Shown here: piece by piece, positions 1 to 64,000 of the stretch
Layout of the letters: every line of letters starts with the position of its first letter
Numbering within the stretch: position 1 is the stretch's first letter
Source: Salegentibacter salinarum
GTDB taxonomy: Bacteria > Bacteroidota > Bacteroidia > Flavobacteriales > Flavobacteriaceae
DNA: 64,000 nt
Direction of reading: 5' to 3'
NCBI RefSeq assembly: GCF_900168115.1
Contig: NZ_FUZC01000007.1
Coordinates: 62,001-126,000 of the forward strand
Position numbers and translations under genes: made by a program
The notes under the pieces: model-generated
What the model saw: the letters and a program-made list of their open reading frames with translations, nothing else
Told to the model about the DNA's origin: nothing
The model's database searches: none

Positions 1-471
1 TACCTATTGGGTAAGCTCATCCTTATGGGTCTATTAGCTGTTGTATATTCTATTGGCCTTGGGCTTTCTGGTGTAAGTAATTTTATTCTTGTGAGCATAA
101 TTGCCGCCTTATTAACCATAATTCCCTATATAGGTAATATTATAGGTCTTATTTTAGCAATGGCATTTGGTTATCTTACCTCAGGAGAAATGGGTGTTCT
201 AATTGGTGTTGCTATAACTTTTACTGTTTCGCAGTTTCTGGAAAGTTATGTTCTGCAACCATATGTAGTTGGGGATAAAGTTGACCTTCATCCCTTTTTT
301 GTTATTCTGGTTGTAGTGATAGGTAACGCGTTATGGGGAGTTATTGGTATGATCTTGGCCATACCTGTTACCGCAATAATTACCATCATATTTTTACATG
401 TTTCTCCCCTACATCCTTTTGGATTTCTTCTGAGCAAAAAATCTGCTTCAGAAGAAAATTCAGGGAGTTGA
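1..471 (+). CDS. AI-2E family transporter (PerM/UPF0118), C-terminal part
   Basis: The reading frame is open from the first base, so the gene begins upstream of the window and only about the last 156 residues are seen. The visible part holds four or five hydrophobic segments and the pattern PYIGNIIG followed by FLESYVLQPYVVGDKVDLHP, which is typical of the last third of the AI-2E exporter/PerM permease family. Members are inner-membrane transporters of poorly defined substrate. Some export autoinducer-2 or ions, so the substrate here is unknown. The protein ends in a short hydrophilic tail. There is no obvious operon partner: the next gene starts about 100 nt downstream. Confidence 0.85.
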   Translation, partial: YLLGKLILMGLLAVVYSIGLGLSGVSNFILVSIIAALLTIIPYIGNIIGLILAMAFGYLTSGEMGVLIGVAITFTVSQFLESYVLQPYVVGDKVDLHPFFVILVVVIGNALWGVIGMILAIPVTAIITIIFLHVSPLHPFGFLLSKKSASEENSGS

Positions 472-572
472 AAGCAGCCCCATAGAGAAGTGCTTTACTT
501 CCCCAATAGTCTTCATTGGGAAATAAAATATTTATAAAAAAAAATTAAATAATTCACCAAATTTTCTGAAGT

Positions 573-1412
573 ATGGAGCAGAAAGAAGGCGACGTTCAGA
601 AGTATGTTTTCAGAATTGTGGGATTGTCTAGAAGTGGAAATCACGCAATAATAAATTGGATTATAAATCAACTTCAGGGAGATTACCTTTTTTTAAATTG
701 TACAGAGCCTAAATATAATCCTTATGATACCGCAAGACCCTTAGATAAGGAGGGTTACACTTATAGAACAAATCTGTATAATTTTGAACTTAACAGAGAA
801 AAAAAAGGTAATTTTTCTAAAAAAAAATACCTGTTATTTAGTCATGAAGATTGTTTTTTGGGTTCGTTAAATAAAAAAGAAGAAAGAAAAAAAATAGCCG
901 GTTGGGTTGGTTCTTCAGAAGTACAAAAGGATATTTTAATCATAAGGGATCCTTTTAATCTATTCGCTAGTAGAGCAAAGGCTGGTCTTCTACTAGGAAA
1001 TATCGCAGACCATACAACAAGGCCTATTTCAGAAAAAGTTCTATGCCGTATTTATAAACAGCATGCACGGGAATTTTTAGGAGAAAATAATAATCTAAGA
1101 AATAAAGTTATTATAAATTTTAATACCTGGTCTTCTAATGAAAATTATAGGTTAAAAGTAGCCAAAGCTCTTAATATTCCTTTTTCTGACGCCGGTTATA
1201 GAGAAGTCACAACAGTGGCAGGAGGTAGTTCATTTGATGGGACAAATTTATCCGGTATGGCCCATAAAATGAAAGTTAATGAAAGGTGGAAAAATTATGC
1301 AAAAGATGATAATTATTGGTCCCTTTTTGACCAGGAACTTCTCGAATTTTCCAGGAAAATATTTGGAAATACCCCTCCAGCGCAATTTTTTGAAGAACGA
1401 AATAGAAAATAA
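573..1412 (+). CDS. Sulfotransferase-like protein
   Basis: The 279-residue soluble protein has a P-loop-like segment at residues 17-26 (GLSRSGNHAI) and a second segment at 123-134 (IIRDPFNLFASR). These resemble the 5'-phosphosulfate-binding loop and the 3'-phosphate-binding strand/helix of PAPS-dependent sulfotransferases. If so, it would move sulfate from PAPS to a sugar, lipid or peptide acceptor, but the acceptor cannot be read from the sequence. No signal peptide or membrane segment is visible. The gene is very AT-rich with poly-A/T runs and stands alone, which suggests an accessory and possibly acquired gene. A kinase-type P-loop protein is the main alternative. Confidence 0.6.
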   Translation: MEQKEGDVQKYVFRIVGLSRSGNHAIINWIINQLQGDYLFLNCTEPKYNPYDTARPLDKEGYTYRTNLYNFELNREKKGNFSKKKYLLFSHEDCFLGSLNKKEERKKIAGWVGSSEVQKDILIIRDPFNLFASRAKAGLLLGNIADHTTRPISEKVLCRIYKQHAREFLGENNNLRNKVIINFNTWSSNENYRLKVAKALNIPFSDAGYREVTTVAGGSSFDGTNLSGMAHKMKVNERWKNYAKDDNYWSLFDQELLEFSRKIFGNTPPAQFFEERNRK

Positions 1413-1565
1413 ATCAAATCTTTTTGCATATGACTCCAAAACCTAAATATGTATTAATTTATATAATATCATAGTTAAATAATTGATAATCTGAGGTTAA
1501 ACTTTCTTAGTAGTTTGCTCTTAGATCAACGAATTAGTAATTTAAAGTAAATAAAAACTATAGTT

Positions 1566-2282
1566 ATGTTACAATATAATTCATCAGCAATTACACCCAC
1601 TGCTAATTTTATTGATAATTTACATACCGGAATATTTCAGGAAATCCTCCCCGGAATTTTTATTATTAAAGGGGCTAAAAATGACAGAGGTTTTGACCAG
1701 GCCTACATGATCCTCAACCAAAAGAAAGAACTAATTTTAATTGATGCAGTAGAAGAAGCTTATCAGAAAGCTATTGCAAATCTTTTAAGTAATGGTTTTA
1801 TAATTCGCGCAATTTTAATTACTGGTAAAGATGTTCTAAATGACTGTTATATTGATCCGGATAGTTTATCAAAAAGCTTAGGAAATGCTGAGGTTTATAT
1901 TTCAACTGACATTTCACCTCAGGGCGTAGAAACTAAAGATCTTACCGATGAGGATTCCTTACTTAAAAAGTTTGAGTTAGAAGGGTATAAAGTACCGAAG
2001 AAGGAAGGACAAATAATCCTTTATTGTGATCGCCATAACGGAATAATTTTTACCGGTAATAGTGCAATGGGATCAGACTATGGTGGTGATGAGTTTATTT
2101 TTACTCGTGGAAGAGAAGAAGATAAGGAAATAGCTTTAGCCGTCGAAGAATTCTGGAAAGGCTTCATAAAGGAATTTGAATTTCTATTTCCTAGACAGGG
2201 GAAACTAGGTATACAAATAGATGATCGAACACGAGTTACCCTGCTTAAACGTCTTTCATCTGGTGAATCAGGATTAAAATAG
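1566..2282 (+). CDS. Degenerate metallo-beta-lactamase-fold protein (metal ligands missing)
   Basis: The 238-residue protein follows the order of a metallo-beta-lactamase fold. It has a strand-rich start with a bulky hydrophobic strand (ELILIDAVEE, about 56-65), then AILITGKDVLNDC (about 82-94) where active enzymes carry the T-H-x-H-x-D-H loop, and later GIIFTGNSAMG (about 164-174) where enzymes have the strand ending in GD. None of the histidine ligands is present, so hydrolase activity is unlikely. The reading frame is intact and well spaced, so it may be a binding or structural derivative. It stands alone, 105 bp from a convergent neighbour. The fold assignment is by eye only. Confidence 0.45.
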   Translation: MLQYNSSAITPTANFIDNLHTGIFQEILPGIFIIKGAKNDRGFDQAYMILNQKKELILIDAVEEAYQKAIANLLSNGFIIRAILITGKDVLNDCYIDPDSLSKSLGNAEVYISTDISPQGVETKDLTDEDSLLKKFELEGYKVPKKEGQIILYCDRHNGIIFTGNSAMGSDYGGDEFIFTRGREEDKEIALAVEEFWKGFIKEFEFLFPRQGKLGIQIDDRTRVTLLKRLSSGESGLK

Positions 2283-2388
2283 TTATTAATCAAATTTCTG
2301 AATTAATGAATAGGTGTAATAAGAATTATGTAAATAGGGGCGTTATTTTTTGAGTTTAAATAGTAAAGGATTATAATCAAATAAAATT

Positions 2389-3651
2389 CTACTCCCTAAC
2401 CACATCTATTTGATAAACTTCATATAAGTTATCTATTTCATATTCCATATTTTCTTTAAGGTGATTTATTATTTCCGTTTTGAGTTGACTATCTGAAATA
2501 TTAGGATCTTTCTTCATCACGGTTGATTTAAAGATTGCCACCGGCGTATTTTTATATTTAGTGTTAGTGAATGAGACACTTTTATTGAGAATCGCAATAG
2601 AAGTGTCTAATTTTTTGAGTTGAGAATTAAGTTCATCTGTGAGTTCAGTATTTAGACTTGCTTTTAGATAAAAGGGAGGTTGTTTGAATTGCCAGAACAT
2701 CATACTTCCTATAGCCAACACAACAATAGCGGTAGTAATTATTCCTGCTCGTTTTTTTCCGTTTATAAATCTAATTCCGTTAGGTGTTACTTTGCCGTAG
2801 AAATAAAATACTAATGTAGCAGCTAAATGAATTCCTAATAATTGAAGAACGATTCTATAAAAACTACTAAATACAACTTGCCAATCGCCCATATAGATTC
2901 CTATTCCTATAAGTCCCACAGGAGGAGCTAAAGAAGCAGCTACTAAAATACCCACAGCCGCACCAGAAACCAAACTATCTCTTTCACTCTGGCATATATT
3001 TATTGCTCCTGCAAGTCCGGAAACCAGAGGCAGGAAAATGGCAAATTTTGAAACCTGGCTAACTTCTTCCATTAAAGGTGTAAGTGTATTTAGAGGAAAA
3101 AAAAGACTCATTAGAATACTGGCTATAATTCCTGTACCTATGGCAACACCGTATCTGCCCAAACTACTTTTCAAGAGGCCCATTTTACCAGCTGCAGTTC
3201 CCAGTGCAGCATTCATAGCCGGCCCAGCAAAAGGCGCTACGAGCATAGCCGCAACTAAAAGGTAAGTGGTTGTAGTAAAGAGACCAATCCATACAATTAT
3301 TCCTGCAACAAATGAATAGGCTACTAAACCAAAAAGTGAACCTACACTCTGAATACCACCAAGGTAAATTTCCAAGGAGCTTTTGATTTGTACATCTGTC
3401 GCCTGGTGAGGTGCCTCAGAAGCCGGAGGATATAAAGTAACAACTCCTCTTGGGATCAGAACTATTTCTGGCTCTTCCAGCTCATCTATTTTTTTTAAAA
3501 AATTATTTACTTTCTCGTTAGGTAAATATGTAAAATAAACCTCCTTTTCATCAGAAGAAAAATGAAAAGTGTTTTTTCCTTCATATTTTGATATGGCTTG
3601 GAAAATTTTATCCTGATTTCCTTTTGGGATTTTAATGATTACCTGCCTCAT
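2389..3651 (-). CDS. DUF389 family integral membrane protein
   Basis: The 420-residue protein has a soluble N-terminal part of about 75 residues, then a hydrophobic core with about six to eight membrane segments. The core includes LLVAAMLVAPFAGPAMNAALG (one residue-pattern hallmark of DUF389, around 132-152) and a glycine/proline-rich segment VAASLAPPVGLIGIGIY. A soluble tail of about 90 residues follows. These features match the DUF389/TIGR00341 family, whose biochemical role is unknown. The gene is monocistronic and divergent from the DUF2071 gene, with a 441-bp gap between them. The start ATG at 3651 gives a normal family-like N-terminus. Confidence 0.85.
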   Translation of the reverse strand: MRQVIIKIPKGNQDKIFQAISKYEGKNTFHFSSDEKEVYFTYLPNEKVNNFLKKIDELEEPEIVLIPRGVVTLYPPASEAPHQATDVQIKSSLEIYLGGIQSVGSLFGLVAYSFVAGIIVWIGLFTTTTYLLVAAMLVAPFAGPAMNAALGTAAGKMGLLKSSLGRYGVAIGTGIIASILMSLFFPLNTLTPLMEEVSQVSKFAIFLPLVSGLAGAINICQSERDSLVSGAAVGILVAASLAPPVGLIGIGIYMGDWQVVFSSFYRIVLQLLGIHLAATLVFYFYGKVTPNGIRFINGKKRAGIITTAIVVLAIGSMMFWQFKQPPFYLKASLNTELTDELNSQLKKLDTSIAILNKSVSFTNTKYKNTPVAIFKSTVMKKDPNISDSQLKTEIINHLKENMEYEIDNLYEVYQIDVVRE

Positions 3652-4092
3652 AAATTATGATTTTTAATCATTTTGATTAACCTACGTAAACACTTTTTAT
3701 CAGATTTAAAAACCATAAAAATATACCGTATGTTGTTTTAAATCCGTTCTCCAAGTTTATGTATATATGCCTGAATCAAATATCAAGATACAAATCCCTG
3801 GATTATTTTAGAAGTTGATTTATAATAAATTAGGTGTTCTTTAAGTTCAAAAAAAAATTGTAATTTTTAGTTTTTTCTTAAGATAAAAAATAAAACTCTG
3901 TGTTATAACCTGTTAAACATTTAAAATCAAAACCAATCATTCTGTATTTTTAAATCTATTATTTAAAGAAGGAGAGGGTTAAATAGAAAAAGCCGGACAT
4001 CATTCATCGGTACTGTCTTCTAATTTCTTTAAAATTAGAAATTGGGATGTCCCGTTTTTAATTGTTTCAATTGCAACTAATCATAAAGAAGA
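3652..4092. other. 441-bp divergent intergenic region with a long hairpin
   Basis: No gene is visible. The part next to the DUF389 gene is AT-rich with A/T runs. The half next to the DUF2071 gene contains an imperfect hairpin: CGGACATC at 3994-4001 pairs with GATGTCC at 4046-4052. Inside it lies a second stem, CTAATTT at 4020-4026 with AAATTAG at 4032-4038. The outer stem is followed by a short T run at 4055-4059. It may be a leader attenuator, a terminator, or a remnant of a small repeat. Confidence 0.5.
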
Positions 4093-4821
4093 ATGAGACC
4101 TGAAGAGATTTTAAAACATACTGAGCATAGGCCTTGGCCAATACCGGACAGTTCGTGGAAAATTTACCAGGAGTGGCAAGATGTAATATTTTTACATTAT
4201 AAGGTGGATATAGACGCGCTTAAAAATTATGTACCTGCCGAATTATCTATTGATACTTTTGATGGTGATGCCTGGATATCTGTAGTGGCTTTTACCACAC
4301 GAAATGTCAAACCTCGAGGCCTTCCCTCATTTTCTCCTCTTTCTGATTTTCATGAAATTAATATAAGAACCTATATAAAAGACGGTAAAAGAAGCGGAAT
4401 ATATTTTTTAAGTCTGGAAGCTGCAAAAATTATCTCAGCTGAATTAACGAAACTAATTACCGAACTACCTTATATATTTACGGAAATTAATAGAGAAAAA
4501 GGCTTATTTAGTGGAAAAAACAAGGATTATAATAGTTTTTTTGATGTTAAATACGAAGTTAAAGAAATTAAAGAAAAAGATAAGTTAGATTCCTGGTTGA
4601 TGGAGCGATATGCCCTTTTTCAAGATGGAAGGGAACATATCATAGTATTTGAGGTTCTTCATCAACCCTGGGAGCTGCGTAATTTAAATCTAACTTCAAA
4701 AATGATCAAATATCCCCCTTTCGCTGGATTTTTTATTAATGAGCCAGACAGGCTTGGTTATTCCCCTGGTGTTGAAGTATTGGTCTGGGGAAAAGAGAAG
4801 TGGAAAAGTTCTATTGTATAA
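4093..4821 (+). CDS. DUF2071 (YqjF-like) protein
   Basis: The 242-residue soluble protein starts with HRPWPIPDSSWKIYQEWQDV and continues with LKNYVPAELSIDTFDGDAWISVVAF, ending in PPFAGFFINEPDRLGYSPGVEVLVW. These blocks are those of the DUF2071/YqjF family, whose structure resembles an acetoacetate-decarboxylase-like fold. Its function is not established. Length is normal for the family. The start at 4093 is preceded by AAAGAAGA, a plausible weak ribosome site. It is the only gene downstream of the 3994-4054 hairpin and so could be regulated by it. Confidence 0.85.
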   Translation: MRPEEILKHTEHRPWPIPDSSWKIYQEWQDVIFLHYKVDIDALKNYVPAELSIDTFDGDAWISVVAFTTRNVKPRGLPSFSPLSDFHEINIRTYIKDGKRSGIYFLSLEAAKIISAELTKLITELPYIFTEINREKGLFSGKNKDYNSFFDVKYEVKEIKEKDKLDSWLMERYALFQDGREHIIVFEVLHQPWELRNLNLTSKMIKYPPFAGFFINEPDRLGYSPGVEVLVWGKEKWKSSIV

Positions 4822-4878
4822 ATCTAAAGTACATAAAGAACCCTTTTAACGTAAGCTTCCGACTATCTAAAATTTAAG

Positions 4879-5562
4879 CTATAAAGGATTACGAGGGAAA
4901 CTTTTTACTTCATCTAAGCCCTTCTCTTTGATTATTTCTAAACGGCTGGGTCGGTTTCTTTTCGCGGTTTCAACTGATTTTTTTAGCCCTTCCTCCAAAG
5001 TTTCAAAATTCTTAATCTCCTGTTTCTGGTTATCGTATAACTTCCAAAGATGTTGTTCTTTTTCCCATGCTAACCTATATTTTTTTTGATTAATTAAACT
5101 ATAATTATTTTTTAGCAGGTCTAGAAGAATTTTACCATCGCTGAAATTTCCATCTGGATATTTCATAGGAAAAAAAGCGAAAAAAACATAATAAAGAGAA
5201 AAATACACAAATTGATAAGAAAATATTCCTTGTTCCAGCCATTCTGTATTGACTAAGTAAACCATCAAAAATGCAGCAATAATATTAAATATGGATCCAC
5301 CAAGATAGATCAAGATATTTCTCCACCTCTGACTCTCATCAATATTATCAAAATAACAGAACCCATACCAAAAGTAATATTTTCTGATTTCAAAAAACCA
5401 TTTACGTGTAATTGTCTTGCCGGTACCTACAACGATTTGAATATTCTTGGCTCCAAGAATCCGGGCAAAAAACACATGGCCCGATTCATGAATTAGGGAA
5501 ATAATAGGCAGAATAATAAAAAATGCCAGGAATAATTTTGGAATATCTTTTATTTCGAACAT
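4879..5562 (-). CDS. Putative membrane zinc metalloprotease, M50 (site-2 protease) like
   Basis: The 227-residue protein has a first membrane segment carrying HESGH at residues 25-29, which fits the HExxH zinc site of site-2 proteases. A later hydrophobic region ends with YPDGNFSDGKILLDLL (about 135-150). Its DG resembles the third zinc ligand motif of M50 enzymes (N-x-x-P-x-x-x-x-DG). Two or three further membrane segments lie between them, and the last 75 residues are charged and cytosolic. No PDZ domain is present, so it is a minimal form. It stands alone, convergent with the DUF2071 gene. Substrate is unknown. Confidence 0.7.
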   Translation of the reverse strand: MFEIKDIPKLFLAFFIILPIISLIHESGHVFFARILGAKNIQIVVGTGKTITRKWFFEIRKYYFWYGFCYFDNIDESQRWRNILIYLGGSIFNIIAAFLMVYLVNTEWLEQGIFSYQFVYFSLYYVFFAFFPMKYPDGNFSDGKILLDLLKNNYSLINQKKYRLAWEKEQHLWKLYDNQKQEIKNFETLEEGLKKSVETAKRNRPSRLEIIKEKGLDEVKSFPRNPL

Positions 5563-5850
5563 TATCCTAAGTTAATTTTATATTTTCCGTTTTAATTCTA
5601 GCAGTATTTCCCTATTACTTGCCAAGACTATTTGAAAACAGAGTTATTTTCTATTCTCTTTGGGATCTGAAAATACTACTAATTAGTAATTGTGGAAAAA
5701 ACGCTGATATCGTTTTCTGTTCCAAATCGCGAACTAATCTTGAAAAAGATACACGGTTTTCTGATAATATAATTTTCTGATCGACAAAAATATTTTTCAA
5801 ATTAAAAATATATCATTTGCATTTTGTACAGAAAGAATAAGCCTAGGAGG

Positions 5851-6798
5851 TTACCATTTTGGAAGTTCTTTAACGGGACCAATAGTAAAATCATGGATTT
5901 TCCAGTGGTGATTCCTCAAGATTTCATATCCCTGGTGTAACTGATCGAGATCAATATCTCCATTTGGGATATAAGCAATTTCTCCAAAATATACCTGGCC
6001 ATTTTCTCTAAATCTAACATTGGCGTCCTTCACCCATTCCCATGACGTGACAAGTTGTTTTATCTCTTCTATCTTTTCATCATCCTTCTGTTCTTTGATA
6101 GTTTTAGGATGTCTATCCATTAAATCCAATATACTGGTTTTAACATGGTTCACTCCATCCTTTAATACTGAGAAGGAAATAAAAAGGGCGCCTACGGCAT
6201 CGGCCCACCAGTATCCTATTCCTACTCCAATGATACCAAGAATGGCTGCAAAGGCAGTCATGTAATCAGCCTTTTGGGCACTTGCATCGGTAAACAAAAT
6301 TTTATTATGGAGTTCTTTAGCTAGTGGTAATTTTTTAAAACCCAATACCATAGCAGGGAGGGCACTATATAGTAGGACAGCAATCATTATCCATCCCATC
6401 CATATTTGTTGACCAAAAAACATTTTGTTTCCGATTGTAGGATGTTCAGCTTTTATAAGCGACATGGAAGAATCAAAGACTAAAAATATACCCATTCCCA
6501 AAAGTGCAACGGCCCCCGTTAAAAAGGAGATAGAAAAAACCCGGTGGTATCCATAAGGAAATTCCTTGTTCGGTTTTTTTCTGAATATTTTCGTAGAGAT
6601 TAAAAAAGCGATGGAAGGAATTAAACTAAGCACATCTTCCAGCCAGGCAGATTTCATAGCCTGAGAGGATCCCATTACTAAATACATTAGTATAACAACC
6701 GAGAGTAGATAGAATAAGGTAATCCATTCTAATTTAATTGCTTTGCTTAGAGTTTTTTTTAAATTTTCTGGCAATTCAAAATCATGAATACTTTTCAT
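5851..6798 (-). CDS. Atypical cation diffusion facilitator (CDF) family transporter
   Basis: The 315-residue protein has the six-helix CDF core, with PYGYHRVFSISFLTGAVALLG after the second helix, and a C-terminal cytosolic domain of about 90 residues ending near KIHDFTIGP. The canonical zinc site is only half kept. In helix 2 the usual D/H-x-x-x-D is WLEDVLSL (D55 present, second Asp replaced by Leu). In helix 5 it is DASAQKAD (Ala174 where His is expected, Asp178 kept). This points to a different substrate or a non-transporting form. Its start overlaps the stop of the upstream lipoprotein gene by four bases (ATGA), so the two are translationally coupled. Confidence 0.8.
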   Translation of the reverse strand: MKSIHDFELPENLKKTLSKAIKLEWITLFYLLSVVILMYLVMGSSQAMKSAWLEDVLSLIPSIAFLISTKIFRKKPNKEFPYGYHRVFSISFLTGAVALLGMGIFLVFDSSMSLIKAEHPTIGNKMFFGQQIWMGWIMIAVLLYSALPAMVLGFKKLPLAKELHNKILFTDASAQKADYMTAFAAILGIIGVGIGYWWADAVGALFISFSVLKDGVNHVKTSILDLMDRHPKTIKEQKDDEKIEEIKQLVTSWEWVKDANVRFRENGQVYFGEIAYIPNGDIDLDQLHQGYEILRNHHWKIHDFTIGPVKELPKW

Positions 6799-7229
6799 CT
6801 TTTAGGTTTTTGATTGAAGATAAAAGTTTCTAATTTTTGTAGGAGTTTATTTTCCCCTTTAGGGACTATAATTACATGTTTCTGATCATAAGGAGCAGAT
6901 AATCCCACCTTCTTTTTCCAATGTGTTTTCTTATCAAATCCTCCTATTATCAGGTGGAGTTTAAATTTTTCTATTTTTTTAATAAGTTCACTTTCTGAGC
7001 CCTCCATAAACTCAACCTTTAATTTATTTTCTTCTGCAAATTCCTTAATAAAACTTACTTCTTTTCCAAATAAGGAATCTTCTGTTTTTTGAGTAAATGG
7101 AGGGTTTATTGTAATTCCAACTAGTAAATGACCACTCTCTGCCTGCTGGTATGAGTTTTCCGGATCCTTAGGAAAATCACACGCCATAAAAAGTATTAGG
7201 AATACAACAAGTATGGGAATTTTCATCAT
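6795..7229 (-). CDS. Small lipoprotein resembling half of a family-3 substrate-binding protein
   Basis: The 144-residue protein has a lipoprotein signal ending LILFMAC (Cys16), then GHLLVGITINPPFTQ and GKEVSFIKEFAEENKLKVEFMEG. This is the order seen in the first lobe of family-3 extracellular solute-binding proteins and the related transglycosylase MltF. The second lobe is missing: the protein stops soon after IIVPKGENKLLQKLETF, so it is about half the usual size. It could be a free-standing ligand-binding or regulatory lipoprotein. It overlaps the atypical CDF gene by four bases, which suggests that the two products act together. Confidence 0.55.
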   Translation of the reverse strand: MMKIPILVVFLILFMACDFPKDPENSYQQAESGHLLVGITINPPFTQKTEDSLFGKEVSFIKEFAEENKLKVEFMEGSESELIKKIEKFKLHLIIGGFDKKTHWKKKVGLSAPYDQKHVIIVPKGENKLLQKLETFIFNQKPKR

Positions 7230-7486
7230 TTAAATATTTAATTTCTTTAATTGTAAGACATTTTTCTCTTTATTACTTTTTAACCAATACTGCTAAGTCT
7301 ATTTATGAAGTTAGTTTTTCCTCACTCAACAGCTGTTAAAAAATACATAAATAGTTGAAATTTGGTATAGTATTATTTATGCTCGAGAAGAAAAATTACT
7401 TTATAAATACAGGGAGGATAGGAGGGCTTAAGTTTTAAAAACTCTCTCACAAAATTCAAAGATTATATAAAATTAAATATTTAAGG

Positions 7487-8164
7487 TCATTCCAATCGGG
7501 AAGGATAATGGTCTCTATTATAAACAACTCTATATCCAATAACCAAGAGTAAAACACCGCTTAGAAGAAAACCATAATTCCATAGATCGGTATTCATAGC
7601 AAATTCATTTACATTATGAAATTTTAGAATATGATGATGAATAATGCCTTCTACGGTATTAAAAATGCCCCAACCGATAAGAGCTCCACCGGTAGCTAAT
7701 TTTGGGGAAGGATTAATATTCTTTCGTTTTAATAGCCTTACCAATAAAACAAAGCCAATGAGGACTGCCATAAAAGTGGTGGCGTGAAAAATTCCGTCCC
7801 AAAACATATTCACGGCTTTTCCAACCAGATCTGTAATAGGTAATTTGTTTGAAACCATTCCATGGAGTTGAAGTATTTGATGAAAGAGAATTCCATCAAT
7901 AAAGCCACCCAGACCTAACCCAATAACCACAGAAGCCGTTGATAGAGGCACTGGATTTAAAATTTTTTTGTCTCGAATTAAGCTCCTATTTTTTTGGAAT
8001 CTCCTGGTAGAAAAATAGGTAAATAATACAACTATTATAAATAATAAAAGAAAACCGCTAATAATAGTGAGTAAGTTAGGAAGGAAGTTACTGTTGTACA
8101 GCGCATTCTGAACTTCTTTATTACAACTTATACAGTTAGCTATTCCTTTTACAAAGTGGTACAT
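7487..8164 (-). CDS. DUF2243 family membrane protein
   Basis: The 225-residue protein has an extra N-terminal membrane segment preceded by a Cys pair region (CISCNKE near residue 12). This is followed by the DUF2243 core: GLGLGGFIDGILFHQILQLHGM, then WDGIFHATTFMAVLIGFVLL, then GWGIFNTVEGIIHHHILKFH. The histidines in these helices are conserved in the family and suggest heme or metal binding, but no function is established. About five membrane helices are visible. The gene is monocistronic. The start at 8164 is the first ATG and gives a hydrophilic first 30 residues. Confidence 0.85.
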   Translation of the reverse strand: MYHFVKGIANCISCNKEVQNALYNSNFLPNLLTIISGFLLLFIIVVLFTYFSTRRFQKNRSLIRDKKILNPVPLSTASVVIGLGLGGFIDGILFHQILQLHGMVSNKLPITDLVGKAVNMFWDGIFHATTFMAVLIGFVLLVRLLKRKNINPSPKLATGGALIGWGIFNTVEGIIHHHILKFHNVNEFAMNTDLWNYGFLLSGVLLLVIGYRVVYNRDHYPSRLE

Positions 8165-8230
8165 AAAATGTATTTTAACTGGAGCACCTAATTAGGGTAA
8201 TCAATTCATTTTAATATATTTCTGGTTTTC

Positions 8231-9122
8231 TTAAATAGTTGGAGCCCCACCAGTAGCCTGTACTGTAGAACCAACCATATAACTGGATTCATCCGAAGCC
8301 AGCATTACATTAAATAGGAGCCATCTCTGCCTGTTGACCGGCTCTACCTAAAGGTTTATCCTGCCCGAACTTACTTACTTCATCAGCAGGAAAAGTTGCG
8401 GGGATTAAAGGAGTCCAAATTGGTCTGGATGCAACGCAATTTACCCTAATCCCTTTCTCAGCCCATAATTGACCTAAACTAGCAGTAAAATTTTGAATAG
8501 CCCCTTTGGTAGCTGTATAAGGTGCCAGCGTTGGTTTAGGATTAGAGGCATTCACTGAAGTTGTATTTATAACCGTGCTGCCGGGTTTTAAGTGTGGTTC
8601 TGCTGCTTTAAAAATATGAAATAAGGGATAAAGATTCGTTTTAAAAGTACGATCCCACTCTTCGGTAGAAATATCCTGGAGAGATTCCCGAAACCTCTGA
8701 AAAGCGGAATTGTTTACAACAATATCTAAACCTCCTAACTCTTTTACCGCTTTCTCTACTAACTCTTTGCAATAAGACTCCTCTTGTATGTCTCCTGGTG
8801 CCAGGATGGCTTTTTTCCCTGTTTCTTCAACATATTTGGCTGTTTCTTTAGCATCTTCGTGTTCATTTAGATATGATATAAGAACATCAACTCCTTCATA
8901 AGCGAATGCAATGGCTACGGCTTTTCCAATCCCTGAGTCGCCCCCGGTTATTAGCGCCTTTCTTCCTAATAGTTTATTACAACCTAGATAGGATTCTTCT
9001 TTATGATCCGGTTTCGGATCCATTTCTTTTTCAACTACGGGCACCTCTTGTTCCTTAAAAGGCTCAGATTTATATTTTTCTACAGGGTTTTTCAGCCGTT
9101 TATTATCTTTTTCCATATTCAT
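8231..9122 (-). pseudogene. SDR family oxidoreductase (YghA-like), frameshifted near the 3' end
   Basis: From 9122 the frame encodes a glucose/ribitol-dehydrogenase-like SDR. It has a long N-terminal extension, the NAD(P) loop TGGDSGIGKAV, NNSA, the catalytic Ser in NTTSVNA and YTATK. It then runs GRAGQQAEMAPI and hits a stop at 8310. The expected family C-terminus (VMLASDESSYMVGSTVQATGG then APTI) is present in a neighbouring frame and ends at 8231. One extra base in the ATTTAAT stretch at about 8308-8314 explains this. The truncated protein lacks the last 27 or so residues. It is either a recent pseudogene or a base error. The usual APGP is ASRP. Confidence 0.8.
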
Positions 9123-9362
9123 ATTTAAAATTCAACATTAAATTTTAATCCTTATAAAATTTTTCAAAACGAGAATGAATATTGTTTACTGTGAAATTAA
9201 TTGAAAATCCGATTAAAATGAACTTTAAATAGCAGATTATGAATATTTTAAGATGCCTCCACAAATATATAAAAGTTTGATATGAGAACTTTTAGTATGG
9301 CAGAGGCCATAATATTCAAAGGATAACAAATAATTAAAAGAATATCTCCATTTTAGAATCTA

Positions 9363-9559
9363 ATGAATACCTACAAGATTTTACGTCCTACCCGCATAAT
9401 TATGTGGGGAAATCCCAATCTTGCTACTCCTTTAATGCTATCAAAGAAGCATGGACTTGGATTTAACGCGGAAAATATTGGTATGGGAAGCCAAAGATGG
9501 AACGGTGGATATTTTCTTATAATGATCATGTACTTTTAAATGACAAACACCAATTATAG
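9363..9559 (+). pseudogene. DUF302 protein remnant
   Basis: Three reading-frame fragments together rebuild the C-terminal half of a DUF302 domain. ILRPTRIIMWGNPNLATPLM lies in the first frame. MDLDLTRKILVWEAKDGTVDIF follows after a frame change near 9445, and SYNDHVLLND, ending at 9559, after another near 9515. This order matches the family pattern LRPTRxxxFGNPxxGTPLM - ALDLPLKxLVWE - xYND. The N-terminal half is not recognisable upstream. It is a decayed gene, not a functional one. It fills much of the 512-bp gap between the SDR and TonB receptor genes. Confidence 0.65.
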
Positions 9560-9586
9560 AAATAAAAGTTTAAAGGCCGCATAAAA

Positions 9587-9616
9587 ATAATCCCCGGAAA
9601 TTTTTCCAGGGATTAT
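9587..9616 (-). terminator. Intrinsic terminator of the TonB receptor gene
   Basis: Read on the minus strand, a stem built from ATAATCCC and GGGATTAT with an inner TTTCC/GGAAA pairing is followed by a T-rich tract. It lies 19 bp past the stop codon of the TonB receptor gene. Confidence 0.75.
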
Positions 9617-9634
9617 CTTATTAAGCCATTAATG

Positions 9635-12508
9635 CTACTTTAGATTAATACTGAGTCTGGCAAATAAAAATCTACCTGCAAATCCAAATTGCTGGGCCGA
9701 TCTTGACCAATCGAATCTACCATCACTACGATTCCCAAATCCTGGATCAGCTGCTTCAGGATAAATATCAAAAATGTTATTTGATCCTAGTGTTAGTGTT
9801 AAAACATCAGTAGCTTTAAAACCTACAGAAAGATCAGTAATTACTTTTCCGTCAAATTCCTGTTGCCTTAGCGGATCTGAAATTGCTTCGGTTACTTTAC
9901 CGAAGTAAACGTTTCTAAGGAAAAAATTAAATTTTCCGGCTACAAGGCTATTACTTAAATTAACCTTTGTTCTTGGTACAGCCTCTTCTAAATAAATACG
10001 GCTATCTTCCGGAAAATAAGTATCTACCAAACCGGCTCTTTCCAATTCAGGAGAAGCCTGAATATTTCCAACTTGCTTTGTCTTGGAGAATGTAGCCGCA
10101 AGATCTGATTTTAACTGAAGATTTTCACCAAAAACAGCATTATGGGTAATTACTGCATCGATACCTTTTGATTCAGTATCTATGGCATTTGCAAAAAATG
10201 CAGCGGCTGTTGCATTCGCTTGAGAGAGTAACTGATCCAATTCCGTACCTGTTCCCGGACCTCTAAACTGTCTGGTATACACAACTCTATCATCTATAGC
10301 AACAAAATATCCATCCACCGTGAAAGTAAGATTTGCATCAGGAATTTTTGCAGTAAGGCCAACACTCACACTTTGTGAAGTTTCTTCCTTTAACTCTGGA
10401 ATACCCAGCAACTGTGCTGCTCGGCTATCGTTAGAAAATGTTCCAACCTCTACTGGAACTCCTTCATCATTAAATACGGTAGATGTTGAATTGAAATTTA
10501 ACTGGTGTAACGATGGCGCTCTAAAACCTGTATTTGCTGCACCTCTAATATTTACATTTTCACTAAGCTTATAACGAGATGCCAGTTTGAAGTTAATAGT
10601 AGATCCAAAATCAGAATAATTTTCAAATCTAGTAGCGAAGGTTAGCAGGAATTTATCGGTAAAGTCTGCTTCAACATCAAAATATCCAGCTACACTGCTT
10701 CGTTCGCGAGAAATTTCATTTTGCGGACTAAAACCTGGGAATACCTGAGATCCTCCTGCCCGAGCATTTCCGAAGAAATCCTGTGCGGGAACTTGAGAAG
10801 CATTGGTAATTACATCACCCTCTTCAGTATATTGTTCGTAAGATGCTCTTTCACCGGCATTAATTTCGTAATTCTCCCAACGATGTTCTGCTCCGAAAGC
10901 CACGTTTAGGCCATCAAAAACATCTTCAAAATATTTGGAAATATCAAGGTTGGTGGTGTTTTGTGAAAATGAAAACCCCCCGGCATCAAAACTGGTAGGG
11001 GAGGCACCTTCTAAAGACGCATTAGAAGTATTTGAAATTAAATAATCAAACCTGTTTTGCCCGTAGGTATTACTGAAATCCACATTCCATTCGCCGATCA
11101 TTCCTTTAATACCAGCCGATAAGGATTTATCTTTAATTTTTGAATTAATTCGTGGAAGAAACCCATTAATGTAAATAGGGGTATAGGTTCGGCTTTGATT
11201 TGGTAATCGGTAAAAGCCCGCCGACTCTCCTCGTCGAGAGCTAATTCCCGCAAAAGAGTATAATTCAGTCCCATTATCATCCAGGGGGAGTGAAAGATTA
11301 GCAAAGAATCGACCACCGCGAAGCGCAGATTGACCTACCCTCATATTGTAATCGCTTCGCTGTTGCCCACGGGCTTCAAGTTCTGCTTCGGTAACATTCA
11401 TTCCAAGTAGCCCTTGTAAAGCTGATCTGTCTTCAGCGGAAGCAATATCATTTTGAAAATCAGAATCGAAATAGGAAACCTGTTGGGCAAATTGCTTAAT
11501 TTGATTATCGCTAAGATCTGAAATATCGGCCCCACTATTAGTGGCAACGCGCTCAATGGCATTGTAGGCATTAAAAATAGAACCTTCCCATTCTGCCATT
11601 CGGTTATAAGGCTCTCGGTAATCAAAGTCCCCGGCGAAATTTACAAATCCGCCATTCTCGCCGAGACCAATTCCATAGCTTGCCGCAACGTTTACAGTTT
11701 CGCCGTCTATTCCTCCGGTTTGTTTGTTAGCATTTTTCGAGAAATTTGCACCAGAAGTTACGTTTAAATTCAACTCCCCAACTTCTTCATTTAGAACAAT
11801 ATTAATTACCCCTGCAATAGCATCAGAACCATATTGTGCGGCAGCACCATCCCTCAATACTTCAATTCTTTGAATAGCCGCTGCCGGAATTGCATTTAAA
11901 TCGGTTCCAACACTTCCCCGTCCAAAAGAGCCGTTGACATTAATTAAAGAAGAATTATGTCTTCTTTTCCCATTGATGAGTACTAAAACCTGGTCTGGAC
12001 CAAGTCCTCTTAAGGATGCGGGGTCAATATGGTCTGTACCATCTGCAATTGTTTGCGTATTTGAAGAGAATGAGGGCGCAACATAATTAAGCATCTGGTT
12101 AAGGTTTACTTGTGGTACCGCCGTTTGTATTTCCTGCATGTCCAATACATCGACAGGAACGGCAGATTCCGTTACGGTTCGGCTACGACTTCTGGAGCCT
12201 ACCAACACTACTTCTCCCAGGGCAGTACCCGCAACCATTTTTACATCTATGGTAGTCTGGTCTATTACTATTTCCCTGGCATCAAAGCCCACAAAGGTAA
12301 AGACCAACGTTTCTCCCATAGAAGCATTAATAGAATAATTACCATCAAAATCGGTAATGGTTCCCTGATTGGTTCCTTTAATCGCAACCGAAACACCGGG
12401 TAGTGGCTGGGATTGATCATCTATTACTGTTCCCGAAATTTCCGTCTCCTGACTAAAGACAAGAGTTCCGAAAAAAAGAAAACAAATCACTAAGTAATTC
12501 TTTATCAT
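9635..12508 (-). CDS. TonB-dependent outer-membrane receptor with CarboxypepD_reg-like domain
   Basis: The 957-residue protein has a signal peptide ending at FSQ (residue 19). A carboxypeptidase-like regulatory domain follows (about 22-100, ISGTVIDDQSQPLPGVSV and FDGNYSI), then a plug domain (about 110-240, with LIDGKRRH-like VLINGKRRHNSS and VLRDGAAAQYGSDAIAGVINI), and a large beta barrel ending in an aromatic/hydrophobic C-terminus (FARLSINLK). No SusD partner is adjacent, so it is not a typical SusC pair. The neighbour upstream is gamma-glutamyltransferase, so peptide or thiol uptake is possible but only an inference. A TATCTTTG -7 box lies 20 bp before the start. Confidence 0.95.
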   Translation of the reverse strand: MIKNYLVICFLFFGTLVFSQETEISGTVIDDQSQPLPGVSVAIKGTNQGTITDFDGNYSINASMGETLVFTFVGFDAREIVIDQTTIDVKMVAGTALGEVVLVGSRSRSRTVTESAVPVDVLDMQEIQTAVPQVNLNQMLNYVAPSFSSNTQTIADGTDHIDPASLRGLGPDQVLVLINGKRRHNSSLINVNGSFGRGSVGTDLNAIPAAAIQRIEVLRDGAAAQYGSDAIAGVINIVLNEEVGELNLNVTSGANFSKNANKQTGGIDGETVNVAASYGIGLGENGGFVNFAGDFDYREPYNRMAEWEGSIFNAYNAIERVATNSGADISDLSDNQIKQFAQQVSYFDSDFQNDIASAEDRSALQGLLGMNVTEAELEARGQQRSDYNMRVGQSALRGGRFFANLSLPLDDNGTELYSFAGISSRRGESAGFYRLPNQSRTYTPIYINGFLPRINSKIKDKSLSAGIKGMIGEWNVDFSNTYGQNRFDYLISNTSNASLEGASPTSFDAGGFSFSQNTTNLDISKYFEDVFDGLNVAFGAEHRWENYEINAGERASYEQYTEEGDVITNASQVPAQDFFGNARAGGSQVFPGFSPQNEISRERSSVAGYFDVEADFTDKFLLTFATRFENYSDFGSTINFKLASRYKLSENVNIRGAANTGFRAPSLHQLNFNSTSTVFNDEGVPVEVGTFSNDSRAAQLLGIPELKEETSQSVSVGLTAKIPDANLTFTVDGYFVAIDDRVVYTRQFRGPGTGTELDQLLSQANATAAAFFANAIDTESKGIDAVITHNAVFGENLQLKSDLAATFSKTKQVGNIQASPELERAGLVDTYFPEDSRIYLEEAVPRTKVNLSNSLVAGKFNFFLRNVYFGKVTEAISDPLRQQEFDGKVITDLSVGFKATDVLTLTLGSNNIFDIYPEAADPGFGNRSDGRFDWSRSAQQFGFAGRFLFARLSINLK

Positions 12509-12527
12509 AATATTATAGTTTTATAAT

Positions 12528-12535
12528 CAAAGATA
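12528..12535 (-). promoter_or_regulatory. -7 box of the TonB receptor promoter
   Basis: On the minus strand the octamer TATCTTTG fits the Bacteroidetes -7 consensus TAnnTTTG and lies 20 bp upstream of the ATG. Further upstream (12577-12603) the sequence is rich in AACGTTAA-type short inverted and direct repeats, which could be an operator. Confidence 0.5.
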
Positions 12536-12601
12536 ATAAAACCAAAACCCTAGTAAATCTATATGTTATTAATTTTAAAATTTTAACGTTAAACGTTTTC
12601 G

Positions 12602-14305
12602 TTAATAACCCCTTGCGGATTCATCTCCTCTTCGGTCAGCACCTCCCTCTAACATTCCATTGGAAAGCACCTTAATAGCGTTTACTTTACCAATAATCTG
12701 AGAGTCCTGTTGATTTATCTCATAGCCCCGTAGCTCCAGGGAGTCAAGTAATTCTTCTTCAAAGGCTTTGGGTTCGAAGAGTATTTCATCTGGCAGCCAT
12801 TGATGATGGAATCGGGGTGCATCCACGGCCTCCTGCATCGACATATCAAAGGTCTGAACATTTAAAATTGTTTGTAAAACGGAGGTTATAATGGTTGATC
12901 CTCCAGGACTCCCTAAAACCATAAAGAGTTCATTGTCTCTTTCTACAATGGTTGGGGTCATAGAACTTAACATTCTTTTTTCGGGAGCAATAGCATTAGC
13001 TTCTGCACCAATTAATCCGAACATGTTCGGTACACCTGGTTTGGAACTAAAATCATTCATTTCATTGTTTAAGAAAAAGCCTAGTTCTTCTATGTACATC
13101 TTAGAACCATAGGCTCCATTAAGTGTTGTCGTCACGGAAACTGCGTTGCCAAGAGAATCAACGATAGAATAATGGGTAGTTTCCATGCTCTCAAAACCAC
13201 TTATTCTTCCATAATCTATTTCATTGGAAGGTGTAGCCTGATTAGGTGTGAAGGATTCCATCCTGTTTTTCAAATAGTAATCTGAAAGTAGGCTATCGGT
13301 GGGGATTTCGACAAAATCTGGATCGCCTAAATAGTAACTTCTATCGGCATATGCTCTTCTTTCGGCTTCCGTTAATAATTGGATATAAGGCAAGTTGTTA
13401 TGTCCGTATTCAGTGAGTGGATAGTGCTCTAACATTTTAAGGATTTGTCCTAATACAATTCCTCCACTTGAAGGGGGAGGCATAGATATTATTTTAAGAT
13501 CCTTATAATCAACTTCAATTGGATTTCTCCAACGAACTTGATAATCTTTAAAATCCTGCAAGGTGATGATGCCGCCCTTTCGATCTAAAAAAGCGACTAT
13601 TTTATTCCCGGTAGAGCCACCATAAAACTCATCTCTTCCATTTCTTATAACCCTTTCTAGTGTAGCTGCGAGAGCTTCATTTTTAATGGTATCACCTAAT
13701 TTATGATCTAAAGCGAACATTATAGTATCTTCATTGTTTTCTAAAAATTCATTTTGATATTTTTTCAGTCTATTTTGTTGATTTTCTGTAACTACAAATC
13801 CCTTTTTGGCTAACTCCACTACCGGTTTGAGGATAGTATCGATTGGCAGGGTGCCAAATTTTTCATGGACAGCAAATATACCGGCTACAGTACCGGGCAC
13901 TCCCACTGCCAGACCACCATAGCGACTAGCCATACTATTTACTTCGCCTTTCTCATTTTGATACATTGTTTTAGTAGCGGCCAGGGGAGCCTTTTCCCGG
14001 AAATCAAGTGATCCTTTATTACCATTTGCTTCTCGGTATACCATAAAGCCACCACCTCCCAGGTTGCCGGCAAAAGGATAAGTTACTGCCAGGGCCATCT
14101 CGGTTGCTACCATAGCATCAAAAGCATTTCCTCCTTTCTGCATTATTAAAACACCAATATCGGAGGCTTCTGCCCGTGCAGAAACTACCATTGCATTTGG
14201 AGTCACCAGAGCTTTGGAAGATTGTGAATTTGATGAGAGTTGCTCAGGGGATTCCTTGCAAGAAAGTGTAAGCAGGGATATTAAAATCAGGATATATAAT
14301 CTCAT
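12602..14305 (-). CDS. ggt: Gamma-glutamyltransferase, lipoprotein form
   Basis: The 567-residue protein is a Ntn hydrolase that cleaves gamma-glutamyl bonds of glutathione and related peptides. The start at 14305 is preferred over an in-frame ATG at 14383, because it gives a lipoprotein signal (MRLYILILISLLTLSCKE). The upstream part would overlap a promoter palindrome. The autoprocessing site is in METTHYSIVDSLGNAVSVTT, where the first Thr of THYS is the expected nucleophile. GNLGGGGFMVY, a substrate loop, SSMTPTIV and GSPGGSTIITSVLQT complete the family pattern. The protein is likely exposed in the periplasm, where it would make amino acids from extracellular thiols available. Confidence 0.93.
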   Translation of the reverse strand: MRLYILILISLLTLSCKESPEQLSSNSQSSKALVTPNAMVVSARAEASDIGVLIMQKGGNAFDAMVATEMALAVTYPFAGNLGGGGFMVYREANGNKGSLDFREKAPLAATKTMYQNEKGEVNSMASRYGGLAVGVPGTVAGIFAVHEKFGTLPIDTILKPVVELAKKGFVVTENQQNRLKKYQNEFLENNEDTIMFALDHKLGDTIKNEALAATLERVIRNGRDEFYGGSTGNKIVAFLDRKGGIITLQDFKDYQVRWRNPIEVDYKDLKIISMPPPSSGGIVLGQILKMLEHYPLTEYGHNNLPYIQLLTEAERRAYADRSYYLGDPDFVEIPTDSLLSDYYLKNRMESFTPNQATPSNEIDYGRISGFESMETTHYSIVDSLGNAVSVTTTLNGAYGSKMYIEELGFFLNNEMNDFSSKPGVPNMFGLIGAEANAIAPEKRMLSSMTPTIVERDNELFMVLGSPGGSTIITSVLQTILNVQTFDMSMQEAVDAPRFHHQWLPDEILFEPKAFEEELLDSLELRGYEINQQDSQIIGKVNAIKVLSNGMLEGGADRRGDESARGY

Positions 14306-14344
14306 AGAATGAATGGTAATAGCAAAATTAAAATTGAATTTATT

Positions 14345-14381
14345 GAATACATCCAAAAGTATACGACTTTTGGATGTATTC
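14345..14381 (-). promoter_or_regulatory. Perfect 16-bp inverted repeat overlapping the ggt promoter
   Basis: GAATACATCCAAAAGT (14345-14360) and its exact reverse complement (14366-14381) are separated by five bases. On the minus strand a -7-like octamer TACTTTTG (14361-14354) sits inside the repeat, about 50 bp before the ggt start. The arrangement suggests a repressor operator or an RNA hairpin at the transcript start. No regulator gene is adjacent. Confidence 0.6.
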
Positions 14382-14460
14382 AAATTTATAAATAACTACC
14401 AATAGGCACTTATTGTTCGGAAAAGCGATTGAAGTATAAATATATTATTTATAGAAGACA

Positions 14461-14997
14461 ATGAATTCTTATAAAAGCGAAAAATTAATTTTACAAATTT
14501 TATTAATACTATTATTTTTATCTCTTAAAGCTTCCATTCCTCTCCAGTTTTTTATAATGTCATTATTCCATATCAAATTGTAAAGGATGTCCCTAAATTT
14601 GAACAAAGACCCTTTTCTGAATGAAAAAATTTAATATTATACCGGGCTTAAACGGGTAATAGGTTTAGCATTTTTCAGTGGTACTGCTGATACCAAAGTA
14701 TACTGTGAATCATTAATTCAAAATGAAAAATCGAATGAATATAGCGGAGTAATAATAGAAAAGTACATTGATCAAGATCAACATATGTCTGAGAAAGTGA
14801 TTCTTGATAAAAGTTCAGGAACCGAGGTAATTCTTTTAGATTGGTAAACAAGTGGATTTTTTGATTTTTTAAAAATAGGCAATTCAATTTCTAAGAACCC
14901 GAACAGTCTACAAGTTAATGCTTTTGGGAACAATCGAGACACCCCTTATAACCTGGAATTCTCTTGTTTAGAGGAAAACAAAAGTTTAAAGAAATAA
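14461..14997 (+). pseudogene. Decayed gene for a secreted hypothetical protein
   Basis: Fragments in successive frames together rebuild one protein of about 175 residues. The ATG at 14461 opens a signal-like sequence (KLILQILLILLFLSLKAS). After frame changes comes VIIPYQIVKDVPKFEQRPF near 14560-14620. Then a frame open from 14635 reads GLKRVIGLAFFSGTADTKVY to EVILLDW, an in-frame TAA at 14845-14847, and on through TSGFFDFLKIGNS to a final stop at 14995-14997. At least one stop and two frameshifts make it non-functional. The family is not recognised. Confidence 0.6.
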
Positions 14998-15337
14998 AAT
15001 TGTTGCCAACAAAATATCCTCTGAAAAGCAATAAGCCCTTCTCTCAGATTTAATGTTTTATTTTCTATTTTATTTCATCTTGATGATGTTTTTGGAGTGT
15101 TGAAATGTTGGCAAGTTTTTCAGCACTTGCTTACTTGTCAATATTTCAATACTTATAACCTACTCCGCATCCTATATGTGGTCCTCACTCTGGCATCATA
15201 TGATTTTGATTCTAAAAACCTGTCCACTAGCTAAAAAATGTGATCCAGAATTGGCCATGTATACTGTTTTGTGATATATGCTGAAATTGGTTTGAGCTGG
15301 TTAGTATTAATTTTTAAAATTTATCCAACGACACCTA
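14998..15337. repeat. Gene-free region with a 112-bp inverted-repeat-bounded element
   Basis: No coding sequence is visible. TTGCCAACA at 15003-15011 and its exact reverse complement TGTTGGCAA at 15106-15114 bound a 112-bp AT-rich segment. The spacing and the GCCAAC/GTTGGC ends recall integron attC sites, but an internal symmetric stem is weak. A similar TGCCAACAA occurs at 17456-17464 beside another repeat. Confidence 0.45.
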
Positions 15338-15765
15338 CTACATAGGGAGTTTCTGTTTTATAACTTCCAGTGTTCTACTGATAAGTTTATGAGCGATTTT
15401 GACAATATTTTTTTTATCCTCTTTTTCTAAATGAGTAGGGTAGTAAGCCTTTATTACAGAATCTGTGCGAATGGCCTGCCAGGCAGCTTCCACAAAATAG
15501 GATCGGATCAGGCGGTTGGATCTGGGGTTTATTCCCATAGCTTTATTGGAAGCACCACTTTGATGCATTCCCGGGGCAAGACCGACATATCCTGCCAGGT
15601 GTTTTAAGGAACCAAACCGTACTGAAACAGTTGTTCAGGAACAGGTCGCATGGAAAAGGATTTACCTGCAAAAAGATCAGTGCTGCAATGTATTTTCCAG
15701 CTTCTCTTGTGAATATCAATAGCAACGTATAACTTTGGAATTAAAGTAGTAGATTGAGTGTCCAT
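15338..15765 (-). mobile_element. IS110-family transposase remnant with internal deletion
   Basis: The ATG at 15765 begins MDTQSTTLIPKLYVAIDIHK, the start of an IS110-family (DEDD) transposase with its first catalytic Asp in AIDIHK. After about 50 residues the frame breaks. The sequence resumes in another frame with the C-terminal transposase_20 region, HLAGYVGLAPGMHQSG then INPRSNRLIRSYFVEAAWQA. It ends at 15338. Roughly 200 residues of the middle are missing, including the other catalytic acids, so the element cannot move by itself. Flanking non-coding ends may survive: the 15766-16020 stretch would be where a bridge RNA lies in intact members. Confidence 0.8.
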
Positions 15766-15832
15766 ATCTTATCGTTTTTTTTATTTAAGATACTTGATTT
15801 ACTGCTTTTTCATCGATGTAAAAAAGATGCTT

Positions 15833-15953
15833 AAACCAGTCCCAAATCGAAAGTCCGTGCTTGCTTGCAGCGCCTGATTCTCCTGCGGAAAATCAAGCTC
15901 GCCTGTTCGCACTGTTTTTATACGGGACCTTAGCAGCAAGCGAAAAAATGACG
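15833..15953. repeat. Structured intergenic repeat, copy A
   Basis: The core AAATCGAAAGTCCGTGCTTGCTT (15843-15865) recurs almost unchanged at 17483-17505. The whole 121-bp unit also shares its start (AAACC-GTC-AAAT-GAAA) and end (GCAC-TTTTTAT, then AGCAA-AATGACG) with 18068-18174. It contains internal pairings such as CTGATT with AATCAAG. It lies between the IS110 remnant and the fur-like gene. Confidence 0.55.
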
Positions 15954-16020
15954 TAATATAGAAATAGAATAAATAGGTGTTTTGAAGAATTAAGACACTT
16001 TTTTTTAATGGAAAAGCAGA

Positions 16021-16443
16021 ATGGACAAGGTTACTGTAAACAAATTATTAAATAGAAGTACGAAACCGACAAGTATGAGAATTTTGGTATACGATTTTCT
16101 TGTAACCCAAAATGTGGCATTGTCATTATCGGAAATTGAAGAGCAGCTTTTTACTGCAGATAGAACTACAATATACCGGACCTTAAAAACATTCGAAGAG
16201 AAAGGAATTGTACATAGTATTCAGGAAAACACCACCACAAAATACGTTTTGTGTGATGATGAATGTAGTGAAAGTACACATAAAGATTGGCATTTACATT
16301 TCTACTGTAAAATATGTAAACAAACCACTTGTAGGGAAAATATTCTTTTGCCCAACCAGATAGAGGGAGATTTCAGGATTGATGAAATCCGCTTCTTCGC
16401 CAAAGGGATTTGCGAAAATTGTCTCGATGAAAGTTTGCAATAG
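16021..16443 (+). CDS. Fur family metal-responsive repressor
   Basis: The 140-residue protein has the Fur winged helix (about 1-80, LSEIEEQLFTADRTTIYRTLKTFEEKGIVH). A dimerisation/metal domain follows, with DWHLHFYCKICKQTTC and, near the C-terminus, ICENCLDE. The two CxxC pairs suggest a structural zinc, and the histidine cluster HKDWHLHF fits the regulatory metal site. Length is normal. It is 47 bp upstream of a CzcD-like exporter on the same strand, so a zinc- or cobalt-sensing role controlling that gene is likely. The exact metal cannot be told from sequence. Flanking repeats suggest that the pair moves as a unit. Confidence 0.88.
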   Translation: MDKVTVNKLLNRSTKPTSMRILVYDFLVTQNVALSLSEIEEQLFTADRTTIYRTLKTFEEKGIVHSIQENTTTKYVLCDDECSESTHKDWHLHFYCKICKQTTCRENILLPNQIEGDFRIDEIRFFAKGICENCLDESLQ

Positions 16444-16490
16444 TATTGCACAACATAAGCCATTATTTTTGTATTTAAATAACAAATAAA

Positions 16491-17438
16491 ATGGCAAATA
16501 ATCACGAACATATAAATTGTAACAGGGACAATCACAACCACAACCCTGCAGGAAATAAACGTTCTAAAAAAAGTGCATTGTCATTAGCTTTTTGGCTCAA
16601 CTTTTTCTTTTCAATAATTGAACTAATTGGTGGTATCTTAACCAATTCAACAGCAATTATTGCAGATGCGTTTCACGATTTTATGGATGCAGGAGCAATA
16701 GGTTTGGCAATATTGTTAGAAAATGTTTCGGACAAGAAACGCACCGCTAAATTTTCCTATGGTTACAAACGTTTTTCGCTTTTAGCAGCATTAGGTTTGT
16801 CCATATTTCTATTGGCAGGCTCAGTAACAATGGTTTTTGCTGCATACAACTCTTTTATAAATCCTAAAGAAATTCACAGTGTAGGAATGTTATGGTTGGC
16901 AGTTTTAGGGCTTGCAGTAAATGGGTTTGCTTTCCTTAGAATAAAAAATGAGGGCGGACATCATCATCAGGGACATAACCATAACAGCGAATCTATAATG
17001 CTTCATTTGTTCGAAGATGTATTGGGTTGGGCGGTCGTATTGATTGGAGCTGCAATCATACACTTTACAGGTTGGAATTGGATAGACGGATTTTTAACGA
17101 TTGCTATTGCTTTATATATAGGGATCAATGCTTCTAAAAATTTAATCAATACCCTTAAAGTAATGTTGCAGTCGGTACCTGAAAATGTAGATCTGAGCCA
17201 TTTAGAAACGGATTTACACAAAATAGAAGGCATTACCAATATACACGATCTTCACGTGTGGAGTTTGGACGGTAGTTACAATGTAGGCTCCTTACACGCA
17301 GTTGTCAACAACGCAACAGGAAAAGCTGAACAGGATATTTTAAACAAAATAATCAAACTTATGCGAAAACATCGTATTCAGCATCCTACTGTTCAGATTG
17401 AAACAAACTTCAACAGATGTCAATTAAAACATTGTTAG
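16491..17438 (+). CDS. CzcD-like cation diffusion facilitator
   Basis: The 315-residue inner-membrane transporter has a His-rich N-terminus and six helices. Helix 2 carries the metal pair IADAFHDFMDAG (H62, D66), and helix 5 carries HLFEDVLGW. A His-rich loop (GGHHHQGHNHN) lies before helix 5, and a cytosolic domain has HDLHVWSLDG. It should export zinc, cobalt or cadmium in exchange for protons. It follows a Fur-family regulator by 47 bp and is probably co-transcribed with it. It is closely similar in plan to the transporter at 21701, so the window carries two CzcD-like exporters plus one atypical CDF. Confidence 0.92.
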   Translation: MANNHEHINCNRDNHNHNPAGNKRSKKSALSLAFWLNFFFSIIELIGGILTNSTAIIADAFHDFMDAGAIGLAILLENVSDKKRTAKFSYGYKRFSLLAALGLSIFLLAGSVTMVFAAYNSFINPKEIHSVGMLWLAVLGLAVNGFAFLRIKNEGGHHHQGHNHNSESIMLHLFEDVLGWAVVLIGAAIIHFTGWNWIDGFLTIAIALYIGINASKNLINTLKVMLQSVPENVDLSHLETDLHKIEGITNIHDLHVWSLDGSYNVGSLHAVVNNATGKAEQDILNKIIKLMRKHRIQHPTVQIETNFNRCQLKHC

Positions 17439-17455
17439 TACACAAAAAAGCCAGC

Positions 17456-17509
17456 TGCCAACAAAGGTGTTGAATCAATCTTAAATCGAAAGTCAGTGCT
17501 CGCTTCTTT
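17456..17509. repeat. Structured intergenic repeat, copy B (short)
   Basis: TGCCAACAA at 17456-17464 is followed by the core AAATCGAAAGTCAGTGCTCGCTT at 17483-17505, which differs from copy A at only a few positions. The copy is cut short 24 bp before the MepB-like gene. Confidence 0.5.
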
Positions 17510-17532
17510 AAAAATCAAACTAAGTAAGAAAT

Positions 17533-18027
17533 ATGGATGATAATCTTAACCGAATAAAGACGGAAATTTATGAAAAATGCGGATTTAAAATATCGGATTT
17601 TCTACTTGAAACGGAAAGTAAAGAGTATGAAGCTTGCAGATTTGATTTAAACGGTCGAAAAATTATAAGCAGAAACGCTAAAATTACCCCTAAAAAAGTA
17701 GGACAGTTTGTTACTTTTTGGAAACGGAATGGAAATGGACCAATTGAACCTTTTAAAGAAAATGACCAATTTGATTTTTTTACAGTAAACGTAAAGTCTG
17801 AAAACGAGTTGGGACAATTTGTTTTTCCAAAATCTGTGTTGATGAAAAAAGGAATCATATCAACAGAGAAAAAAGAAGGAAAAAGGGCAATTCGCGTGTA
17901 CCCGAGTTGGGTCAATGCAAATAATAAACAAGCGGAAAGAACTCAAAAATGGCAGTTAAATTATTTTTACGAAATAACGTATCCGACAGATTTCAAAAAA
18001 GTAGTGGGGTTATATAATACTGAATAA
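17533..18027 (+). CDS. MepB-like protein
   Basis: The 164-residue soluble protein contains EYEACRFDLNGRKIISRNAK, ITPKKVGQFVTFWKRNGNGP, and later GKRAIRVYPSWV and AERTQKWQLNYF. These are the blocks of the MepB family, first named from the Staphylococcus mepRAB locus. Its biochemical function is unknown. Length is typical. It stands alone between repeat copies B and C, in the position of a gene cassette. No other mep gene is near, which supports horizontal spread of the single gene. Confidence 0.85.
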   Translation: MDDNLNRIKTEIYEKCGFKISDFLLETESKEYEACRFDLNGRKIISRNAKITPKKVGQFVTFWKRNGNGPIEPFKENDQFDFFTVNVKSENELGQFVFPKSVLMKKGIISTEKKEGKRAIRVYPSWVNANNKQAERTQKWQLNYFYEITYPTDFKKVVGLYNTE

Positions 18028-18067
18028 CCGTGCGGGAAGTACTACTTTCAACATATAAAACACTGCT

Positions 18068-18174
18068 AAAACCGGTCTTAAATTGAAATTTCCTACTGAG
18101 CTTAGGGGGTTATCTTGCACATCGTCACTCTCACCAGCTTGCACAATTTTTATGTGTGCCGAGAAGCAATGACG
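18068..18174. repeat. Structured intergenic repeat, copy C
   Basis: This unit shares its first 20 or so bases (AAACCGGTCTTAAATTGAAA) and its end (TTGCACAATTTTTATGTGTG then AGAAGCAATGACGG) with copy A, with a diverged middle. GCACA and TGTGC around the T-run can pair. It directly precedes the group II intron. Confidence 0.45.
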
Positions 18175-18194
18175 GCAAAATATCATTGCATGCT

Positions 18195-18817
18195 GTATTT
18201 GAGATGGTGGGATCCAGTTTTACTGGACGATCCACCGCAAGCGCTGTATAGGCGGGGCTTGCAAACCACCTAAAGGTTCTATGGTAAAGAGCCATGGTAC
18301 TGAGCGTTTAGGAAAAGGTAAACCATGAGTTTATCAGGTATGGATAAAAGAGATGAACGAAAGTGAACCACTGAAGAGGTGTCGAGAATGTGCTTACACT
18401 CTGTCAAAAGCTGTAGAGGTAAAAATGCAGTGACAAGTACAGCGGAAGCTAATTACTGGCTGTACGGCAGGCGTCATTCAGGTGGCATGACTTTTATTCG
18501 GGCTCATTTACGGAACTCGGGAACCTGTACAATAGTGTTAAGGGAAATGCACAATAGGATCAAACTAGAGGCAGAATACCAAGATATTGTCCAGGGACGG
18601 ACTAACCCGTAGTAGTGATGAAGTTCCTGTAATGGGAATGGAGCGAAGGGGTTAGGTTATACAGTTTCATTACATTTACCAACTCTATAAGAGGATGAGT
18701 TCACGGAATGAAACAAAAATCCTCAGGGATTTGTATAACAAAAGCCGTATGATGGGAGACTATCACGTACGGTTTTGTGAGAGGTTTAGGGGTGAAATTC
18801 CCCTTTACCTACTCGAC
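18195..18817 (+). mobile_element. ORF-less group II intron
   Basis: The region has no real protein gene but shows ordered group II ribozyme signatures. Domain I elements include GATGAACGAAAGTGAACC (about 18350) and CGGAACTCGGGAACCTGTAC (about 18513). A domain III-like GGAATGGAGCGAAGGGG follows (about 18635), then domain V at 18742-18775 and domain VI (18777-18817) with a bulged A about 7 nt before the 3' end at ...CTCGAC. Domain IV is short and encodes no reverse transcriptase, so splicing or mobility would need a protein from elsewhere. The 5' end is uncertain: GTGTGCC at 18155 overlaps repeat C, and GTGGGATCC near 18208 is another candidate. Confidence 0.8.
18742..18775 (+). ncRNA. Group II intron domain V
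   Basis: The 34-nt hairpin begins AAGCCGTATGATGG, has a GAGA tetraloop (GNRA type) and closes with CTATCACGTACGGTT. It keeps the AGC catalytic triad and the two-base bulge typical of domain V. Confidence 0.85.
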
Positions 18818-18928
18818 ATAGGACGTGGCCAAATTACAATTCGTCGCTTTAAATTAACATTTCAGATTAATAAAGTTTATACCCAAACTATTTCGAAATA
18901 AGTTTGAATAACCTTTTTAGATCAAAAG

Positions 18929-19912
18929 ATGAACAGAACTTTAAAACAAATTTTCATATTCCTAATAATCAATTGTATTCTATTCTTTTCTGTAGTCTTA
19001 ATTCTTATTTATTGGCCGATTCCAACAAAAAAGAGTATTGAAAATTTTAATTATAGTTCTATAGATACCACAGCCACTAACTCGCTCTCAAAAGCTCAGG
19101 AAGTATGGATTAAAACTAGAAATACTCAAAAATTATTTACCAGAATTTATGCCAGCAATACCAAAACCGCTGTAATACTTATTCATGGTTCCGGTACAGA
19201 AAGTAGATATTTAGCCCATTTAGCTAACTCTTTATCAAGTACCAATCTGGCAACGGTAATAACTCCCGACTTAAGAGGCCACGGAAGAAATATCTCCACT
19301 GAAGTGGATATAGACTATATCGGCCAATTAGAGTATGACATAGAGGATATTATTCATTATGCAAAAGAAAATTTGGGAGCAGAAAAGGTAATTTTAGCTG
19401 GGCATTCCTCTGGCGGAGGTCTTGTTTTACGATACATTGGAAATACCAGGCTCACGAATGTAGATAAAGCCATTATGATTTCACCATACTTAGGGCACGA
19501 TTCTCCTACTGTAAAACCCAATAGCGGAGATTGGATAACTGTAGGGGTTAAAAGATGGGTGGGAATATCACTATTAAATCCTATAGGAATAACCTATTTC
19601 AATGAAATGCCAGTTTTATTTTTTAATAGACCTAGAGCATATAATGATAGCCTGCAAGTTGAATCGTATTCTTATAAGATGGCTGTAAATTTTGCCCCGA
19701 AGGATTTTGAAGATGAAGTAAAACAACTGAGTACAAACTCACTGGTTATTGTTGGAGAAAGGGATGAAAGCTTTTATCCAAATCGTTTTGAAAAAGTTTT
19801 TGAGCCAGCAAACAGTTTTGTAACCGTCAATCTTATTCCTGAAGCCAAGCATTTGGATATTGTAAAAAACGATGAAGTTCTAGCAGAGATTAAGAATTGG
19901 ATTTCAAACTAA
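18929..19912 (+). CDS. Alpha/beta hydrolase, membrane anchored
   Basis: The 327-residue protein has one N-terminal membrane segment (FIFLIINCILFFSVVLILIY) and then an alpha/beta-hydrolase fold. The oxyanion region is AVILIHGSGTES, and PDLRGHGRN follows. The nucleophile elbow is LAGHSSGGG (Ser in the centre), an Asp lies in VGERDESFYP, and the His is in EAKHLDIV, completing the triad. It resembles serine aminopeptidase S33/lysophospholipase-like enzymes. Substrate is unknown. It is monocistronic, starts just after the group II intron and uses the first ATG at 18929. Confidence 0.88.
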   Translation: MNRTLKQIFIFLIINCILFFSVVLILIYWPIPTKKSIENFNYSSIDTTATNSLSKAQEVWIKTRNTQKLFTRIYASNTKTAVILIHGSGTESRYLAHLANSLSSTNLATVITPDLRGHGRNISTEVDIDYIGQLEYDIEDIIHYAKENLGAEKVILAGHSSGGGLVLRYIGNTRLTNVDKAIMISPYLGHDSPTVKPNSGDWITVGVKRWVGISLLNPIGITYFNEMPVLFFNRPRAYNDSLQVESYSYKMAVNFAPKDFEDEVKQLSTNSLVIVGERDESFYPNRFEKVFEPANSFVTVNLIPEAKHLDIVKNDEVLAEIKNWISN

Positions 19913-20269
19913 TTAAAAACATTTGCCAAGACGTTTAAAAACAAGAAAAAATCCCATTTTTGAAATTTCCTAGTATTTTTCAATCGTACAGTACCCAATG
20001 AATTCTTTGTTTATTTCATTTCCGGATAAAAAAAAAGGAGGAGTCGTGGCCCCAGTACTAGTTGATAGCCATCCATTTACAATTTTTACTTGAGACTTGA
20101 ATTTTAAAAGTCAAATATCTTACCCTAAAAACTCACCTATCTAGCTTATAGCAATATTGAAATTGTTTTAAAATATCAAAGGTTGTCTAAAAAGCTTAAT
20201 GTACTTTCTAAACAACCTTCAATATTCTATTTAAAAATACTTTATTCGAAAATAAGTTTTATTAGGAAT
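19913..20269. other. 357-bp intergenic region with a terminator-like inverted repeat
   Basis: No gene is visible. AAGGTTGT at 20179-20186 and ACAACCTT at 20212-20219 form a perfect 8-bp inverted repeat between the convergent hydrolase and CarboxypepD_reg genes. It may terminate one or both transcripts, although the T-tract is weak. Confidence 0.5.
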
Positions 20270-21532
20270 TTATTGAATATTTTCCTGAATCTTTTCTATG
20301 GCATTTTGTATAGATTTATCGGGTTCTATAATATTATTACTTCCCCAAAATTGTAAGTCCGTAAAACCGGAAATATCATCGGCCATTACTACTCTTTTAT
20401 TGATAAAATTATCCCTTTTCTTAATTCTGTCTTCACTTTGTGGATGCCAGTTGGTAACTGCCATTTCAGAATCTACAAGATACCTGGAATTAAACAACTT
20501 TCTTTTCCAGTTTACTACAAAAAGAAGCTGCGCGTTGGAGTAGCCAAAATACCATTTGCCGTCTTGCTGATGATAATCTATATCATACATCACTTCAATA
20601 GGGTAGACTTTGGTGCCACCGGGTTTTTTATTAACAAACATATTGGTAGCTGCACGCCGGTTATCTACATTCATATTTAATTTTGCTCTTACCAGACTTT
20701 GGGTTTCGGCGTCTATAAATAGCGTCCCAAAGAACCAGGGCATATTTTTATTCATATCTTCAAAGCTCACCACATACAAGTACCGGTTATCGATTTGTGT
20801 GGGTTCTTCAAAACTGAACTCATAATTATCTAAATCACGCTCATAAAAGAGATAATCTGGGTACTTCATCACATCTATAAATAGCGTATTAAAAGGGCCG
20901 CCACGCAATTTTAAGGCCAGGGTATCTAGACGTTCATAATCAGCAGTTTTTCGCGCTTTAACGAGTTCTATGTCTTCTTCACCAAAATCACTATAGGGTT
21001 TTTTATGAATTTTTACCACAGCTTCACTCAGGGAAACATTTCTATTCCCTTTACTTATACTTTCTCTATAAAAAGCTGTCATTTGGGTTGGGTCATCTAT
21101 ATAATTATCTCCTCTGTTATCTAACATATTACGTACCAGCCTTCTGGCATCTCCTGCTTCATAAACTTTTACTTCAGAAAGTTCTTCTACCACGGGCTCC
21201 AGGTATATAATTGTTCCCCGGGGTTTAAAATAGCTCAAAGGTAAATTCTTGCTCTGGTACCCCAGATAAGAAATATTTACAGTGGCAGGACTGGATCCTT
21301 TTGGTACTTTAAGAGAAAATTTTCCTTCGGAATTCGTAACCGTAGAGATATTGGTTTCATTTACCGACAAGTGTGCGTTTACGATCACATCCTCGTTATT
21401 TGAGTTGATCACTTCACCTTTATACTCTACATAATCCTGATCGGAATCCTGTAAAAATGGCGAAGCATTTAGGGGCGCGTAGTAAATAAGCATACCCACT
21501 AAAAAAAGCAATAGGGATTTTAAATTTTTCAC
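20270..21532 (-). CDS. CarboxypepD_reg-like domain protein
   Basis: The 420-residue secreted protein has a signal peptide (about 1-23), then a carboxypeptidase-like regulatory beta-sandwich at about 37-115 (VEYKGEVINSNNEDVIVNAH and NSEGKFSLKVP). A region of about 300 residues follows that resembles the first half of DUF5686-type proteins (AFYRESISKGNRNVSLSEAVV, FFGTLFIDAETQSLVRA). A barrel as in full DUF5686 proteins is absent, so it is probably periplasmic or surface-attached. Function is not known. The gene is monocistronic and convergent with the hydrolase. Confidence 0.8.
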   Translation of the reverse strand: MKNLKSLLLFLVGMLIYYAPLNASPFLQDSDQDYVEYKGEVINSNNEDVIVNAHLSVNETNISTVTNSEGKFSLKVPKGSSPATVNISYLGYQSKNLPLSYFKPRGTIIYLEPVVEELSEVKVYEAGDARRLVRNMLDNRGDNYIDDPTQMTAFYRESISKGNRNVSLSEAVVKIHKKPYSDFGEEDIELVKARKTADYERLDTLALKLRGGPFNTLFIDVMKYPDYLFYERDLDNYEFSFEEPTQIDNRYLYVVSFEDMNKNMPWFFGTLFIDAETQSLVRAKLNMNVDNRRAATNMFVNKKPGGTKVYPIEVMYDIDYHQQDGKWYFGYSNAQLLFVVNWKRKLFNSRYLVDSEMAVTNWHPQSEDRIKKRDNFINKRVVMADDISGFTDLQFWGSNNIIEPDKSIQNAIEKIQENIQ

Positions 21533-21700
21533 AGCTATAAGTTTTTGATATTCATTCTAATATACGAAATTTTGAATAAAATTAATAGTAAAATTTAAGC
21601 TGAGCACAATATTTTTTACTGAAGACGAGGAAGGTTTATAAATACACTAAAAATGACTAATTTCGGAGTGAAAATCAATTGACCTAAGTTTTTCAAAAGT

Positions 21701-22576
21701 ATGGGGCACCATCATCATAAGAATTCTTCTGAAAAAAATTTACGCCTTGTATTTTTTCTCAATCTCGGTTTTACTATTATTGAATTTATTGGTGGAGTTT
21801 ACGTGAACAGCATTGCCATTATCTCTGACGCAGTTCATGATCTCGGTGATAGTCTTTCACTGGGGACTTCCTGGTACCTTGATCATAAATCGAAACAAAA
21901 AAGCAACTCTAAATTTTCTTTTGGATACCGAAGATTTTCCCTTTTAGGAGCTTTACTCAATAGTTTGATACTTATTGCAGGTTCGGTGTATGTGATTTAT
22001 GAAGCGGTGGGCCGACTTATGGCTCCGGAACATTCTGATGCCGAAGGGATGATGATCTTTGCAATTATAGGGGTGGCAGTGAACGGATTCGCCGCCTGGA
22101 AATTAAGCAGTGGTAAAACCTTAAACGAAAAAGTGATTTCCTGGCATCTTATAGAAGATGTTTTGGGATGGACTTCAATCCTCGTAGTTTCTATTATTTT
22201 GCAGTTTAAAGACATTCATTACCTGGATCCGGCTTTATCTTTGGTAATCACGCTTTATATTTTATGGAATGTTTTCAAAAGATTAAAAGAGACGCTTTTT
22301 ATTTTTTTACAAGGCACCCCGTCTGATATTAATCTGGATGAGATAAAACAAAACATTGAGAAAATTCCCGGTGTGGCTTCCACGCATCACGTGCATATTT
22401 GGTCGCAGGAGGGAGAGCATCACGTTTTTACAGCTCACGTAAAACTGGAAGATATTAATAGCGTTAAGGAATACCTAAACCGTAAATCTGAAGTCTTAGA
22501 GTCTTTAAAAACCTATAATTTTGAACATTTTACCATTCAATTTGAGCTGGATTCTGAAACCTGTAGTTTAGAATAA
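21701..22576 (+). CDS. CzcD-like cation diffusion facilitator
   Basis: The 291-residue transporter has MGHHHH at its N-terminus, six membrane helices and a cytosolic tail. Metal ligands are in helix 2, IISDAVHDLGDS, and helix 5, HLIEDVLGW, and the C-terminal domain contains HHVHIWSQEGEHH. It is expected to export zinc or a related divalent ion by proton antiport. It has a separate promoter region and no regulator next to it, unlike the copy at 16491. The first ATG at 21701 is used. The gene is convergent with sbcC, with 28 bp between stops. Confidence 0.93.
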   Translation: MGHHHHKNSSEKNLRLVFFLNLGFTIIEFIGGVYVNSIAIISDAVHDLGDSLSLGTSWYLDHKSKQKSNSKFSFGYRRFSLLGALLNSLILIAGSVYVIYEAVGRLMAPEHSDAEGMMIFAIIGVAVNGFAAWKLSSGKTLNEKVISWHLIEDVLGWTSILVVSIILQFKDIHYLDPALSLVITLYILWNVFKRLKETLFIFLQGTPSDINLDEIKQNIEKIPGVASTHHVHIWSQEGEHHVFTAHVKLEDINSVKEYLNRKSEVLESLKTYNFEHFTIQFELDSETCSLE

Positions 22577-22604
22577 TTATAATTTTTATTTTCAACCCGC
22601 AACA

Positions 22605-25600
22605 TTATTTAACCACCAAACTGCTATATCCCTGCCCATTTCTGGTTAGTTGAATTTGAGTTCCAATTCGCTCTTTAAGCGAAGCTACGTGGCTAATAAT
22701 TCCAATAGTTTTACCAGACTCGACTTGGAGTTTTTCTAATGTATCCAGCGTTTGATCCAAAGTTTCGGGGTCTAAAGTTCCAAAACCTTCATCGATAAAG
22801 AGACTGTTTATTTCTACATTTCTCGAAGCGAGGTCAGATAAAGCCAGGGCGAGAGACAAACTTAATAGGAAAGTTTCACCACCCGAAAGTGTTTTAACCG
22901 ATCGCCTTTGTCCGCCCATATCTTCATCTATCGCCACCAAACCGTCATCTTCGCCATTCATAGCTTTATCAATTTTATAACGTTCACTTAAATCTTTTAA
23001 TCGAATATTCGCTAGATAAATGAGCTGGGATAAGGTAAGATCCTGTGCAAAATCGTTGAATTTTTTTCCCTGCCGGTCTCCAATTAGCGTATTTAAGAGT
23101 CGCCAGCGTTTGCAATCCTTTTCCTTTTCAGCAATTTGATTTTCAAGGCTTTTTAAATGGGAAATATTCTCAGTATTATTATTAAGCTTTCTTCTTAATT
23201 CTTCGCAATTCGATTGAGTGGATTCAAAAGCTTCCTGCTTCTGTTGTTGCTCCCTTGTTAAGTCTTCTGTAGAGCGTTCGCTTTCATTTTCTTTAAACTG
23301 CTTTAATTGCTTTTTAAGGGTAGAAATGCCGGTTTCAACAATGCTTTTTTGTTTTAGAAAATCATCTTTTTGCTTTTTTAAGTCAAAGAATTTATTTCCG
23401 GGTAAAAGCGATTGGTAAGCGTTTTCAATACTTTCAAAATCTTTTTCTAAAACCTGCTGTTGCAGTTTTTCCTTTAAATCTTCATAAGTTTTCGATTTTT
23501 TATGAAACTGTTCTCTTTGCTGTTTTTCGTTTTCTTGGAGATATTTTTTTTCCTGTAGTAATGAATTCCAATTATCCATTAATTGCTGACTATCCTCACC
23601 AATATTTTTTCCTGGATACTGCTCCAGAAGTTGCTGCTGCAGTAATTTTCCCCGCTGAAGTATTTTTTTTAACTCTTCTAAAACTGGTAATCCACCGGCT
23701 ATCGCTTTTAATTGCGGATTTATAGCCTCAAAAGATTCTATATTCTCAATTTTTGCTTTTAAAGTAGCAATCTGCCTTTCCCAATTTATAGTTTCAGGCT
23801 TCTCAAATTCGGGATTTTTTTTCTTGAAATTATCTTCATTTTTGCTAATCTTAGCTTCGATTTCACTTAATTGTTTTTTGACATTTTCCAATGAGTCTTC
23901 TAAATGCAATAGTTTAGATTGCACTTGCGTAAGCTTGGAATTATGCTCATCTATTTCTAAACTTTTTGCTGAAATTTTAACCGCAAGATCATCTTCAAAA
24001 TCTGGAAAATGTTCAGAATAAGGATGTTCTTTTGAGCCACAAAGCGGACAGGCTTCTCCCGTTTTCAAAGATTTTCTAAGATCTTTTAATTGTGCAGTTT
24101 TTAACTGATTTTCCTTTTTTAGCTGAAGGATTTCCAAATCCTTTTTTAAAGAAATAAGGATAGTTTTTTCTTCCTGAATTGTTTTAGGTAAATTTTCTAT
24201 TTCCGGTTTAAGGGACTCAATTTCCTTTTTGAGATCTGACTGTTTCTGCTTTTGTTCCAGGTTTTTTTCTGAAAAACTCCTGGCTTCACGGCTTTTTTCT
24301 AATTCGGTTTTCAGTCGATTCTTTTCCGAAGCAATATTTTCTAAATCCACCTCTTTTAAATCATTCTCTAGCTGTTGTTTTTGTTGAGTTTTTTCAGCTT
24401 TAAGATTCTGTAGGATTTCTTTTCCGGCTTTTAAATCATTCTCCGGGAACTCCAGGTTTATTTCCCTGATTTCGGTTTTAAATAATTGGAGTTTACTTTT
24501 ATAATCGTGTGCCAAAGAAGTTTTTTCTTCCTGAAGTTTCCTTATTTTCTCAGTAAAATCAGTGAGTTTTTCCTTTAGGTTTTCTACGTAAACTTCCTCG
24601 TGAATAAAACTTCTTACCTCTTGTATAAAATTGCTTGTATTTTCTTTATTCAGTTCAATTTTTTCCGAAGTTTTATTTAAACCAGTTTTTAAATCACCTA
24701 AGTCTTGCTGAAATCTTTTCCAGGATTGTATTTCTTCAGTAATTGGCTGTAGTTTCTCGTGTTGTTTAAGGCTTTCTCCGTATTGGTTTTCAAATTCCTT
24801 TAGCTGCGCATTCAGTTTTAATTCTTCAGCCTGTATACCGATAATTTCTTTTTCCTGTTTTTGAATGTTTTGCTTTAATTCCAGCTGTTTTTCAATCAAC
24901 CTTAAATCCTTCTGCAAACTTTCAGTTTGAGTGGTTTTTGCTTTTAAATCTTTCTTGAAAATTTCCAGATCTTCATCAGATAGTAAATACGAGTTAATCA
25001 ATTTTATCTCGTCCTGCTGCTTTTCAATTTCAGAAGTTTCAGCTTTAAAACGTTCATAGGCCATTATTCCCAATTGTCGGTAAATTCCGGTGCCGGTGAT
25101 TTTCTCTAATAGTTCGCCACGTTCCTCTTTTTTAGCCGAAAGAAATTTGGCAAAATCTCCTTGGGCAAGTAAAACCGATTTAATAAACTGGTCGTAATTT
25201 AACCCGATTAGTTCTTCATTTTTCGCCGGAATTTCAGACTTTTTTAGATCTAAAATCGAGTTGTCCTGAAGATTGGCAATCTCCATATTATAATCGTTCA
25301 GGTTTCCGTTTCGGTTCACCTCAATACTCCAGGAAGAAGTAAAACGCCCGGCATTGGTTTGGTAGGTAACTTTAGCATAGGCTTCTTTTTGATTTCGCGT
25401 AAGAATCGCACCTTTTTCCCTGATTTCCTTTTTACTTATTTTCCCCAATCGTGGCACCTGATTAAAAAGCGCCAGCGAAATCACATCCAGAATACTGCTT
25501 TTCCCGCTACCTGTGGGACCCGTTATGGCAAATAGTGTATTTCCCGAAAACGGGGAAGCTTCAAAATCTATAAAATTTTCGCCTTTAAGGGAATTGATAT

Positions 25601-25628
25601 TTTTAAAAGCTATGCTAAGAATCTTCAT
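22605..25628 (-). CDS. sbcC: Exonuclease SbcCD subunit C
   Basis: The 1007-residue SMC/Rad50-like ATPase has Walker A GPTGSGKSS at residues 37-45 and a Q-loop LLAQGDFAKFL. Two long coiled-coil arms meet at a zinc hook CPLCG (about 526). The ABC signature TLSGGETFLLSLSLALAL and Walker B/D-loop SLFIDEGFGTLD lie near the C-terminus. With SbcD it cuts hairpins and palindromic DNA at stalled forks. The gene starts 3 bp after the sbcD stop, so the two form one operon. Length and architecture are normal. Confidence 0.97.
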   Translation of the reverse strand: MKILSIAFKNINSLKGENFIDFEASPFSGNTLFAITGPTGSGKSSILDVISLALFNQVPRLGKISKKEIREKGAILTRNQKEAYAKVTYQTNAGRFTSSWSIEVNRNGNLNDYNMEIANLQDNSILDLKKSEIPAKNEELIGLNYDQFIKSVLLAQGDFAKFLSAKKEERGELLEKITGTGIYRQLGIMAYERFKAETSEIEKQQDEIKLINSYLLSDEDLEIFKKDLKAKTTQTESLQKDLRLIEKQLELKQNIQKQEKEIIGIQAEELKLNAQLKEFENQYGESLKQHEKLQPITEEIQSWKRFQQDLGDLKTGLNKTSEKIELNKENTSNFIQEVRSFIHEEVYVENLKEKLTDFTEKIRKLQEEKTSLAHDYKSKLQLFKTEIREINLEFPENDLKAGKEILQNLKAEKTQQKQQLENDLKEVDLENIASEKNRLKTELEKSREARSFSEKNLEQKQKQSDLKKEIESLKPEIENLPKTIQEEKTILISLKKDLEILQLKKENQLKTAQLKDLRKSLKTGEACPLCGSKEHPYSEHFPDFEDDLAVKISAKSLEIDEHNSKLTQVQSKLLHLEDSLENVKKQLSEIEAKISKNEDNFKKKNPEFEKPETINWERQIATLKAKIENIESFEAINPQLKAIAGGLPVLEELKKILQRGKLLQQQLLEQYPGKNIGEDSQQLMDNWNSLLQEKKYLQENEKQQREQFHKKSKTYEDLKEKLQQQVLEKDFESIENAYQSLLPGNKFFDLKKQKDDFLKQKSIVETGISTLKKQLKQFKENESERSTEDLTREQQQKQEAFESTQSNCEELRRKLNNNTENISHLKSLENQIAEKEKDCKRWRLLNTLIGDRQGKKFNDFAQDLTLSQLIYLANIRLKDLSERYKIDKAMNGEDDGLVAIDEDMGGQRRSVKTLSGGETFLLSLSLALALSDLASRNVEINSLFIDEGFGTLDPETLDQTLDTLEKLQVESGKTIGIISHVASLKERIGTQIQLTRNGQGYSSLVVK

Positions 25629-25631
25629 TGT

Positions 25632-26849
25632 TTAAACTTGTTTAGATTGGTGCACTTCTTCAAGAATTTCATTAAAAGCGCTCAATAATTCCTGGCGGGT
25701 ATCCTCATCTTCTTCCTGACGGTCTACTAATTTCTGAAAAACATCTAAGGGCTTAATATCTTCCAACTGCTGTTTTTCCTCATAAAGTTCGCCGCTGCCG
25801 CTTATTTTATTTTCAAAAGTGGCGCGGTGTTTTACGATCTCATAACCTTCCACTTTAAAATTATCGACTAACTGGTCCAGTTCATAGATTTTATTAGAAT
25901 CAAAATTTTCTTCTTTTAATTCAATTTCAATTAAAGAAGCGAGTCCGGAGCGAGGTTGCAATTCCCATAATTTTTGCTGAAGAATTTCAAGGGTGCCGGC
26001 TATTTTCAGTAATTTTCTAAAACCAGGAATTTCAATATTTTGTGGTTCCCAACCTGTTTCGTTATTTAAAAGAAGAATCCGGTTTCTATTGCTACGTTCA
26101 CTAAACGAAAGAGGAATAGGCGAACCGCTGTAGAAAGTAGGAGTAGCCGCATTTACCCTTTGTGGTTTATGAATATGACCCAGCGCGATGTAATTAAAAT
26201 AATCGCCAAATTGGAGCGCATTAAAAGCCGCCTGGTTCCCTATTTGAATATCGCGTTCACTTTTTGAAGTTTCGGCGCCTGCGGCAAAAAGATGACCCAT
26301 AGCGATCGCGGGAACGCCTGGATATTGCGTTTTACAAATTTCAGCGGCATCTAAAAATGTTTGCTGAATTCCTTTTCGCAAGGCTTCGAGTCTGTCTTCA
26401 TAAGCATTTCCCTGGCTGGCAGTCCGCAAATCAGCATCGCGTAAATAGGGTAGGGCAGCAATCACCAATTCCGTTTGGTTTTCTTTATTTTTTATAGGAA
26501 TTATACAATCTGAAATCTCATTCGGCAGTCCACCAATAATATGAATATCTAATTCCCGTAAAACTTCTTGCGGGGCATTTAGCATCGTAGGGGAATCGTG
26601 GTTGCCACCGGTTATAATAATTTTACAGTCCAGACGCTTCAGCTTCATTAAAGCTTTAAAATATTGCTGTCTGGCTTCAGAAGAAGGATTGGCGAGATCA
26701 AAAACATCACCGGAAACCAAAAGTACTTCTACCTTATTTTCAGCAATACAATCGCAAAGCCAATCTGTAAAAAGATCAAAATCTGGGTGTAGACCATGTT
26801 TATGCAATTTTTTACCAATATGCCAGTCGGCGGTATGCAGAATTTTCAT
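25632..26849 (-). CDS. sbcD: Exonuclease SbcCD subunit D
   Basis: The 405-residue Mre11-type nuclease has the metallophosphoesterase motifs in order: ILHTADWHIGK (D and H), VSGDVFD, ITGGNHDS, AMGHLF and ALGHIHKPQ. A capping domain follows (about 290-405). Together with SbcC it processes double-strand ends and hairpins using manganese. It is the first gene of the sbcDC operon, with 209 bp of non-coding DNA upstream that separates it from a divergent hemolysin III gene. The start at 26849 leaves the usual short N-terminus before the first motif. Confidence 0.97.
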   Translation of the reverse strand: MKILHTADWHIGKKLHKHGLHPDFDLFTDWLCDCIAENKVEVLLVSGDVFDLANPSSEARQQYFKALMKLKRLDCKIIITGGNHDSPTMLNAPQEVLRELDIHIIGGLPNEISDCIIPIKNKENQTELVIAALPYLRDADLRTASQGNAYEDRLEALRKGIQQTFLDAAEICKTQYPGVPAIAMGHLFAAGAETSKSERDIQIGNQAAFNALQFGDYFNYIALGHIHKPQRVNAATPTFYSGSPIPLSFSERSNRNRILLLNNETGWEPQNIEIPGFRKLLKIAGTLEILQQKLWELQPRSGLASLIEIELKEENFDSNKIYELDQLVDNFKVEGYEIVKHRATFENKISGSGELYEEKQQLEDIKPLDVFQKLVDRQEEDEDTRQELLSAFNEILEEVHQSKQV

Positions 26850-27058
26850 AGGAATCGGTTAAGGATTTGTGCCGGTGTGAAAGCCCGAAAATAATAAAAA
26901 TTGCCCGTTTAAAATATTCGAATTAAGCTTGAATATCTTTAATTTTATATCATCAACTTTCCTGCAAAGGTTTTTTAATCTTGTAGGTATAAAAAGTAGA
27001 CAAACGCAGGAATTTTAAGTTGATGTAATTAAAATTCTCCGACCAAAACATTTAAAAA

Positions 27059-27700
27059 ATGTCATTTAACCAATATGAGCCTTTTGAAGAAAAATTAAAC
27101 GTGATCTCTCACGCTTTTGGTTTTGCCTTAAGTATACTAGGTCTTGTTTTATTGATATTAAGAGCCAACGAATTTGGCGAAATGGTACACCTGGTGAGCT
27201 TTATTATCTTTGGCGCGAGTATGATCTTACTTTATGCAGCTTCTACTTTATATCATTCTGCCACGAATAAGAACTGGCGCTACAGGTTAAATATACTGGA
27301 TCACGCTTCTATTTATGTGCTTATTGCGGGAAGTTATACGCCATTTGCACTGGTTACTTTAGAAGGCTGGGTAGGGTGGACCATATTTGGTGTGGTTTGG
27401 GGCTGTGCCCTTACCGGTATTATTCTTAAACTTTTTTACATTGGTAAGTATAGAACACTGTCTACAATAATGTATGTAGTAATGGGCTGGATTATTGTAT
27501 TTGCCATTAAACCTCTCTACGATAATTTAAGTTCTGAAGGTTTATGGTGGCTCATAGGCGGCGGACTCTCATACACAATTGGAGCTGTATTATTTAGTTT
27601 GGATAAAGTAAAGTTCAACCACGCCATCTTTCATATTTTCGTGCTATTTGGTACGTTTTGCCATTATCTTTCTATTTATTTTTATGTGTTACCGGGATAG
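27059..27700 (+). CDS. Hemolysin III family (PAQR-like) membrane protein
   Basis: The 213-residue protein has seven membrane helices. The family motifs are visible: EKLNVISHAFGF near the N-terminus, AASTLYHSA with the first zinc-ligand His, LDHASIYVLIAGSYTPF, and HAIFHIFVLFGTFCHYLS with the paired His residues. Bacterial members have been linked to pore formation or membrane-lipid homeostasis; no activity is sure here. It is monocistronic and ends 60-100 bp before the Crp/Fnr gene. The start at 27059 follows an A-rich leader. Confidence 0.9.
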   Translation: MSFNQYEPFEEKLNVISHAFGFALSILGLVLLILRANEFGEMVHLVSFIIFGASMILLYAASTLYHSATNKNWRYRLNILDHASIYVLIAGSYTPFALVTLEGWVGWTIFGVVWGCALTGIILKLFYIGKYRTLSTIMYVVMGWIIVFAIKPLYDNLSSEGLWWLIGGGLSYTIGAVLFSLDKVKFNHAIFHIFVLFGTFCHYLSIYFYVLPG

Positions 27701-27796
27701 ACTTTCGGCTAAAATTTCGCATTCTTCTGAATTTAAATATTAATTTTAGATTCTGAAAAATTGAATTTCAGAATTAATAATAGTTCAGTCAGGATT

Positions 27797-28429
27797 ATGC
27801 TACAGGAATTAAAAGAAGCTTACGGATTTATTTTTGAAGACGATTTAATTGAAGAGATTGGAGAGGTAGGTAGTCTACAACAGGTTGCTGCCGGTGAAAA
27901 AATCATTGAAATTGGAGATTATGTAAAAATGATGCCCTTACTAATTGAAGGAGCAATTAAAATTATGCGCGAAGATAAGGATGGCGACGAACTTCTGCTG
28001 TATTTCCTTGAACGTGGCGATACCTGCGCAATGACCCTTTCCTGTTGTCTTGGCCAGACCAAAAGTGAGATTAGAGCCATTGCCGAACGCGATACTAAGT
28101 TGATTATGATTCCCATTGAAAAAATGGAAGAATGGACCTCCAAATATAAATCTTGGCGCGATTTTGTTTTTGAAAGTTACCACGCCCGGCTAAATGAAAT
28201 GCTGGAAACCATAGATACCATTGCTTTTATGAATATGGACCAGCGTTTAATGAAATATCTTCAGGATAAGGCAAAAATCAATCAGAATGAAGTAATTGCA
28301 GCTACCCATCAACAAATTGCTTACGATTTGCATACCTCACGGGTAGTGATTTCCAGGTTATTAAAAAAACTGGAAATTGACGGTAGAATAAAACTGCAGC
28401 GTAACAGTATAGAAATAATGGAACTTTAG
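27797..28429 (+). CDS. Crp/Fnr family transcription factor
   Basis: The 210-residue regulator has a cyclic-nucleotide-binding-type beta barrel (about 20-125), a dimer helix (about 125-145) and a winged helix-turn-helix (about 150-210, with THQQIAYDLHTSRVVISRLLKK). Start: ATG at 27797 preceded by AGGA is chosen over an in-frame TTG at 27761. Cys77, Cys83 and Cys84 (DTCAMTLSCCLG) cluster where other members bind ligand. In the recognition helix the usual Glu of SRE-x-x-SR is Val183. This fits a target other than TGTGA or TTGAT. A GTAAC-N4-GTTAC palindrome lies right after its stop. Confidence 0.9.
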   Translation: MLQELKEAYGFIFEDDLIEEIGEVGSLQQVAAGEKIIEIGDYVKMMPLLIEGAIKIMREDKDGDELLLYFLERGDTCAMTLSCCLGQTKSEIRAIAERDTKLIMIPIEKMEEWTSKYKSWRDFVFESYHARLNEMLETIDTIAFMNMDQRLMKYLQDKAKINQNEVIAATHQQIAYDLHTSRVVISRLLKKLEIDGRIKLQRNSIEIMEL

Positions 28430-28435
28430 TTCTTT

Positions 28436-28479
28436 GTAACCCTTGTTACTGTACAACACCCATATTGCAGGTATTTTTG
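28436..28479 (+). promoter_or_regulatory. GTAAC-N4-GTTAC operator and -7 box, tauE-cydAB operon
   Basis: The palindrome GTAACCCTTGTTAC (28436-28449) is followed after exactly 22 nt by TATTTTTG (28472-28479), a TAnnTTTG -7 box. The ATG lies 19 bp further on. The palindrome centre would be near -41, the class II position of Crp/Fnr activators. Confidence 0.75.
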
Positions 28480-28498
28480 CAGCGTAATAAAATATAAT

Positions 28499-29296
28499 AT
28501 GGAAATACTTGAAATACTGGGTTACGTTGGTGGATTGGTAATTGGTATTGTTTTAGGTCTTATTGGTGGCGGCGGTTCTATCTTAACGGTTCCCGTGCTG
28601 GTTTACTTACTGGCCATTAATCCCGTAACCGCCACTGCATATTCTCTTTTTGTTGTTGGAGCATCCTCCCTGGTAGGCGCTTTTAAAAATATGCAGAAAA
28701 AACTGGTAGATTTTAGAACTGCCATTGTTTTCTCGATTCCTGCTTTTATTGCGGTATACGCAACTCGAAAATGGATGGTACCTGCCATTCCTGAGTCTCT
28801 TTTTAGTGTTGGAGATTTTGAAATCACCAAGAACATTGGTATTATGCTGTTTTTTGCCATTATTATGATCCTGGCTTCAGTTTCTATGATTAGGGAGAAT
28901 GGAAAGAAAAAAACCGAAAATGAAAAAATCAGCTATAATTATCCTTTAATTGTTCTTGAAGGAATTGTTGTAGGTGTTCTCACCGGAATTGTGGGTGCAG
29001 GTGGTGGGTTCCTAATTATCCCGGCTTTAGTGCTTTTAGCAAAACTTCCTATGAAAAAAGCGGTAGCGACTTCCTTGCTAATTATTGCCATTAAATCGCT
29101 TATCGGTTTTATTGGTGATGTTCAAAATATGGATATTAACTGGCTGTTTTTAGCAATTTTTACGGGACTTTCCATGGTAGGTATGTTTATAGGAATTTAT
29201 CTCAATAAATTTATAGATGGAAAAAAACTGAAAAAAGGTTTCGGCTGGTTTGTATTAATAATGGGTATTTATATAATTTGGGCTGAAATTTCGTAA
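28499..29296 (+). CDS. TauE/SafE family sulfite/organosulfur exporter
   Basis: The 265-residue membrane protein has eight or so helices in two halves. Each half begins with the family glycine motif: LGLIGGGGSILTVPVLVYLL and GIVGAGGGFLIIPALVLLA. TauE/SafE proteins move sulfite, thiosulfate-like or organosulfur anions, but substrate cannot be read from sequence. It is the first gene after the palindromic operator at 28436. It is followed closely (24, 55, 2, 2 and 6 bp gaps) by the genes up to 33475, so it probably leads a six-gene operon with cytochrome bd. Confidence 0.9.
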   Translation: MEILEILGYVGGLVIGIVLGLIGGGGSILTVPVLVYLLAINPVTATAYSLFVVGASSLVGAFKNMQKKLVDFRTAIVFSIPAFIAVYATRKWMVPAIPESLFSVGDFEITKNIGIMLFFAIIMILASVSMIRENGKKKTENEKISYNYPLIVLEGIVVGVLTGIVGAGGGFLIIPALVLLAKLPMKKAVATSLLIIAIKSLIGFIGDVQNMDINWLFLAIFTGLSMVGMFIGIYLNKFIDGKKLKKGFGWFVLIMGIYIIWAEIS

Positions 29297-29320
29297 ATTC
29301 TAATCAGGGAAACTGAAGCG

Positions 29321-29774
29321 ATGCCATTTAAAAACTACTTTTTTGTCGGAATGCAGTTTGTGCTTTTTATAGCCTGGATATTCGATATTGAAGCTTTAAA
29401 GTTAAACCGGTTAGAATTTCTTCAGCCGGTTTTTTTAGTTTTAAGCGGAATAGGTTTTTTAATCGTTTTAATTTCAATCCTACAACTCAACACCAATCTA
29501 TCCCCATTTCCAAAGCCAAAAGAAAACGCAATTTTAATAACAAATGGACTCTTTAAATATATTAAGACATCCTATTTACTCCGGTATTATAATTTTTCTC
29601 TTTTTTCTTTCCCTGTATTTTGCTTCCGGGTATAGAATAGGAATTGCGGTTTTATTGCTGATTTTATTCTGGTTTAAATCAGAATATGAAGAACAGCAAT
29701 TATGCTTAAAATATCCAAATTATCGCAAATACCGGAAGGTCACCGGTAGATTTTTCCCTAAATTTATTCGTTGA
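29321..29774 (+). pseudogene. Isoprenylcysteine carboxyl methyltransferase-like membrane protein, frameshifted
   Basis: The first frame (29321-29635) gives membrane segments and then NLSPFPKPKENAILITNGLF. The family motif RHPIYSGII, two more helices and SEYEEQQLCLKYPNYRKY are found in a second frame that ends at 29774. A single extra A in ATTAAGACAT at about 29563 breaks the motif KYI-RHPIYSG. If the base is real the protein is dead, and the rest of the operon must be translated independently. If it is a base error the gene is intact at about 150 residues. Members methylate small thiols or lipids. Confidence 0.75.
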
Positions 29775-29829
29775 AAATTATATTGATAAGCCTTTTTGAA
29801 AGGACTTGAAATCAATAAACTAAAACTGG

Positions 29830-31200
29830 ATGGAGAATTTAGATTATGCCCGCCTGCAAATGGCCTTTACTCTGGGCTTTCACATTATTTTTGCCTGTAT
29901 TGGGATGGTTATGCCTTTTTTTATGGTGGTTTCGCACTACAAATGGTTAAAAACCAGAAATCCTATTTATAAAAGGTTAACTATGGCCTGGTTAAAAGGA
30001 GTAGCAATCTTTTTTGTTACCGGGGCAGTTTCAGGTACTGCGCTTTCTTTCGAACTGGGGATGCTATGGCCGGAATTTATGAAACACGCCGGTCCCATTA
30101 TTGGGATGCCATTTTCCTTAGAAGGTGCTGCATTTTTCGTTGAAGCCATCGCCCTTGGATTTTATCTTTACGGCTGGAATAAACTTCCCGAAAAATTCCA
30201 CTGGTTTACTGGTGTGATAATTGGTGTAGCGGGAGTAGCTTCAGGAATACTCGTGGTTTCAGCAAATGGCTGGATGAATGCACCATCAGGTTTTGAATAT
30301 ATAAATGGTGAATTCACAAATATAGATCCGGTTGCGGCATTGTTAAATCCGGCCTGGTTTACCCAAGCCTTGCATATGACGCTTGCTGCTTTTGTAGCCA
30401 CCAGTTTTGGAGTGGCTGGAATTCATGCTTTTCAAATTTTCCGGAAAAGAAATGTAGAATTACATACCAAAGCTTTTAAAATCGCTATTGTTTTTGGAGC
30501 AATAGCTGCGTTTTTACAACCTATCAGCGGTGATCTTTCAGCCAAAGATGTCGCCGAACGCCAACCGGTAAAACTCGCTGCTATGGAAGCGCATTATGAA
30601 ACCTCAAAGGGCGCCCCACTTTATATTGGTGGAATTGTAGATGAAGAAAACCGAACGGTCTCCAATAAAATTGAAATTCCAAAAGCACTTTCTTTTCTGG
30701 CTTTTGGCGATTTTAATGCCGAAGTAAAAGGATTAAACGATTTCCCTGATAATGAACTCCCGCCTGTGGCCATTGTACACTATGCTTTCCAAACTATGGT
30801 CGGGATAGGTACTTTGTTGATGTTTGCAGGACTAATTTATTTTATCAGTTTGAGAAAGAAAAGCTGGCTTCAGAATAAATATTACTGGTTATTGTTTATA
30901 ATAATTGCGCCTCTTGGTTTTGTAGCGATAGAAGCCGGTTGGATAGTTACTGAGGTTGGAAGACAACCCTGGATTATCCACCAAATTATGAGGACTGAAG
31001 ATGCCGTAACCCCAATGCCGGGTATGAAGTATAGCTTCTTTTATTACCTTTTTCTCTATACTATTCTGGCTATAACAGTAACCTGGTTGATGAACCGACA
31101 AATAAAATCCCTTAATCAGGAAACTTCTGAAGAGAAGGGCACAGGAAATACTTTGAAAAAGAGTTTTAAGCCCACAGGTGGAAATAAAAACAAAGATTAG
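29830..31200 (+). CDS. cydA: Cytochrome bd oxidase subunit I
   Basis: The 456-residue quinol oxidase subunit has nine or so helices. The heme ligand His is in TLGFHIIFACIG (His18), and a second is in TQALHMTLAAF. The conserved GRQPW lies in EVGRQPWIIHQIMRT. The quinol loop is short, as in CIO-type enzymes. It carries electrons from quinol to oxygen in the inner membrane and is expected to be less sensitive to sulfide and cyanide than heme-copper oxidases. It sits in an operon with an exporter and methyltransferases under a GTAAC operator. cydB starts 2 bp after its stop. Confidence 0.96.
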   Translation: MENLDYARLQMAFTLGFHIIFACIGMVMPFFMVVSHYKWLKTRNPIYKRLTMAWLKGVAIFFVTGAVSGTALSFELGMLWPEFMKHAGPIIGMPFSLEGAAFFVEAIALGFYLYGWNKLPEKFHWFTGVIIGVAGVASGILVVSANGWMNAPSGFEYINGEFTNIDPVAALLNPAWFTQALHMTLAAFVATSFGVAGIHAFQIFRKRNVELHTKAFKIAIVFGAIAAFLQPISGDLSAKDVAERQPVKLAAMEAHYETSKGAPLYIGGIVDEENRTVSNKIEIPKALSFLAFGDFNAEVKGLNDFPDNELPPVAIVHYAFQTMVGIGTLLMFAGLIYFISLRKKSWLQNKYYWLLFIIIAPLGFVAIEAGWIVTEVGRQPWIIHQIMRTEDAVTPMPGMKYSFFYYLFLYTILAITVTWLMNRQIKSLNQETSEEKGTGNTLKKSFKPTGGNKNKD

Positions 31201-31202
31201 TT

Positions 31203-32234
31203 ATGTTGTATGTAGTTCTATTTTTCCTCTTGTTTTCGCTGTTATTGTATGTGCTCCTCGGTGGCGCTGATTTTGGTGCCGGTATCGTTGAGTTATTTTC
31301 TTCAGCCAGAAACAAGGAGCATACCCGGGATACAATTTACCGTGTAATGGGCCCAATTTGGGAAGCAAACCATATCTGGCTTATTATAATGCTTGTAATT
31401 TTATGGGTGGCTTTTCCGGCGTATTTTAATGTGATGATAATTTACCTGCATATTCCTTTAAGCCTTGTTTTACTGGGAATTACGTTACGTGGTGTAGCGT
31501 TTGTTTTTCGTCATTATGATGCGGTTTTAGATAAATCTCAGTTTTGGTATAACTGGCTTTTTAGAATTGGAAGTTTTGTAACACCGGTCTTCCTGGGAAT
31601 GTCTTTTGGGGCGTTAATCGGTGGTGAAATTATTATTACCGAAGATTATGAGACCTACGGTTTTTACGATCTTTTTATGCAGCACTGGCTGAGTATTTTT
31701 GCCTTACTGGTTGGATTATTTTATGCCGCACTTTGTGCTTTTTTAGCTTCCACTTTATTGATTGGAGAAGCCGATGGAAAAGCACGGAAACATTACGCGA
31801 AAAATTCGGCTTTTTTTACCATTGTACTCGTCGTGCTTGGCTTTATCCTTATTAGTTATGGATATTTCAGCGAAATAAAATTTGCAGAAGATTTTATTCA
31901 TAATCCGATTTCTTTAGCCTGCGTTGGTTTATCGGGAATCCTTTTATTTCCGCTTTGGAAATTTATAAAAAAAGAATATCGAATTGCCAGTAGGTATTTG
32001 GCAGGTTTCCAGGTAGTTTTAATACTTTTTGCAGCCTTATATGCACATTTTCCTTATATTATAATAACTGCCGAAAAAGAGATAAGTCTGTTAGAAAACC
32101 TTGCACCAGAATCTACCATCAGTAACCTGGCGATTATGCTGCTAATTGGCGGATTTATTATTCTACCGGGTCTTTTTCATTTAATGAAATCTTTTAATAT
32201 GATTAAGTTACTTGAAAAACCTGAAAAAGATTAA
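31203..32234 (+). CDS. cydB: Cytochrome bd oxidase subunit II
   Basis: The 343-residue membrane subunit contains LLGGADFGAGIVELF at the N-terminus and PIWEANHIWLIIMLVILWVAFPAYF, the two most conserved CydB blocks. Eight or so helices are visible. With CydA it forms the bd oxidase. The gene is 2 bp after cydA and 2 bp before the first methyltransferase gene. No CydX-like small gene is visible in the 2-bp gap. Length is in the normal range of short-form CydB proteins. Confidence 0.96.
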   Translation: MLYVVLFFLLFSLLLYVLLGGADFGAGIVELFSSARNKEHTRDTIYRVMGPIWEANHIWLIIMLVILWVAFPAYFNVMIIYLHIPLSLVLLGITLRGVAFVFRHYDAVLDKSQFWYNWLFRIGSFVTPVFLGMSFGALIGGEIIITEDYETYGFYDLFMQHWLSIFALLVGLFYAALCAFLASTLLIGEADGKARKHYAKNSAFFTIVLVVLGFILISYGYFSEIKFAEDFIHNPISLACVGLSGILLFPLWKFIKKEYRIASRYLAGFQVVLILFAALYAHFPYIIITAEKEISLLENLAPESTISNLAIMLLIGGFIILPGLFHLMKSFNMIKLLEKPEKD

Positions 32235-32236
32235 TT

Positions 32237-32851
32237 ATGAAGGAAACAAAATCACATTGGGAAGAGGTTTACGATAAAAAATCACACCAAGATGCCAGTT
32301 GGTACCAGGAAACACCTGCAACATCTTTGGAGTTTATCAAAGAACTGGAATTATCTGAATGTTCAAAAATTATAGATGTTGGGGGAGGAGATTCCAATTT
32401 TGTAGACCATTTATTAAAAGAAGGCTTTCGGGATATTTCTGTTTTGGATATTTCTGAAAGAGCCATTGAAAAGGCCAAAAAACGTCTAAAAGAAGATGCT
32501 GAAAGGGTGAATTGGATCGTTGCTGATGCTTCAGAATTTGAAGCCACACAGGTTTATCATCTTTGGCACGATCGCGCTGCTTTTCATTTTTTAACTGAAA
32601 GTAAACAGATAGAAAATTATATACGAACCCTAGAAAATTCGGTAGCTTCAGGCGGATTTGTAATTCTGGCAACATTTTCAACAGAAGGGCCGGAAAAATG
32701 TAGTGGAAGAACCATTAAGCAATATTCAAAAAAAGATCTTCAGGAATTATTAAAGCATAAATTTCAACTTTTAAAATTCAAAAATATAGATCATAAAACC
32801 CCGGGCGGGGCTATTCAGAACTTTACATTTTGTTGTTTCAAGAAAAAATAA
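32237..32851 (+). CDS. Class I SAM-dependent methyltransferase
   Basis: The 204-residue enzyme has SAM motif I IIDVGGGDSNFVDHLL (about 45-60), an acidic residue ending strand 2 (VLDISERAI), and VYHLWHDRAAFHFL as motif IV. The phrase FSTEGPEKCSGRTIKQYS is typical of a subgroup related to TPMT/TehB-like thiol or oxyanion methyltransferases. The substrate is unknown, but its place 2 bp after cydB in a sulfur-linked operon makes a thiol or sulfide substrate attractive. This is inference. It ends 6 bp before a second methyltransferase gene. Confidence 0.85.
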   Translation: MKETKSHWEEVYDKKSHQDASWYQETPATSLEFIKELELSECSKIIDVGGGDSNFVDHLLKEGFRDISVLDISERAIEKAKKRLKEDAERVNWIVADASEFEATQVYHLWHDRAAFHFLTESKQIENYIRTLENSVASGGFVILATFSTEGPEKCSGRTIKQYSKKDLQELLKHKFQLLKFKNIDHKTPGGAIQNFTFCCFKKK

Positions 32852-32857
32852 AAGCTT

Positions 32858-33475
32858 ATGAAAGAATTTTGGAACGAACGTTATGCCGATGCAGATTATG
32901 TTTACGGCAAAGCACCTAACGAATATTTTAAAGAGAAAATTGATGAAATGCAACCCGGTAAAATTTTGTTACCGGCCGAAGGCGAAGGAAGAAATGCTGT
33001 GTACGCGGCAGTCCTGGAGTGGGAGGTTTCTGCGTTTGATATTAGCATAAAAGGAAAGGAAAAAGCTTTAAAACTGGCCCAAACTGAAAATGTTGAAATT
33101 GATTATAAAGTAGGAGGTCTACCCCAACTTGATTATAAAGAGGAACAGTTTGATTGTATTGCCTTAATTTTCGCCCATTTTTCAGAAGATAAAAAGGATA
33201 ACTACCTGAAGCGGTTTAAACAATTATTAAAAGGAGGCGGCGTAATTATTTTTGAAGCTTTTAGTAAAGAACAAATAGATATTCAGAAAGATAATCCAAA
33301 ATCTGGTGGCCCTAAAAATGCTGAAATGCTATTTTCTAAAGAAGAATTGCAAACCTGTTTTAGCGGTTATGAATTCGAGGAATTTGAGGATTTAATCACC
33401 GAGCTTTCAGAAGGAAAGTTTCACCAGGGAAAAGCAGCAGTAATTCGTTTTGTAGCGCGAAAACCATTAAACTGA
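32858..33475 (+). CDS. Class I SAM-dependent methyltransferase (TPMT/TehB-like)
   Basis: The 205-residue enzyme begins EFWNERYADADYVYGKAPNE, a TehB/TPMT-like opening in which WxxRYxxxxYxYG is common. Motif I follows as KILLPAEGEGRNAVYAA, and FDCIALIFAHFSED in motif IV. It would methylate a small nucleophile, possibly a thiol, selenide or tellurite-type compound; not proven. It is the last gene of the operon that begins at 28499 and is followed by a strong bidirectional terminator at 33481. The two adjacent methyltransferases differ clearly in sequence and are not a recent duplication. Confidence 0.87.
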   Translation: MKEFWNERYADADYVYGKAPNEYFKEKIDEMQPGKILLPAEGEGRNAVYAAVLEWEVSAFDISIKGKEKALKLAQTENVEIDYKVGGLPQLDYKEEQFDCIALIFAHFSEDKKDNYLKRFKQLLKGGGVIIFEAFSKEQIDIQKDNPKSGGPKNAEMLFSKEELQTCFSGYEFEEFEDLITELSEGKFHQGKAAVIRFVARKPLN

Positions 33476-33480
33476 AATAT

Positions 33481-33515
33481 AAAACCTCACAGGTTTTTAC
33501 GACCTGTGAGGTTTT
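33481..33515. terminator. Bidirectional intrinsic terminator
   Basis: AAAACCTCACAGGT (33481-33494) and its exact complement ACCTGTGAGGTTTT (33502-33515) enclose seven bases. With A and T runs on each side it can end both the cyd operon and the convergent SoxB-like gene. The same stem core occurs at 52911-52947. Confidence 0.9.
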
Positions 33516-33520
33516 ATTTT

Positions 33521-35176
33521 CTATTGAAACTCATAATCCGTTCCCGGAACTGTTGAAAAAGATTTTTCTCCCAGATATTCACAATAGGCCCGGCCATCTA
33601 ATTTTGGCGAGACCGGAGAATGCTTTTGTAAATATTCTTCTACTACTTCGTGAATAGTATAATCTTTTACTTCTACATCTTTTACATTTGACATTCGGCA
33701 AAGATTGTCAATTGGATCACCAGGGCGAACACAGGCTGAAATCGTATAGTATTCATCTTCCTGCATTTCTGCTCCGTTTACAGTAACCGATTGTATACGT
33801 TCCCCTTTTTCATTTTGAGAATCGAAATCGACTTCCATTCCAGAAAATCTTACCAGCCAGCCCCCAAAACGTTCAATTGAATTTTGGGCAAATGCATTGT
33901 GCATTTCATTTTCCAGCCAGTTTTTAATTTGTTTTCCACTGGCTTTCCCGGTTTTAACTTTTTCATTTACCGGTAATAAATTCCACAAATTTGCTCGGGT
34001 GATGGGCGCAGCCTCACCGTTTTCGGGAACTATAGGATTTCCGAAGCGGAATCCGTTAGAAATCGAAATATCGGCACCGGTTTTCCATCGAGCCGCATCG
34101 GTGATCATATTATCCATTGGGTTCTCCACAGTCAGGTAGCGGTAAAGCGGAGTTTCGGTATAGCCAACCACGGTTTCTAAATATTCTTCGTAAGGAGCTT
34201 TTGCCTTTTTAACCAATTCGGCAATTTCGGGAGCAGCCGGATATCTTTCAGGGTCTACTTCCATTAATTCATACTTCTGATCTACAATTTCACCATCTTT
34301 AAAATAAAGATCCAGTTTTCCCACAAAAGAACCAAAAGCGCCCGGTTCGGTCACTTTGGCGTATTTTCCCTGAATGGGTTCCCGAACGCGTTCGTGCGTA
34401 TCGTTCCCAAAGATATAATCTACATCTTTCGCAATCTGGCTATTTGCTAATTCTACCTGTTTAAAAATTCCGAAATGAGTAACGAGAAATAGCGCATCAA
34501 CTTTTTCTTCATTCTTTACTTTCTGAATCACTTCTTCTACACCATCTTCCAGTCCGCTAAAACCAATTCCCTCGCTAAAAATTGGATTTTGTCGCACGGG
34601 AACATCTGGATCGTTAATTCCAATAAATCCCAGTTTTACGCCTTCAATTTCTTTAGTCCAGTAAGGGGGGAAAAGCTCTTTTTGATCTTTATCGTGAAAC
34701 ATATTCTGAACAATCACCGGGGTTTCAAAACCCTGTAAAACGTCCATCATCACTTGCTTACCATAAACTACTTCCCAGTTTCCCGGCACAATAAGGTCGT
34801 AATCCATATTTTTTATAATGTCCGGGAAGATTTTCCCTTCAGACAGCGCGGCATATCCACTACCCTGGATCAGATCGCCGCCATCTAGAATAATTGTATT
34901 CGGATTTTTAGCTCTTTCTTCTTCGAACAGGGTTTGAATATGTGCCAGTCCGCCACGTTCTTTAAAAACTATTTCTTCATTTTCCCAGAATAATTCGGGA
35001 TGGGCATCTAACTGACCGTGAATATCTGCAGTTTGAAGAATGGTAATTTTAGTAGCGTTTTCTTTCCTGTCTTCTTTGTCTTTACCTTCTGCATTTAAGC
35101 ACGAAGTAAAAAGTGTAAGTCCCAAAACTCCTGAAAATAGAAGGAGTATTGATTTTATTTTTTTATTGAAAATCAT
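33521..35176 (-). CDS. SoxB-like metallophosphoesterase/5'-nucleotidase-family lipoprotein
   Basis: The 551-residue protein has a lipoprotein signal ending in LFTSC. A metallophosphoesterase domain comes first (ILQTADIHGQLDAHP, LDGGDLIQGSG, then GNWE, THFG and NDTHERV). The C-terminal domain runs about 310-520, with NMITDAARWKTGADISISNG, FRFG, WLENEM, GGWLVRFSGMEV and YYTISACVRPGDPIDNLC. GNWE instead of the usual GNHE, and the C-terminal pattern, resemble SoxB, which hydrolyses sulfate from thiosulfate bound to SoxYZ. No soxYZ is near, so the substrate is uncertain. It lies in a cluster with DsrE and DoxX genes. Confidence 0.75.
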   Translation of the reverse strand: MIFNKKIKSILLLFSGVLGLTLFTSCLNAEGKDKEDRKENATKITILQTADIHGQLDAHPELFWENEEIVFKERGGLAHIQTLFEEERAKNPNTIILDGGDLIQGSGYAALSEGKIFPDIIKNMDYDLIVPGNWEVVYGKQVMMDVLQGFETPVIVQNMFHDKDQKELFPPYWTKEIEGVKLGFIGINDPDVPVRQNPIFSEGIGFSGLEDGVEEVIQKVKNEEKVDALFLVTHFGIFKQVELANSQIAKDVDYIFGNDTHERVREPIQGKYAKVTEPGAFGSFVGKLDLYFKDGEIVDQKYELMEVDPERYPAAPEIAELVKKAKAPYEEYLETVVGYTETPLYRYLTVENPMDNMITDAARWKTGADISISNGFRFGNPIVPENGEAAPITRANLWNLLPVNEKVKTGKASGKQIKNWLENEMHNAFAQNSIERFGGWLVRFSGMEVDFDSQNEKGERIQSVTVNGAEMQEDEYYTISACVRPGDPIDNLCRMSNVKDVEVKDYTIHEVVEEYLQKHSPVSPKLDGRAYCEYLGEKSFSTVPGTDYEFQ

Positions 35177-35217
35177 ATTATGTTTTTTCTTTCTTGAGTT
35201 TTATATAGCTAAAATGT

Positions 35218-35250
35218 GTACGTCATGCTGAATTTGTTTTAGCATCTAGT
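35218..35250. repeat. Palindromic intergenic repeat, copy 1
   Basis: GTACGTCATGCTGAATTTG then TTTTAGCATCTAGT forms a short hairpin (TGCTGAA with TTTAGCA). Related copies are at 49957-49990 and, inverted, at 53001-53031. Confidence 0.6.
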
Positions 35251-35319
35251 TTCTTAACCAGTCAAACCTCCAATAAAAATCGCAGCAGGCTCTGAATCAA
35301 GTACATGTTGACGTTCTTA

Positions 35320-35736
35320 TTAAAGTTCGATACTGAAATAACCTTTTTTCTGTAGCTGAAAATCGTATAGAATACCGTTTTCAACAATTTCCATTTCAGA
35401 AGGGATTTTTTCCGGGTCTACTCCAAATTTTTTCAGGGAAAATCCGCAGGCTTTAAGTTCTACTCCTGCTTTTTCTGCCCTGTGTGTAAATTTTTTCATT
35501 TCCTCGAGATTGATTAAACCTTTTACGGTCTGCCCGCAAACAATAACCTGGAAATCTCCAAAATGGTGTCCGTCTTCTTTTTTCAATTCTTCCGCAGTAA
35601 TTAAAATGGGTTGCAATTGCGGAATTTTCTTGGTCAAAACCACGTAGTTATTTTTTTCTGTGTCGTGCTTTTGTGCTTGTGTTTTTACTGAAAACAGCAT
35701 TAAAAAAGCTGTAAATATTAAAATTATCTTTTTCAT
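35320..35736 (-). CDS. DsrE family protein, exported
   Basis: The 138-residue protein has a signal peptide (KKIILIFTAFLMLFSVKTQA) and a DsrE-like alpha/beta domain. DFQVIVCGQTVKGL and VELKACGFSLKKFGVDPEKI carry Cys residues in places typical for sulfur-carrying DsrE/TusD-type proteins. The mature protein would act in the periplasm, perhaps as a sulfane-sulfur carrier. It lies 36 bp after a DoxX gene on the same strand and 143 bp before the SoxB-like gene. Its start gives a normal signal sequence. The carrier role is inferred from the family. Confidence 0.8.
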   Translation of the reverse strand: MKKIILIFTAFLMLFSVKTQAQKHDTEKNNYVVLTKKIPQLQPILITAEELKKEDGHHFGDFQVIVCGQTVKGLINLEEMKKFTHRAEKAGVELKACGFSLKKFGVDPEKIPSEMEIVENGILYDFQLQKKGYFSIEL

Positions 35737-35772
35737 TTTTTAAATTTTTTAGGCTGTAATAGCCGGTTATAT

Positions 35773-36174
35773 TTATGTTTTTTGTTGATCTTTAAAATCG
35801 TTTAGGATGAAAAACAGAAGTCCGCCGGAAATCGCTACATTTTTAAATAGCGGCCCCAGTGTTGTAATTTGCCCCACCTGCACAGTTAAGGTAATAGGGA
35901 TTAAAATAGCAAGTAAAACTGCTGCTGTCCAGCGGGTCTTAAAGCCTAATAATAGTGCGACTCCCGCAATAAGCATCACAATTCCGGAGATCATTACCAG
36001 CAACTCCGGATTGCCGAAAAAATATGCGATTCCTTTAAAATTGGCCTGATCAATCCTGTTAACTGTTTTTTCAAGATTAAGCAAATGATTAAAACTGGCC
36101 ACGAGAAATATCCCGCTGAGCATCCCTCGTAACACTTGTATAGAGCGACGACTCACTAAAATTTTTGTATTCAT
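35773..36174 (-). CDS. DoxX family membrane protein
   Basis: The 133-residue protein has four membrane helices with RVLRGMLSGIFLVASFNHLLN-type first helix, ELLVMISGIVMLIAGVALLLGFKTRWTA and a last helix before NDFKDQ. This is the DoxX/DoxD family plan. Some members form a thiosulfate:quinone oxidoreductase, and others support oxidative stress defence. It is 36 bp upstream of dsrE-like and 58 bp downstream of a hypothetical gene, with a terminator-like hairpin in that gap. It may therefore depend on readthrough or a weak promoter of its own. Confidence 0.8.
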   Translation of the reverse strand: MNTKILVSRRSIQVLRGMLSGIFLVASFNHLLNLEKTVNRIDQANFKGIAYFFGNPELLVMISGIVMLIAGVALLLGFKTRWTAAVLLAILIPITLTVQVGQITTLGPLFKNVAISGGLLFFILNDFKDQQKT

Positions 36175-36196
36175 TGAAATTTAGAATTAGTGAAAA

Positions 36197-36228
36197 ATAA
36201 TCTTCTCCGGATTTGTGCCCGGAATTAT
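36197..36228 (-). terminator. Terminator-like hairpin before the DoxX gene
   Basis: On the minus strand ATAAT-CCGG pairs with CCGG-ATTAT around an 8-nt loop, followed by a TTTTT run. It lies just after the stop of the hypothetical gene at 36233 and could attenuate transcription into DoxX-DsrE. Confidence 0.55.
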
Positions 36229-36232
36229 CTTA

Positions 36233-36589
36233 TTAAGCCACTAATACTTTTGGAGGAGGGTAATTTTTTAAAAAGTAAATAGAAATCACCGTAGGATTTA
36301 AATATCCAAAATCCAGGTGATTATTTACTTTTTGCGGTTCGGGTAAGCTGATTTTAGAAAGATGAAAGGGTGAATTACACAAGGCATCTGAACTAATAAT
36401 CAATATTGAAGATTCTTGTGAATAAGTATCAGTAGAACCCAAGGGGTGTATTTTTTTCTTACAGAAAGGATTTACCAATGCGATTTCTTCGGTATCTAAA
36501 ATGCTATTCAACACTTTCGCATCGAGCATTAGGAATTTTCCGAAGAAAACCACGGCAAGAAAAATCGCTATGTAAGATTTTAATTGCAT
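36233..36589 (-). CDS. Hypothetical protein with one N-terminal membrane segment
   Basis: The 118-residue protein opens with a hydrophobic segment (SYIAIFLAVVFFGKFLML) that could be a signal anchor or uncleaved signal. The rest is polar, with two separate Cys (PFCKKK and ALCNSPF). I do not recognise a family. Its start codon overlaps the stop of the acetolactate-decarboxylase-like gene (TAATG), which implies coupled translation and a related role. It ends in a prominent proline pair (NYPPPKVLVA). A surface or periplasmic location facing outward is probable. Confidence 0.7.
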   Translation of the reverse strand: MQLKSYIAIFLAVVFFGKFLMLDAKVLNSILDTEEIALVNPFCKKKIHPLGSTDTYSQESSILIISSDALCNSPFHLSKISLPEPQKVNNHLDFGYLNPTVISIYFLKNYPPPKVLVA

Positions 36590-37287
36590 TATTCCGGTAG
36601 GTATAGTTTTAAATTCTTTGGATCGAAATCAACCTGATCCAAATGACCCATTTCTTTTTGATCTTCTGTAATTAAATGAAGATGTATAAAAGTATCGTGA
36701 TGGGTGAAAATGGCCTGATGTTTTCGAGAGAAAAAACCAAGTATTTCTACCTTTTTATCGGTCAGGTTATAATTTGTAAGTCCTTCGTGAGCTTCTTTTG
36801 GAGAGCTAACCTTACTGCCTTTTGGCAAGTTTACAATATGAATATCTGCTGAATTAATTTTTCCTTTAAGTCGAAAAGGGAAAGCTTCATGATTCTTAGG
36901 GGTCAATTTATCCAGGAAATCCTCTAAACTTTTCAACGAAGTGACCGAACTGGGAAGTGATACTGATTTCCATTTTGAAACTTCAGCATAAACAAAAAAC
37001 GGTGCTTTTACAGATTCGATTTCTTCAACTTGCATTGAATTTTCATCCCCCACTGAAGAATTATAAATGATTCCATCTAAAAGCAGCAATTCACCCCTAA
37101 GGAATTCTATGGGCCCAAGTCCATAAACACCTTTATTTGCCAAAGAATCTAAAGAAATGCTACCTCCAAGTTCTCCTTTCATCATCACATTTTTCATTGC
37201 ACCGGCAACATTCACACTGCTATTTTGAGCAAGAGCAGAAAAGCCTATAAGAAGGCTAAAAAGAAAGAAAGTTTTTTGTATTCCCAT
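36589..37287 (-). CDS. Secreted alpha-acetolactate decarboxylase family protein
   Basis: The 232-residue protein has a signal peptide (KTFFLFSLLIGFSALAQ) and the AlsD/BudA fold. EFLRGELLLLDGIIY carries the early Glu, FPFRLKGK the Arg, and IHLHLITEDQKEMGHLDQ the three zinc His (H-x-H and GH). All residues expected for activity are present. The usual enzymes are cytosolic and make acetoin, so export is odd and the real substrate may differ. Start ATG 37287 is preferred: the in-frame TTG at 37296 lies inside the -7 box. The transcript would be leaderless or nearly so. It is controlled by the 37324 palindrome. Confidence 0.8.
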   Translation of the reverse strand: MGIQKTFFLFSLLIGFSALAQNSSVNVAGAMKNVMMKGELGGSISLDSLANKGVYGLGPIEFLRGELLLLDGIIYNSSVGDENSMQVEEIESVKAPFFVYAEVSKWKSVSLPSSVTSLKSLEDFLDKLTPKNHEAFPFRLKGKINSADIHIVNLPKGSKVSSPKEAHEGLTNYNLTDKKVEILGFFSRKHQAIFTHHDTFIHLHLITEDQKEMGHLDQVDFDPKNLKLYLPE

Positions 37288-37293
37288 TTGCGG

Positions 37294-37337
37294 CAAATAT
37301 AATTAGAACAATTTAAAGTTAGCGTAACTAATGTTAC
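37294..37337 (-). promoter_or_regulatory. GTAAC-N4-GTTAC operator and -7 box, minus-strand operon
   Basis: GTAACTAATGTTAC (37324-37337) is followed on the minus strand after 22 nt by TATATTTG (37301-37294), a perfect -7 box. The ATG at 37287 lies only 6 nt past it. Confidence 0.75.
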
Positions 37338-37355
37338 AAAGCCCTTTTTAGCAAA

Positions 37356-37399
37356 GTAACGCATGTTACTGTGGCAGGCCGGAAGATTCAGGACATTTG
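37356..37399 (+). promoter_or_regulatory. GTAAC-N4-GTTAC operator and -7 box, porin-MFS operon
   Basis: GTAACGCATGTTAC (37356-37369) is followed after 22 nt by GACATTTG (37392-37399), which keeps the TTTG half of the -7 box. It overlaps an in-frame ATG at 37363 that therefore cannot be the gene start. Confidence 0.72.
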
Positions 37400-37425
37400 C
37401 ATTCCGAATCTATAAATTTAATTAT

Positions 37426-38796
37426 TTGAAAAGCTTACAACTACCTACTTTTCTGTTTATTTTCCTTCTTAATCTCCATCTTTCTGCTCAGAATAAAGAG
37501 ATAGTGAAGGAGGATGAACCTAAACTCAAAGACGACTTTACCGAGGGTCATTTCCACGGCCATATTCGTAATTTTTATATGAACACGATAAACCGGGGTG
37601 AGCTAAAAGATTATTATACCAACGCCACTGGCGGGGCTGTCAGTTTTACAACTGGAAATTTTAAAGGTTTTCAATTTGGGGTAAAAGGGATATTTACGTA
37701 CAGAACTTTTGGTAGTGATTTGGGAGTTAGAGATGCGGTTACAGGAAAAAATGCCAAATGGGAATATGAACTTTACGATGTCTTGAACAAAGGAAATTTT
37801 CAGGATCTCAACGGGCTGCAAGGGCTGTTTATTCGCTATCGATTTGGAAATTCATATATAAGTTATGGAAAACTAGAAACCGAGTTTTCTCCGCTTTTAA
37901 ACAATAGTAATGGCCGAATGAAACCTTTTGCACATCGTGGTGCCTGGTCACATTTAAATATAAGTGAAAATCACCAACTAAACTTAGGTTGGTTAGATGG
38001 TGTTTCTCCTCGCTCAACTACAGGATGGTTTGCTATGGATGAAGCAATTGGGCTTTTTTATAATGGTTTTCAGCCGAATGGAGAGGTAGCAGTCTACCGC
38101 GAGATTTACTCTACTACCGGAATTGGAATATTAAATTACCATTTTAGAAAAGATAATTTTCAGATGAATTTTTATGATTTTTATCTTGATAAGGTAATGA
38201 ATACAATTTGGACGGAACTTGGGTACGATTTAGCGGATTTCAATTTGGGATTTCAATATGTTTACCAAAATCCTTTATCTTATTCTGAAGATCTTGCATC
38301 CGTGAATCGCTATGTGCAACCCTATGAAAACGGGCAGGTTTTGAGTTCGCAGCTGAGTTGGAAAAAAACAAGGTTTAATGTAGCTTTTGCATATACCCAC
38401 GCATTTGATTCGGGCCGATTTTTATTTCCTAAAGAACTAGGGAGAGATCGCTTTTTTACTTCCATTCCAAGATCGCGGCTGGAAGGTTTAGGAAATACTG
38501 ATGTGTTTACCATTAAAGCCGAATATCATCTGCCAAAACCAAATTTGCATTTTGGCCTTGAGATGCAACAATTGGATGGCCCGGAAACCGGAAAGCTTAA
38601 GTTTAATAAGTATAATATAGATGAATCTTTCCAGGTAAACAGCCATTTAAGTTATCAAGCTCACGGGTTTTTGGAGGGATTGAGTTTTGATATTTTATGG
38701 ATATTTAGAGAGAATCAAAACCACACCGATGCGCAAAGTATTTTTAATAAAAGTAATTTTAATCAATTGAATTTTGTGACGAATTTTAATTTTTAA
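37426..38796 (+). CDS. OprD-like outer-membrane porin
   Basis: From the TTG at 37426 the 456-residue protein begins with a clear signal peptide (KSLQLPTFLFIFLLNLHLSAQ). It continues with amphipathic strands and aromatic turns typical of a large barrel (GHIRNFYMNT, GLFIRYRFGNSYISYGKL, FNQLNFVTNFNF at the end). The opening and length fit an OprD-type specific porin; other porin classes are possible. An upstream in-frame ATG at 37363 lies inside the operator and before the likely transcription start. The MFS gene follows by 15 bp, so a porin-permease uptake or efflux route for one small anion is likely. Confidence 0.7.
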   Translation: MKSLQLPTFLFIFLLNLHLSAQNKEIVKEDEPKLKDDFTEGHFHGHIRNFYMNTINRGELKDYYTNATGGAVSFTTGNFKGFQFGVKGIFTYRTFGSDLGVRDAVTGKNAKWEYELYDVLNKGNFQDLNGLQGLFIRYRFGNSYISYGKLETEFSPLLNNSNGRMKPFAHRGAWSHLNISENHQLNLGWLDGVSPRSTTGWFAMDEAIGLFYNGFQPNGEVAVYREIYSTTGIGILNYHFRKDNFQMNFYDFYLDKVMNTIWTELGYDLADFNLGFQYVYQNPLSYSEDLASVNRYVQPYENGQVLSSQLSWKKTRFNVAFAYTHAFDSGRFLFPKELGRDRFFTSIPRSRLEGLGNTDVFTIKAEYHLPKPNLHFGLEMQQLDGPETGKLKFNKYNIDESFQVNSHLSYQAHGFLEGLSFDILWIFRENQNHTDAQSIFNKSNFNQLNFVTNFNF

Positions 38797-38811
38797 AATT
38801 AAAAACCAAAT

Positions 38812-40050
38812 ATGAATGATATAAAATTAGGTCTAAAAGAAAACTGGAAGCAATTTAGCTTATTGGTTCTTGTTAATGCCTTTGTTGGTGGTATGGTTGG
38901 TTTAGAACGCAGTATTCTGCCGGAGATTGCCGAAAAGGAATTTGGCATAGCAGCAACCAGTGCTATTTTATCTTTCATTGTGGTTTTTGGTGTGGTAAAG
39001 GCGATTACTAATTATTACGCCGGTGCATTGGCCAACAGGTTTGGAAGAAAGAATCTTTTAGTACTGGGATGGATTTTTGCTATTCCAATTCCGTTTATCC
39101 TGATTTATGCTGAAAACTGGAACTGGATTATTGTTGCAAATGTTTTGCTGGGTATTAACCAGGGGCTTGCCTGGAGTAGTACAGTGGTGATGAAAATTGA
39201 TCTAGTAGGGGAAAAGCAGCGTGGTTTTGCCATGGGATTAAATGAATTTGCCGGCTACTTTGCCGTAGCGGTGGTAGCTTTTTTGACCGGGTGGATCGCT
39301 TCAGAATATGGGGTTAGGCCTTATCCGTTTTACCTGGGAATTGTACTTATGATCCTGGGATTACTTTTTAGTATTTTCTTTATAAAAGATACCCGGCATC
39401 ACGTGGCAAAAGAAGAGGGCAGCAGCGGCATGTCCCGTTTAAAAAATATTTTCTGGGATACTACCTGGAAAGATAAAAACCTTGGTTCTGTAAGTCAGGC
39501 GGGTTTGATTAATAATCTTAACGACGGGATGGCCTGGGGTTTATTTCCTATTTTACTTTCCGGAAAAGGATTTAACCTTGAACAAATAGGAATTGTAACT
39601 GCACTATATCCTGCAGTTTGGGGAATAGGCCAATTATTTACGGGAAAAATGGCAGATATTTTTAGTAAGAAAGATATGCTTTTTATCGGGATGCTTTTAC
39701 AGGCAATAATGTTGGTGATTTTAATTTGGGCTGAAACGATGACGCATTTTGTAATACTATCTTCTTTACTCGGTTGGGGAACAGCTATGGTTTATCCCAC
39801 TTTCCTGGCAACTATTGCCGATAATACCCATCCACAAGACAGGGCAAAAAGTATTGGTATCTTCAGGCTTTGGCGAGATATGGGTTATGCCATTGGAGCA
39901 GTGCTCACAGGGGTGATTGCCGATTTGGTTAATATAGAAGCCGCCATTATGCTCATTGGCATTCTTACTTTAATTTCTGCAATTATTATTCTTTTCAGAA
40001 TGGATTATAAAGATAATAAAGCACTGAAATTATTAAAACTTAAGAATTAG
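38812..40050 (+). CDS. MFS transporter
   Basis: The 412-residue permease has twelve helices with the conserved loop 2-3 motif ANRFGRKNLLVLG and the domain-linker gap near residue 200. The loop between helices 8 and 9 repeats it as GKMADIFSKKDML. The family cannot be narrowed from motifs alone. It follows the porin gene by 15 bp and is in the regulon of the 37356 operator. This suggests transport of a compound tied to sulfur or anaerobic metabolism. No signal of truncation is seen. Confidence 0.88.
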   Translation: MNDIKLGLKENWKQFSLLVLVNAFVGGMVGLERSILPEIAEKEFGIAATSAILSFIVVFGVVKAITNYYAGALANRFGRKNLLVLGWIFAIPIPFILIYAENWNWIIVANVLLGINQGLAWSSTVVMKIDLVGEKQRGFAMGLNEFAGYFAVAVVAFLTGWIASEYGVRPYPFYLGIVLMILGLLFSIFFIKDTRHHVAKEEGSSGMSRLKNIFWDTTWKDKNLGSVSQAGLINNLNDGMAWGLFPILLSGKGFNLEQIGIVTALYPAVWGIGQLFTGKMADIFSKKDMLFIGMLLQAIMLVILIWAETMTHFVILSSLLGWGTAMVYPTFLATIADNTHPQDRAKSIGIFRLWRDMGYAIGAVLTGVIADLVNIEAAIMLIGILTLISAIIILFRMDYKDNKALKLLKLKN

Positions 40051-40109
40051 CCTTTAATAGCGGATAGGTTTATTTATATAGTTAACCAATAATTACATAT
40101 CGAAAAGAA

Positions 40110-41026
40110 TTGAATAATACCTCTGAGCGATTATTCGAGAAGAATGCAATGCTGGAAAAAGCGCGGCCTTTGCCTATAATTGCTTTGCAAAAAATGAAGG
40201 AAGTTCTTAGTATAGAATGGACTTACAATTCAAACAGCATAGAAGATCATACCTTAAGTCTGCTCGAAACACAAATGGTTTTGCAGGAAGGAATAACATA
40301 AAAGGGAAGTCGCTTCGGGAGCATTTTGAAGCCAAAAATCACGAAACTGTATAAGATTATTTATATACTTTGGTGAAACCAAAGTACTATTTAAATAGTA
40401 AAGACATTTTAAAGCTTCAAGAACTGGTTTTATGAAGTATCGAAAATGATTTTGCCGGCAGGATACGAAACTCAGGCGTTAGAAGGGGCGCGGCAATTTG
40501 TTCCTCCCAATGCACAAAAGGTTTCCGGTTTGTATGGTGAGTTGGTAGATTTTACGTATAAAAATCCGCTGCTGCTAAATGATATAGAATTAGCAATGGT
40601 TTTTCATCATAAATTTGTCTGGATACATCCATTTTTTGATGGAAATGGAAGAACGGTAGTTTAGCGATGAATCTTATTTTAATGAAAGAAGGTTTTCCGC
40701 CGGCCCTATTTTTACGCAACGATCGTAAGAAATATTATGCAGCTTTAAATGCGGCCAATAAAGGTAATTATTCAAAATCAGGTTTATTAATGTGCCAGGC
40801 TTTAGAGCGCACCATAAGCATTTATATTTGAGCCTTACCGGATAATGATGCTAATTATACTGAAATTTCTAATTTGGTAGAGGAGGAGCAATTACCCCAT
40901 GGCCAGGAATATATCAGTTTACTGGCCCGGCAGGGAAAAATTGATGCTTATAAAGAAGGCAGAAACTGGGTTACTACTAAGAAAGCCATTGAAGACTATA
41001 TTGAAAAAAGACAACGGAAACGTTGA
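40110..41026 (+). pseudogene. Fic family protein pseudogene
   Basis: Fragments in several frames rebuild a Fic/DOC protein. The N-terminal region has EWTYNSNSIEDHTLSLLETQMVL with a stop at 40299-40301. A middle part contains HPFFDGNGRT (about 40628-40657), the intact AMPylation motif, soon followed by a stop. A C-terminal region, from NLILMKEGFPPALFLRNDR to a winged-helix tail ending at 41026, also has an internal TGA near 40831. At least four stops or frameshifts make it dead. It lies between the MFS gene and a convergent aldo/keto reductase gene. Confidence 0.8.
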
Positions 41027-41094
41027 AATGTAAAACTTAAATTAAAAGCCACGAATTCACTGATTTTATTCTCAGTGATTTCGTGGCTATAAAT

Positions 41095-42087
41095 TTATGC
41101 AGGAACTTCGGCTTTCTCTTCAATTAATTTTTCCTTTTTTAAATCTGACCAGAATTCTGCCGGAATTTTTTCTTCCAGGGCTTTTATATTTTCCTGCACC
41201 TGTTCAGGTTTACTGGCTCCGGCCAATACCGTGCCCGCCACTTTCGGTGCTAAGGAAAACTGAAGTGATGCAGCAACAAGATTTACTTTATGTTTTTCAG
41301 CAATTTTCAGGATATTTTTATAACGTTCTGAAATATCATCCGGCATTTCCCCGGCATAATTATAACGCTTTTGCCCGGCAAGCAATCCTGCATTAAAAGG
41401 TGCGGCATTTATCAGTGTCGCTTCGCTTTTTTCTATAGCCGGTAATAAACGTTCTAAAGCATCTTTATGGTGAACCAAAGAATACTGAATAGCAGAAAGG
41501 AAAACATCGGGTTTTGAAACTTCAAGGAGTTTTAAAATAGGATCTAAAGTATTTACGCCCATTCCCCAGGCTTTAATAAGACCTTCTTCTTTCATTCTTT
41601 GTAACTCTGGAATGGCGCCCGTTCTGGCAACTTCAAAATGATCTTCCCAGGTAGTTCCTTCTTCATAATCATCGTTATGATCGGGAGAAAGATCGTGGAT
41701 AAAAGCATAATCTATACTTTCTACACCTAAACGCTGTAAACTATCTTCTATAGAGCGGCGTACAGCTTCAGCAGAATAATCATATTTATAATCAAAAGGT
41801 GCAGGATTATTCCACATTGTTTCGGGTACATTTTTCGTAGCTTTTAAAACCCGACCTACTTTGGTAGAAAGCACGTAGTCTTCCCGTTTTTTATTATGCA
41901 GAAAATGTCCAAACCTTCTTTCGCTTAAGCCTAACCCATACCAGGGCGAGGTATCATAATATCGTACTCCCGCTTCCCAGGCTCCTTCCAGGGTTTTTTC
42001 GGCTTCAGCATCACTTAATGGTTTAAATCCGTTTCCAATGGCGACTCCGCCTAAACCGAATTTACGTTGTAATTTAAACTGACTCAT
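41095..42087 (-). CDS. Aldo/keto reductase
   Basis: The 330-residue NADPH-dependent TIM-barrel enzyme shows GVRYYDTSPWYGLGLSERRFG (Asp and Tyr of the catalytic tetrad), STKVGR (Lys) and YAFIHDLSPDH (His). It ends in AGTVLAGASKPEQVQENI, which binds the cofactor phosphate. The pattern is closest to the pyridoxal 4-dehydrogenase or L-fucose dehydrogenase-like subgroup. The substrate is not known. It stands alone; a Crp-type operator at 42244 lies upstream but faces the other way. Confidence 0.92.
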   Translation of the reverse strand: MSQFKLQRKFGLGGVAIGNGFKPLSDAEAEKTLEGAWEAGVRYYDTSPWYGLGLSERRFGHFLHNKKREDYVLSTKVGRVLKATKNVPETMWNNPAPFDYKYDYSAEAVRRSIEDSLQRLGVESIDYAFIHDLSPDHNDDYEEGTTWEDHFEVARTGAIPELQRMKEEGLIKAWGMGVNTLDPILKLLEVSKPDVFLSAIQYSLVHHKDALERLLPAIEKSEATLINAAPFNAGLLAGQKRYNYAGEMPDDISERYKNILKIAEKHKVNLVAASLQFSLAPKVAGTVLAGASKPEQVQENIKALEEKIPAEFWSDLKKEKLIEEKAEVPA

Positions 42088-42243
42088 AATTTTATTGTTT
42101 TATATGTTGATTTCTGATCATTTTCAGTATTAAAATTAAATAGAAAAGCCTGAAGTTTCCGCCATTTAACAAAGACTAACATTTTATGCCCGGGCAATGT
42201 TAAGAAGCACTTAAATAAAGAAAGCGGATAGGTTTTTAATACT

Positions 42244-42287
42244 GTAACAAAAGTTACTGCCCTAAATGTAGGATTATTATATTTTTG
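42244..42287 (+). promoter_or_regulatory. GTAAC-N4-GTTAC operator and -7 box, desaturase-PDO operon
   Basis: GTAACAAAAGTTAC (42244-42257) is followed after exactly 22 nt by TATTTTTG (42280-42287), a TAnnTTTG -7 box. The TTG start codon is 23 bp further on. Confidence 0.75.
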
Positions 42288-42310
42288 CCTTGTAAAACTT
42301 ACTAAACCGG

Positions 42311-43225
42311 TTGGAAAAGTATTTAAATATAATTGCAGATTCTTTTAGCGGGTATTTTAATTACCTCGTTAATGAAATTAGCAATCCGTCGTGGACCAAT
42401 TATTTTTATTGGTTAATTGGTTTGTCACTGTTGGTTTGGATATTGGAAATTATAATCCCCTGGAGAAAGGCACAAAAGATATTTCGAAAGGATTTCTGGC
42501 TGGATACGTTCTATATTTTATTTAATTTTTTCCTGTTTTCGCTGGTTGGTTATAACGCGATTTCAAATGTGGCCGTAGAATTGTTCAATGACTTTCTTGG
42601 TTTATTTGGAATCACGAATATTGTGGCTATTGAAGTTCAAAATTTTCCAATTTGGGTGCAACTGCTAATAATGTTTGTTATAGCCGATTTTATCCAGTGG
42701 AATGTTCATCGGCAATTGCACAAGCAACCGTGGCTGTGGGAATTTCACAAAGTACACCACAGCGTTAAGGAAATGGGTTTTGCCGCACAATTCAGGTTTC
42801 ATTTTATGGAAACTATTGTTTATAAAACCGTGCAGTACATTCCACTGGCAATGATAGGTTTCGGAATCCAGGAATTTTTTGTGGTGCATATGTTTGCAGT
42901 TTTTATCGGGCATTTAAACCACGCGAATGTGGGCTGGAATTATGGTGTTTTTGGATATCTGTTGAATAATCCTAAAATGCATATCTGGCATCATTCTAAG
43001 GCACTGCCTGAAGACAGACCTTACGGAATGAATTTCGGCTTGAGCCTGAGTATTTGGGATTATTTGTTCGGCACAGCTTATATTCCGCAGGAAGGAAAAG
43101 ATATAGAATTAGGTTTTGAAGGAGACGAAGATTTTCCTAAAGATTTTAAAAATCAAATGGTGTTTCCATTTCGAAAAAAGAACGCACAAAAAACAGTTTA
43201 TAATTTAAAAGAGTCAAAAAAATGA
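42311..43225 (+). CDS. Sterol desaturase/fatty acid hydroxylase family membrane protein
   Basis: The 304-residue protein has four or so membrane helices and the eight-histidine di-iron motif set: HRQLHK, HKVHHS, HLNHAN and HIWHHS. These oxygen-using enzymes hydroxylate or desaturate lipids. The start is a TTG at 42311, as no ATG precedes the first helices; it lies at a normal distance from the -7 box. The stop overlaps the next ATG by four bases (ATGA), so it is translationally coupled to a persulfide dioxygenase-rhodanese. The substrate is unknown, and a link to sulfur lipids is speculation. Confidence 0.85.
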   Translation: MEKYLNIIADSFSGYFNYLVNEISNPSWTNYFYWLIGLSLLVWILEIIIPWRKAQKIFRKDFWLDTFYILFNFFLFSLVGYNAISNVAVELFNDFLGLFGITNIVAIEVQNFPIWVQLLIMFVIADFIQWNVHRQLHKQPWLWEFHKVHHSVKEMGFAAQFRFHFMETIVYKTVQYIPLAMIGFGIQEFFVVHMFAVFIGHLNHANVGWNYGVFGYLLNNPKMHIWHHSKALPEDRPYGMNFGLSLSIWDYLFGTAYIPQEGKDIELGFEGDEDFPKDFKNQMVFPFRKKNAQKTVYNLKESKK

Positions 43226-44562
43226 AAATAAAACAATTTAAAGACGATCCTTTAGCGCATTATTCTTACGCACTGGTAAGTAATGGAGAAATGGCTTTGG
43301 TAGATCCAAGCCGTAATCCAATGCAATACTATAAATATGCCGAAGAAAATAATGCTAAATTAGTAGCGGTATTTGAAACTCACCCGCACGCCGATTTTGT
43401 AAGTGGACATTTGCAAATTCAGCAGGAGACTGGGTCAACCATTTATATTAGTAAAAAAGTTGGCGTTGAATATACGCATACTCCTTTTGATGAAGGCGAT
43501 GAGGTAAAGATTGGAAATGCCAGTATCAAAGCGATACACACTCCAGGTCACTCACCAGATAGCTTAACATTTATAGCTGAAGAAAATGGTGAAACCATAA
43601 TGTTTAGTGGAGATACACTTTTTATCGGCGATGTTGGAAGGCCAGATTTACGTGAAAAAGCCGGGAATATGAAGGCTAAACGTGTAGAATTGGCAAAGCA
43701 GATGTATAAAACTATGCAAACCAAATTTAACGATTTGCCAGATGATACCATAATCTATCCGGCTCACGGTGCAGGTTCCCTTTGTGGAAAAAATATGAGT
43801 GATGCCTCTTCCAGTACATTAGGAAATGAACGCCAGGGGAACTGGGCTTTTAAAGATCAAACTGAAGAAGAGTTTGTAAAAGAAATTCTAAAAGACCAGC
43901 CCTTTATTCCTTCATATTTTGGTTTTAGTGTAGAGTTAAACCGAAAAGGAGCTATAAATGTTCAAAAAGCGAAATATGAAGTTCCGGTGAAACTCTATGT
44001 AGATTCTGTAAAAAAAGAAGGAATTACTGTGGTAGATACACGTGACGGGGATGCTTACAAAAAAGGACATTTACCGAATAGTATTAATATTATGGCACGT
44101 TCAGAAAGTGATAAATTTGAAACCTGGTTAGGTGCTATTATTGAGCCGGAAGAGGAATTCTACTTGGTAGCTGAAGGTGTAGATCAAATTGATGAGTTGC
44201 TGGAAAGAACTGCGAAAATCGGTTATGAAAAGCAAATGAAAGGTGTGGTAACTTTATCTGAAAAAGTTTCAAAATCTTCAGATGAGTTTAATTTGGAAGA
44301 TTTTAAAGCGAATAAAGATAAGTATACGATTGTTGATATTAGAAATGAAAGCGAGATTGCTGAAGGAAAGATTTTTGACGATGCTAAGGCAATTCCGTTG
44401 AATGAGCTTAGAAACCGTGCAGATGAATTGCCAGATGATAAACCGTTTATGGTACATTGTGCCGGTGGATATCGTTCTGCAGCAGGAAGTAGTATTCTTG
44501 AGAATAAATTTAAGAATACCAAAGTTTATGATCTAAGTGAAGCGATTAAAGAGTTTTCATAA
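43222..44562 (+). CDS. Persulfide dioxygenase-rhodanese fusion (MBL-rhodanese)
   Basis: The 446-residue protein has an N-terminal metallo-beta-lactamase domain of the ETHE1/PDO type. Iron ligands are H54 (in ETHPHADF), H110 (HTPGHSPDS) and D131 (FSGDTLF). The HxHxDF variant is usual in this group. Two rhodanese domains follow, at about 255-345 and 355-446. The first lacks the catalytic Cys (FYLVAEGVDQ). The second keeps it in VHCAGGYRS (C413). The enzyme should oxidise glutathione or other persulfide to sulfite and pass on sulfane sulfur. It is cytosolic, and is the second gene of an operon under the 42244 operator. Confidence 0.92.
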   Translation: MKIKQFKDDPLAHYSYALVSNGEMALVDPSRNPMQYYKYAEENNAKLVAVFETHPHADFVSGHLQIQQETGSTIYISKKVGVEYTHTPFDEGDEVKIGNASIKAIHTPGHSPDSLTFIAEENGETIMFSGDTLFIGDVGRPDLREKAGNMKAKRVELAKQMYKTMQTKFNDLPDDTIIYPAHGAGSLCGKNMSDASSSTLGNERQGNWAFKDQTEEEFVKEILKDQPFIPSYFGFSVELNRKGAINVQKAKYEVPVKLYVDSVKKEGITVVDTRDGDAYKKGHLPNSINIMARSESDKFETWLGAIIEPEEEFYLVAEGVDQIDELLERTAKIGYEKQMKGVVTLSEKVSKSSDEFNLEDFKANKDKYTIVDIRNESEIAEGKIFDDAKAIPLNELRNRADELPDDKPFMVHCAGGYRSAAGSSILENKFKNTKVYDLSEAIKEFS

Positions 44563-44584
44563 ATATACAATCACATTTATAACC

Positions 44585-44621
44585 AGCCCTGTAGATATTT
44601 AAATCCGCAGGGCTTTTTTTG
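44585..44621 (+). terminator. Intrinsic terminator after the PDO-rhodanese operon
   Basis: AGCCCTG (44585-44591) pairs with CAGGGCT (44608-44614), followed by a run of seven T. Confidence 0.9.
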
Positions 44622-44744
44622 TATTTAATTGTAAACTCATTTGCCTGATACAAAATCTAAATCTTAAAAACTCATAAGTAATTGCTACAAACTTTTTCTA
44701 TATTTACAACACAAGCTTCAAATTAGATTTGAAAACTACGAAAT

Positions 44745-45230
44745 ATGAAAAAAAAATATAAGGTTAAGGTGAATAATTCATTTGAATTTGAATTTACCAA
44801 AGACCAGATTACCGCTTTAGATACGCAGGAAATTGCCACTAAGCATTACCACCTATTAAAAGAAAATCGCAGTTTTAAGGCTGAGGTTCTTACCGAAAAT
44901 TTTCTTCAACGCAAGTACGATATCAAGATCAATTCTAACACTTATAAAGTAGCTATTTCCAATGAGCTGGATTTACTTATTGAAGAGATGGGGCTTTCCC
45001 TGGGAACCGCGCAAATGATCAATGATATAAAAGCACCAATGCCGGGACTTATCCTGGAGGTAAATGTGGAAGAAGGTGCAGAGGTCAAGGAAGGTGATTA
45101 TTTGCTGGTTCTGGAAGCTATGAAAATGGAAAATACGCTTACCGCGCCCAGAGACGGAGTGGTAAAATCGGTTTCAGTGAAAACAGGGCAAACCGTGGAG
45201 AAGAACCAGTTGTTAATTGAAATGGAATAA
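44745..45230 (+). CDS. Biotin carboxyl carrier protein of acyl-CoA carboxylase
   Basis: The 161-residue protein has an N-terminal part of about 80 residues, a Pro-containing linker, and a C-terminal biotinyl domain with LVLEAMKMENTL, whose Lys carries biotin. It is the carrier subunit that moves carboxybiotin between the two catalytic subunits encoded just downstream. The N-terminal half resembles the tail of a fused biotin carboxylase found in other phyla, consistent with a split acetyl/propionyl-CoA carboxylase. The start at 44745 leads with KKKYKVKVN, as usual in Flavobacteria. Confidence 0.93.
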   Translation: MKKKYKVKVNNSFEFEFTKDQITALDTQEIATKHYHLLKENRSFKAEVLTENFLQRKYDIKINSNTYKVAISNELDLLIEEMGLSLGTAQMINDIKAPMPGLILEVNVEEGAEVKEGDYLLVLEAMKMENTLTAPRDGVVKSVSVKTGQTVEKNQLLIEME

Positions 45231-45286
45231 TTCCGTGAGCAAATTGCATTAGGCAATTATCATGGAATCAAAATTTATAAAAAATA

Positions 45287-46729
45287 ATGAAGAAAATATT
45301 AGTAGCCAATAGGGGAGAGATTGCTTTGCGGGTGATGAAAACCATTCAAAAAATGGGAATCAAAACCGTAGCCGTTTTTTCTAAAGCCGATAGGAATGCG
45401 CCCCACGTAAAATTTGCTGATGAAGCGGTTTGCATTGGGGAAGCGCCTTCCAACGAGTCTTATCTAAAAGGCGATAAAATTATTGAAGTAGCCAAAGAAC
45501 TTGGTGTTGACGGGATTCATCCCGGATACGGATTTTTAAGTGAAAATGCCGTATTTACTGAAAATGTTGAAAAAAACGGAATTACCTGGATTGGTCCTGG
45601 ATCTAAGGCTATAAAGATTATGGGTAGTAAACTTGCCGCGAAAGATGCGGTTAAAGATTACGATATCCAAATGGTTCCCGGAATTGACGAAGCGATTACC
45701 GATCCCGAAAAGGCGAAGAAAATCGCTAAAGAGATCGGTTTTCCTATTTTGATTAAAGCCTCTGCCGGTGGCGGTGGTAAAGGAATGCGTATTGTTGAAA
45801 AGGAAAAAGATTTGGAAGACCAAATGAAGCGTGCTATCAGTGAAGCCGAATCGGCTTTTGGCGATGGTTCGGTTTTTATCGAGAAGTATGTTTCTTCACC
45901 AAGACATATTGAAATTCAGGTTTTAGCCGATGCACATGGTAATTATATCCATCTTTTTGAACGGGAATGCAGCGTGCAGCGCAGGCATCAAAAAGTGGTA
46001 GAGGAAGCACCATCTGTAGTTTTAGATTCTAAACTTCGGAAACAAATGGGAAAAGCCGCTGTAAAAGTGGCAAAAGCCTGTGATTATGTAGGCGCCGGAA
46101 CGGTGGAATTTCTATTCGATGAAAATCAGAATTTCTATTTTCTGGAAATGAACACCCGCTTACAGGTAGAGCATCCCGTAACGGAATATATTACCGGGGT
46201 AGACCTTGTAGAACAGCAAATTAAAATTGCAAGAGGAGAAAAGTTGAGATTACTTCAGGAAGATCTTAAAATAACAGGCCACGCAGTAGAACTTCGGGTT
46301 TATGCCGAAGATCCTCTGGACAATTTTATGCCTAGCGTGGGGATTTTAGAAAAATATACTATTCCTAAGGGTGAGAATATTCGGGTTGATAACGGATTTG
46401 AGGAAGGGATGGAAGTTCCCATTTATTACGACCCGATGCTGGCAAAATTAATTACTTACGGAAAAACCCGTGAAGAAGCGATTCAGTTAATGCTGAAAGC
46501 TATAAAACAGTATGAAGTGGAGGGTGTAATGACCACGCTTCCTTTCGGTAAATTTGTTTTTGAGCACGAGGCTTTTAGAAGCGGAAATTTTGATACTCAT
46601 TTTGTAAAGAATTATTATTCCGCAGAAAAACTTGAAAATGAAATTGAAGAAGAGGCAAAATTAGCTGCTATTGTAGCTTTAAAACAATATCTCAAAGATC
46701 AGCAGGAGTTGAGGTTACCAGCAAACTAA
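45287..46729 (+). CDS. Acyl-CoA carboxylase biotin carboxylase subunit
   Basis: The 480-residue ATP-grasp enzyme begins [16 protein letters not shown]. It has the [10 protein letters not shown] motif, the ATP loop [13 protein letters not shown] and the biotin-carboxylase signature [20 protein letters not shown]. It makes carboxybiotin from bicarbonate and ATP. It lies between the BCCP gene (56 bp) and the carboxyltransferase gene (29 bp), forming a three-gene operon. Acetyl- or propionyl-CoA substrate preference cannot be set from the sequence, but this arrangement is usually propionyl-CoA carboxylase in the phylum. Confidence 0.96.
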
Positions 46730-46758
46730 ATCTAGATTATCGAGTAAAAAATAAATTG

Positions 46759-48300
46759 ATGAGTCATAATATAGAAAAATTAAACGATAAAATTAAGCAG
46801 GCACATCTTGGTGGCGGCGAAAAACGCATAGCGAAGCAGCACGAAAAGAAGAAACTTACCGCCCGGGAACGTGTAGATTATTTACTGGACGAAGGTTCTT
46901 TTGAAGAAATAGGCATTTTGGTAACTCACAGAACCACCGGTTTTGGAATGGAAGATCAAAAAATTCCTGGTGACGGGGTGGTAACTGGATACGGGACAAT
47001 TAACGGAAAACTCGTTTACTTATTCGCGCAGGATTTTACTGTATTTGGTGGTTCACTTTCAGAAACCCACGCCGAGAAAATTTGTAAAGTTATGGACCTT
47101 GCCGTGAAAGTTGGTGCGCCAATGATTGGACTTAACGATTCGGGTGGAGCGAGAATCCAGGAAGGCGTAAAATCGCTTGGCGGTTACGCCGATATTTTTC
47201 ATAGAAATGTAAAAGCTTCCGGGGTAATTCCGCAGATATCTGCGATAATGGGTCCTTGCGCCGGCGGGGCGGTTTACTCGCCTGCGATGACTGATTTCAC
47301 ACTTATGGTCCAGGATACCAGTTATATGTTTGTAACCGGTCCAAACGTAGTAAAAACGGTAACCAACGAAGAGGTAACTTCAGAAGAATTAGGTGGTGCT
47401 TCAACGCACGCAACAAAATCCGGCGTCACGCATATTACTTCTTTTAATGATATCGCCTGCCTTGAAGATATTAAGAAACTGGTAGTCTATATGCCCCAGA
47501 ACAACAAAAAAGCACCCGAAAAATTGCCATATGAATTAGGCGATGAAGTCAGAAATGAGCTTGACAGTATAGTTCCCGATAGTTCTAATAAACCGTACGA
47601 TATGCACGAGGTTATTAAGGGAATAATTGATGAAGATTCTTTCTTCGAAATTCATAAAGATTACGCCGATAATATTATTGTAGGTTTTGCGCGTTTAGGC
47701 GGAAGAAGCATTGGGATTGTTGCCAACCAACCAATGAGCCTTGCCGGGGTTTTAGATGTAGATTCGTCTAAAAAAGCGGCTCGATTCACTCGTTTTTGCG
47801 ACTGTTTTAATATTCCGCTGCTGGTGTTGGTAGATGTTCCAGGCTTTTTACCAGGAACCGACCAGGAATGGAATGGAATTATTCTGAATGGCGCAAAATT
47901 GCTTTACGCCCTTAGTGAAGCCACAGTGCCAAAAGTTACAGTGATTACTCGAAAAGCTTATGGTGGAGCTTACGATGTAATGAATTCCAAACATATTGGC
48001 GCCGATCTTAATTTTGCCTGGCCTACAGCCGAAATTGCAGTAATGGGGGCCAAAGGAGCCAGTGAAATTATTTTTAGAAGAGAAATTCAGGCAGCAGATG
48101 ATAGCGAAGCAAAACTAGCCGAAAAAGAAGCTGAATATGCTGAAACCTTCGCTAATCCTTTTGAAGCAGCTCAACGTGGATTTATTGATGAGGTAATTAT
48201 GCCACGTGACACCCGAAGAAAATTATTAAAAGGCTTTAGTATGTTAGAAAATAAAGAAGTGCTAAGACCCAAGCGAAAGCACGGAAATATTCCATTATAG
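46759..48300 (+). CDS. Acyl-CoA carboxylase carboxyltransferase subunit beta
   Basis: The 513-residue protein has two crotonase-like halves. [22 protein letters not shown] starts the first, with [19 protein letters not shown] and [16 protein letters not shown] as the oxyanion region. The second half has [19 protein letters not shown], then [13 protein letters not shown] and [16 protein letters not shown]. It transfers carboxyl to propionyl- or acetyl-CoA. The ATG at 46759 is preferred over the TTG one codon upstream. It is the last gene of the operon, 125 bp before an XRE-type regulator. Confidence 0.95.
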
Positions 48301-48425
48301 ATTATTTACAGTTTAAATCCCATTTTTACTAGGTCTGACAGATTTGACGTAAATATGTCGTAAGGCTGTCGCAAGATTTTTTTACAACTCACTGTAGGTT
48401 TGCTGAAACATACAAATTTATAATT

Positions 48426-49025
48426 ATGGAGAACAATGAATTAGCAAACAGGGTCCTTGAATTAAGGAATAGAAAGGGATTTTCGCAAGAATTTTTAGCG
48501 GAAGAATCTGGAGTTAGTCTTAGAACCATTCAGCGAGTGGAAAATGGAGAAACCCAGCCCAGAGGAGATACTTTACAGCGAATAGCAAAAGGACTTGGTG
48601 TGACATCTGAAGAGCTTATTGACTGGAAGTTAGAAAAAAACAATTCTTACCTGACCCAACTGAATAGTTCAGCAATAAGTTTTCTTTTCTTTCCATTTTT
48701 AGGTATTCTTATTCCATTGGTGATGTGGATATCTAAGAAAAATGAAATTCATAATATAAATAAAACAAGCAAAGAAATATTGAATTTTGAGATTACTTGG
48801 TGTCTTCTTCTCTCCTTTTGTTTTATTATATATATTGGGAGTAATTTTTATCGAGTGAAAAGTGCCTCAGAAATATCCCCTTCTTTATTACTAAATCCCG
48901 CATTTCTTTGGTTAAGTGTTTGTTTTTTATATTTACTTAATTTAGTTCTTATACTTTTTAATTCATCTAGGTTAAAATCAGGTAAAGAAGCTTTATATTA
49001 TATCAGAATACCTTTTTTGAAATAA
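48426..49025 (+). CDS. Membrane-linked XRE family regulator
   Basis: The 199-residue protein has an N-terminal helix-turn-helix of about 60 residues (LRNRKGFSQEFLAEESGVSL and RTIQRVENGETQPRGDTL). Three membrane helices follow (about 78-100, 120-140, 155-180). This HTH-plus-membrane layout suggests a membrane-tethered repressor that responds to envelope state. Target genes are unknown; it is monocistronic between the carboxylase operon and a dehydrogenase gene 28 bp downstream on the same strand, and these last two might be co-transcribed. The DNA-binding part is confident, the membrane role inferred. Confidence 0.85.
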   Translation: MENNELANRVLELRNRKGFSQEFLAEESGVSLRTIQRVENGETQPRGDTLQRIAKGLGVTSEELIDWKLEKNNSYLTQLNSSAISFLFFPFLGILIPLVMWISKKNEIHNINKTSKEILNFEITWCLLLSFCFIIYIGSNFYRVKSASEISPSLLLNPAFLWLSVCFLYLLNLVLILFNSSRLKSGKEALYYIRIPFLK

Positions 49026-49053
49026 TTTTCAAGAATTTTAAGTCAAAAATAAA

Positions 49054-49956
49054 ATGCAAAAATTCAATAAAATTATTTGTGTAGATCACACGAAACTGGA
49101 AGACTGGGCTATAGAGGAACTTCAAGAATACAGCGAGTCTAAAGTTGAGGTTTACAGAGAAAGTCCGGATTCTGAAAAGGAACTTTTAGAACGAATTGGC
49201 GAAGCTGAAGCTGTAATAGTTTCCTGGAAAACCCAAATTCCAGAAAGTGTTATTAAGGAATGTGGGAATCTTAAATATATCGGGATGGCTTGCAGCCTGT
49301 ATGATGATGAATCAGCAAACGTAGCGGTAGATTTTGCAAGGGATCAGGGAATTACAGTAAAAGGGATTTTTGATTATGGAGATCCCGGAGTTATAGAGTT
49401 TATCGTTTCAGAATTAATTGGTTTACTTCATGGTTTTGGCAAACACCAATGGCGAGAAATGCCTGTAGAACTTACCGATAAAAAGATTGGAATTATAGGT
49501 TTGGGCACAACAGGTCAAATGCTAGCAGAAGCTTTACTGCCGCTTGGAGCCGATCTTTATTATTTCAGTAGAAGCAGAAAAAAAGAATGGGAAACAAAAG
49601 AAGTCAAATATTTAAACCTGAAAGAATTGCTGAAAATTACCGAAATTATTTCACTTCATCTTCCGAAGAACACCAAATTATTGGGAGAAGAGGAATTTAA
49701 AGCTTTTGGTTCAGGAAAAATTTTAATCAATACTTCGCTTGGACTTCCGTTTGAGGAAAAAGCTTTTGTAAACTGGATAAAACCTGATGGTAATTACGCA
49801 ATTTTTGATGGTGATGGAGGAGCTTCACTTTCTGAAGAAACAAAAAAAATAAACCGGGTGACTTCTCATACAAAAAGTGCCGGTTGGAGCGCCGAAACCC
49901 AAAGGCGTTTATCTGAAAAAGTGCTGGAAAATTTGAAATCTTATTTTAAAAAATAA
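49054..49956 (+). CDS. D-isomer 2-hydroxyacid dehydrogenase family protein
   Basis: The 300-residue protein has the two-domain plan of this family. The Rossmann fingerprint is IIGLGTTGQMLAEALLPLG (about 148-166). LHLPKNTKLLGEEEF follows, then INTSLGLPFEE in place of the usual NxxRG region, so the substrate Arg is not obvious. HTKSAGWSAETQRR carries the His of the catalytic region. The missing Arg hints at an unusual substrate or a reduced activity. It lies 28 bp after the XRE gene. Function beyond family is unknown. Confidence 0.8.
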   Translation: MQKFNKIICVDHTKLEDWAIEELQEYSESKVEVYRESPDSEKELLERIGEAEAVIVSWKTQIPESVIKECGNLKYIGMACSLYDDESANVAVDFARDQGITVKGIFDYGDPGVIEFIVSELIGLLHGFGKHQWREMPVELTDKKIGIIGLGTTGQMLAEALLPLGADLYYFSRSRKKEWETKEVKYLNLKELLKITEIISLHLPKNTKLLGEEEFKAFGSGKILINTSLGLPFEEKAFVNWIKPDGNYAIFDGDGGASLSEETKKINRVTSHTKSAGWSAETQRRLSEKVLENLKSYFKK

Positions 49957-49990
49957 GTACGTCACCCTGAATTCATTTCAGGGTCTACTT
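49957..49990. repeat. Palindromic intergenic repeat, copy 2
   Basis: GTACGTCACCCTGAATTC then ATTTCAGGGTCTACTT: CCCTGAA pairs with TTTCAGGG. It matches copies at 35218 and 53001 at the TACGTCA, CTGAA and TCTA positions. It may double as a terminator of the dehydrogenase gene. Confidence 0.6.
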
Positions 49991-50026
49991 TTCTTCGACC
50001 TTGAAGGTTTTTTAAAATTTTTTCCT

Positions 50027-50070
50027 GTAACATTTGTTACTGTCTTCCTTCGTAAATTCTATTTAATTTG
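50027..50070 (+). promoter_or_regulatory. GTAAC-N4-GTTAC operator and -7 box, yeeE operon
   Basis: GTAACATTTGTTAC (50027-50040) is followed after 22 nt by TTAATTTG (50063-50070), a near-consensus -7 box. The ATG is 22 bp further on. Confidence 0.73.
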
Positions 50071-50092
50071 CACCTCATTAAAAAAATGGACT

Positions 50093-50650
50093 ATGGAATG
50101 GATTTTTGAGCCCTGGCCCTGGTATGTATCGGGTCCGCTTATAGCTTTTACAATGTTTTTGTTAATTTTTATCGGGAAGCAATTTGGCATGTCTTCTAAC
50201 CTTAGAACTATGTGCACCATGTGCGGCGCCGATTCTAAAGCCGATTTCTTTGATTTCGATTGGAAATCTCAACGCTGGAATCTTATTGTAGTTGCAGGAG
50301 CAATTATCGGTGGATTTATTGGAGCAAATTTATTGAGCGATGATCTTTCTGTAGCGATAAATCCTGATACGGTTACAATTTTGGAAGACTTAGGTTTTAA
50401 TAGTGCAGGTAAAGCATATTTACCAACCGAAATTTACAGTTGGGAAGCCGTTGGCGGAATTAAAGCGCTTATCATTCTATTGGTTGGCGGAATCTTAATT
50501 GGTTTTGGCGCTCGGTATGCCGGTGGTTGTACTTCGGGGCACGCTATTTCCGGGCTTAGTAATTTGCAGTTACCTTCTTTAATTGCTGTTACTGGATTTT
50601 TTATCGGTGGTTTGGTGATGGTGCATTTATTATTTCCGCTAATATTTTAA
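50093..50650 (+). CDS. YeeE/YedE sulfur transporter, half 1
   Basis: The 185-residue membrane protein has four or so helices and the family motif GFGARYAGGCTSGHAISG, whose Cys lines the thiosulfate path in YeeE (TsuA)-type transporters. An N-terminal Cys pair (TMCTMCGADSK) is also seen. It is one half of the usual protein; the other half is encoded 9 bp downstream. Substrate is probably thiosulfate, sulfide-like sulfur or persulfide, following the family. It is the first gene after the 50027 operator. An in-frame ATG at 50086 is also possible as a start. Confidence 0.88.
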   Translation: MEWIFEPWPWYVSGPLIAFTMFLLIFIGKQFGMSSNLRTMCTMCGADSKADFFDFDWKSQRWNLIVVAGAIIGGFIGANLLSDDLSVAINPDTVTILEDLGFNSAGKAYLPTEIYSWEAVGGIKALIILLVGGILIGFGARYAGGCTSGHAISGLSNLQLPSLIAVTGFFIGGLVMVHLLFPLIF

Positions 50651-50659
50651 ATTGAAATT

Positions 50660-51073
50660 ATGAGAAGTATAGGATATTTATTGATTGGTATATTTTTTGG
50701 AATCGTAATGTTTAAGTCTGAAGCCGCTTCGTGGTTCAGAATTTATGAAATGTTCCAGTTCCAGTCGTTTCATATGTATGGAATTATGGGGTCGGCATTG
50801 CTTTTAGGAGTTATTGGTGTTCAAATTATAAAGCGTAAAAACCTGAAATCTTTTTTTGGTGAACGTATTTCATTTATTCCAAAGGAGAAAGGTTTTAGCC
50901 GCTATATGTACGGTGGAATTATCTTTGGATTAGGTTGGGCGCTTGCCGGAGCCTGCCCGGGACCAATTTTCACCTTAATTGGTGCAGGATTTTTACCGAT
51001 TTTAATTGTATTTATTGGTTCACTTTTAGGAACATTTTTATACGGATTGCTTCGGAAAAGACTTCCGCATTAA
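50660..51073 (+). CDS. YeeE/YedE sulfur transporter, half 2 (DUF6691-like)
   Basis: The 137-residue membrane protein starts with MRSIGYLLIGIFFGIVMFKSE and contains GLGWALAGACPGPIFTLIGAG, the second-half YeeE motif with its conserved Cys. It follows half 1 by 9 bp. The two halves together equal a full YeeE/YedE transporter and probably form a heteromer in the inner membrane for sulfur-compound import. No rhodanese or TusA gene follows directly; sulfur handling is spread over other operons in the same regulon. It is followed by a convergent TRIC-type gene. Confidence 0.88.
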   Translation: MRSIGYLLIGIFFGIVMFKSEAASWFRIYEMFQFQSFHMYGIMGSALLLGVIGVQIIKRKNLKSFFGERISFIPKEKGFSRYMYGGIIFGLGWALAGACPGPIFTLIGAGFLPILIVFIGSLLGTFLYGLLRKRLPH

Positions 51074-51104
51074 AAGCAAATGCTTAATTTCTTAAGGGAG
51101 GAAA

Positions 51105-51734
51105 TCAGTTTTTGTTTTCCGAAGAAATATAGAAATAGGGGAGTGATATATGGTATTTTACAACCACGAGTCGAATTGAAATTACAATTAGCGTGGTGGT
51201 TAGGTAAATGATATCGCGGTTTACGCCAAACTCGTGCATTATTACAAAAACGAGTCCGCCAAAAATACAGGCGGTGGCGTAAATTTCTTTTCTAAAAATT
51301 ACAGGGATTTCGTTACATAGAATATCTCGAATTACCCCTCCAAAAGTACCGGTCATAGCGCCGAGTGCGACGCAAATTATAGGATCCAGACCGTTTCTAA
51401 TTCCAATTTCTACACCGGTTATGGTAAAAACACCCAAACCTATGGTATCAAATAGGAAAAGGGATTTTTTAAGATAGTTGATTTTATTTCTAAAAATAAT
51501 GGCAAGAATGGTTACCGCGCCAATCAGGTAAATATAAATGGTATTTTCCATCCAGGTTACGGGAGTGTTTCCTATCAAAGTATCGCGCAAAGTACCACCG
51601 CCAATGGCAGTTACAAAACCAATAATAAAAATGCCAAAAAGGTCAAGTCGCCGATCCATGGCAGCCAAAGCTCCAGAAATAGCAAAGGCTATGGTTCCCA
51701 GGATATCCAGTATATTGAAAAGAGTAAGTTCCAT
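51105..51734 (-). CDS. TRIC-type (UPF0126/YicG-like) cation channel family protein
   Basis: The 209-residue protein has seven helices in two similar halves. FAISGALAAMDRRLDLFGIF and TAIGGGTLRDTLIG are in the first, and TFGGVIRDILCNEIP in the second. This is the UPF0126 pattern, related to trimeric intracellular cation channels. The family passes monovalent cations, but a bacterial role is unclear; some members near amino-acid genes may transport glycine. It is monocistronic and convergent with the yeeE pair. Length is normal. Confidence 0.88.
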   Translation of the reverse strand: MELTLFNILDILGTIAFAISGALAAMDRRLDLFGIFIIGFVTAIGGGTLRDTLIGNTPVTWMENTIYIYLIGAVTILAIIFRNKINYLKKSLFLFDTIGLGVFTITGVEIGIRNGLDPIICVALGAMTGTFGGVIRDILCNEIPVIFRKEIYATACIFGGLVFVIMHEFGVNRDIIYLTTTLIVISIRLVVVKYHISLPYFYISSENKN

Positions 51735-51865
51735 ATAATAAACAAAGGTATAGTTAAATTCTGGAAGCCCTTAATTTTTATTTTCTGAATGAAATCTATA
51801 CCTTCAAATTATTTGCTAATAGGAAAACTTAATTAGGAACAGCTTAAGTTTATAACTAAAGTTAT

Positions 51866-51873
51866 TACTTTTG
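51866..51873 (+). promoter_or_regulatory. -7 box of the trxB promoter
   Basis: TACTTTTG fits TAnnTTTG and is 23 bp upstream of the trxB start. An ATAACT-AA-AGTTAT palindrome just before it (51852-51865) is close to the -7 box, unlike the GTAAC operators. Confidence 0.55.
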
Positions 51874-51896
51874 TAAGACAGAAAAACAAGATAAAA

Positions 51897-52889
51897 ATGA
51901 GCGATAAAATAGAAAGAATAAAAACCTTAATAATAGGATCTGGACCGGCAGGATATACTGCAGCAATTTACGCGGCAAGAGCCGATCTTAAACCCATTAT
52001 GTATACTGGAATGGAACCCGGCGGACAGTTAACTACAACTACTGAAGTGGATAACTTTCCCGGTTATGCCGATGGAGTAGACGGACCAAAAATGATGATG
52101 GACCTACAAAAGCAAGCCGAACGTTTTGGTACCGAAGTGAGAATGGGTATGGTAACCGAAGTCGAATTAAGCGATAAACCAGGCGGAATTCACAAAGCTT
52201 GTGTAGATAACGCAACCTGGGTTGAGGCCGAATCCATTATTATTTCTACCGGTGCCACTGCAAAATACCTTGGCTTGCCAAGTGAACAACGTTTGCGTGG
52301 CGGTGGAGTTTCAGCCTGTGCCGTTTGTGACGGATTTTTCTATAAAGGTCAGGATGTTGCTATAGTTGGGGGAGGAGACACTGCGGCTGAAGAAGCGACC
52401 TATTTAGCTAATATTTGCAGTAAAGTTACAATGTTGGTTAGAGGTGACCAGATGCGTGCATCTAAAGCAATGCAACACCGTGTAAACAGTACTAAAAATA
52501 TAGATGTTCGATTTAATACTGAAGTAGACGAGGTAATAGGTGAGCAGGTAGTAGAAGGCCTTAGAATGATAAACAATGAAACCGGCGAAAAAGAGCAAAT
52601 CGAAATCACCGGGTTGTTTATAGCTATTGGTCATAAACCAAATACCGATATTTTTAAAGGAAAATTAACGATGGATGATACCGGATATTTAATTACCGAG
52701 GGGAAATCTACTAAAACCAATATTCCTGGAGTTTTTGCTTCGGGTGATGTTCAGGATAAAATTTATCGCCAGGCGGTAACCGCAGCAGGAACCGGTTGTA
52801 TGGCCGCGTTGGATGCTGAACGTTATTTAGCCGAAATTGAAAGCGAAGAAGGAGAAGAAGTGAAAACTACAAAAAAAGTAGAAGCTTAA
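51897..52889 (+). CDS. trxB: Thioredoxin reductase
   Basis: The 330-residue flavoprotein has FAD loop IIGSGPAGYTAAIYAARA (about 12-30) and the redox motif CAVCDG (about residue 140). The NADPH loop IVGGGDTAAEEA follows, and a C-terminal FAD block (IPGVFASGDVQDKIYRQAVT). It reduces thioredoxin with NADPH in the cytosol. The last 15 residues are an acidic/lysine tail (EIESEEGEEVKTT) longer than in E. coli. It has its own promoter with a TACTTTTG -7 box, and ends in a strong terminator. Confidence 0.97.
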   Translation: MSDKIERIKTLIIGSGPAGYTAAIYAARADLKPIMYTGMEPGGQLTTTTEVDNFPGYADGVDGPKMMMDLQKQAERFGTEVRMGMVTEVELSDKPGGIHKACVDNATWVEAESIIISTGATAKYLGLPSEQRLRGGGVSACAVCDGFFYKGQDVAIVGGGDTAAEEATYLANICSKVTMLVRGDQMRASKAMQHRVNSTKNIDVRFNTEVDEVIGEQVVEGLRMINNETGEKEQIEITGLFIAIGHKPNTDIFKGKLTMDDTGYLITEGKSTKTNIPGVFASGDVQDKIYRQAVTAAGTGCMAALDAERYLAEIESEEGEEVKTTKKVEA

Positions 52890-52910
52890 TTTCTCTGAAA
52901 TTTATATTAT

Positions 52911-52947
52911 AAAACCTCACACATCTAAAGGATCTGTGAGGTTTTTT
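52911..52947. terminator. Intrinsic terminator after trxB
   Basis: AAAACCTCACA pairs with TGTGAGGTTTT (52935 onward), followed by more T. The stem core is identical to that at 33481-33515. Confidence 0.85.
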
Positions 52948-53000
52948 TATTCGGTATATTTTATTAGCGTAGTTTTTTCATAATCAGAATCCAAAGAGTT

Positions 53001-53031
53001 TAGATCCAGAAACCAGTTCAGGATGACGTTA
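53001..53031. repeat. Palindromic intergenic repeat, copy 3 (inverted)
   Basis: Read on the minus strand, TAACGTCATCCTGAACTGG then TTTCTGGATCTA matches the copies at 35218 and 49957 in the CGTCAT, CTGAA, TTTC and TCTA positions. Confidence 0.55.
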
Positions 53032-53055
53032 AATTGATAATTGGTATTATAAATA

Positions 53056-54024
53056 CTAATATTCCAGCCCAATTTCAGTTCTAACCTTATCCAGTAATGC
53101 AATTAATCGCAGACTTTTTTCAAAAGTCATTTCGGAACTTTCGGTTCTACCCTCACGTAGCATATTTTGAACGTGTTCGGCTTCAAAATTATAACCGTTG
53201 GAGTTTACTTCAAATTCTTTGATTTCCTCGCCTTCGGATGTTTGGATTATGAGGCTTGAAGGTTCATGGAATCTTGTTTTAATGGTAATTGTTGCCTTTT
53301 CAAATTGAATGATCGCGGTGGTAGGCGTCTGTTTTATAATGGAACTTCCCAGTTCTGCTTCAACTCCATTTTTATATTCAAAAATGATATCGCAGTCTTC
53401 GTCAATTCCAGTCTCATGAAAACCGGCTTTCGCCTGAATTCTTTCAGGAATGCCCAATGCACTCATCGCCATAAAAATTGGGTAGATTCCAATGTCCAGT
53501 AAGCTGCCGCCACCCAGCTTTTTGTTATAAAGTCGCTTATCTAAATCTACCGGCGCCGGAAATCCAAAATCGGCTTTTAGATTTTTAATCTTACCATATT
53601 TTTCAGATTTAATTTGTTCTATGACAAACTTGAAATGCGGTAGAAACTGTGTCCACATCGCTTCCATAAGAAAAACCTTTTCTTTTTTAGCTTTGGCTAT
53701 CATTTTTTCCACCTGCTTTTTATTCATAGCAAATGGTTTTTCACACAAAACCGCTTTTTTATGATCAAGGCAAAGAAGGGTCTGCTCGTAATGAAAAACG
53801 TGTGGTGTAGCGATATAAACCACGTCTAATTCTTCATCTTGCAACATTGCTTCGTAACTGGAAAACAATTTAGTAGCATTGTGTTCTTTTGCAAAAGTTT
53901 CAGCTTTGGTTTTAGACCTACTGGCAACAGCATAAAGTTCGGCACCTTCAACGTCTTTTAATCCGGTTGCGAATTTTCCTGCAATTTTTCCGAGGCCAAG
54001 AATACCCCATTTTATATTTTTCAT
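53056..54024 (-). CDS. Gfo/Idh/MocA family oxidoreductase
   Basis: The 322-residue protein has a Rossmann start (KWGILGLGKIAGKFATGL), the CEKPFAMNKKQ motif with the catalytic-region Lys at about 95, and a C-terminal alpha/beta sheet domain with GGGSLLDIGIYPI. It should oxidise or reduce a sugar-type substrate with NAD(P). It lies 12 bp after the sodium symporter gene on the same strand and so belongs with the PIG-L/symporter operon. The substrate is probably a sugar or cyclitol moved by that symporter, an inference from context. Confidence 0.93.
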   Translation of the reverse strand: MKNIKWGILGLGKIAGKFATGLKDVEGAELYAVASRSKTKAETFAKEHNATKLFSSYEAMLQDEELDVVYIATPHVFHYEQTLLCLDHKKAVLCEKPFAMNKKQVEKMIAKAKKEKVFLMEAMWTQFLPHFKFVIEQIKSEKYGKIKNLKADFGFPAPVDLDKRLYNKKLGGGSLLDIGIYPIFMAMSALGIPERIQAKAGFHETGIDEDCDIIFEYKNGVEAELGSSIIKQTPTTAIIQFEKATITIKTRFHEPSSLIIQTSEGEEIKEFEVNSNGYNFEAEHVQNMLREGRTESSEMTFEKSLRLIALLDKVRTEIGLEY

Positions 54025-54036
54025 TTTAAATAGAAT

Positions 54037-55743
54037 TTATGAGTTTTTTTTAATCTTATGTTCCGGGGTTTTTATAAATAATTCCAGGATTAAAGCGAGG
54101 GCCATTACAAGTATACATCCTACTAAATTGAGCCAGAGATAGGGCATCACATTAATTTTATAGAGAATTAGAATTATAAGTTGTGTAATTATTGCGGCTA
54201 CAAAAACCGAATTACTATTTACAATTTTAATAAAAAACGCCAGTAAAAATATTCCTAAAACATTTCCGTAGAAAATGGATCCGATGATATTTACCAGCTG
54301 GATAAGATTGTCGAATAAATTAGCAAAACTGGCAAATGCAATGGCTATAGCGCCCCAGAGTAGGGTAAACCATTTTGAAGCTTTTACGTAATGTTCGTCA
54401 GACATTTCCGTTTTTCGGCTTCGTTTGTATAGATCTATGGAAGTGGTTGAGGATAACGCATTTAATTCGGAAGCGGTAGAAGACATTGCTGCCGATAGGA
54501 TTACTGCCAGTAATAAGCCAATTAATCCGCGTGGTAGATTATTCAGAATAAAATGAATAAACACATAATCTTTATCGTTGCTTTCGGCATCTTTATCTGA
54601 TGCGTCTATTAATTTCCTTGCTTTTTGCCTGGTTTCATTTTCAGAAGCATTTAAAGTGGCCAGATTTTCACGGTAAGTCGAATTATTTTCAGGGGTGAAA
54701 TTATTGTTTTCGGCAAACTGTAAATGCAGGTTTTGTTTTTCCTGCTGTATCTCATCGTGTTCCAGCATTAAATCTTCATATTGATTTCCGTAATCGGAAT
54801 TTAAAACGGTTTCCGTGGCCGCGGGATTAAAATTTAAAGGGGCGTTGTTAAACTGGTAGAATACAAAGACCAATACACCTACGAGTAAAATAAAGAACTG
54901 TAACGGTACTTTTAGCATTCCGTTCATAATCATTCCCATTCTACTTTCGTTAACCGATCTTCCACTTAAATAGCGTTGCACCTGGCTTTGATCTGTTCCA
55001 AAATAGGAAAGTGCTAAAAAGCTACCGCCAATAATTCCGCTCCAAAAAGTATAACGGTTTTCAAAATCAAAAGAAAAGTCCAGAATATCCATTTTACCGC
55101 TGGCACCGGCAATTTCAAGAGCATTACTAAAATTAATATTTTCGGGTAAATAGCTTAAAATGATAAAAAATGCGGCAAACATTCCCGTAAGAATTACGGC
55201 CATTTGCTGTTTGTGGGTTACACTCACGGCTTTTGTGCCACCGGCCACCGTGTATATAATCACTAAAGAACCAATTAGCACAGTTAATCCAGAGAGATTC
55301 CAGCCCAAAACAGCTGAAAGGATAATAGCTGGGGCAAAAATGGTTAAACCGGCAGCGAGACCACGCTGAATTAAAAACAGAACTGCAGTTAATGTTCGGG
55401 TTTTTCTATCGAACCTGGATTCTAGATATTCATAAGCCGTATAAACGTTTAGCCTGCGGTAAATGGGAATAAAAAACATACAAATAACAACCATAGCAAT
55501 AGGTAGCCCAAAATAGAATTGCACAAAACCCATCCCATCATGAAAAGCCTGGCCCGGTGTTGAAAGAAATGTGATGGCACTGGCCTGAGTTGCCATTGTA
55601 GAAAGCCCAATTGTCCACCAGCGGGTTTCATTACCACCGCGAATATAATCCTGGGCTCCCTGTGTATTTCGCGTTCTGTAAACGCCGTAAATTACTATAA
55701 AAGCGAGTGTGCCAAGAAGAACAATCCAGTCTATTAATTGCAT
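54037..55743 (-). CDS. Sodium:solute symporter
   Basis: The 568-residue SSS-family permease has about thirteen helices. It contains GGNETRWWTIGLSTMATQASAITFLSTPGQAF in helix 1-2, a long polar loop (about 310-380) rich in Asn and Glu, and SAAMSSTASELNALSSTTSID in helix 8, the family sodium-site region. It should take up a sugar, cyclitol or amino-acid-like compound with sodium. A 35-residue membrane peptide is encoded just upstream (1 bp gap) and a Gfo/Idh/MocA gene just downstream. Confidence 0.93.
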   Translation of the reverse strand: MQLIDWIVLLGTLAFIVIYGVYRTRNTQGAQDYIRGGNETRWWTIGLSTMATQASAITFLSTPGQAFHDGMGFVQFYFGLPIAMVVICMFFIPIYRRLNVYTAYEYLESRFDRKTRTLTAVLFLIQRGLAAGLTIFAPAIILSAVLGWNLSGLTVLIGSLVIIYTVAGGTKAVSVTHKQQMAVILTGMFAAFFIILSYLPENINFSNALEIAGASGKMDILDFSFDFENRYTFWSGIIGGSFLALSYFGTDQSQVQRYLSGRSVNESRMGMIMNGMLKVPLQFFILLVGVLVFVFYQFNNAPLNFNPAATETVLNSDYGNQYEDLMLEHDEIQQEKQNLHLQFAENNNFTPENNSTYRENLATLNASENETRQKARKLIDASDKDAESNDKDYVFIHFILNNLPRGLIGLLLAVILSAAMSSTASELNALSSTTSIDLYKRSRKTEMSDEHYVKASKWFTLLWGAIAIAFASFANLFDNLIQLVNIIGSIFYGNVLGIFLLAFFIKIVNSNSVFVAAIITQLIILILYKINVMPYLWLNLVGCILVMALALILELFIKTPEHKIKKNS

Positions 55744-55744
55744 A

Positions 55745-55852
55745 TTAAGTGAATTGGGACATTATAAAATAGAACACAATAATGTAGGCTGCGTTCGCCA
55801 CAAGAACGTATGTGTAAGATTTCTTCCAGGTAAATTTTTCGGATTTTTCCAT
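55745..55852 (-). CDS. 35-aa single-span membrane peptide, probable symporter accessory protein
   Basis: The ATG at 55852 overlaps the PIG-L stop (TAATG), and its stop is 1 bp before the symporter ATG. The 35-residue product is charged at the N-terminus (MEKSEKFTWKKSY) and has one membrane helix (VLVANAAYIIVFYFIMS). Its tight coupling on both sides and helix are what one expects of small accessory peptides of SSS symporters. The family name cannot be confirmed without a search. Confidence 0.75.
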   Translation of the reverse strand: MEKSEKFTWKKSYTYVLVANAAYIIVFYFIMSQFT

Positions 55853-58338
55853 TATTTTCCTATTGAAATCATATTAGCAAAAAGCCTGTAAGCGCCGGGA
55901 ACCCCTACCGGAAACTGCCTGAAAAAGCTTAAACCGGTATAAATAAAATATCCTTCTCCATATTTTGCAACTATTAAACTACCATCCTTGGGAGTTTCAT
56001 TTTCATCATTCATAGAAAGAATTGGCGTAAATTCTTCACTCCATGAATCTGGAAAATAGAGTCCGCGTTCCTGGACCCAATTGTCAAAATCTTTTTCAGT
56101 GATTTTATTGGGAGAACTTAGAATAGGATGATCTTCAGCTAAAAATCGAACTTCAGCCGTTTCATCGGTAACTCTGTCGCGTGATAATTCCAGCGGAAAA
56201 GGAGAAATATTTTTCGTTACCAATCCGCGGTTAGTGTTGTATTGTACAATAAGATTGCCCCCATTTTTCACATAATCCAAAAGGACTTGTTGCTTATATT
56301 TTAGAGCTTCCACAGTGTTTAAAGCGCGAATACCCAGTACCACTGCATCATATTTTCGAAGCGAAGCCTGTGAAATGGAAGCAACATTAAGTTTATTCAC
56401 ACGATATCCTATTTGCTCCAGGCTTTCAGGGACCACATCGCCGGCGCCTTCAATATAACCAATCAATTCTCCTTTTTTCTCAATTTCCAATCGCGCAACC
56501 TTTAATTTAGAAGGAACTACCAGGTTTTGCTTCGGAATGTGTTTATAATCTATACTGATTAATTTTTCTGAAAATTCCTTTCCGTTTATTGTTGCTGTGG
56601 GAATAATAAAAGTTTCATCCTGATCTTTAGGTGGAGAAACCTCAAAAGTAACTGTAACTGAACTTCCTTTTTGTTGAAGCTGAAATTTGTGGTTTTCTGG
56701 TTTAATGTTCCAGTTTTTTCCTGCGGAAAGACTAACTTCTCCCTGAATATTCGGTTTTCCGGAAGTAAGCTTTATTGAAACTTTTTTGGATTCCTGATTT
56801 TCAAAAATGATTACATCGTCTTCAAAAGCGAGGGAAACTTGAGGAATAATCTCAAAAGGCTGGTAGGTTTCGCCAAAAACCGCATCGTTATATTTATAAA
56901 CTATAGGTTTCTCAAAACTCAGGGAAACATGGTTAAAATCCAGGTTGAAAACCGCTTTGGTATGTGTTGGTGTCTCCGGCAGACCTATTAATTCGCGATC
57001 TTTTACAATATACATTCCATTTTTAGACTCTTCTTTTAACCAATAAGGAGTAGTATAAGATGTTCTTCCCGGAACTTTTAAAGCGATTTCATTTTGCCAG
57101 TCTTCGTTATTTTTAAGTTTTACATCGGGCTGAATTTTAGAGTTATTCGGACTTAACTCTACCGAACTCAATGTTACCGGGAAATCACTTCGATTAATAG
57201 CTTCCAGGTTAACTACTACGCTGTCTTCTGGAGTAGCTGAAGGCTGAGATGCTACTGCTTCTAAAAATAAACCTGCGCTGGCAAAAATAATTTTTTTAAT
57301 CTCCTTTGTTTTTAATTTCCGCCAATGTTCATTTGGTAATTCCTGAATCAGTTTATAAGCATCAAGAAGTTTAGGAAGGCTGGCTGCAGGATCTGTAAAA
57401 CTGTAATTTTCTTCAACTTCATTTAGAATTTCACCAATCTCAGCGCCACCTTTTAATTTGTTCCAGGAGATATCTATATCCTCAAAAACATCTTGTGAGC
57501 GAATGGTATCTCCTTTGATAGGCTCTAAATATTCTATTTGGCGCCCACGGGAACTAGTGCTTCCAAAACCTTGTGATTGATGCTGGCTACGACTTAAAGA
57601 TGAAATTTCAGGATTTGAAAGTCCGAGTAGCGGAAAATAAACGCCGGTATCAAAACTTATAAATCGGTCTTTACTGGCTTCTTCAAAAGCTTCTTCGCCC
57701 TCATAAAACCAGGACGAAGTATTAAAATAAGCCCGTTTTGGTTGATATGTTTCGGTGTAATCTAATTGGTCTGGAAATTTTTCCGGATTAGCAGCAGCAT
57801 CAAAAGCTTCTAAACTTAAAAGGGCAGAGGAAGTATGATGACCGTGAGTGCTTCCGGGAGTACGATGGTCAAAACGATTTATAATCACGTCGGGTTTAAA
57901 GTTTCTAATTACCCATACCACATCACTTAGTACTTTTTCTTTATCCCAAATTTCAAGAGTTTCTTCCGGAGTTTTGGAATAACCAAAATCATTAGCACGG
58001 GTAAAAAACTGTTCACCACCGTCTATTCGTCTTGCGGCAAGAAGTTCCTGGGTTCTAATTAGGCCAAGTTGTTCTCTTAATTCGGGACCGATAAGGTTTT
58101 GCCCACCATCGCCACGGGTGAGTGATAAATAAGCTGTACGCGCGTTTTTTTCGTTCGAAAAATAGGAGATTAATCTGGTGTTTTCATCATCTGGATGGGC
58201 GCCAATATATAAAACCGAACCTAGGAAATTTAGCTTTTTTATTTCCTGAAATATTTCAGAAGCATTTAATTTTTCGGGTTCCTGTGCGTGTAAATTCAAC
58301 AGGAAAAAACAGAAAAGTAAACTAAATAGTTTTCGCAT
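55852..58338 (-). CDS. PIG-L family deacetylase
   Basis: The 828-residue secreted protein has a signal peptide (start 58338; an in-frame ATG ten codons upstream, at 58368, gives a poorer one). The PIG-L domain at about 40-260 has AHPDDE at 47-52, LTRGDGGQN and HTSSALLSLEAF. Beta-sandwich regions follow, and a C-terminal glutamine-amidotransferase-like domain (VVLGIRALNTVEAL, NRGLV). The enzyme would de-N-acetylate sugars outside the cytoplasm. The stop overlaps the small-peptide ATG, so it is coupled to the symporter operon. The substrate is unknown; a GlcNAc-type sugar is likely. Confidence 0.9.
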   Translation of the reverse strand: MRKLFSLLFCFFLLNLHAQEPEKLNASEIFQEIKKLNFLGSVLYIGAHPDDENTRLISYFSNEKNARTAYLSLTRGDGGQNLIGPELREQLGLIRTQELLAARRIDGGEQFFTRANDFGYSKTPEETLEIWDKEKVLSDVVWVIRNFKPDVIINRFDHRTPGSTHGHHTSSALLSLEAFDAAANPEKFPDQLDYTETYQPKRAYFNTSSWFYEGEEAFEEASKDRFISFDTGVYFPLLGLSNPEISSLSRSQHQSQGFGSTSSRGRQIEYLEPIKGDTIRSQDVFEDIDISWNKLKGGAEIGEILNEVEENYSFTDPAASLPKLLDAYKLIQELPNEHWRKLKTKEIKKIIFASAGLFLEAVASQPSATPEDSVVVNLEAINRSDFPVTLSSVELSPNNSKIQPDVKLKNNEDWQNEIALKVPGRTSYTTPYWLKEESKNGMYIVKDRELIGLPETPTHTKAVFNLDFNHVSLSFEKPIVYKYNDAVFGETYQPFEIIPQVSLAFEDDVIIFENQESKKVSIKLTSGKPNIQGEVSLSAGKNWNIKPENHKFQLQQKGSSVTVTFEVSPPKDQDETFIIPTATINGKEFSEKLISIDYKHIPKQNLVVPSKLKVARLEIEKKGELIGYIEGAGDVVPESLEQIGYRVNKLNVASISQASLRKYDAVVLGIRALNTVEALKYKQQVLLDYVKNGGNLIVQYNTNRGLVTKNISPFPLELSRDRVTDETAEVRFLAEDHPILSSPNKITEKDFDNWVQERGLYFPDSWSEEFTPILSMNDENETPKDGSLIVAKYGEGYFIYTGLSFFRQFPVGVPGAYRLFANMISIGK

Positions 58339-58504
58339 AAATTTCACGGCGGTTAATAAGACATCCAAATATAAAAACTTTAGTCGCCTGAAGATAGAAA
58401 ATTAACTGCTTTTACCCGATAATCGAGATTTATTTATGCGGAGGCTTTTTAAAGATTACAATGTAACCTGTAAATTTTTTGCGATTTGTGGCGTGATACG
58501 TTCT

Positions 58505-59044
58505 TTAAAGACTGCTTTTATCACCGTCAAGGTATACATCTTTTGCTATTAAAGAAACCGCTTTTTGCAGAATTAAGTTATTTGGATAGGTGATTAATTC
58601 CCCTTCTAAAGTCCTGAGGTGTAAATGAAAAGCCTTAATGTCTTCAATAATAGCTTCAATAGGCATATCCTTATCGTGAATCTTTATTTTGTCTCCAATT
58701 TTATACGGAAAGGAAAAGAAAAGAATTACCCCGGAAGTGATATTGCTAAGAATTGACCAAATAGCAAAAAGCGCAACGCCAAGCACTGCAAAAACCGAAG
58801 AAAATATCAAGGAAAGCTCGGTTAGACCCATGCCCCAGGCAATGGCTAATAAGAAAACCGCGATAAACAGGATAAGAATATTGATATATTTAAACATTAG
58901 CCGGGTTCTGGTGAAATCTATTTCACTGCGTTTTCCAACCCTATGTGCTGCTTTTTTAAGTAAAAACTGAACAATTAACAAGGCAAATACCGTAATTATC
59001 GTGTAGGTAATTTCAGTTCTGTACTGAGTAAAAACTTCAAGCAT
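58505..59044 (-). CDS. Small mechanosensitive ion channel (MscS family)
   Basis: The 179-residue protein has three helices. The third, pore-lining helix is followed by SNITSGVILFFSFPYKIGDKI, the MscS beta-domain start. The cytosolic vestibule is short, ending about 60 residues later (LRTLEGELITYPNNLILQKAVS). It is therefore a minimal form without the large C-terminal cage. It would release solutes under osmotic downshift. It follows the Maf gene on the same strand after 151 bp. Confidence 0.9.
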   Translation of the reverse strand: MLEVFTQYRTEITYTIITVFALLIVQFLLKKAAHRVGKRSEIDFTRTRLMFKYINILILFIAVFLLAIAWGMGLTELSLIFSSVFAVLGVALFAIWSILSNITSGVILFFSFPYKIGDKIKIHDKDMPIEAIIEDIKAFHLHLRTLEGELITYPNNLILQKAVSLIAKDVYLDGDKSSL

Positions 59045-59195
59045 TTTAGTTCCTATAATTTTATATAAAGGTAAATTTAAAAAGCTATTTTCAAATAAAA
59101 TTTGTCGACTAATTTAAAAATTATATTCTCGGTTTTTAGTTGATGTTAAGCTTTAATTTTTCATATTTAATATATTTAAAATCAAACTATTAAAA

Positions 59196-59786
59196 TTAAA
59201 AAGATGCAAGATCAAGTAGTTCATTATAAACTAAATGTGTAGGCAGGCCAACAACATTAAAATAACTTCCTTCCAAATTGCTTATGCCAATAAGGCCAAT
59301 CCATTCCTGGATGGCATAACCTCCAGCTTTGTCAAAGGGTTTAAAATTTTCAACGTAATAATCAATTTCGCCGCTGGTAAGATCTTTAAAAGTTACTTTG
59401 GTTTCGCAGTTTACGGTAGATTGGTGATGGCGAGTGGTAAAACATACGGAGGTAAAAACACTGTGGGTTTTACCTGACAATGATCTAAGCATTTCTTTAG
59501 CTTCAGCTGCAGTTTCAGGTTTTCCCATTGCTTTTTCTTTATTATAAACAATGGTATCGCTCGTAATTAAGATTTGGTCTTTTTTTAATTCTTTCTGAAA
59601 AGCTTCGGCTTTTAACTGGGCCAGGAAATCGGTTATTTCTTCTTTTTTAAGGTAGTCGGGACAAACTTCTTTCACCGGCCTTACATCGGTTTTAAAGGGA
59701 ATATCCAGGTCTTTAAAAAATTGGTGACGTCTCGGTGAGCCTGAAGCGAGAATTATTTCTTTATTTTTTAAAAGTGCTTTTAGCAT
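59196..59786 (-). CDS. maf: Maf family nucleotide pyrophosphatase
   Basis: The 196-residue protein has the Maf hallmark LASGSPRRHQFF near the N-terminus and ITSDTIVYNKEKAMGKPETAAEAKEML. The ending IEGSYFNVVGLPT-like NLEGSYFNVVGLPTHLVYNEL is also present. It hydrolyses non-canonical nucleoside triphosphates, acting as a housekeeping enzyme linked to septum control. It is the fifth gene of the DUF2520/HAD/SMR/UbiA/Maf cluster, 75 bp after the UbiA gene. Length is normal. Confidence 0.93.
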   Translation of the reverse strand: MLKALLKNKEIILASGSPRRHQFFKDLDIPFKTDVRPVKEVCPDYLKKEEITDFLAQLKAEAFQKELKKDQILITSDTIVYNKEKAMGKPETAAEAKEMLRSLSGKTHSVFTSVCFTTRHHQSTVNCETKVTFKDLTSGEIDYYVENFKPFDKAGGYAIQEWIGLIGISNLEGSYFNVVGLPTHLVYNELLDLASF

Positions 59787-59861
59787 AGTTATATTATTAA
59801 AATCCCTGTAAGATAAGATTATTTGGAAAATTGGTTCATTGCAAAGTGCCGACTATAAATG

Positions 59862-60779
59862 CTACGAAGTAAGAATAAACTGGTAAAAGCCTATAGAGAT
59901 AAGTCCGAAAAACAAGATGATTTTCAGTATTAAACTCAGGTGAGCATAATCTTTTTTCTTTTTAGCTTCCCAAATTCGAACCTGAAAATAGAGTAGTGGA
60001 GCAAGGATAAAAACCAAAGCGTAGATTACTAGAAAAGTATTTTCAATAAGGTAATTGTAAGTATAAGAAACAATAGCAGCGACCGGTAATATACCAATTG
60101 CAAAAATTATCTTATTAGTACGTCTGTGCCCAAGTATAATGGGAAGGGTTTGTATTCCGACATTGTAATCTCCATTTACATCTTCCTGATCTTTTACCAT
60201 CTCCCGTAAGAAATTGATTAAAAAAGCGAAAATCGCATAATCCAGTAAAATTGAAAATAGTAAAGACTGAATCTGTTTATTTTGTGCATTTATCGCGGGA
60301 AAAAGATCTAACACCGAAGGTAAAAGCACCACAAAACCAACAAGCAAACTAATTAAAACATTTCCGAGCACAGGAATTTGTTTTAAATAGCTTGCATACA
60401 AATAGAGTAATGCAGAAGAGAAGATAAATATTGCAACAAAACCCGGTTTACCTAGTAAATTAGACAGGTAAAAACCAATTCCTACGCCAATTACATTCAG
60501 TATAATAAATAAGTTATTCGCTTTTTTTTCTGAAATTTTGTTTCCAATAATCAGCTTTTCAGGCTTATTAATTTTATCGGCCTGTACGTCATAAATATCA
60601 TTAATCACATAACCCGAGGCGGCAATACAAAGCGTGGCTAGGGTCAGCAGTGCATAACCAAAAGTGCTGAGCGTAATTGCGGCACCAAATTCTTCAAAAA
60701 ATGAAAATTTTACCAGAATTAAAGTCAGTGCGATAAAAATAAGGTTAGACCAGCGAATTAGCTTTAGATATGCCATCAT
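59862..60779 (-). CDS. UbiA-type prenyltransferase (geranylgeranylglycerol-phosphate geranylgeranyltransferase-like)
   Basis: The 305-residue membrane protein has eight or so helices. The first Asp-rich motif is NDIYDVQADKINKPEK (about 60-75) and the second is EMVKDQEDVNGDYNVGIQT (about 195-213). These bind the prenyl diphosphate through magnesium. In Bacteroidota this position is usually annotated as a geranylgeranylglycerol-phosphate geranylgeranyltransferase-like enzyme. Its exact acceptor is uncertain. It lies in a conserved cluster with Maf and KdsC-like HAD genes. Either Met at the start could be used. Confidence 0.9.
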   Translation of the reverse strand: MMAYLKLIRWSNLIFIALTLILVKFSFFEEFGAAITLSTFGYALLTLATLCIAASGYVINDIYDVQADKINKPEKLIIGNKISEKKANNLFIILNVIGVGIGFYLSNLLGKPGFVAIFIFSSALLYLYASYLKQIPVLGNVLISLLVGFVVLLPSVLDLFPAINAQNKQIQSLLFSILLDYAIFAFLINFLREMVKDQEDVNGDYNVGIQTLPIILGHRRTNKIIFAIGILPVAAIVSYTYNYLIENTFLVIYALVFILAPLLYFQVRIWEAKKKKDYAHLSLILKIILFFGLISIGFYQFILTS

Positions 60780-60787
60780 ATTTTGAG

Positions 60788-61114
60788 TTATTCAGAAACA
60801 AATTTTAAACCTATAATGGAAATAATTAAGGTGCTTAAAAAAAAGATGCGCCAGAAATGCGCAGGTTCTTTGAAGATAAAAATACCCAGCAAAACTGTGC
60901 CAACAGCTCCAATGCCCGTCCAAACTGCGTAAGCAGTACCTATGGGTAAGGTTTGAGTGGCTTTATAAAGCAGCAGCATACTTAAGGTAAGTGACACTAA
61001 AAAACCAACAAACCAAAGGGTGCTGGTATTCCCCGATGTGACTTTCATCTTTCCCAGGCAAAATGCGAAACCGACTTCAAAAAGTCCGGCGAAAATAAGT
61101 ATTATCCAATTCAT
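60788..61114 (-). CDS. SMR family small multidrug/guanidinium exporter
   Basis: The 108-residue protein has four helices with the essential Glu in FAGLFEVGFAFCLGK (E12 or so), and TAYAVWTGIGAVGTVLLGIFIF, the SMR signature. The wording IGTAYAVWTGIGAVG is closest to SugE/Gdx guanidinium exporters. It would act as an antiparallel dimer exporting guanidinium or quaternary compounds. It lies between the KdsC-like and UbiA genes (1 bp from the KdsC-like start region, 9 bp to UbiA). Confidence 0.9.
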   Translation of the reverse strand: MNWIILIFAGLFEVGFAFCLGKMKVTSGNTSTLWFVGFLVSLTLSMLLLYKATQTLPIGTAYAVWTGIGAVGTVLLGIFIFKEPAHFWRIFFLSTLIISIIGLKFVSE

Positions 61115-61627
61115 TTATTCTTTGTCAATCCATTTTCCCTGTACCTTCATCACCTGCTCAATTACGTCGCGAACACAGCCTTTTCCGCCTTTTCTATGCG
61201 AAACATATTTGGAGATTTCCTTTACCTCGGTTACAGCGTCCTGAGGGCAGCAAGGTAAACCCACGAGTTTCATAGGATAATAATCAGGGATATCGTCTCC
61301 CATATATAGAACATCTTCTGCGTTGATTTCATAAATATCGAAGAATTCATCCATTTGTTCTACTTTATCGTGAATACCAAGATAAATATCGGTAATACCA
61401 AGATCTTTAAGCCTTTTGCGAACGCCTTCGTTTTTCCCGCCCGAAATAATACAAACCGTATAACCGGCATTTTGGGCAGCTTTTAGTGCATAACCATCCT
61501 TAATATTCATAGTTCGCAGGAGCTCCCCTTCGGTACTAATTTGAATGCTTCCATCGGTTAGCACTCCGTCTACATCAAAAACAAAGGTGTTAATTTGGTT
61601 TAGGTATTCTTTATAATTTTTTTCCAT
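61115..61627 (-). CDS. KdsC-like HAD phosphatase
   Basis: The 170-residue HAD enzyme has FVFDVDGVLTDGSIQ with the nucleophile Asp and the acid/base Asp two residues later, Ser at CIISGGKNEGVR and the Mg ligands in YMGDDIPDYYPM. There is no cap domain, which is typical for the C0 type such as KdsC, 3-deoxy-D-manno-octulosonate 8-phosphate phosphatase. It overlaps the upstream DUF2520 gene by 17 bp, so they are coupled. It is probably for KDO synthesis, although substrate specificity is not proven. Confidence 0.93.
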   Translation of the reverse strand: MEKNYKEYLNQINTFVFDVDGVLTDGSIQISTEGELLRTMNIKDGYALKAAQNAGYTVCIISGGKNEGVRKRLKDLGITDIYLGIHDKVEQMDEFFDIYEINAEDVLYMGDDIPDYYPMKLVGLPCCPQDAVTEVKEISKYVSHRKGGKGCVRDVIEQVMKVQGKWIDKE

Positions 61628-62372
61628 GGAAATGTTGAATAGATTGGGTTAAAAGGCTGTAAATATCCTTATGATTTTTTGATAGAAGTGCTAAATGTGC
61701 CTCAATTGTTTTTTGATCATTTCTTATAGCCGGGCCAGTTTGTGCAGCTTCTGGCGATAAGCTTTCAATTTTTGAAGCGGTTTCCTTAATAAGTGGTTTT
61801 AAAATACTAAAATCTACCTGATTTTTTTCGCAAATTTCAGCTCCAATTGTATATAAATGATTGCTGAAATTATTTACAAAAACTGCCGCCAGGTGTAAAG
61901 CTTTGCGTTGTTCAGAATCTATTTCTCGAACGTCTTTTGTGATTTCCAACGCCAGTTTTTTAATTTTTCCTAAATTTTTGGCTGAATTTGCTTCGATACA
62001 AACCGGAATTTCCGCAAAATCTACCGATTTGTTTTTTGAAAAAGTTTGCAGCGGATAAAACACCCCGAAATTATCCAAACGTTCCAGAGTTTTTATACTT
62101 ACCGCGCCCGAAGTATGTAAAGCAATCCCCGGGATATCTTTTAAATTTTCGGAAATTTCATAAATCACATCATCTTTTAAAGCGAGTAAATAGAAATAGG
62201 CCGGTTTTAAATCGCTGATATTGCTTGTAGTATCGGTGTGCTCTTCAAAATATTTTAGGCTTTCTTTCCGGTGATTATATACCTGAATTACCCTGGTGTT
62301 TTCTGCTTTAGAAAACGCCTTAAAAAGGTGGAAAGCAACATTCCCGGCACCTAAAATTACCACTTCTGTCAT
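61611..62372 (-). CDS. Rossmann-like/DUF2520 domain protein
   Basis: The 253-residue protein has an NAD(P)-binding Rossmann start (VVILGAGNVAFHLFKAFSK) with ALKDDVIYEI. GIALHTSGAVSIKTL follows, and a C-terminal helical DUF2520 region (about 125-250, HLAAVFVNNFSNHLYTIG). The family resembles pyrroline-5-carboxylate reductase or ketopantoate reductase, but function is undefined. It is the first gene of the minus-strand cluster that runs to Maf. Start at 62372 is preceded by a TTTAATAATTTAG leader. It overlaps the KdsC-like gene. Confidence 0.9.
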   Translation of the reverse strand: MTEVVILGAGNVAFHLFKAFSKAENTRVIQVYNHRKESLKYFEEHTDTTSNISDLKPAYFYLLALKDDVIYEISENLKDIPGIALHTSGAVSIKTLERLDNFGVFYPLQTFSKNKSVDFAEIPVCIEANSAKNLGKIKKLALEITKDVREIDSEQRKALHLAAVFVNNFSNHLYTIGAEICEKNQVDFSILKPLIKETASKIESLSPEAAQTGPAIRNDQKTIEAHLALLSKNHKDIYSLLTQSIQHFHGKKL

Positions 62373-62465
62373 TCGGCTAAATTATTAAAAATAATGAGGC
62401 AATAAAATTAACATTCGTGTAGGAGAATGTATTGGTTTTTACTGTTTCAAACCGTTAAAATTCCT

Positions 62466-62473
62466 TAAATTTG
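62466..62473 (+). promoter_or_regulatory. -7 box of the ccsB/resB-type gene
   Basis: TAAATTTG fits TAnnTTTG and is 21 bp upstream of the ATG at 62495. Confidence 0.5.
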
Positions 62474-62494
62474 CGGGCTTAAAAGAGTTACTTC

Positions 62495-64000
62495 ATGCAG
62501 AATAAAATAGCCTCTGTCATATTTTCTACACGTATAATGGCAGTCTTATTTGTGGTCTATGCAATAGCCCTGGCGTTCGGAACATTTATTGAAAGTTGGT
62601 ACAGTATAGAAACCGCAAGAGTGTTAATATATAACGCCTGGTGGTTTGAAGCAATTATGGTGTTTTTTGTGATCAATTTCGCCGGAAATATTAAACGATA
62701 TAATCTTCACAAGCGCGAAAAATGGTCTTCACTTTTAATCCATTTATCGTTTGTTTTAATTTTAGTGGGTGCCTTTATTACCCGGTATATTAGTTACGAA
62801 GGGGTAATGCCTATTACTGAAGGTGAAACTACCAATATCATGCTTTCAGAAAAAACCTATTTCACCGCCTTTATTGATGGTGAAATTGACGGGGAACCCC
62901 GCCGAAGGGTTTTGGAAGAACCGGTGCTTTTTGCTCCGGAAACCGAAAATGATTACGTACTGAATACCGATTATAACGGGCAACCGGTCACGATAGAAGC
63001 TACCAATTTTATTTATGGAGCTAAAGAAGAGTTAGTCCCTGCCGATGATGGGGAAAATCACCTTAAACTGGTTGAAGCCGGGGGTGGTAATCGTCACGAT
63101 CACTATTTAAAAGAGGGCGAAGTTCAAAATATTCATAATGTTTTATTTGCGCTAAATGAACCTACCGATGGTGCAATTAATATAACTTATGAAGAAGAAA
63201 CCGGAAAATACACTATAAACTCTCCATTTGAAGGCGATTATATGCGAATGGCCGACCAGGAGAAAGGAGATTTAGCAAAAGATTCTACCCAGAATTTGAT
63301 GCTGCGTTCTCTTTATAATATAGGGACTATGCAATTTGTAATTCCTGAACCGGTGGTAAAGGGAAAATACGATATTGTAAAAACCCCTGAAAAAACTGAT
63401 GGCCAAAGCGATGCGCTTACAGTTAAGGTCACTTCTGAGGGAGAATTTGAAACCGTTACTATAATGGGTGGGCAGGGAATTCCCAGCGAACCTCATAAAG
63501 TAGAAGTCGCCGGACTGGAATTATTTTTGAATTATGGTAGTAAAGAGATAGAATTGCCTTTTGCTTTAAAACTCAACGATTTTATTGCAAATAGATATCC
63601 GGGGACTGAAAACAGTTATTCTTCATTTAAAAGTAAAGTTGAAATTGTGGAAGAAGGAAAAGAAAATGTTCCCTACGAGATTTATATGAACCACGTTTTA
63701 GATCACAAGGGCTTCAGGTTTTTCCAGGCCAGTTTTATGCCAGATGAAAGCGGAACCGTGCTTTCTGTAAATCACGATTTCTGGGGTACCTGGGTGACTT
63801 ATATTGGCTACTTCCTGCTTTATTTAGGCTTGATGCTAATTTTATTTGATAAAGGCTCACGCTTTGGAAACCTTAAGGATATGCTTGAAAAAGTAAAGGA
63901 TAAGAAGAAAAAATTAACTACCGTTCTTATTTTCTTTATGGCTACCGGCTCTATGTTTGCGCAAATTCCGGGAGACGAGCACGAACACGCTGAATCGGCT
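62495..64000 (+). CDS. Cytochrome c biogenesis protein, CcsB/ResB-type (3' end beyond window)
   Basis: The frame from the ATG at 62495 stays open to the window edge (502 residues). It has three membrane helices near the start (IMAVLFVVYAIALAFGTFIE; NAWWFEAIMVFFVINFAGNI; WSSLLIHLSFVLILVGAFI), then a periplasmic domain of about 300 residues. A fourth helix follows (WVTYIGYFLLYLGLMLILF), and a hydrophobic segment near the end. The HL and ResB-like helix order, and the long periplasmic part, match the ResB half of CcsBA fusions common in Bacteroidota. These move heme to the periplasm for cytochrome c assembly. The CcsA half is probably encoded just past the edge. Confidence 0.88.
   Translation, partial: MQNKIASVIFSTRIMAVLFVVYAIALAFGTFIESWYSIETARVLIYNAWWFEAIMVFFVINFAGNIKRYNLHKREKWSSLLIHLSFVLILVGAFITRYISYEGVMPITEGETTNIMLSEKTYFTAFIDGEIDGEPRRRVLEEPVLFAPETENDYVLNTDYNGQPVTIEATNFIYGAKEELVPADDGENHLKLVEAGGGNRHDHYLKEGEVQNIHNVLFALNEPTDGAINITYEEETGKYTINSPFEGDYMRMADQEKGDLAKDSTQNLMLRSLYNIGTMQFVIPEPVVKGKYDIVKTPEKTDGQSDALTVKVTSEGEFETVTIMGGQGIPSEPHKVEVAGLELFLNYGSKEIELPFALKLNDFIANRYPGTENSYSSFKSKVEIVEEGKENVPYEIYMNHVLDHKGFRFFQASFMPDESGTVLSVNHDFWGTWVTYIGYFLLYLGLMLILFDKGSRFGNLKDMLEKVKDKKKKLTTVLIFFMATGSMFAQIPGDEHEHAESA

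Follow-up and report, generated by a model that had tools for sequence, protein, structure and literature searches.

The Crp/Fnr family of regulators is better known for the sensing of cyclic AMP or oxygen. In the available part of PMC9774590, the dedicated persulfide sensors mentioned are of the CsoR, ArsR and FisR types, with no Crp/Fnr member among them. CstR, SqrR/BigR and FisR also control sulfide-detoxification genes, and FisR further resembles the regulator proposed here in being an activator with three conserved cysteines, but all of them represent other regulator families (PMC9774590, same part). Within the Crp family, A. baumannii Crp has been reported to be persulfidated and both Vfr and PrfA to be activated by glutathione, but the available part of PMC7315123 describes no dedicated sulfur regulon for these proteins.

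The closest described DNA motif is that of HcpR2, another Crp/Fnr protein, whose published consensus, GTAACnnnnGTTAC, is identical to the Salegentibacter operator described below, and the HcpR regulon extends to sulfate-reduction genes in Desulfovibrio (PMC1274295, available part). The original prediction, made without a search, knew of no described regulon that combines this motif with this gene content. That view must be given up for the motif, although the hcp target of HcpR2 is not shared. Among the matches listed in a search of the open-access literature (subscription papers were outside its scope), no title or abstract concerns this regulator.

Operators and genes in the window

The window, a stretch of 64,000 nucleotides from Salegentibacter salinarum, contains five perfect GTAACNNNNGTTAC palindromes (GTAAC-N4-GTTAC), each exactly where it had been predicted (Table 1). 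Only 0.02 are expected by chance, and none of 100 shuffles reached five. A scan of the window allowing one mismatch revealed no extra site. A Crp/Fnr gene, confirmed by Pfam, is indeed located directly before the first palindrome. The predicted distance of 22 nt between palindrome and TAnnTTTG-like box is exact at all five sites; the strict TAnnTTTG pattern fits three of the five boxes, and all five end in TTTG. Given that in F. psychrophilum the flavobacterial promoter box occupies -12 to -5 (PMC9723704, available part), this gap places the palindrome centre at -41.5, in agreement with the predicted value near -41 and corresponding to the class II activator position. Such a dyad-symmetric operator is as found for the Crp/Fnr superfamily, with the start sites here predicted from box position.

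Table 1. Coordinates of the regulator gene, operators and downstream genes in the window
Feature	Position	Strand	Box or basis of assignment
Crp/Fnr-family regulator, proposed regulon activator	27797..28429	+	cNMP_binding, HTH_Crp_2
Operator 1, GTAACCCTTGTTAC	28436..28449	+	box TATTTTTG at 28472-28479
TauE/SafE family permease, first gene of operon 1	28499..29296	+	PF01925
cydA-cydB, cytochrome bd oxidase	29830..32234	+	PF01654, PF02322
Two SAM-dependent methyltransferases	32237..33475	+	PF13649, PF08241, TehB-like scores
Hypothetical 118 aa, DoxX, DsrE-like, SoxB-like metallophosphoesterase	33521..36589	-	downstream of operator 2
Secreted acetolactate-decarboxylase-like (AlsD-like) protein	36589..37296	-	PF03306 (E 6e-21); secretion by eye
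Operator 2, palindrome 37324-37337	37294..37337	-	box TATATTTG at 37294-37301, pointing left
Operator 3, GTAACGCATGTTAC	37356..37369	+	box GACATTTG at 37392-37399
Porin-like outer-membrane protein, label by eye	37363..38796	+	ORF and translation
MFS permease	38812..40050	+	PF07690
Operator 4, GTAACAAAAGTTAC	42244..42257	+	box TATTTTTG at 42280-42287
Fatty-acid-hydroxylase family membrane protein	42311..43225	+	PF04116
Persulfide dioxygenase-rhodanese (PDO-rhodanese) fusion-like protein	43222..44562	+	PF00753, PF00581
Operator 5, GTAACATTTGTTAC	50027..50040	+	box TTAATTTG at 50063-50070
Split YeeE/YedE-type sulfur transporter pair	50093..51073	+	PF04143 on both, DUF6691 on second

Searches of Pfam, NCBIfam and the PDB, used to verify the gene identities, mostly agree with the labels first given; the exception is a protein called desaturase-like, which belongs to the fatty-acid-hydroxylase family. 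Of the supposed porin and MFS permease, the permease is supported, with no substrate assigned, and the porin-like protein returned no family in a Pfam search. Judging by position, cydA-cydB probably belongs to operon 1, and the two methyltransferases probably do so as well. By eye, the ATG at 37287 is the more likely start of the AlsD-like gene, as the listed TTG overlaps the box. Similarly, the porin-like gene probably starts at a TTG near 37426, because its listed start falls within operator 3.

The AlsD-like protein scores below the cut-off of TIGR01252, and a Pfam search of 36233-36589 found no family. For the SoxB-like protein the best PDB match is SoxB (2wdc, E 1e-29) with the nucleotidase 3ivd a close second (E 2e-25), and its TIGR04486 score of 257 bits is under the cut-off of 550. 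The YeeE/YedE pair is far under the cut-off of the TsuA thiosulfate transporter model (38 of 400 bits). The PDO-rhodanese fusion-like protein matches 3tp9 (E 3e-62) and 3r2u (E 1e-60), as well as BpPRF (5ve3, E 1e-19) and ETHE1 (4chl, E 4e-13). The gene set of the regulon is predicted to export, oxidise or trans-sulfurate sulfide, sulfane sulfur, sulfite and thiosulfate.

Distribution in the genome and in relatives

In the S. salinarum genome, 14 sites precede operons that form two parallel gene sets; the palindrome is imperfect at three of these sites and the box at one. The bare 14-mer occurs 12 times, compared with 4 for a reversed-pattern control. A role in sulfur handling is unproven for the porin-MFS operons that follow some of the 14 sites. 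On contig C39, the same operators recur in a second gene cluster, which carries a second regulator that is 74% identical. This cluster was considered as a possible plasmid, an idea that was rejected because the contig carries chromosomal housekeeping genes (read by eye). Also rejected was the proposal that a second paralogue (GESCVMSVTTL type) reads ATGAC-N4-GTCAT, as this site is present in 1 of 7 loci with the paralogue and in 11 of 73 without it.

In 80 named relatives, the loci surrounding the regulator contain 213 GTAAC palindromes where 1.2 are expected, and 76 of these loci have at least one. GTAAC ranks first by Poisson among all 5-N4-5 palindromes, and only a spacer of 4 is used. When TAnnTTTG offsets from 0 to 44 were scanned in these loci, 108 boxes were located at 22 nt and between 0 and 2 at each other offset. 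All 108 composite sequences are distinct, with conserved arms and box and variable remaining positions, and the predicted +1 nucleotide is a purine in 80 of them.

Across the family, 210 of 255 regulator-bearing genomes contain the palindrome-plus-box composite, as do 4 of the 44 that lack the regulator; the Fisher value of 2e-21 for this association is only a guide, the genomes being related. The four regulator-less genomes are 73-87% complete, and 45 of the 255 genomes carry a regulator homologue and no composite. Strict composite sites are almost always outside ORFs of at least 150 aa (60/62), and other palindromes are inside such ORFs in 12 of 22 cases. The genes that come first downstream are mainly TauE, PDO-rhodanese, YeeE, SulP, rhodaneses and the TolC of an RND pump, of which TolC forms the largest class (18/58 sites). 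In distant families as well, the composite stands before TauE, PDO-rhodanese, rhodanese or TolC. The tabulation of downstream genes in this genome and its relatives came out largely as predicted, in that the regulon recurs and tracks the presence of the regulator. TolC, the fatty-acid hydroxylase, the AlsD-like protein and porin-MFS are members without a clear sulfur role.

The expectation that the motif exceeds chance genome-wide holds for the composite and fails in many relatives for the bare palindrome. Of 299 genomes, many show no enrichment of the bare 14-mer relative to the reversed-pattern control (5 versus 20 in one relative, G001), and the plain count of this 14-mer is unusable alone as a regulon test because the control is often higher. 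The strongly non-random part is the clustering near the regulator together with the composite. Thus, the operator-promoter architecture is conserved and co-occurs with the regulator, and sequence comparison indicates that it marks a conserved flavobacterial regulon. Its content agrees with the regulon of sulfide and sulfane-sulfur detoxification genes that a reactive-sulfur sensor would be expected to control.

The regulator and its relation to HcpR2

The regulator gene starts at the ATG at 27797, although a TTG at 27761 is also in the open frame. The protein scores above the cut-offs of PF00027 (40.7 bits) and PF13545 (33.1 bits) but reaches 49.9 bits in the CRP equivalog model NF008732, whose cut-off is 266. 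The nearest solved structure is 3dv8, a Crp/Fnr regulator of Eubacterium rectale whose title assigns no function (sequence profile E 6e-20; fold E 7e-14 by AlphaFold model and Foldseek, with 24% identity in the fold alignment). The Salegentibacter protein carries the cysteines C77, C83 and C84 and the recognition helix SRVVISRLLK.

Reactive-sulfur sensors as a class have two or more conserved cysteines that can form di- or polysulfide links. In the present family the three cysteines occur jointly, as C-x5-C-C, in 109 of 117 regulator hits. However, regulators in some composite-bearing genomes lack C83, C84 or both (C-S-G in G119, C-G-G in G305 and C-C-A in G444), and their composites precede sulfur genes, TauE and PDO, and rhodanese, respectively, so only C77 is general. 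The AlphaFold model is at its least certain in the cysteine loop, where residues 79-86 fall below pLDDT 50, and cysteine geometry from the model was dropped for this reason.

The residue at the CRP E181 position is Val in 30 of 30 aligned regulators; among the 117 hits there are 103 with Val, 14 with Glu and none with Pro. In 20-kb loci of distant C-C-C homologues, GTAAC sites are found with 6 of 7 Val types (three loci from one genus) and 0 of 7 Glu types (two from one genus), and with none of six further Glu-type loci. The proposal that this residue sets specificity was nevertheless rejected, because four Glu-type genomes (G452, G404, G444 and G394) still carry the composite in front of TauE, PDO, rhodanese or TolC. 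Val is therefore not required and does not tie the motif to the regulator. This failure and the sometimes missing C83/C84 lowered our confidence in the activator and cysteine-sensor readings.

Two distant genomes, G517 and G525, carry the same composite in front of hcp (PF03063), with gaps of 23 and 22 nt, respectively. Each also encodes a Crp/Fnr protein whose residue at the E181 position is Pro, and in G517 the gene for this protein adjoins the site. Neither genome has a match to the Salegentibacter regulator profile at 1e-10, so the two regulator lineages are distinct and the site by itself does not reveal which protein reads it. The likeness to HcpR2 comprises the protein family, the consensus (PMC1274295, available part) and, as seen before hcp in G517 and G525, nearly the same operator-box spacing, but the Salegentibacter system differs in having Val instead of Pro, a cysteine loop and a sulfur regulon without hcp. 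Indeed, a PF03063 search found no Hcp in the S. salinarum genome and was positive in 5 of 14 control genomes.

Proposed mechanism and alternatives

These observations cause us to consider the regulator, with a probability of roughly 0.5, as a class II activator of a sulfur regulon that senses reactive sulfur via its cysteines. The protein encoded at 27797-28429 would bind GTAAC-N4-GTTAC centred at -41.5 and recruit sigma-A RNA polymerase at TAnnTTTG promoters in class II mode, presumably activating rather than repressing. The signal may be a persulfide or polysulfide, perceived by C77, C83 and C84 in a loop that would replace the cyclic-nucleotide phosphate-binding cassette. More tentatively, and we lean somewhat against it, a Crp/Fnr lineage may have turned its cyclic-nucleotide pocket into a cysteine polysulfide sensor and become the main sulfane-sulfur activator of Flavobacteriaceae through the operator-promoter module of HcpR2, with a regulon including a TolC-MFP-RND efflux operon that is new to sulfur and possibly exports sulfur or thiol products.

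Perhaps the modified cNMP pocket instead accommodates a small anion, either thiosulfate, sulfite or a cyclic nucleotide, with the cysteines being structural or modulating. The cNMP_binding domain is above cut-off, and certain relatives retain the regulon with C83/C84 missing. Conservation of Asp/Glu at 75 and of Lys/Arg-Ser at 89-90 resembles a site for an anion or nucleotide; by eye, we take these positions to resemble E72, R82 and S83 of the CRP cassette. We regard this as unlikely, although the least so of the alternatives, given the joint retention of three cysteines in most hits, the predominance of Lys at 89 and a loop that by eye is longer than that of CRP. Less probable still is an iron-sulfur cluster or metal on the cysteines that senses oxygen, nitric oxide or redox, with the sulfur genes responding indirectly via anoxia. 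FNR, a sensor of this type with cysteines in an N-terminal arrangement, offers a precedent, cydAB is located in operon 1, and CydA is the first gene at 1 of 58 sites (1 of 136 in another count). However, no other anaerobic-respiration family appears among the 25 first-gene families shown, and the at most three conserved cysteines do not have the FNR arrangement.

An HcpR2-type nitrosative-stress regulator, for which the sulfur genes extend a nitric-oxide response, would account for the shared consensus, the Desulfovibrio extension (PMC1274295, available part) and the hcp-associated composites of G517 and G525 with their Pro-type proteins. It is very improbable in view of the Val residue, the missing PF03063, the sulfur genes in place of hcp and the separate lineages of the regulators. 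Finally, the reading of the palindromes as chance or a dispersed repeat, which draws on the counts of the plain 14-mer relative to its reversed control, is already contradicted by the composite statistics: the geometry is fixed at 22 nt, and arms and box are conserved among sequences that are all distinct. Its probability is negligible.

If the class II activator reading with cysteine-based sensing is true, a Crp/Fnr persulfide sensor would add a further fold to the dedicated persulfide sensors. It would also assign a regulator to sulfide tolerance in a large bacterial family that includes marine and other environmental members. Through the motif and promoter rule, functionally uncharacterised members of the regulon, namely the TolC-RND operon, DUF983 and the SoxB-like, DoxX and AlsD-like proteins, would then be linked to one signal.

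Operators in the window and a second cluster

The five palindromes of the original prediction are all present in the window (G000:C13:62001-126000, within a 4.31 Mb genome of 40 contigs), where 0.02 perfect copies of GTAACNNNNGTTAC are expected, and no near-miss copies were found beside them. The constant gap that had been claimed is likewise evident, wherein an 8-mer ending in TTTG begins exactly 22 nt past the palindrome at 5/5 sites. The Crp/Fnr gene proposed to lie directly before the first palindrome ends 6 nt from it.

There are 12 palindromes in the whole genome versus four copies of the reversed control, and they are located on contigs C13 (6), C39 (5) and C24 (1). The sixth C13 copy, outside the window sites, is upstream of a thioredoxin-family gene, and the C24 copy sits within a gene resembling a topoisomerase subunit (by eye). 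If one mismatch is tolerated and TTTG must stand at the distance seen in the window, the search yields 15 sites versus four for the control. Fourteen stand before operons of two parallel gene sets, three of them as imperfect palindromes, and the fifteenth is within a long ORF.

C39 encodes a second regulator, 74% identical to that of the window, and a cluster of genes for TauE, HMA, TlpA, DsbD, SoxB-like, DsrE, DoxX, porin-like, MFS, PDO-rhodanese (PDO, persulfide dioxygenase), rhodanese and YeeE proteins. HMA and DsbD were labelled with Pfam and the others by resemblance to window genes. This cluster looks as if it was brought by an integrative element.

Features of the window, of the second cluster and of related loci
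Feature	Location	Observation
Porin-like gene	window 37287-37426	longest ORF begins within operator 3; TTG near 37426 is the probable true start
AlsD-like gene		listed start overlaps its box; transcript may be nearly leaderless
Genes between PDO-rhodanese and YeeE	window 44745-48300	biotin-carrier, biotin carboxylase and carboxyltransferase-like (by eye); without own operator
Imperfect palindromes (2)	C35 and C39	before paired rhodanese genes
Imperfect palindrome (1)	C39	before DoxX/DsrE/SoxB-like genes
Paralogous sulfur cluster (L013, L014, L272)	G000:C39, about 10-37 kb	adjoins Arm-DNA-binding integrase piece, TraG-type coupling protein piece and DUF5712 protein
Composite-headed efflux run	L085:11208-17118	TolC, fusion protein, RND pump (PF00873), 101-aa protein (PII-like by eye, yet no Pfam match); YeeE next
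Efflux run under composite promoter	L120:14272-20633	TolC, membrane-fusion protein, RND pump, small PII-like protein (by eye)

Conservation of the operator and its promoter box

The named proteins most similar to the regulator, among the matches listed, come from Salegentibacter species (93, 92 and 89% identity), so the genome is very probably that of a Salegentibacter. Every 5-N4-5 inverted repeat was ranked by Poisson rank across 80 named loci (1.527 Mb in total), the best of at least 563 relatives. The GTAAC repeat has 213 copies versus 1.2 expected and is found in 76/80 of these loci; the runners-up are CACGC, whose 8 copies are confined to one locus, and ATGAC, with 14 copies where 0.8 are expected, and GTAAC arms with spacers other than 4 have 0-4 copies. 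TTTG occurs 26 nt past the palindrome in 132/425 oriented sites (0-6 at every other offset), and TAnnTTTG at 22 nt in 108/425 (0-2 at others). The consensus of these 108 strict sites is tGTAACnnnnGTTACTG, with a purine at the predicted +1 in 80. Strict composite sites (palindrome plus box) are outside long ORFs (150 aa or more) in 60/62 cases, and non-strict palindromes, four of which have a looser box, in 10/22. Because the flavobacterial promoter box spans -12 to -5 (PMC9723704), the 22-nt gap places the palindrome centre at -41.5, which supports the class II position near -41 originally proposed.

Among 299 genomes of the family, the regulator (E 1e-20) is present in 255 and the composite, GTAACNNNNGTTACN{20,24}TANNTTTG, in 214. 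The composite is found in 210/255 genomes with the regulator versus 4/44 without it (Fisher 2e-21, only a guide because the genomes are related); by our own tally the reversed composite occurs in 22 of the 299. Scanning this genome and its relatives, as had been proposed, thus reveals a composite that tracks the regulator. Against a motif occurring at chance frequency, the composite is non-random with respect to the regulator, whereas bare palindrome counts across the family were uninformative. Among 247 genomes of the phylum, a homologue (E 1e-30) is present in 93 and the composite in 27, 23 of them among the 93; the composites of two genomes lacking a homologue at this threshold (G407 and G482) look like chance.

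Downstream genes and the probable reader of the site

With a looser box (....TTTG, 21-23 nt past the palindrome), 74/80 named loci gave 136 composite sites, and the first downstream gene of each was tallied. They encode TauE (40), PDO-rhodanese (26), YeeE (17), fatty-acid hydroxylase (6), the regulator (4), rhodanese (3), porin-like protein (2), TlpA (2) and CydA (1); seven sites have no ORF, and 28 first ORFs without a family label resemble SulP, SQR, DUF983, cytochrome c, TolC and a sulfite-oxidase-like protein (by eye). In a second tally of 60 sites in listing order (58 with an ORF; counts from 25 of 35 families), the most frequent among the matches listed is outer-membrane efflux protein (TolC; 18), followed by rhodanese (9), SulP (6), metallo-beta-lactamase (6), TauE (5), AhpC/TSA (3), DUF983 (2) and families seen once, among them cytochrome bd and YeeE.

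Residues C77, C83, C84, R182 and V183 are kept in 30/30 aligned regulators. There are 117 regulator matches in 110 loci, these being best matches partly from related genomes, of which 102 have C-C-C with Arg-Val, seven have C-C-C with Arg-Glu and one (G119) has C-S-G with Arg-Val. C84 is absent in some more distant Glu types (six loci). Genomes G305 (C-G-G), G119 and G444 (C-C-A) retain composite sites at regulon genes, and therefore C83 and C84 appear dispensable for having the regulon. In 7/80 named loci (L068, L071, L077, L083, L090, L092 and L111), the 10 kb on either side of the regulator include a second paralogue of the Crp/Fnr type that retains the first cysteine but neither of the other two.

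According to PMC1274295, the residue at the CRP E181 position correlates with the motif, and in 20-kb loci the GTAAC motif accompanies 6/7 Val types and 0/7 Glu types. The three further Crp/Fnr proteins of this genome (found with PF13545) have Glu there by eye. This residue was nevertheless dropped as evidence of specificity because four genomes whose profile matches are all Glu types (G452, G404, G444 and G394) carry the composite elsewhere, before TauE, PDO, rhodanese or TolC. Thus, what links site and regulator is that they lie close together, that they co-occur across genomes and that both recur in the duplicated cluster. Among Glu-type loci L217-L223 and L282-L285, GTAAC is absent within 10 kb in seven, and in several Glu-type genomes the composite precedes TauE, PDO and rhodanese.

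A shared module and a possible sulfur regulon

In the two other composite-bearing genomes of the phylum set that lack a window-type regulator, G517 and G525, the composite lies upstream of hcp (PF03063), with operator-box spacings of 23 and 22 nt. Each encodes a Pro-type Crp/Fnr protein with SRPSLAREL (L287, G517:C12; L288, G525:C3; see also L311 and L312), and in G517 its gene is directly beside the site. This agrees with the HcpR2 prediction in PMC1274295. HcpR2 shares the operator-box spacing of the window regulator's sites, but serves hcp and has the Pro-type residue. Because these composites precede hcp alongside a Pro-type protein, the module appears common to two Crp/Fnr lineages.

The regulator's fold and the palindrome motif are already known, which corrects part of the original remark that no described regulon with this motif and content was known to its author. 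Searches of the open-access literature showed, among the matches listed, no account of the motif paired with a sulfur regulon, of the cysteine loop or of the spread across the family.

Judged from sequence, sulfur operons carry a predicted class II activator site that goes with the window-type regulator, and the operator position suggests that this protein would activate them. Polysulfide or persulfide may be sensed through the cysteine loop, which by eye occupies the place where CRP binds cyclic-nucleotide phosphate, the loop's predicted structure being unreliable. TauE, a sulfite exporter, would remove sulfite, and cytochrome bd, which keeps respiration going, would sustain it here. PDO would oxidise persulfide, and rhodanese and DsrE would hand on sulfane sulfur. 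YeeE would move thiosulfate (PMC9774590).
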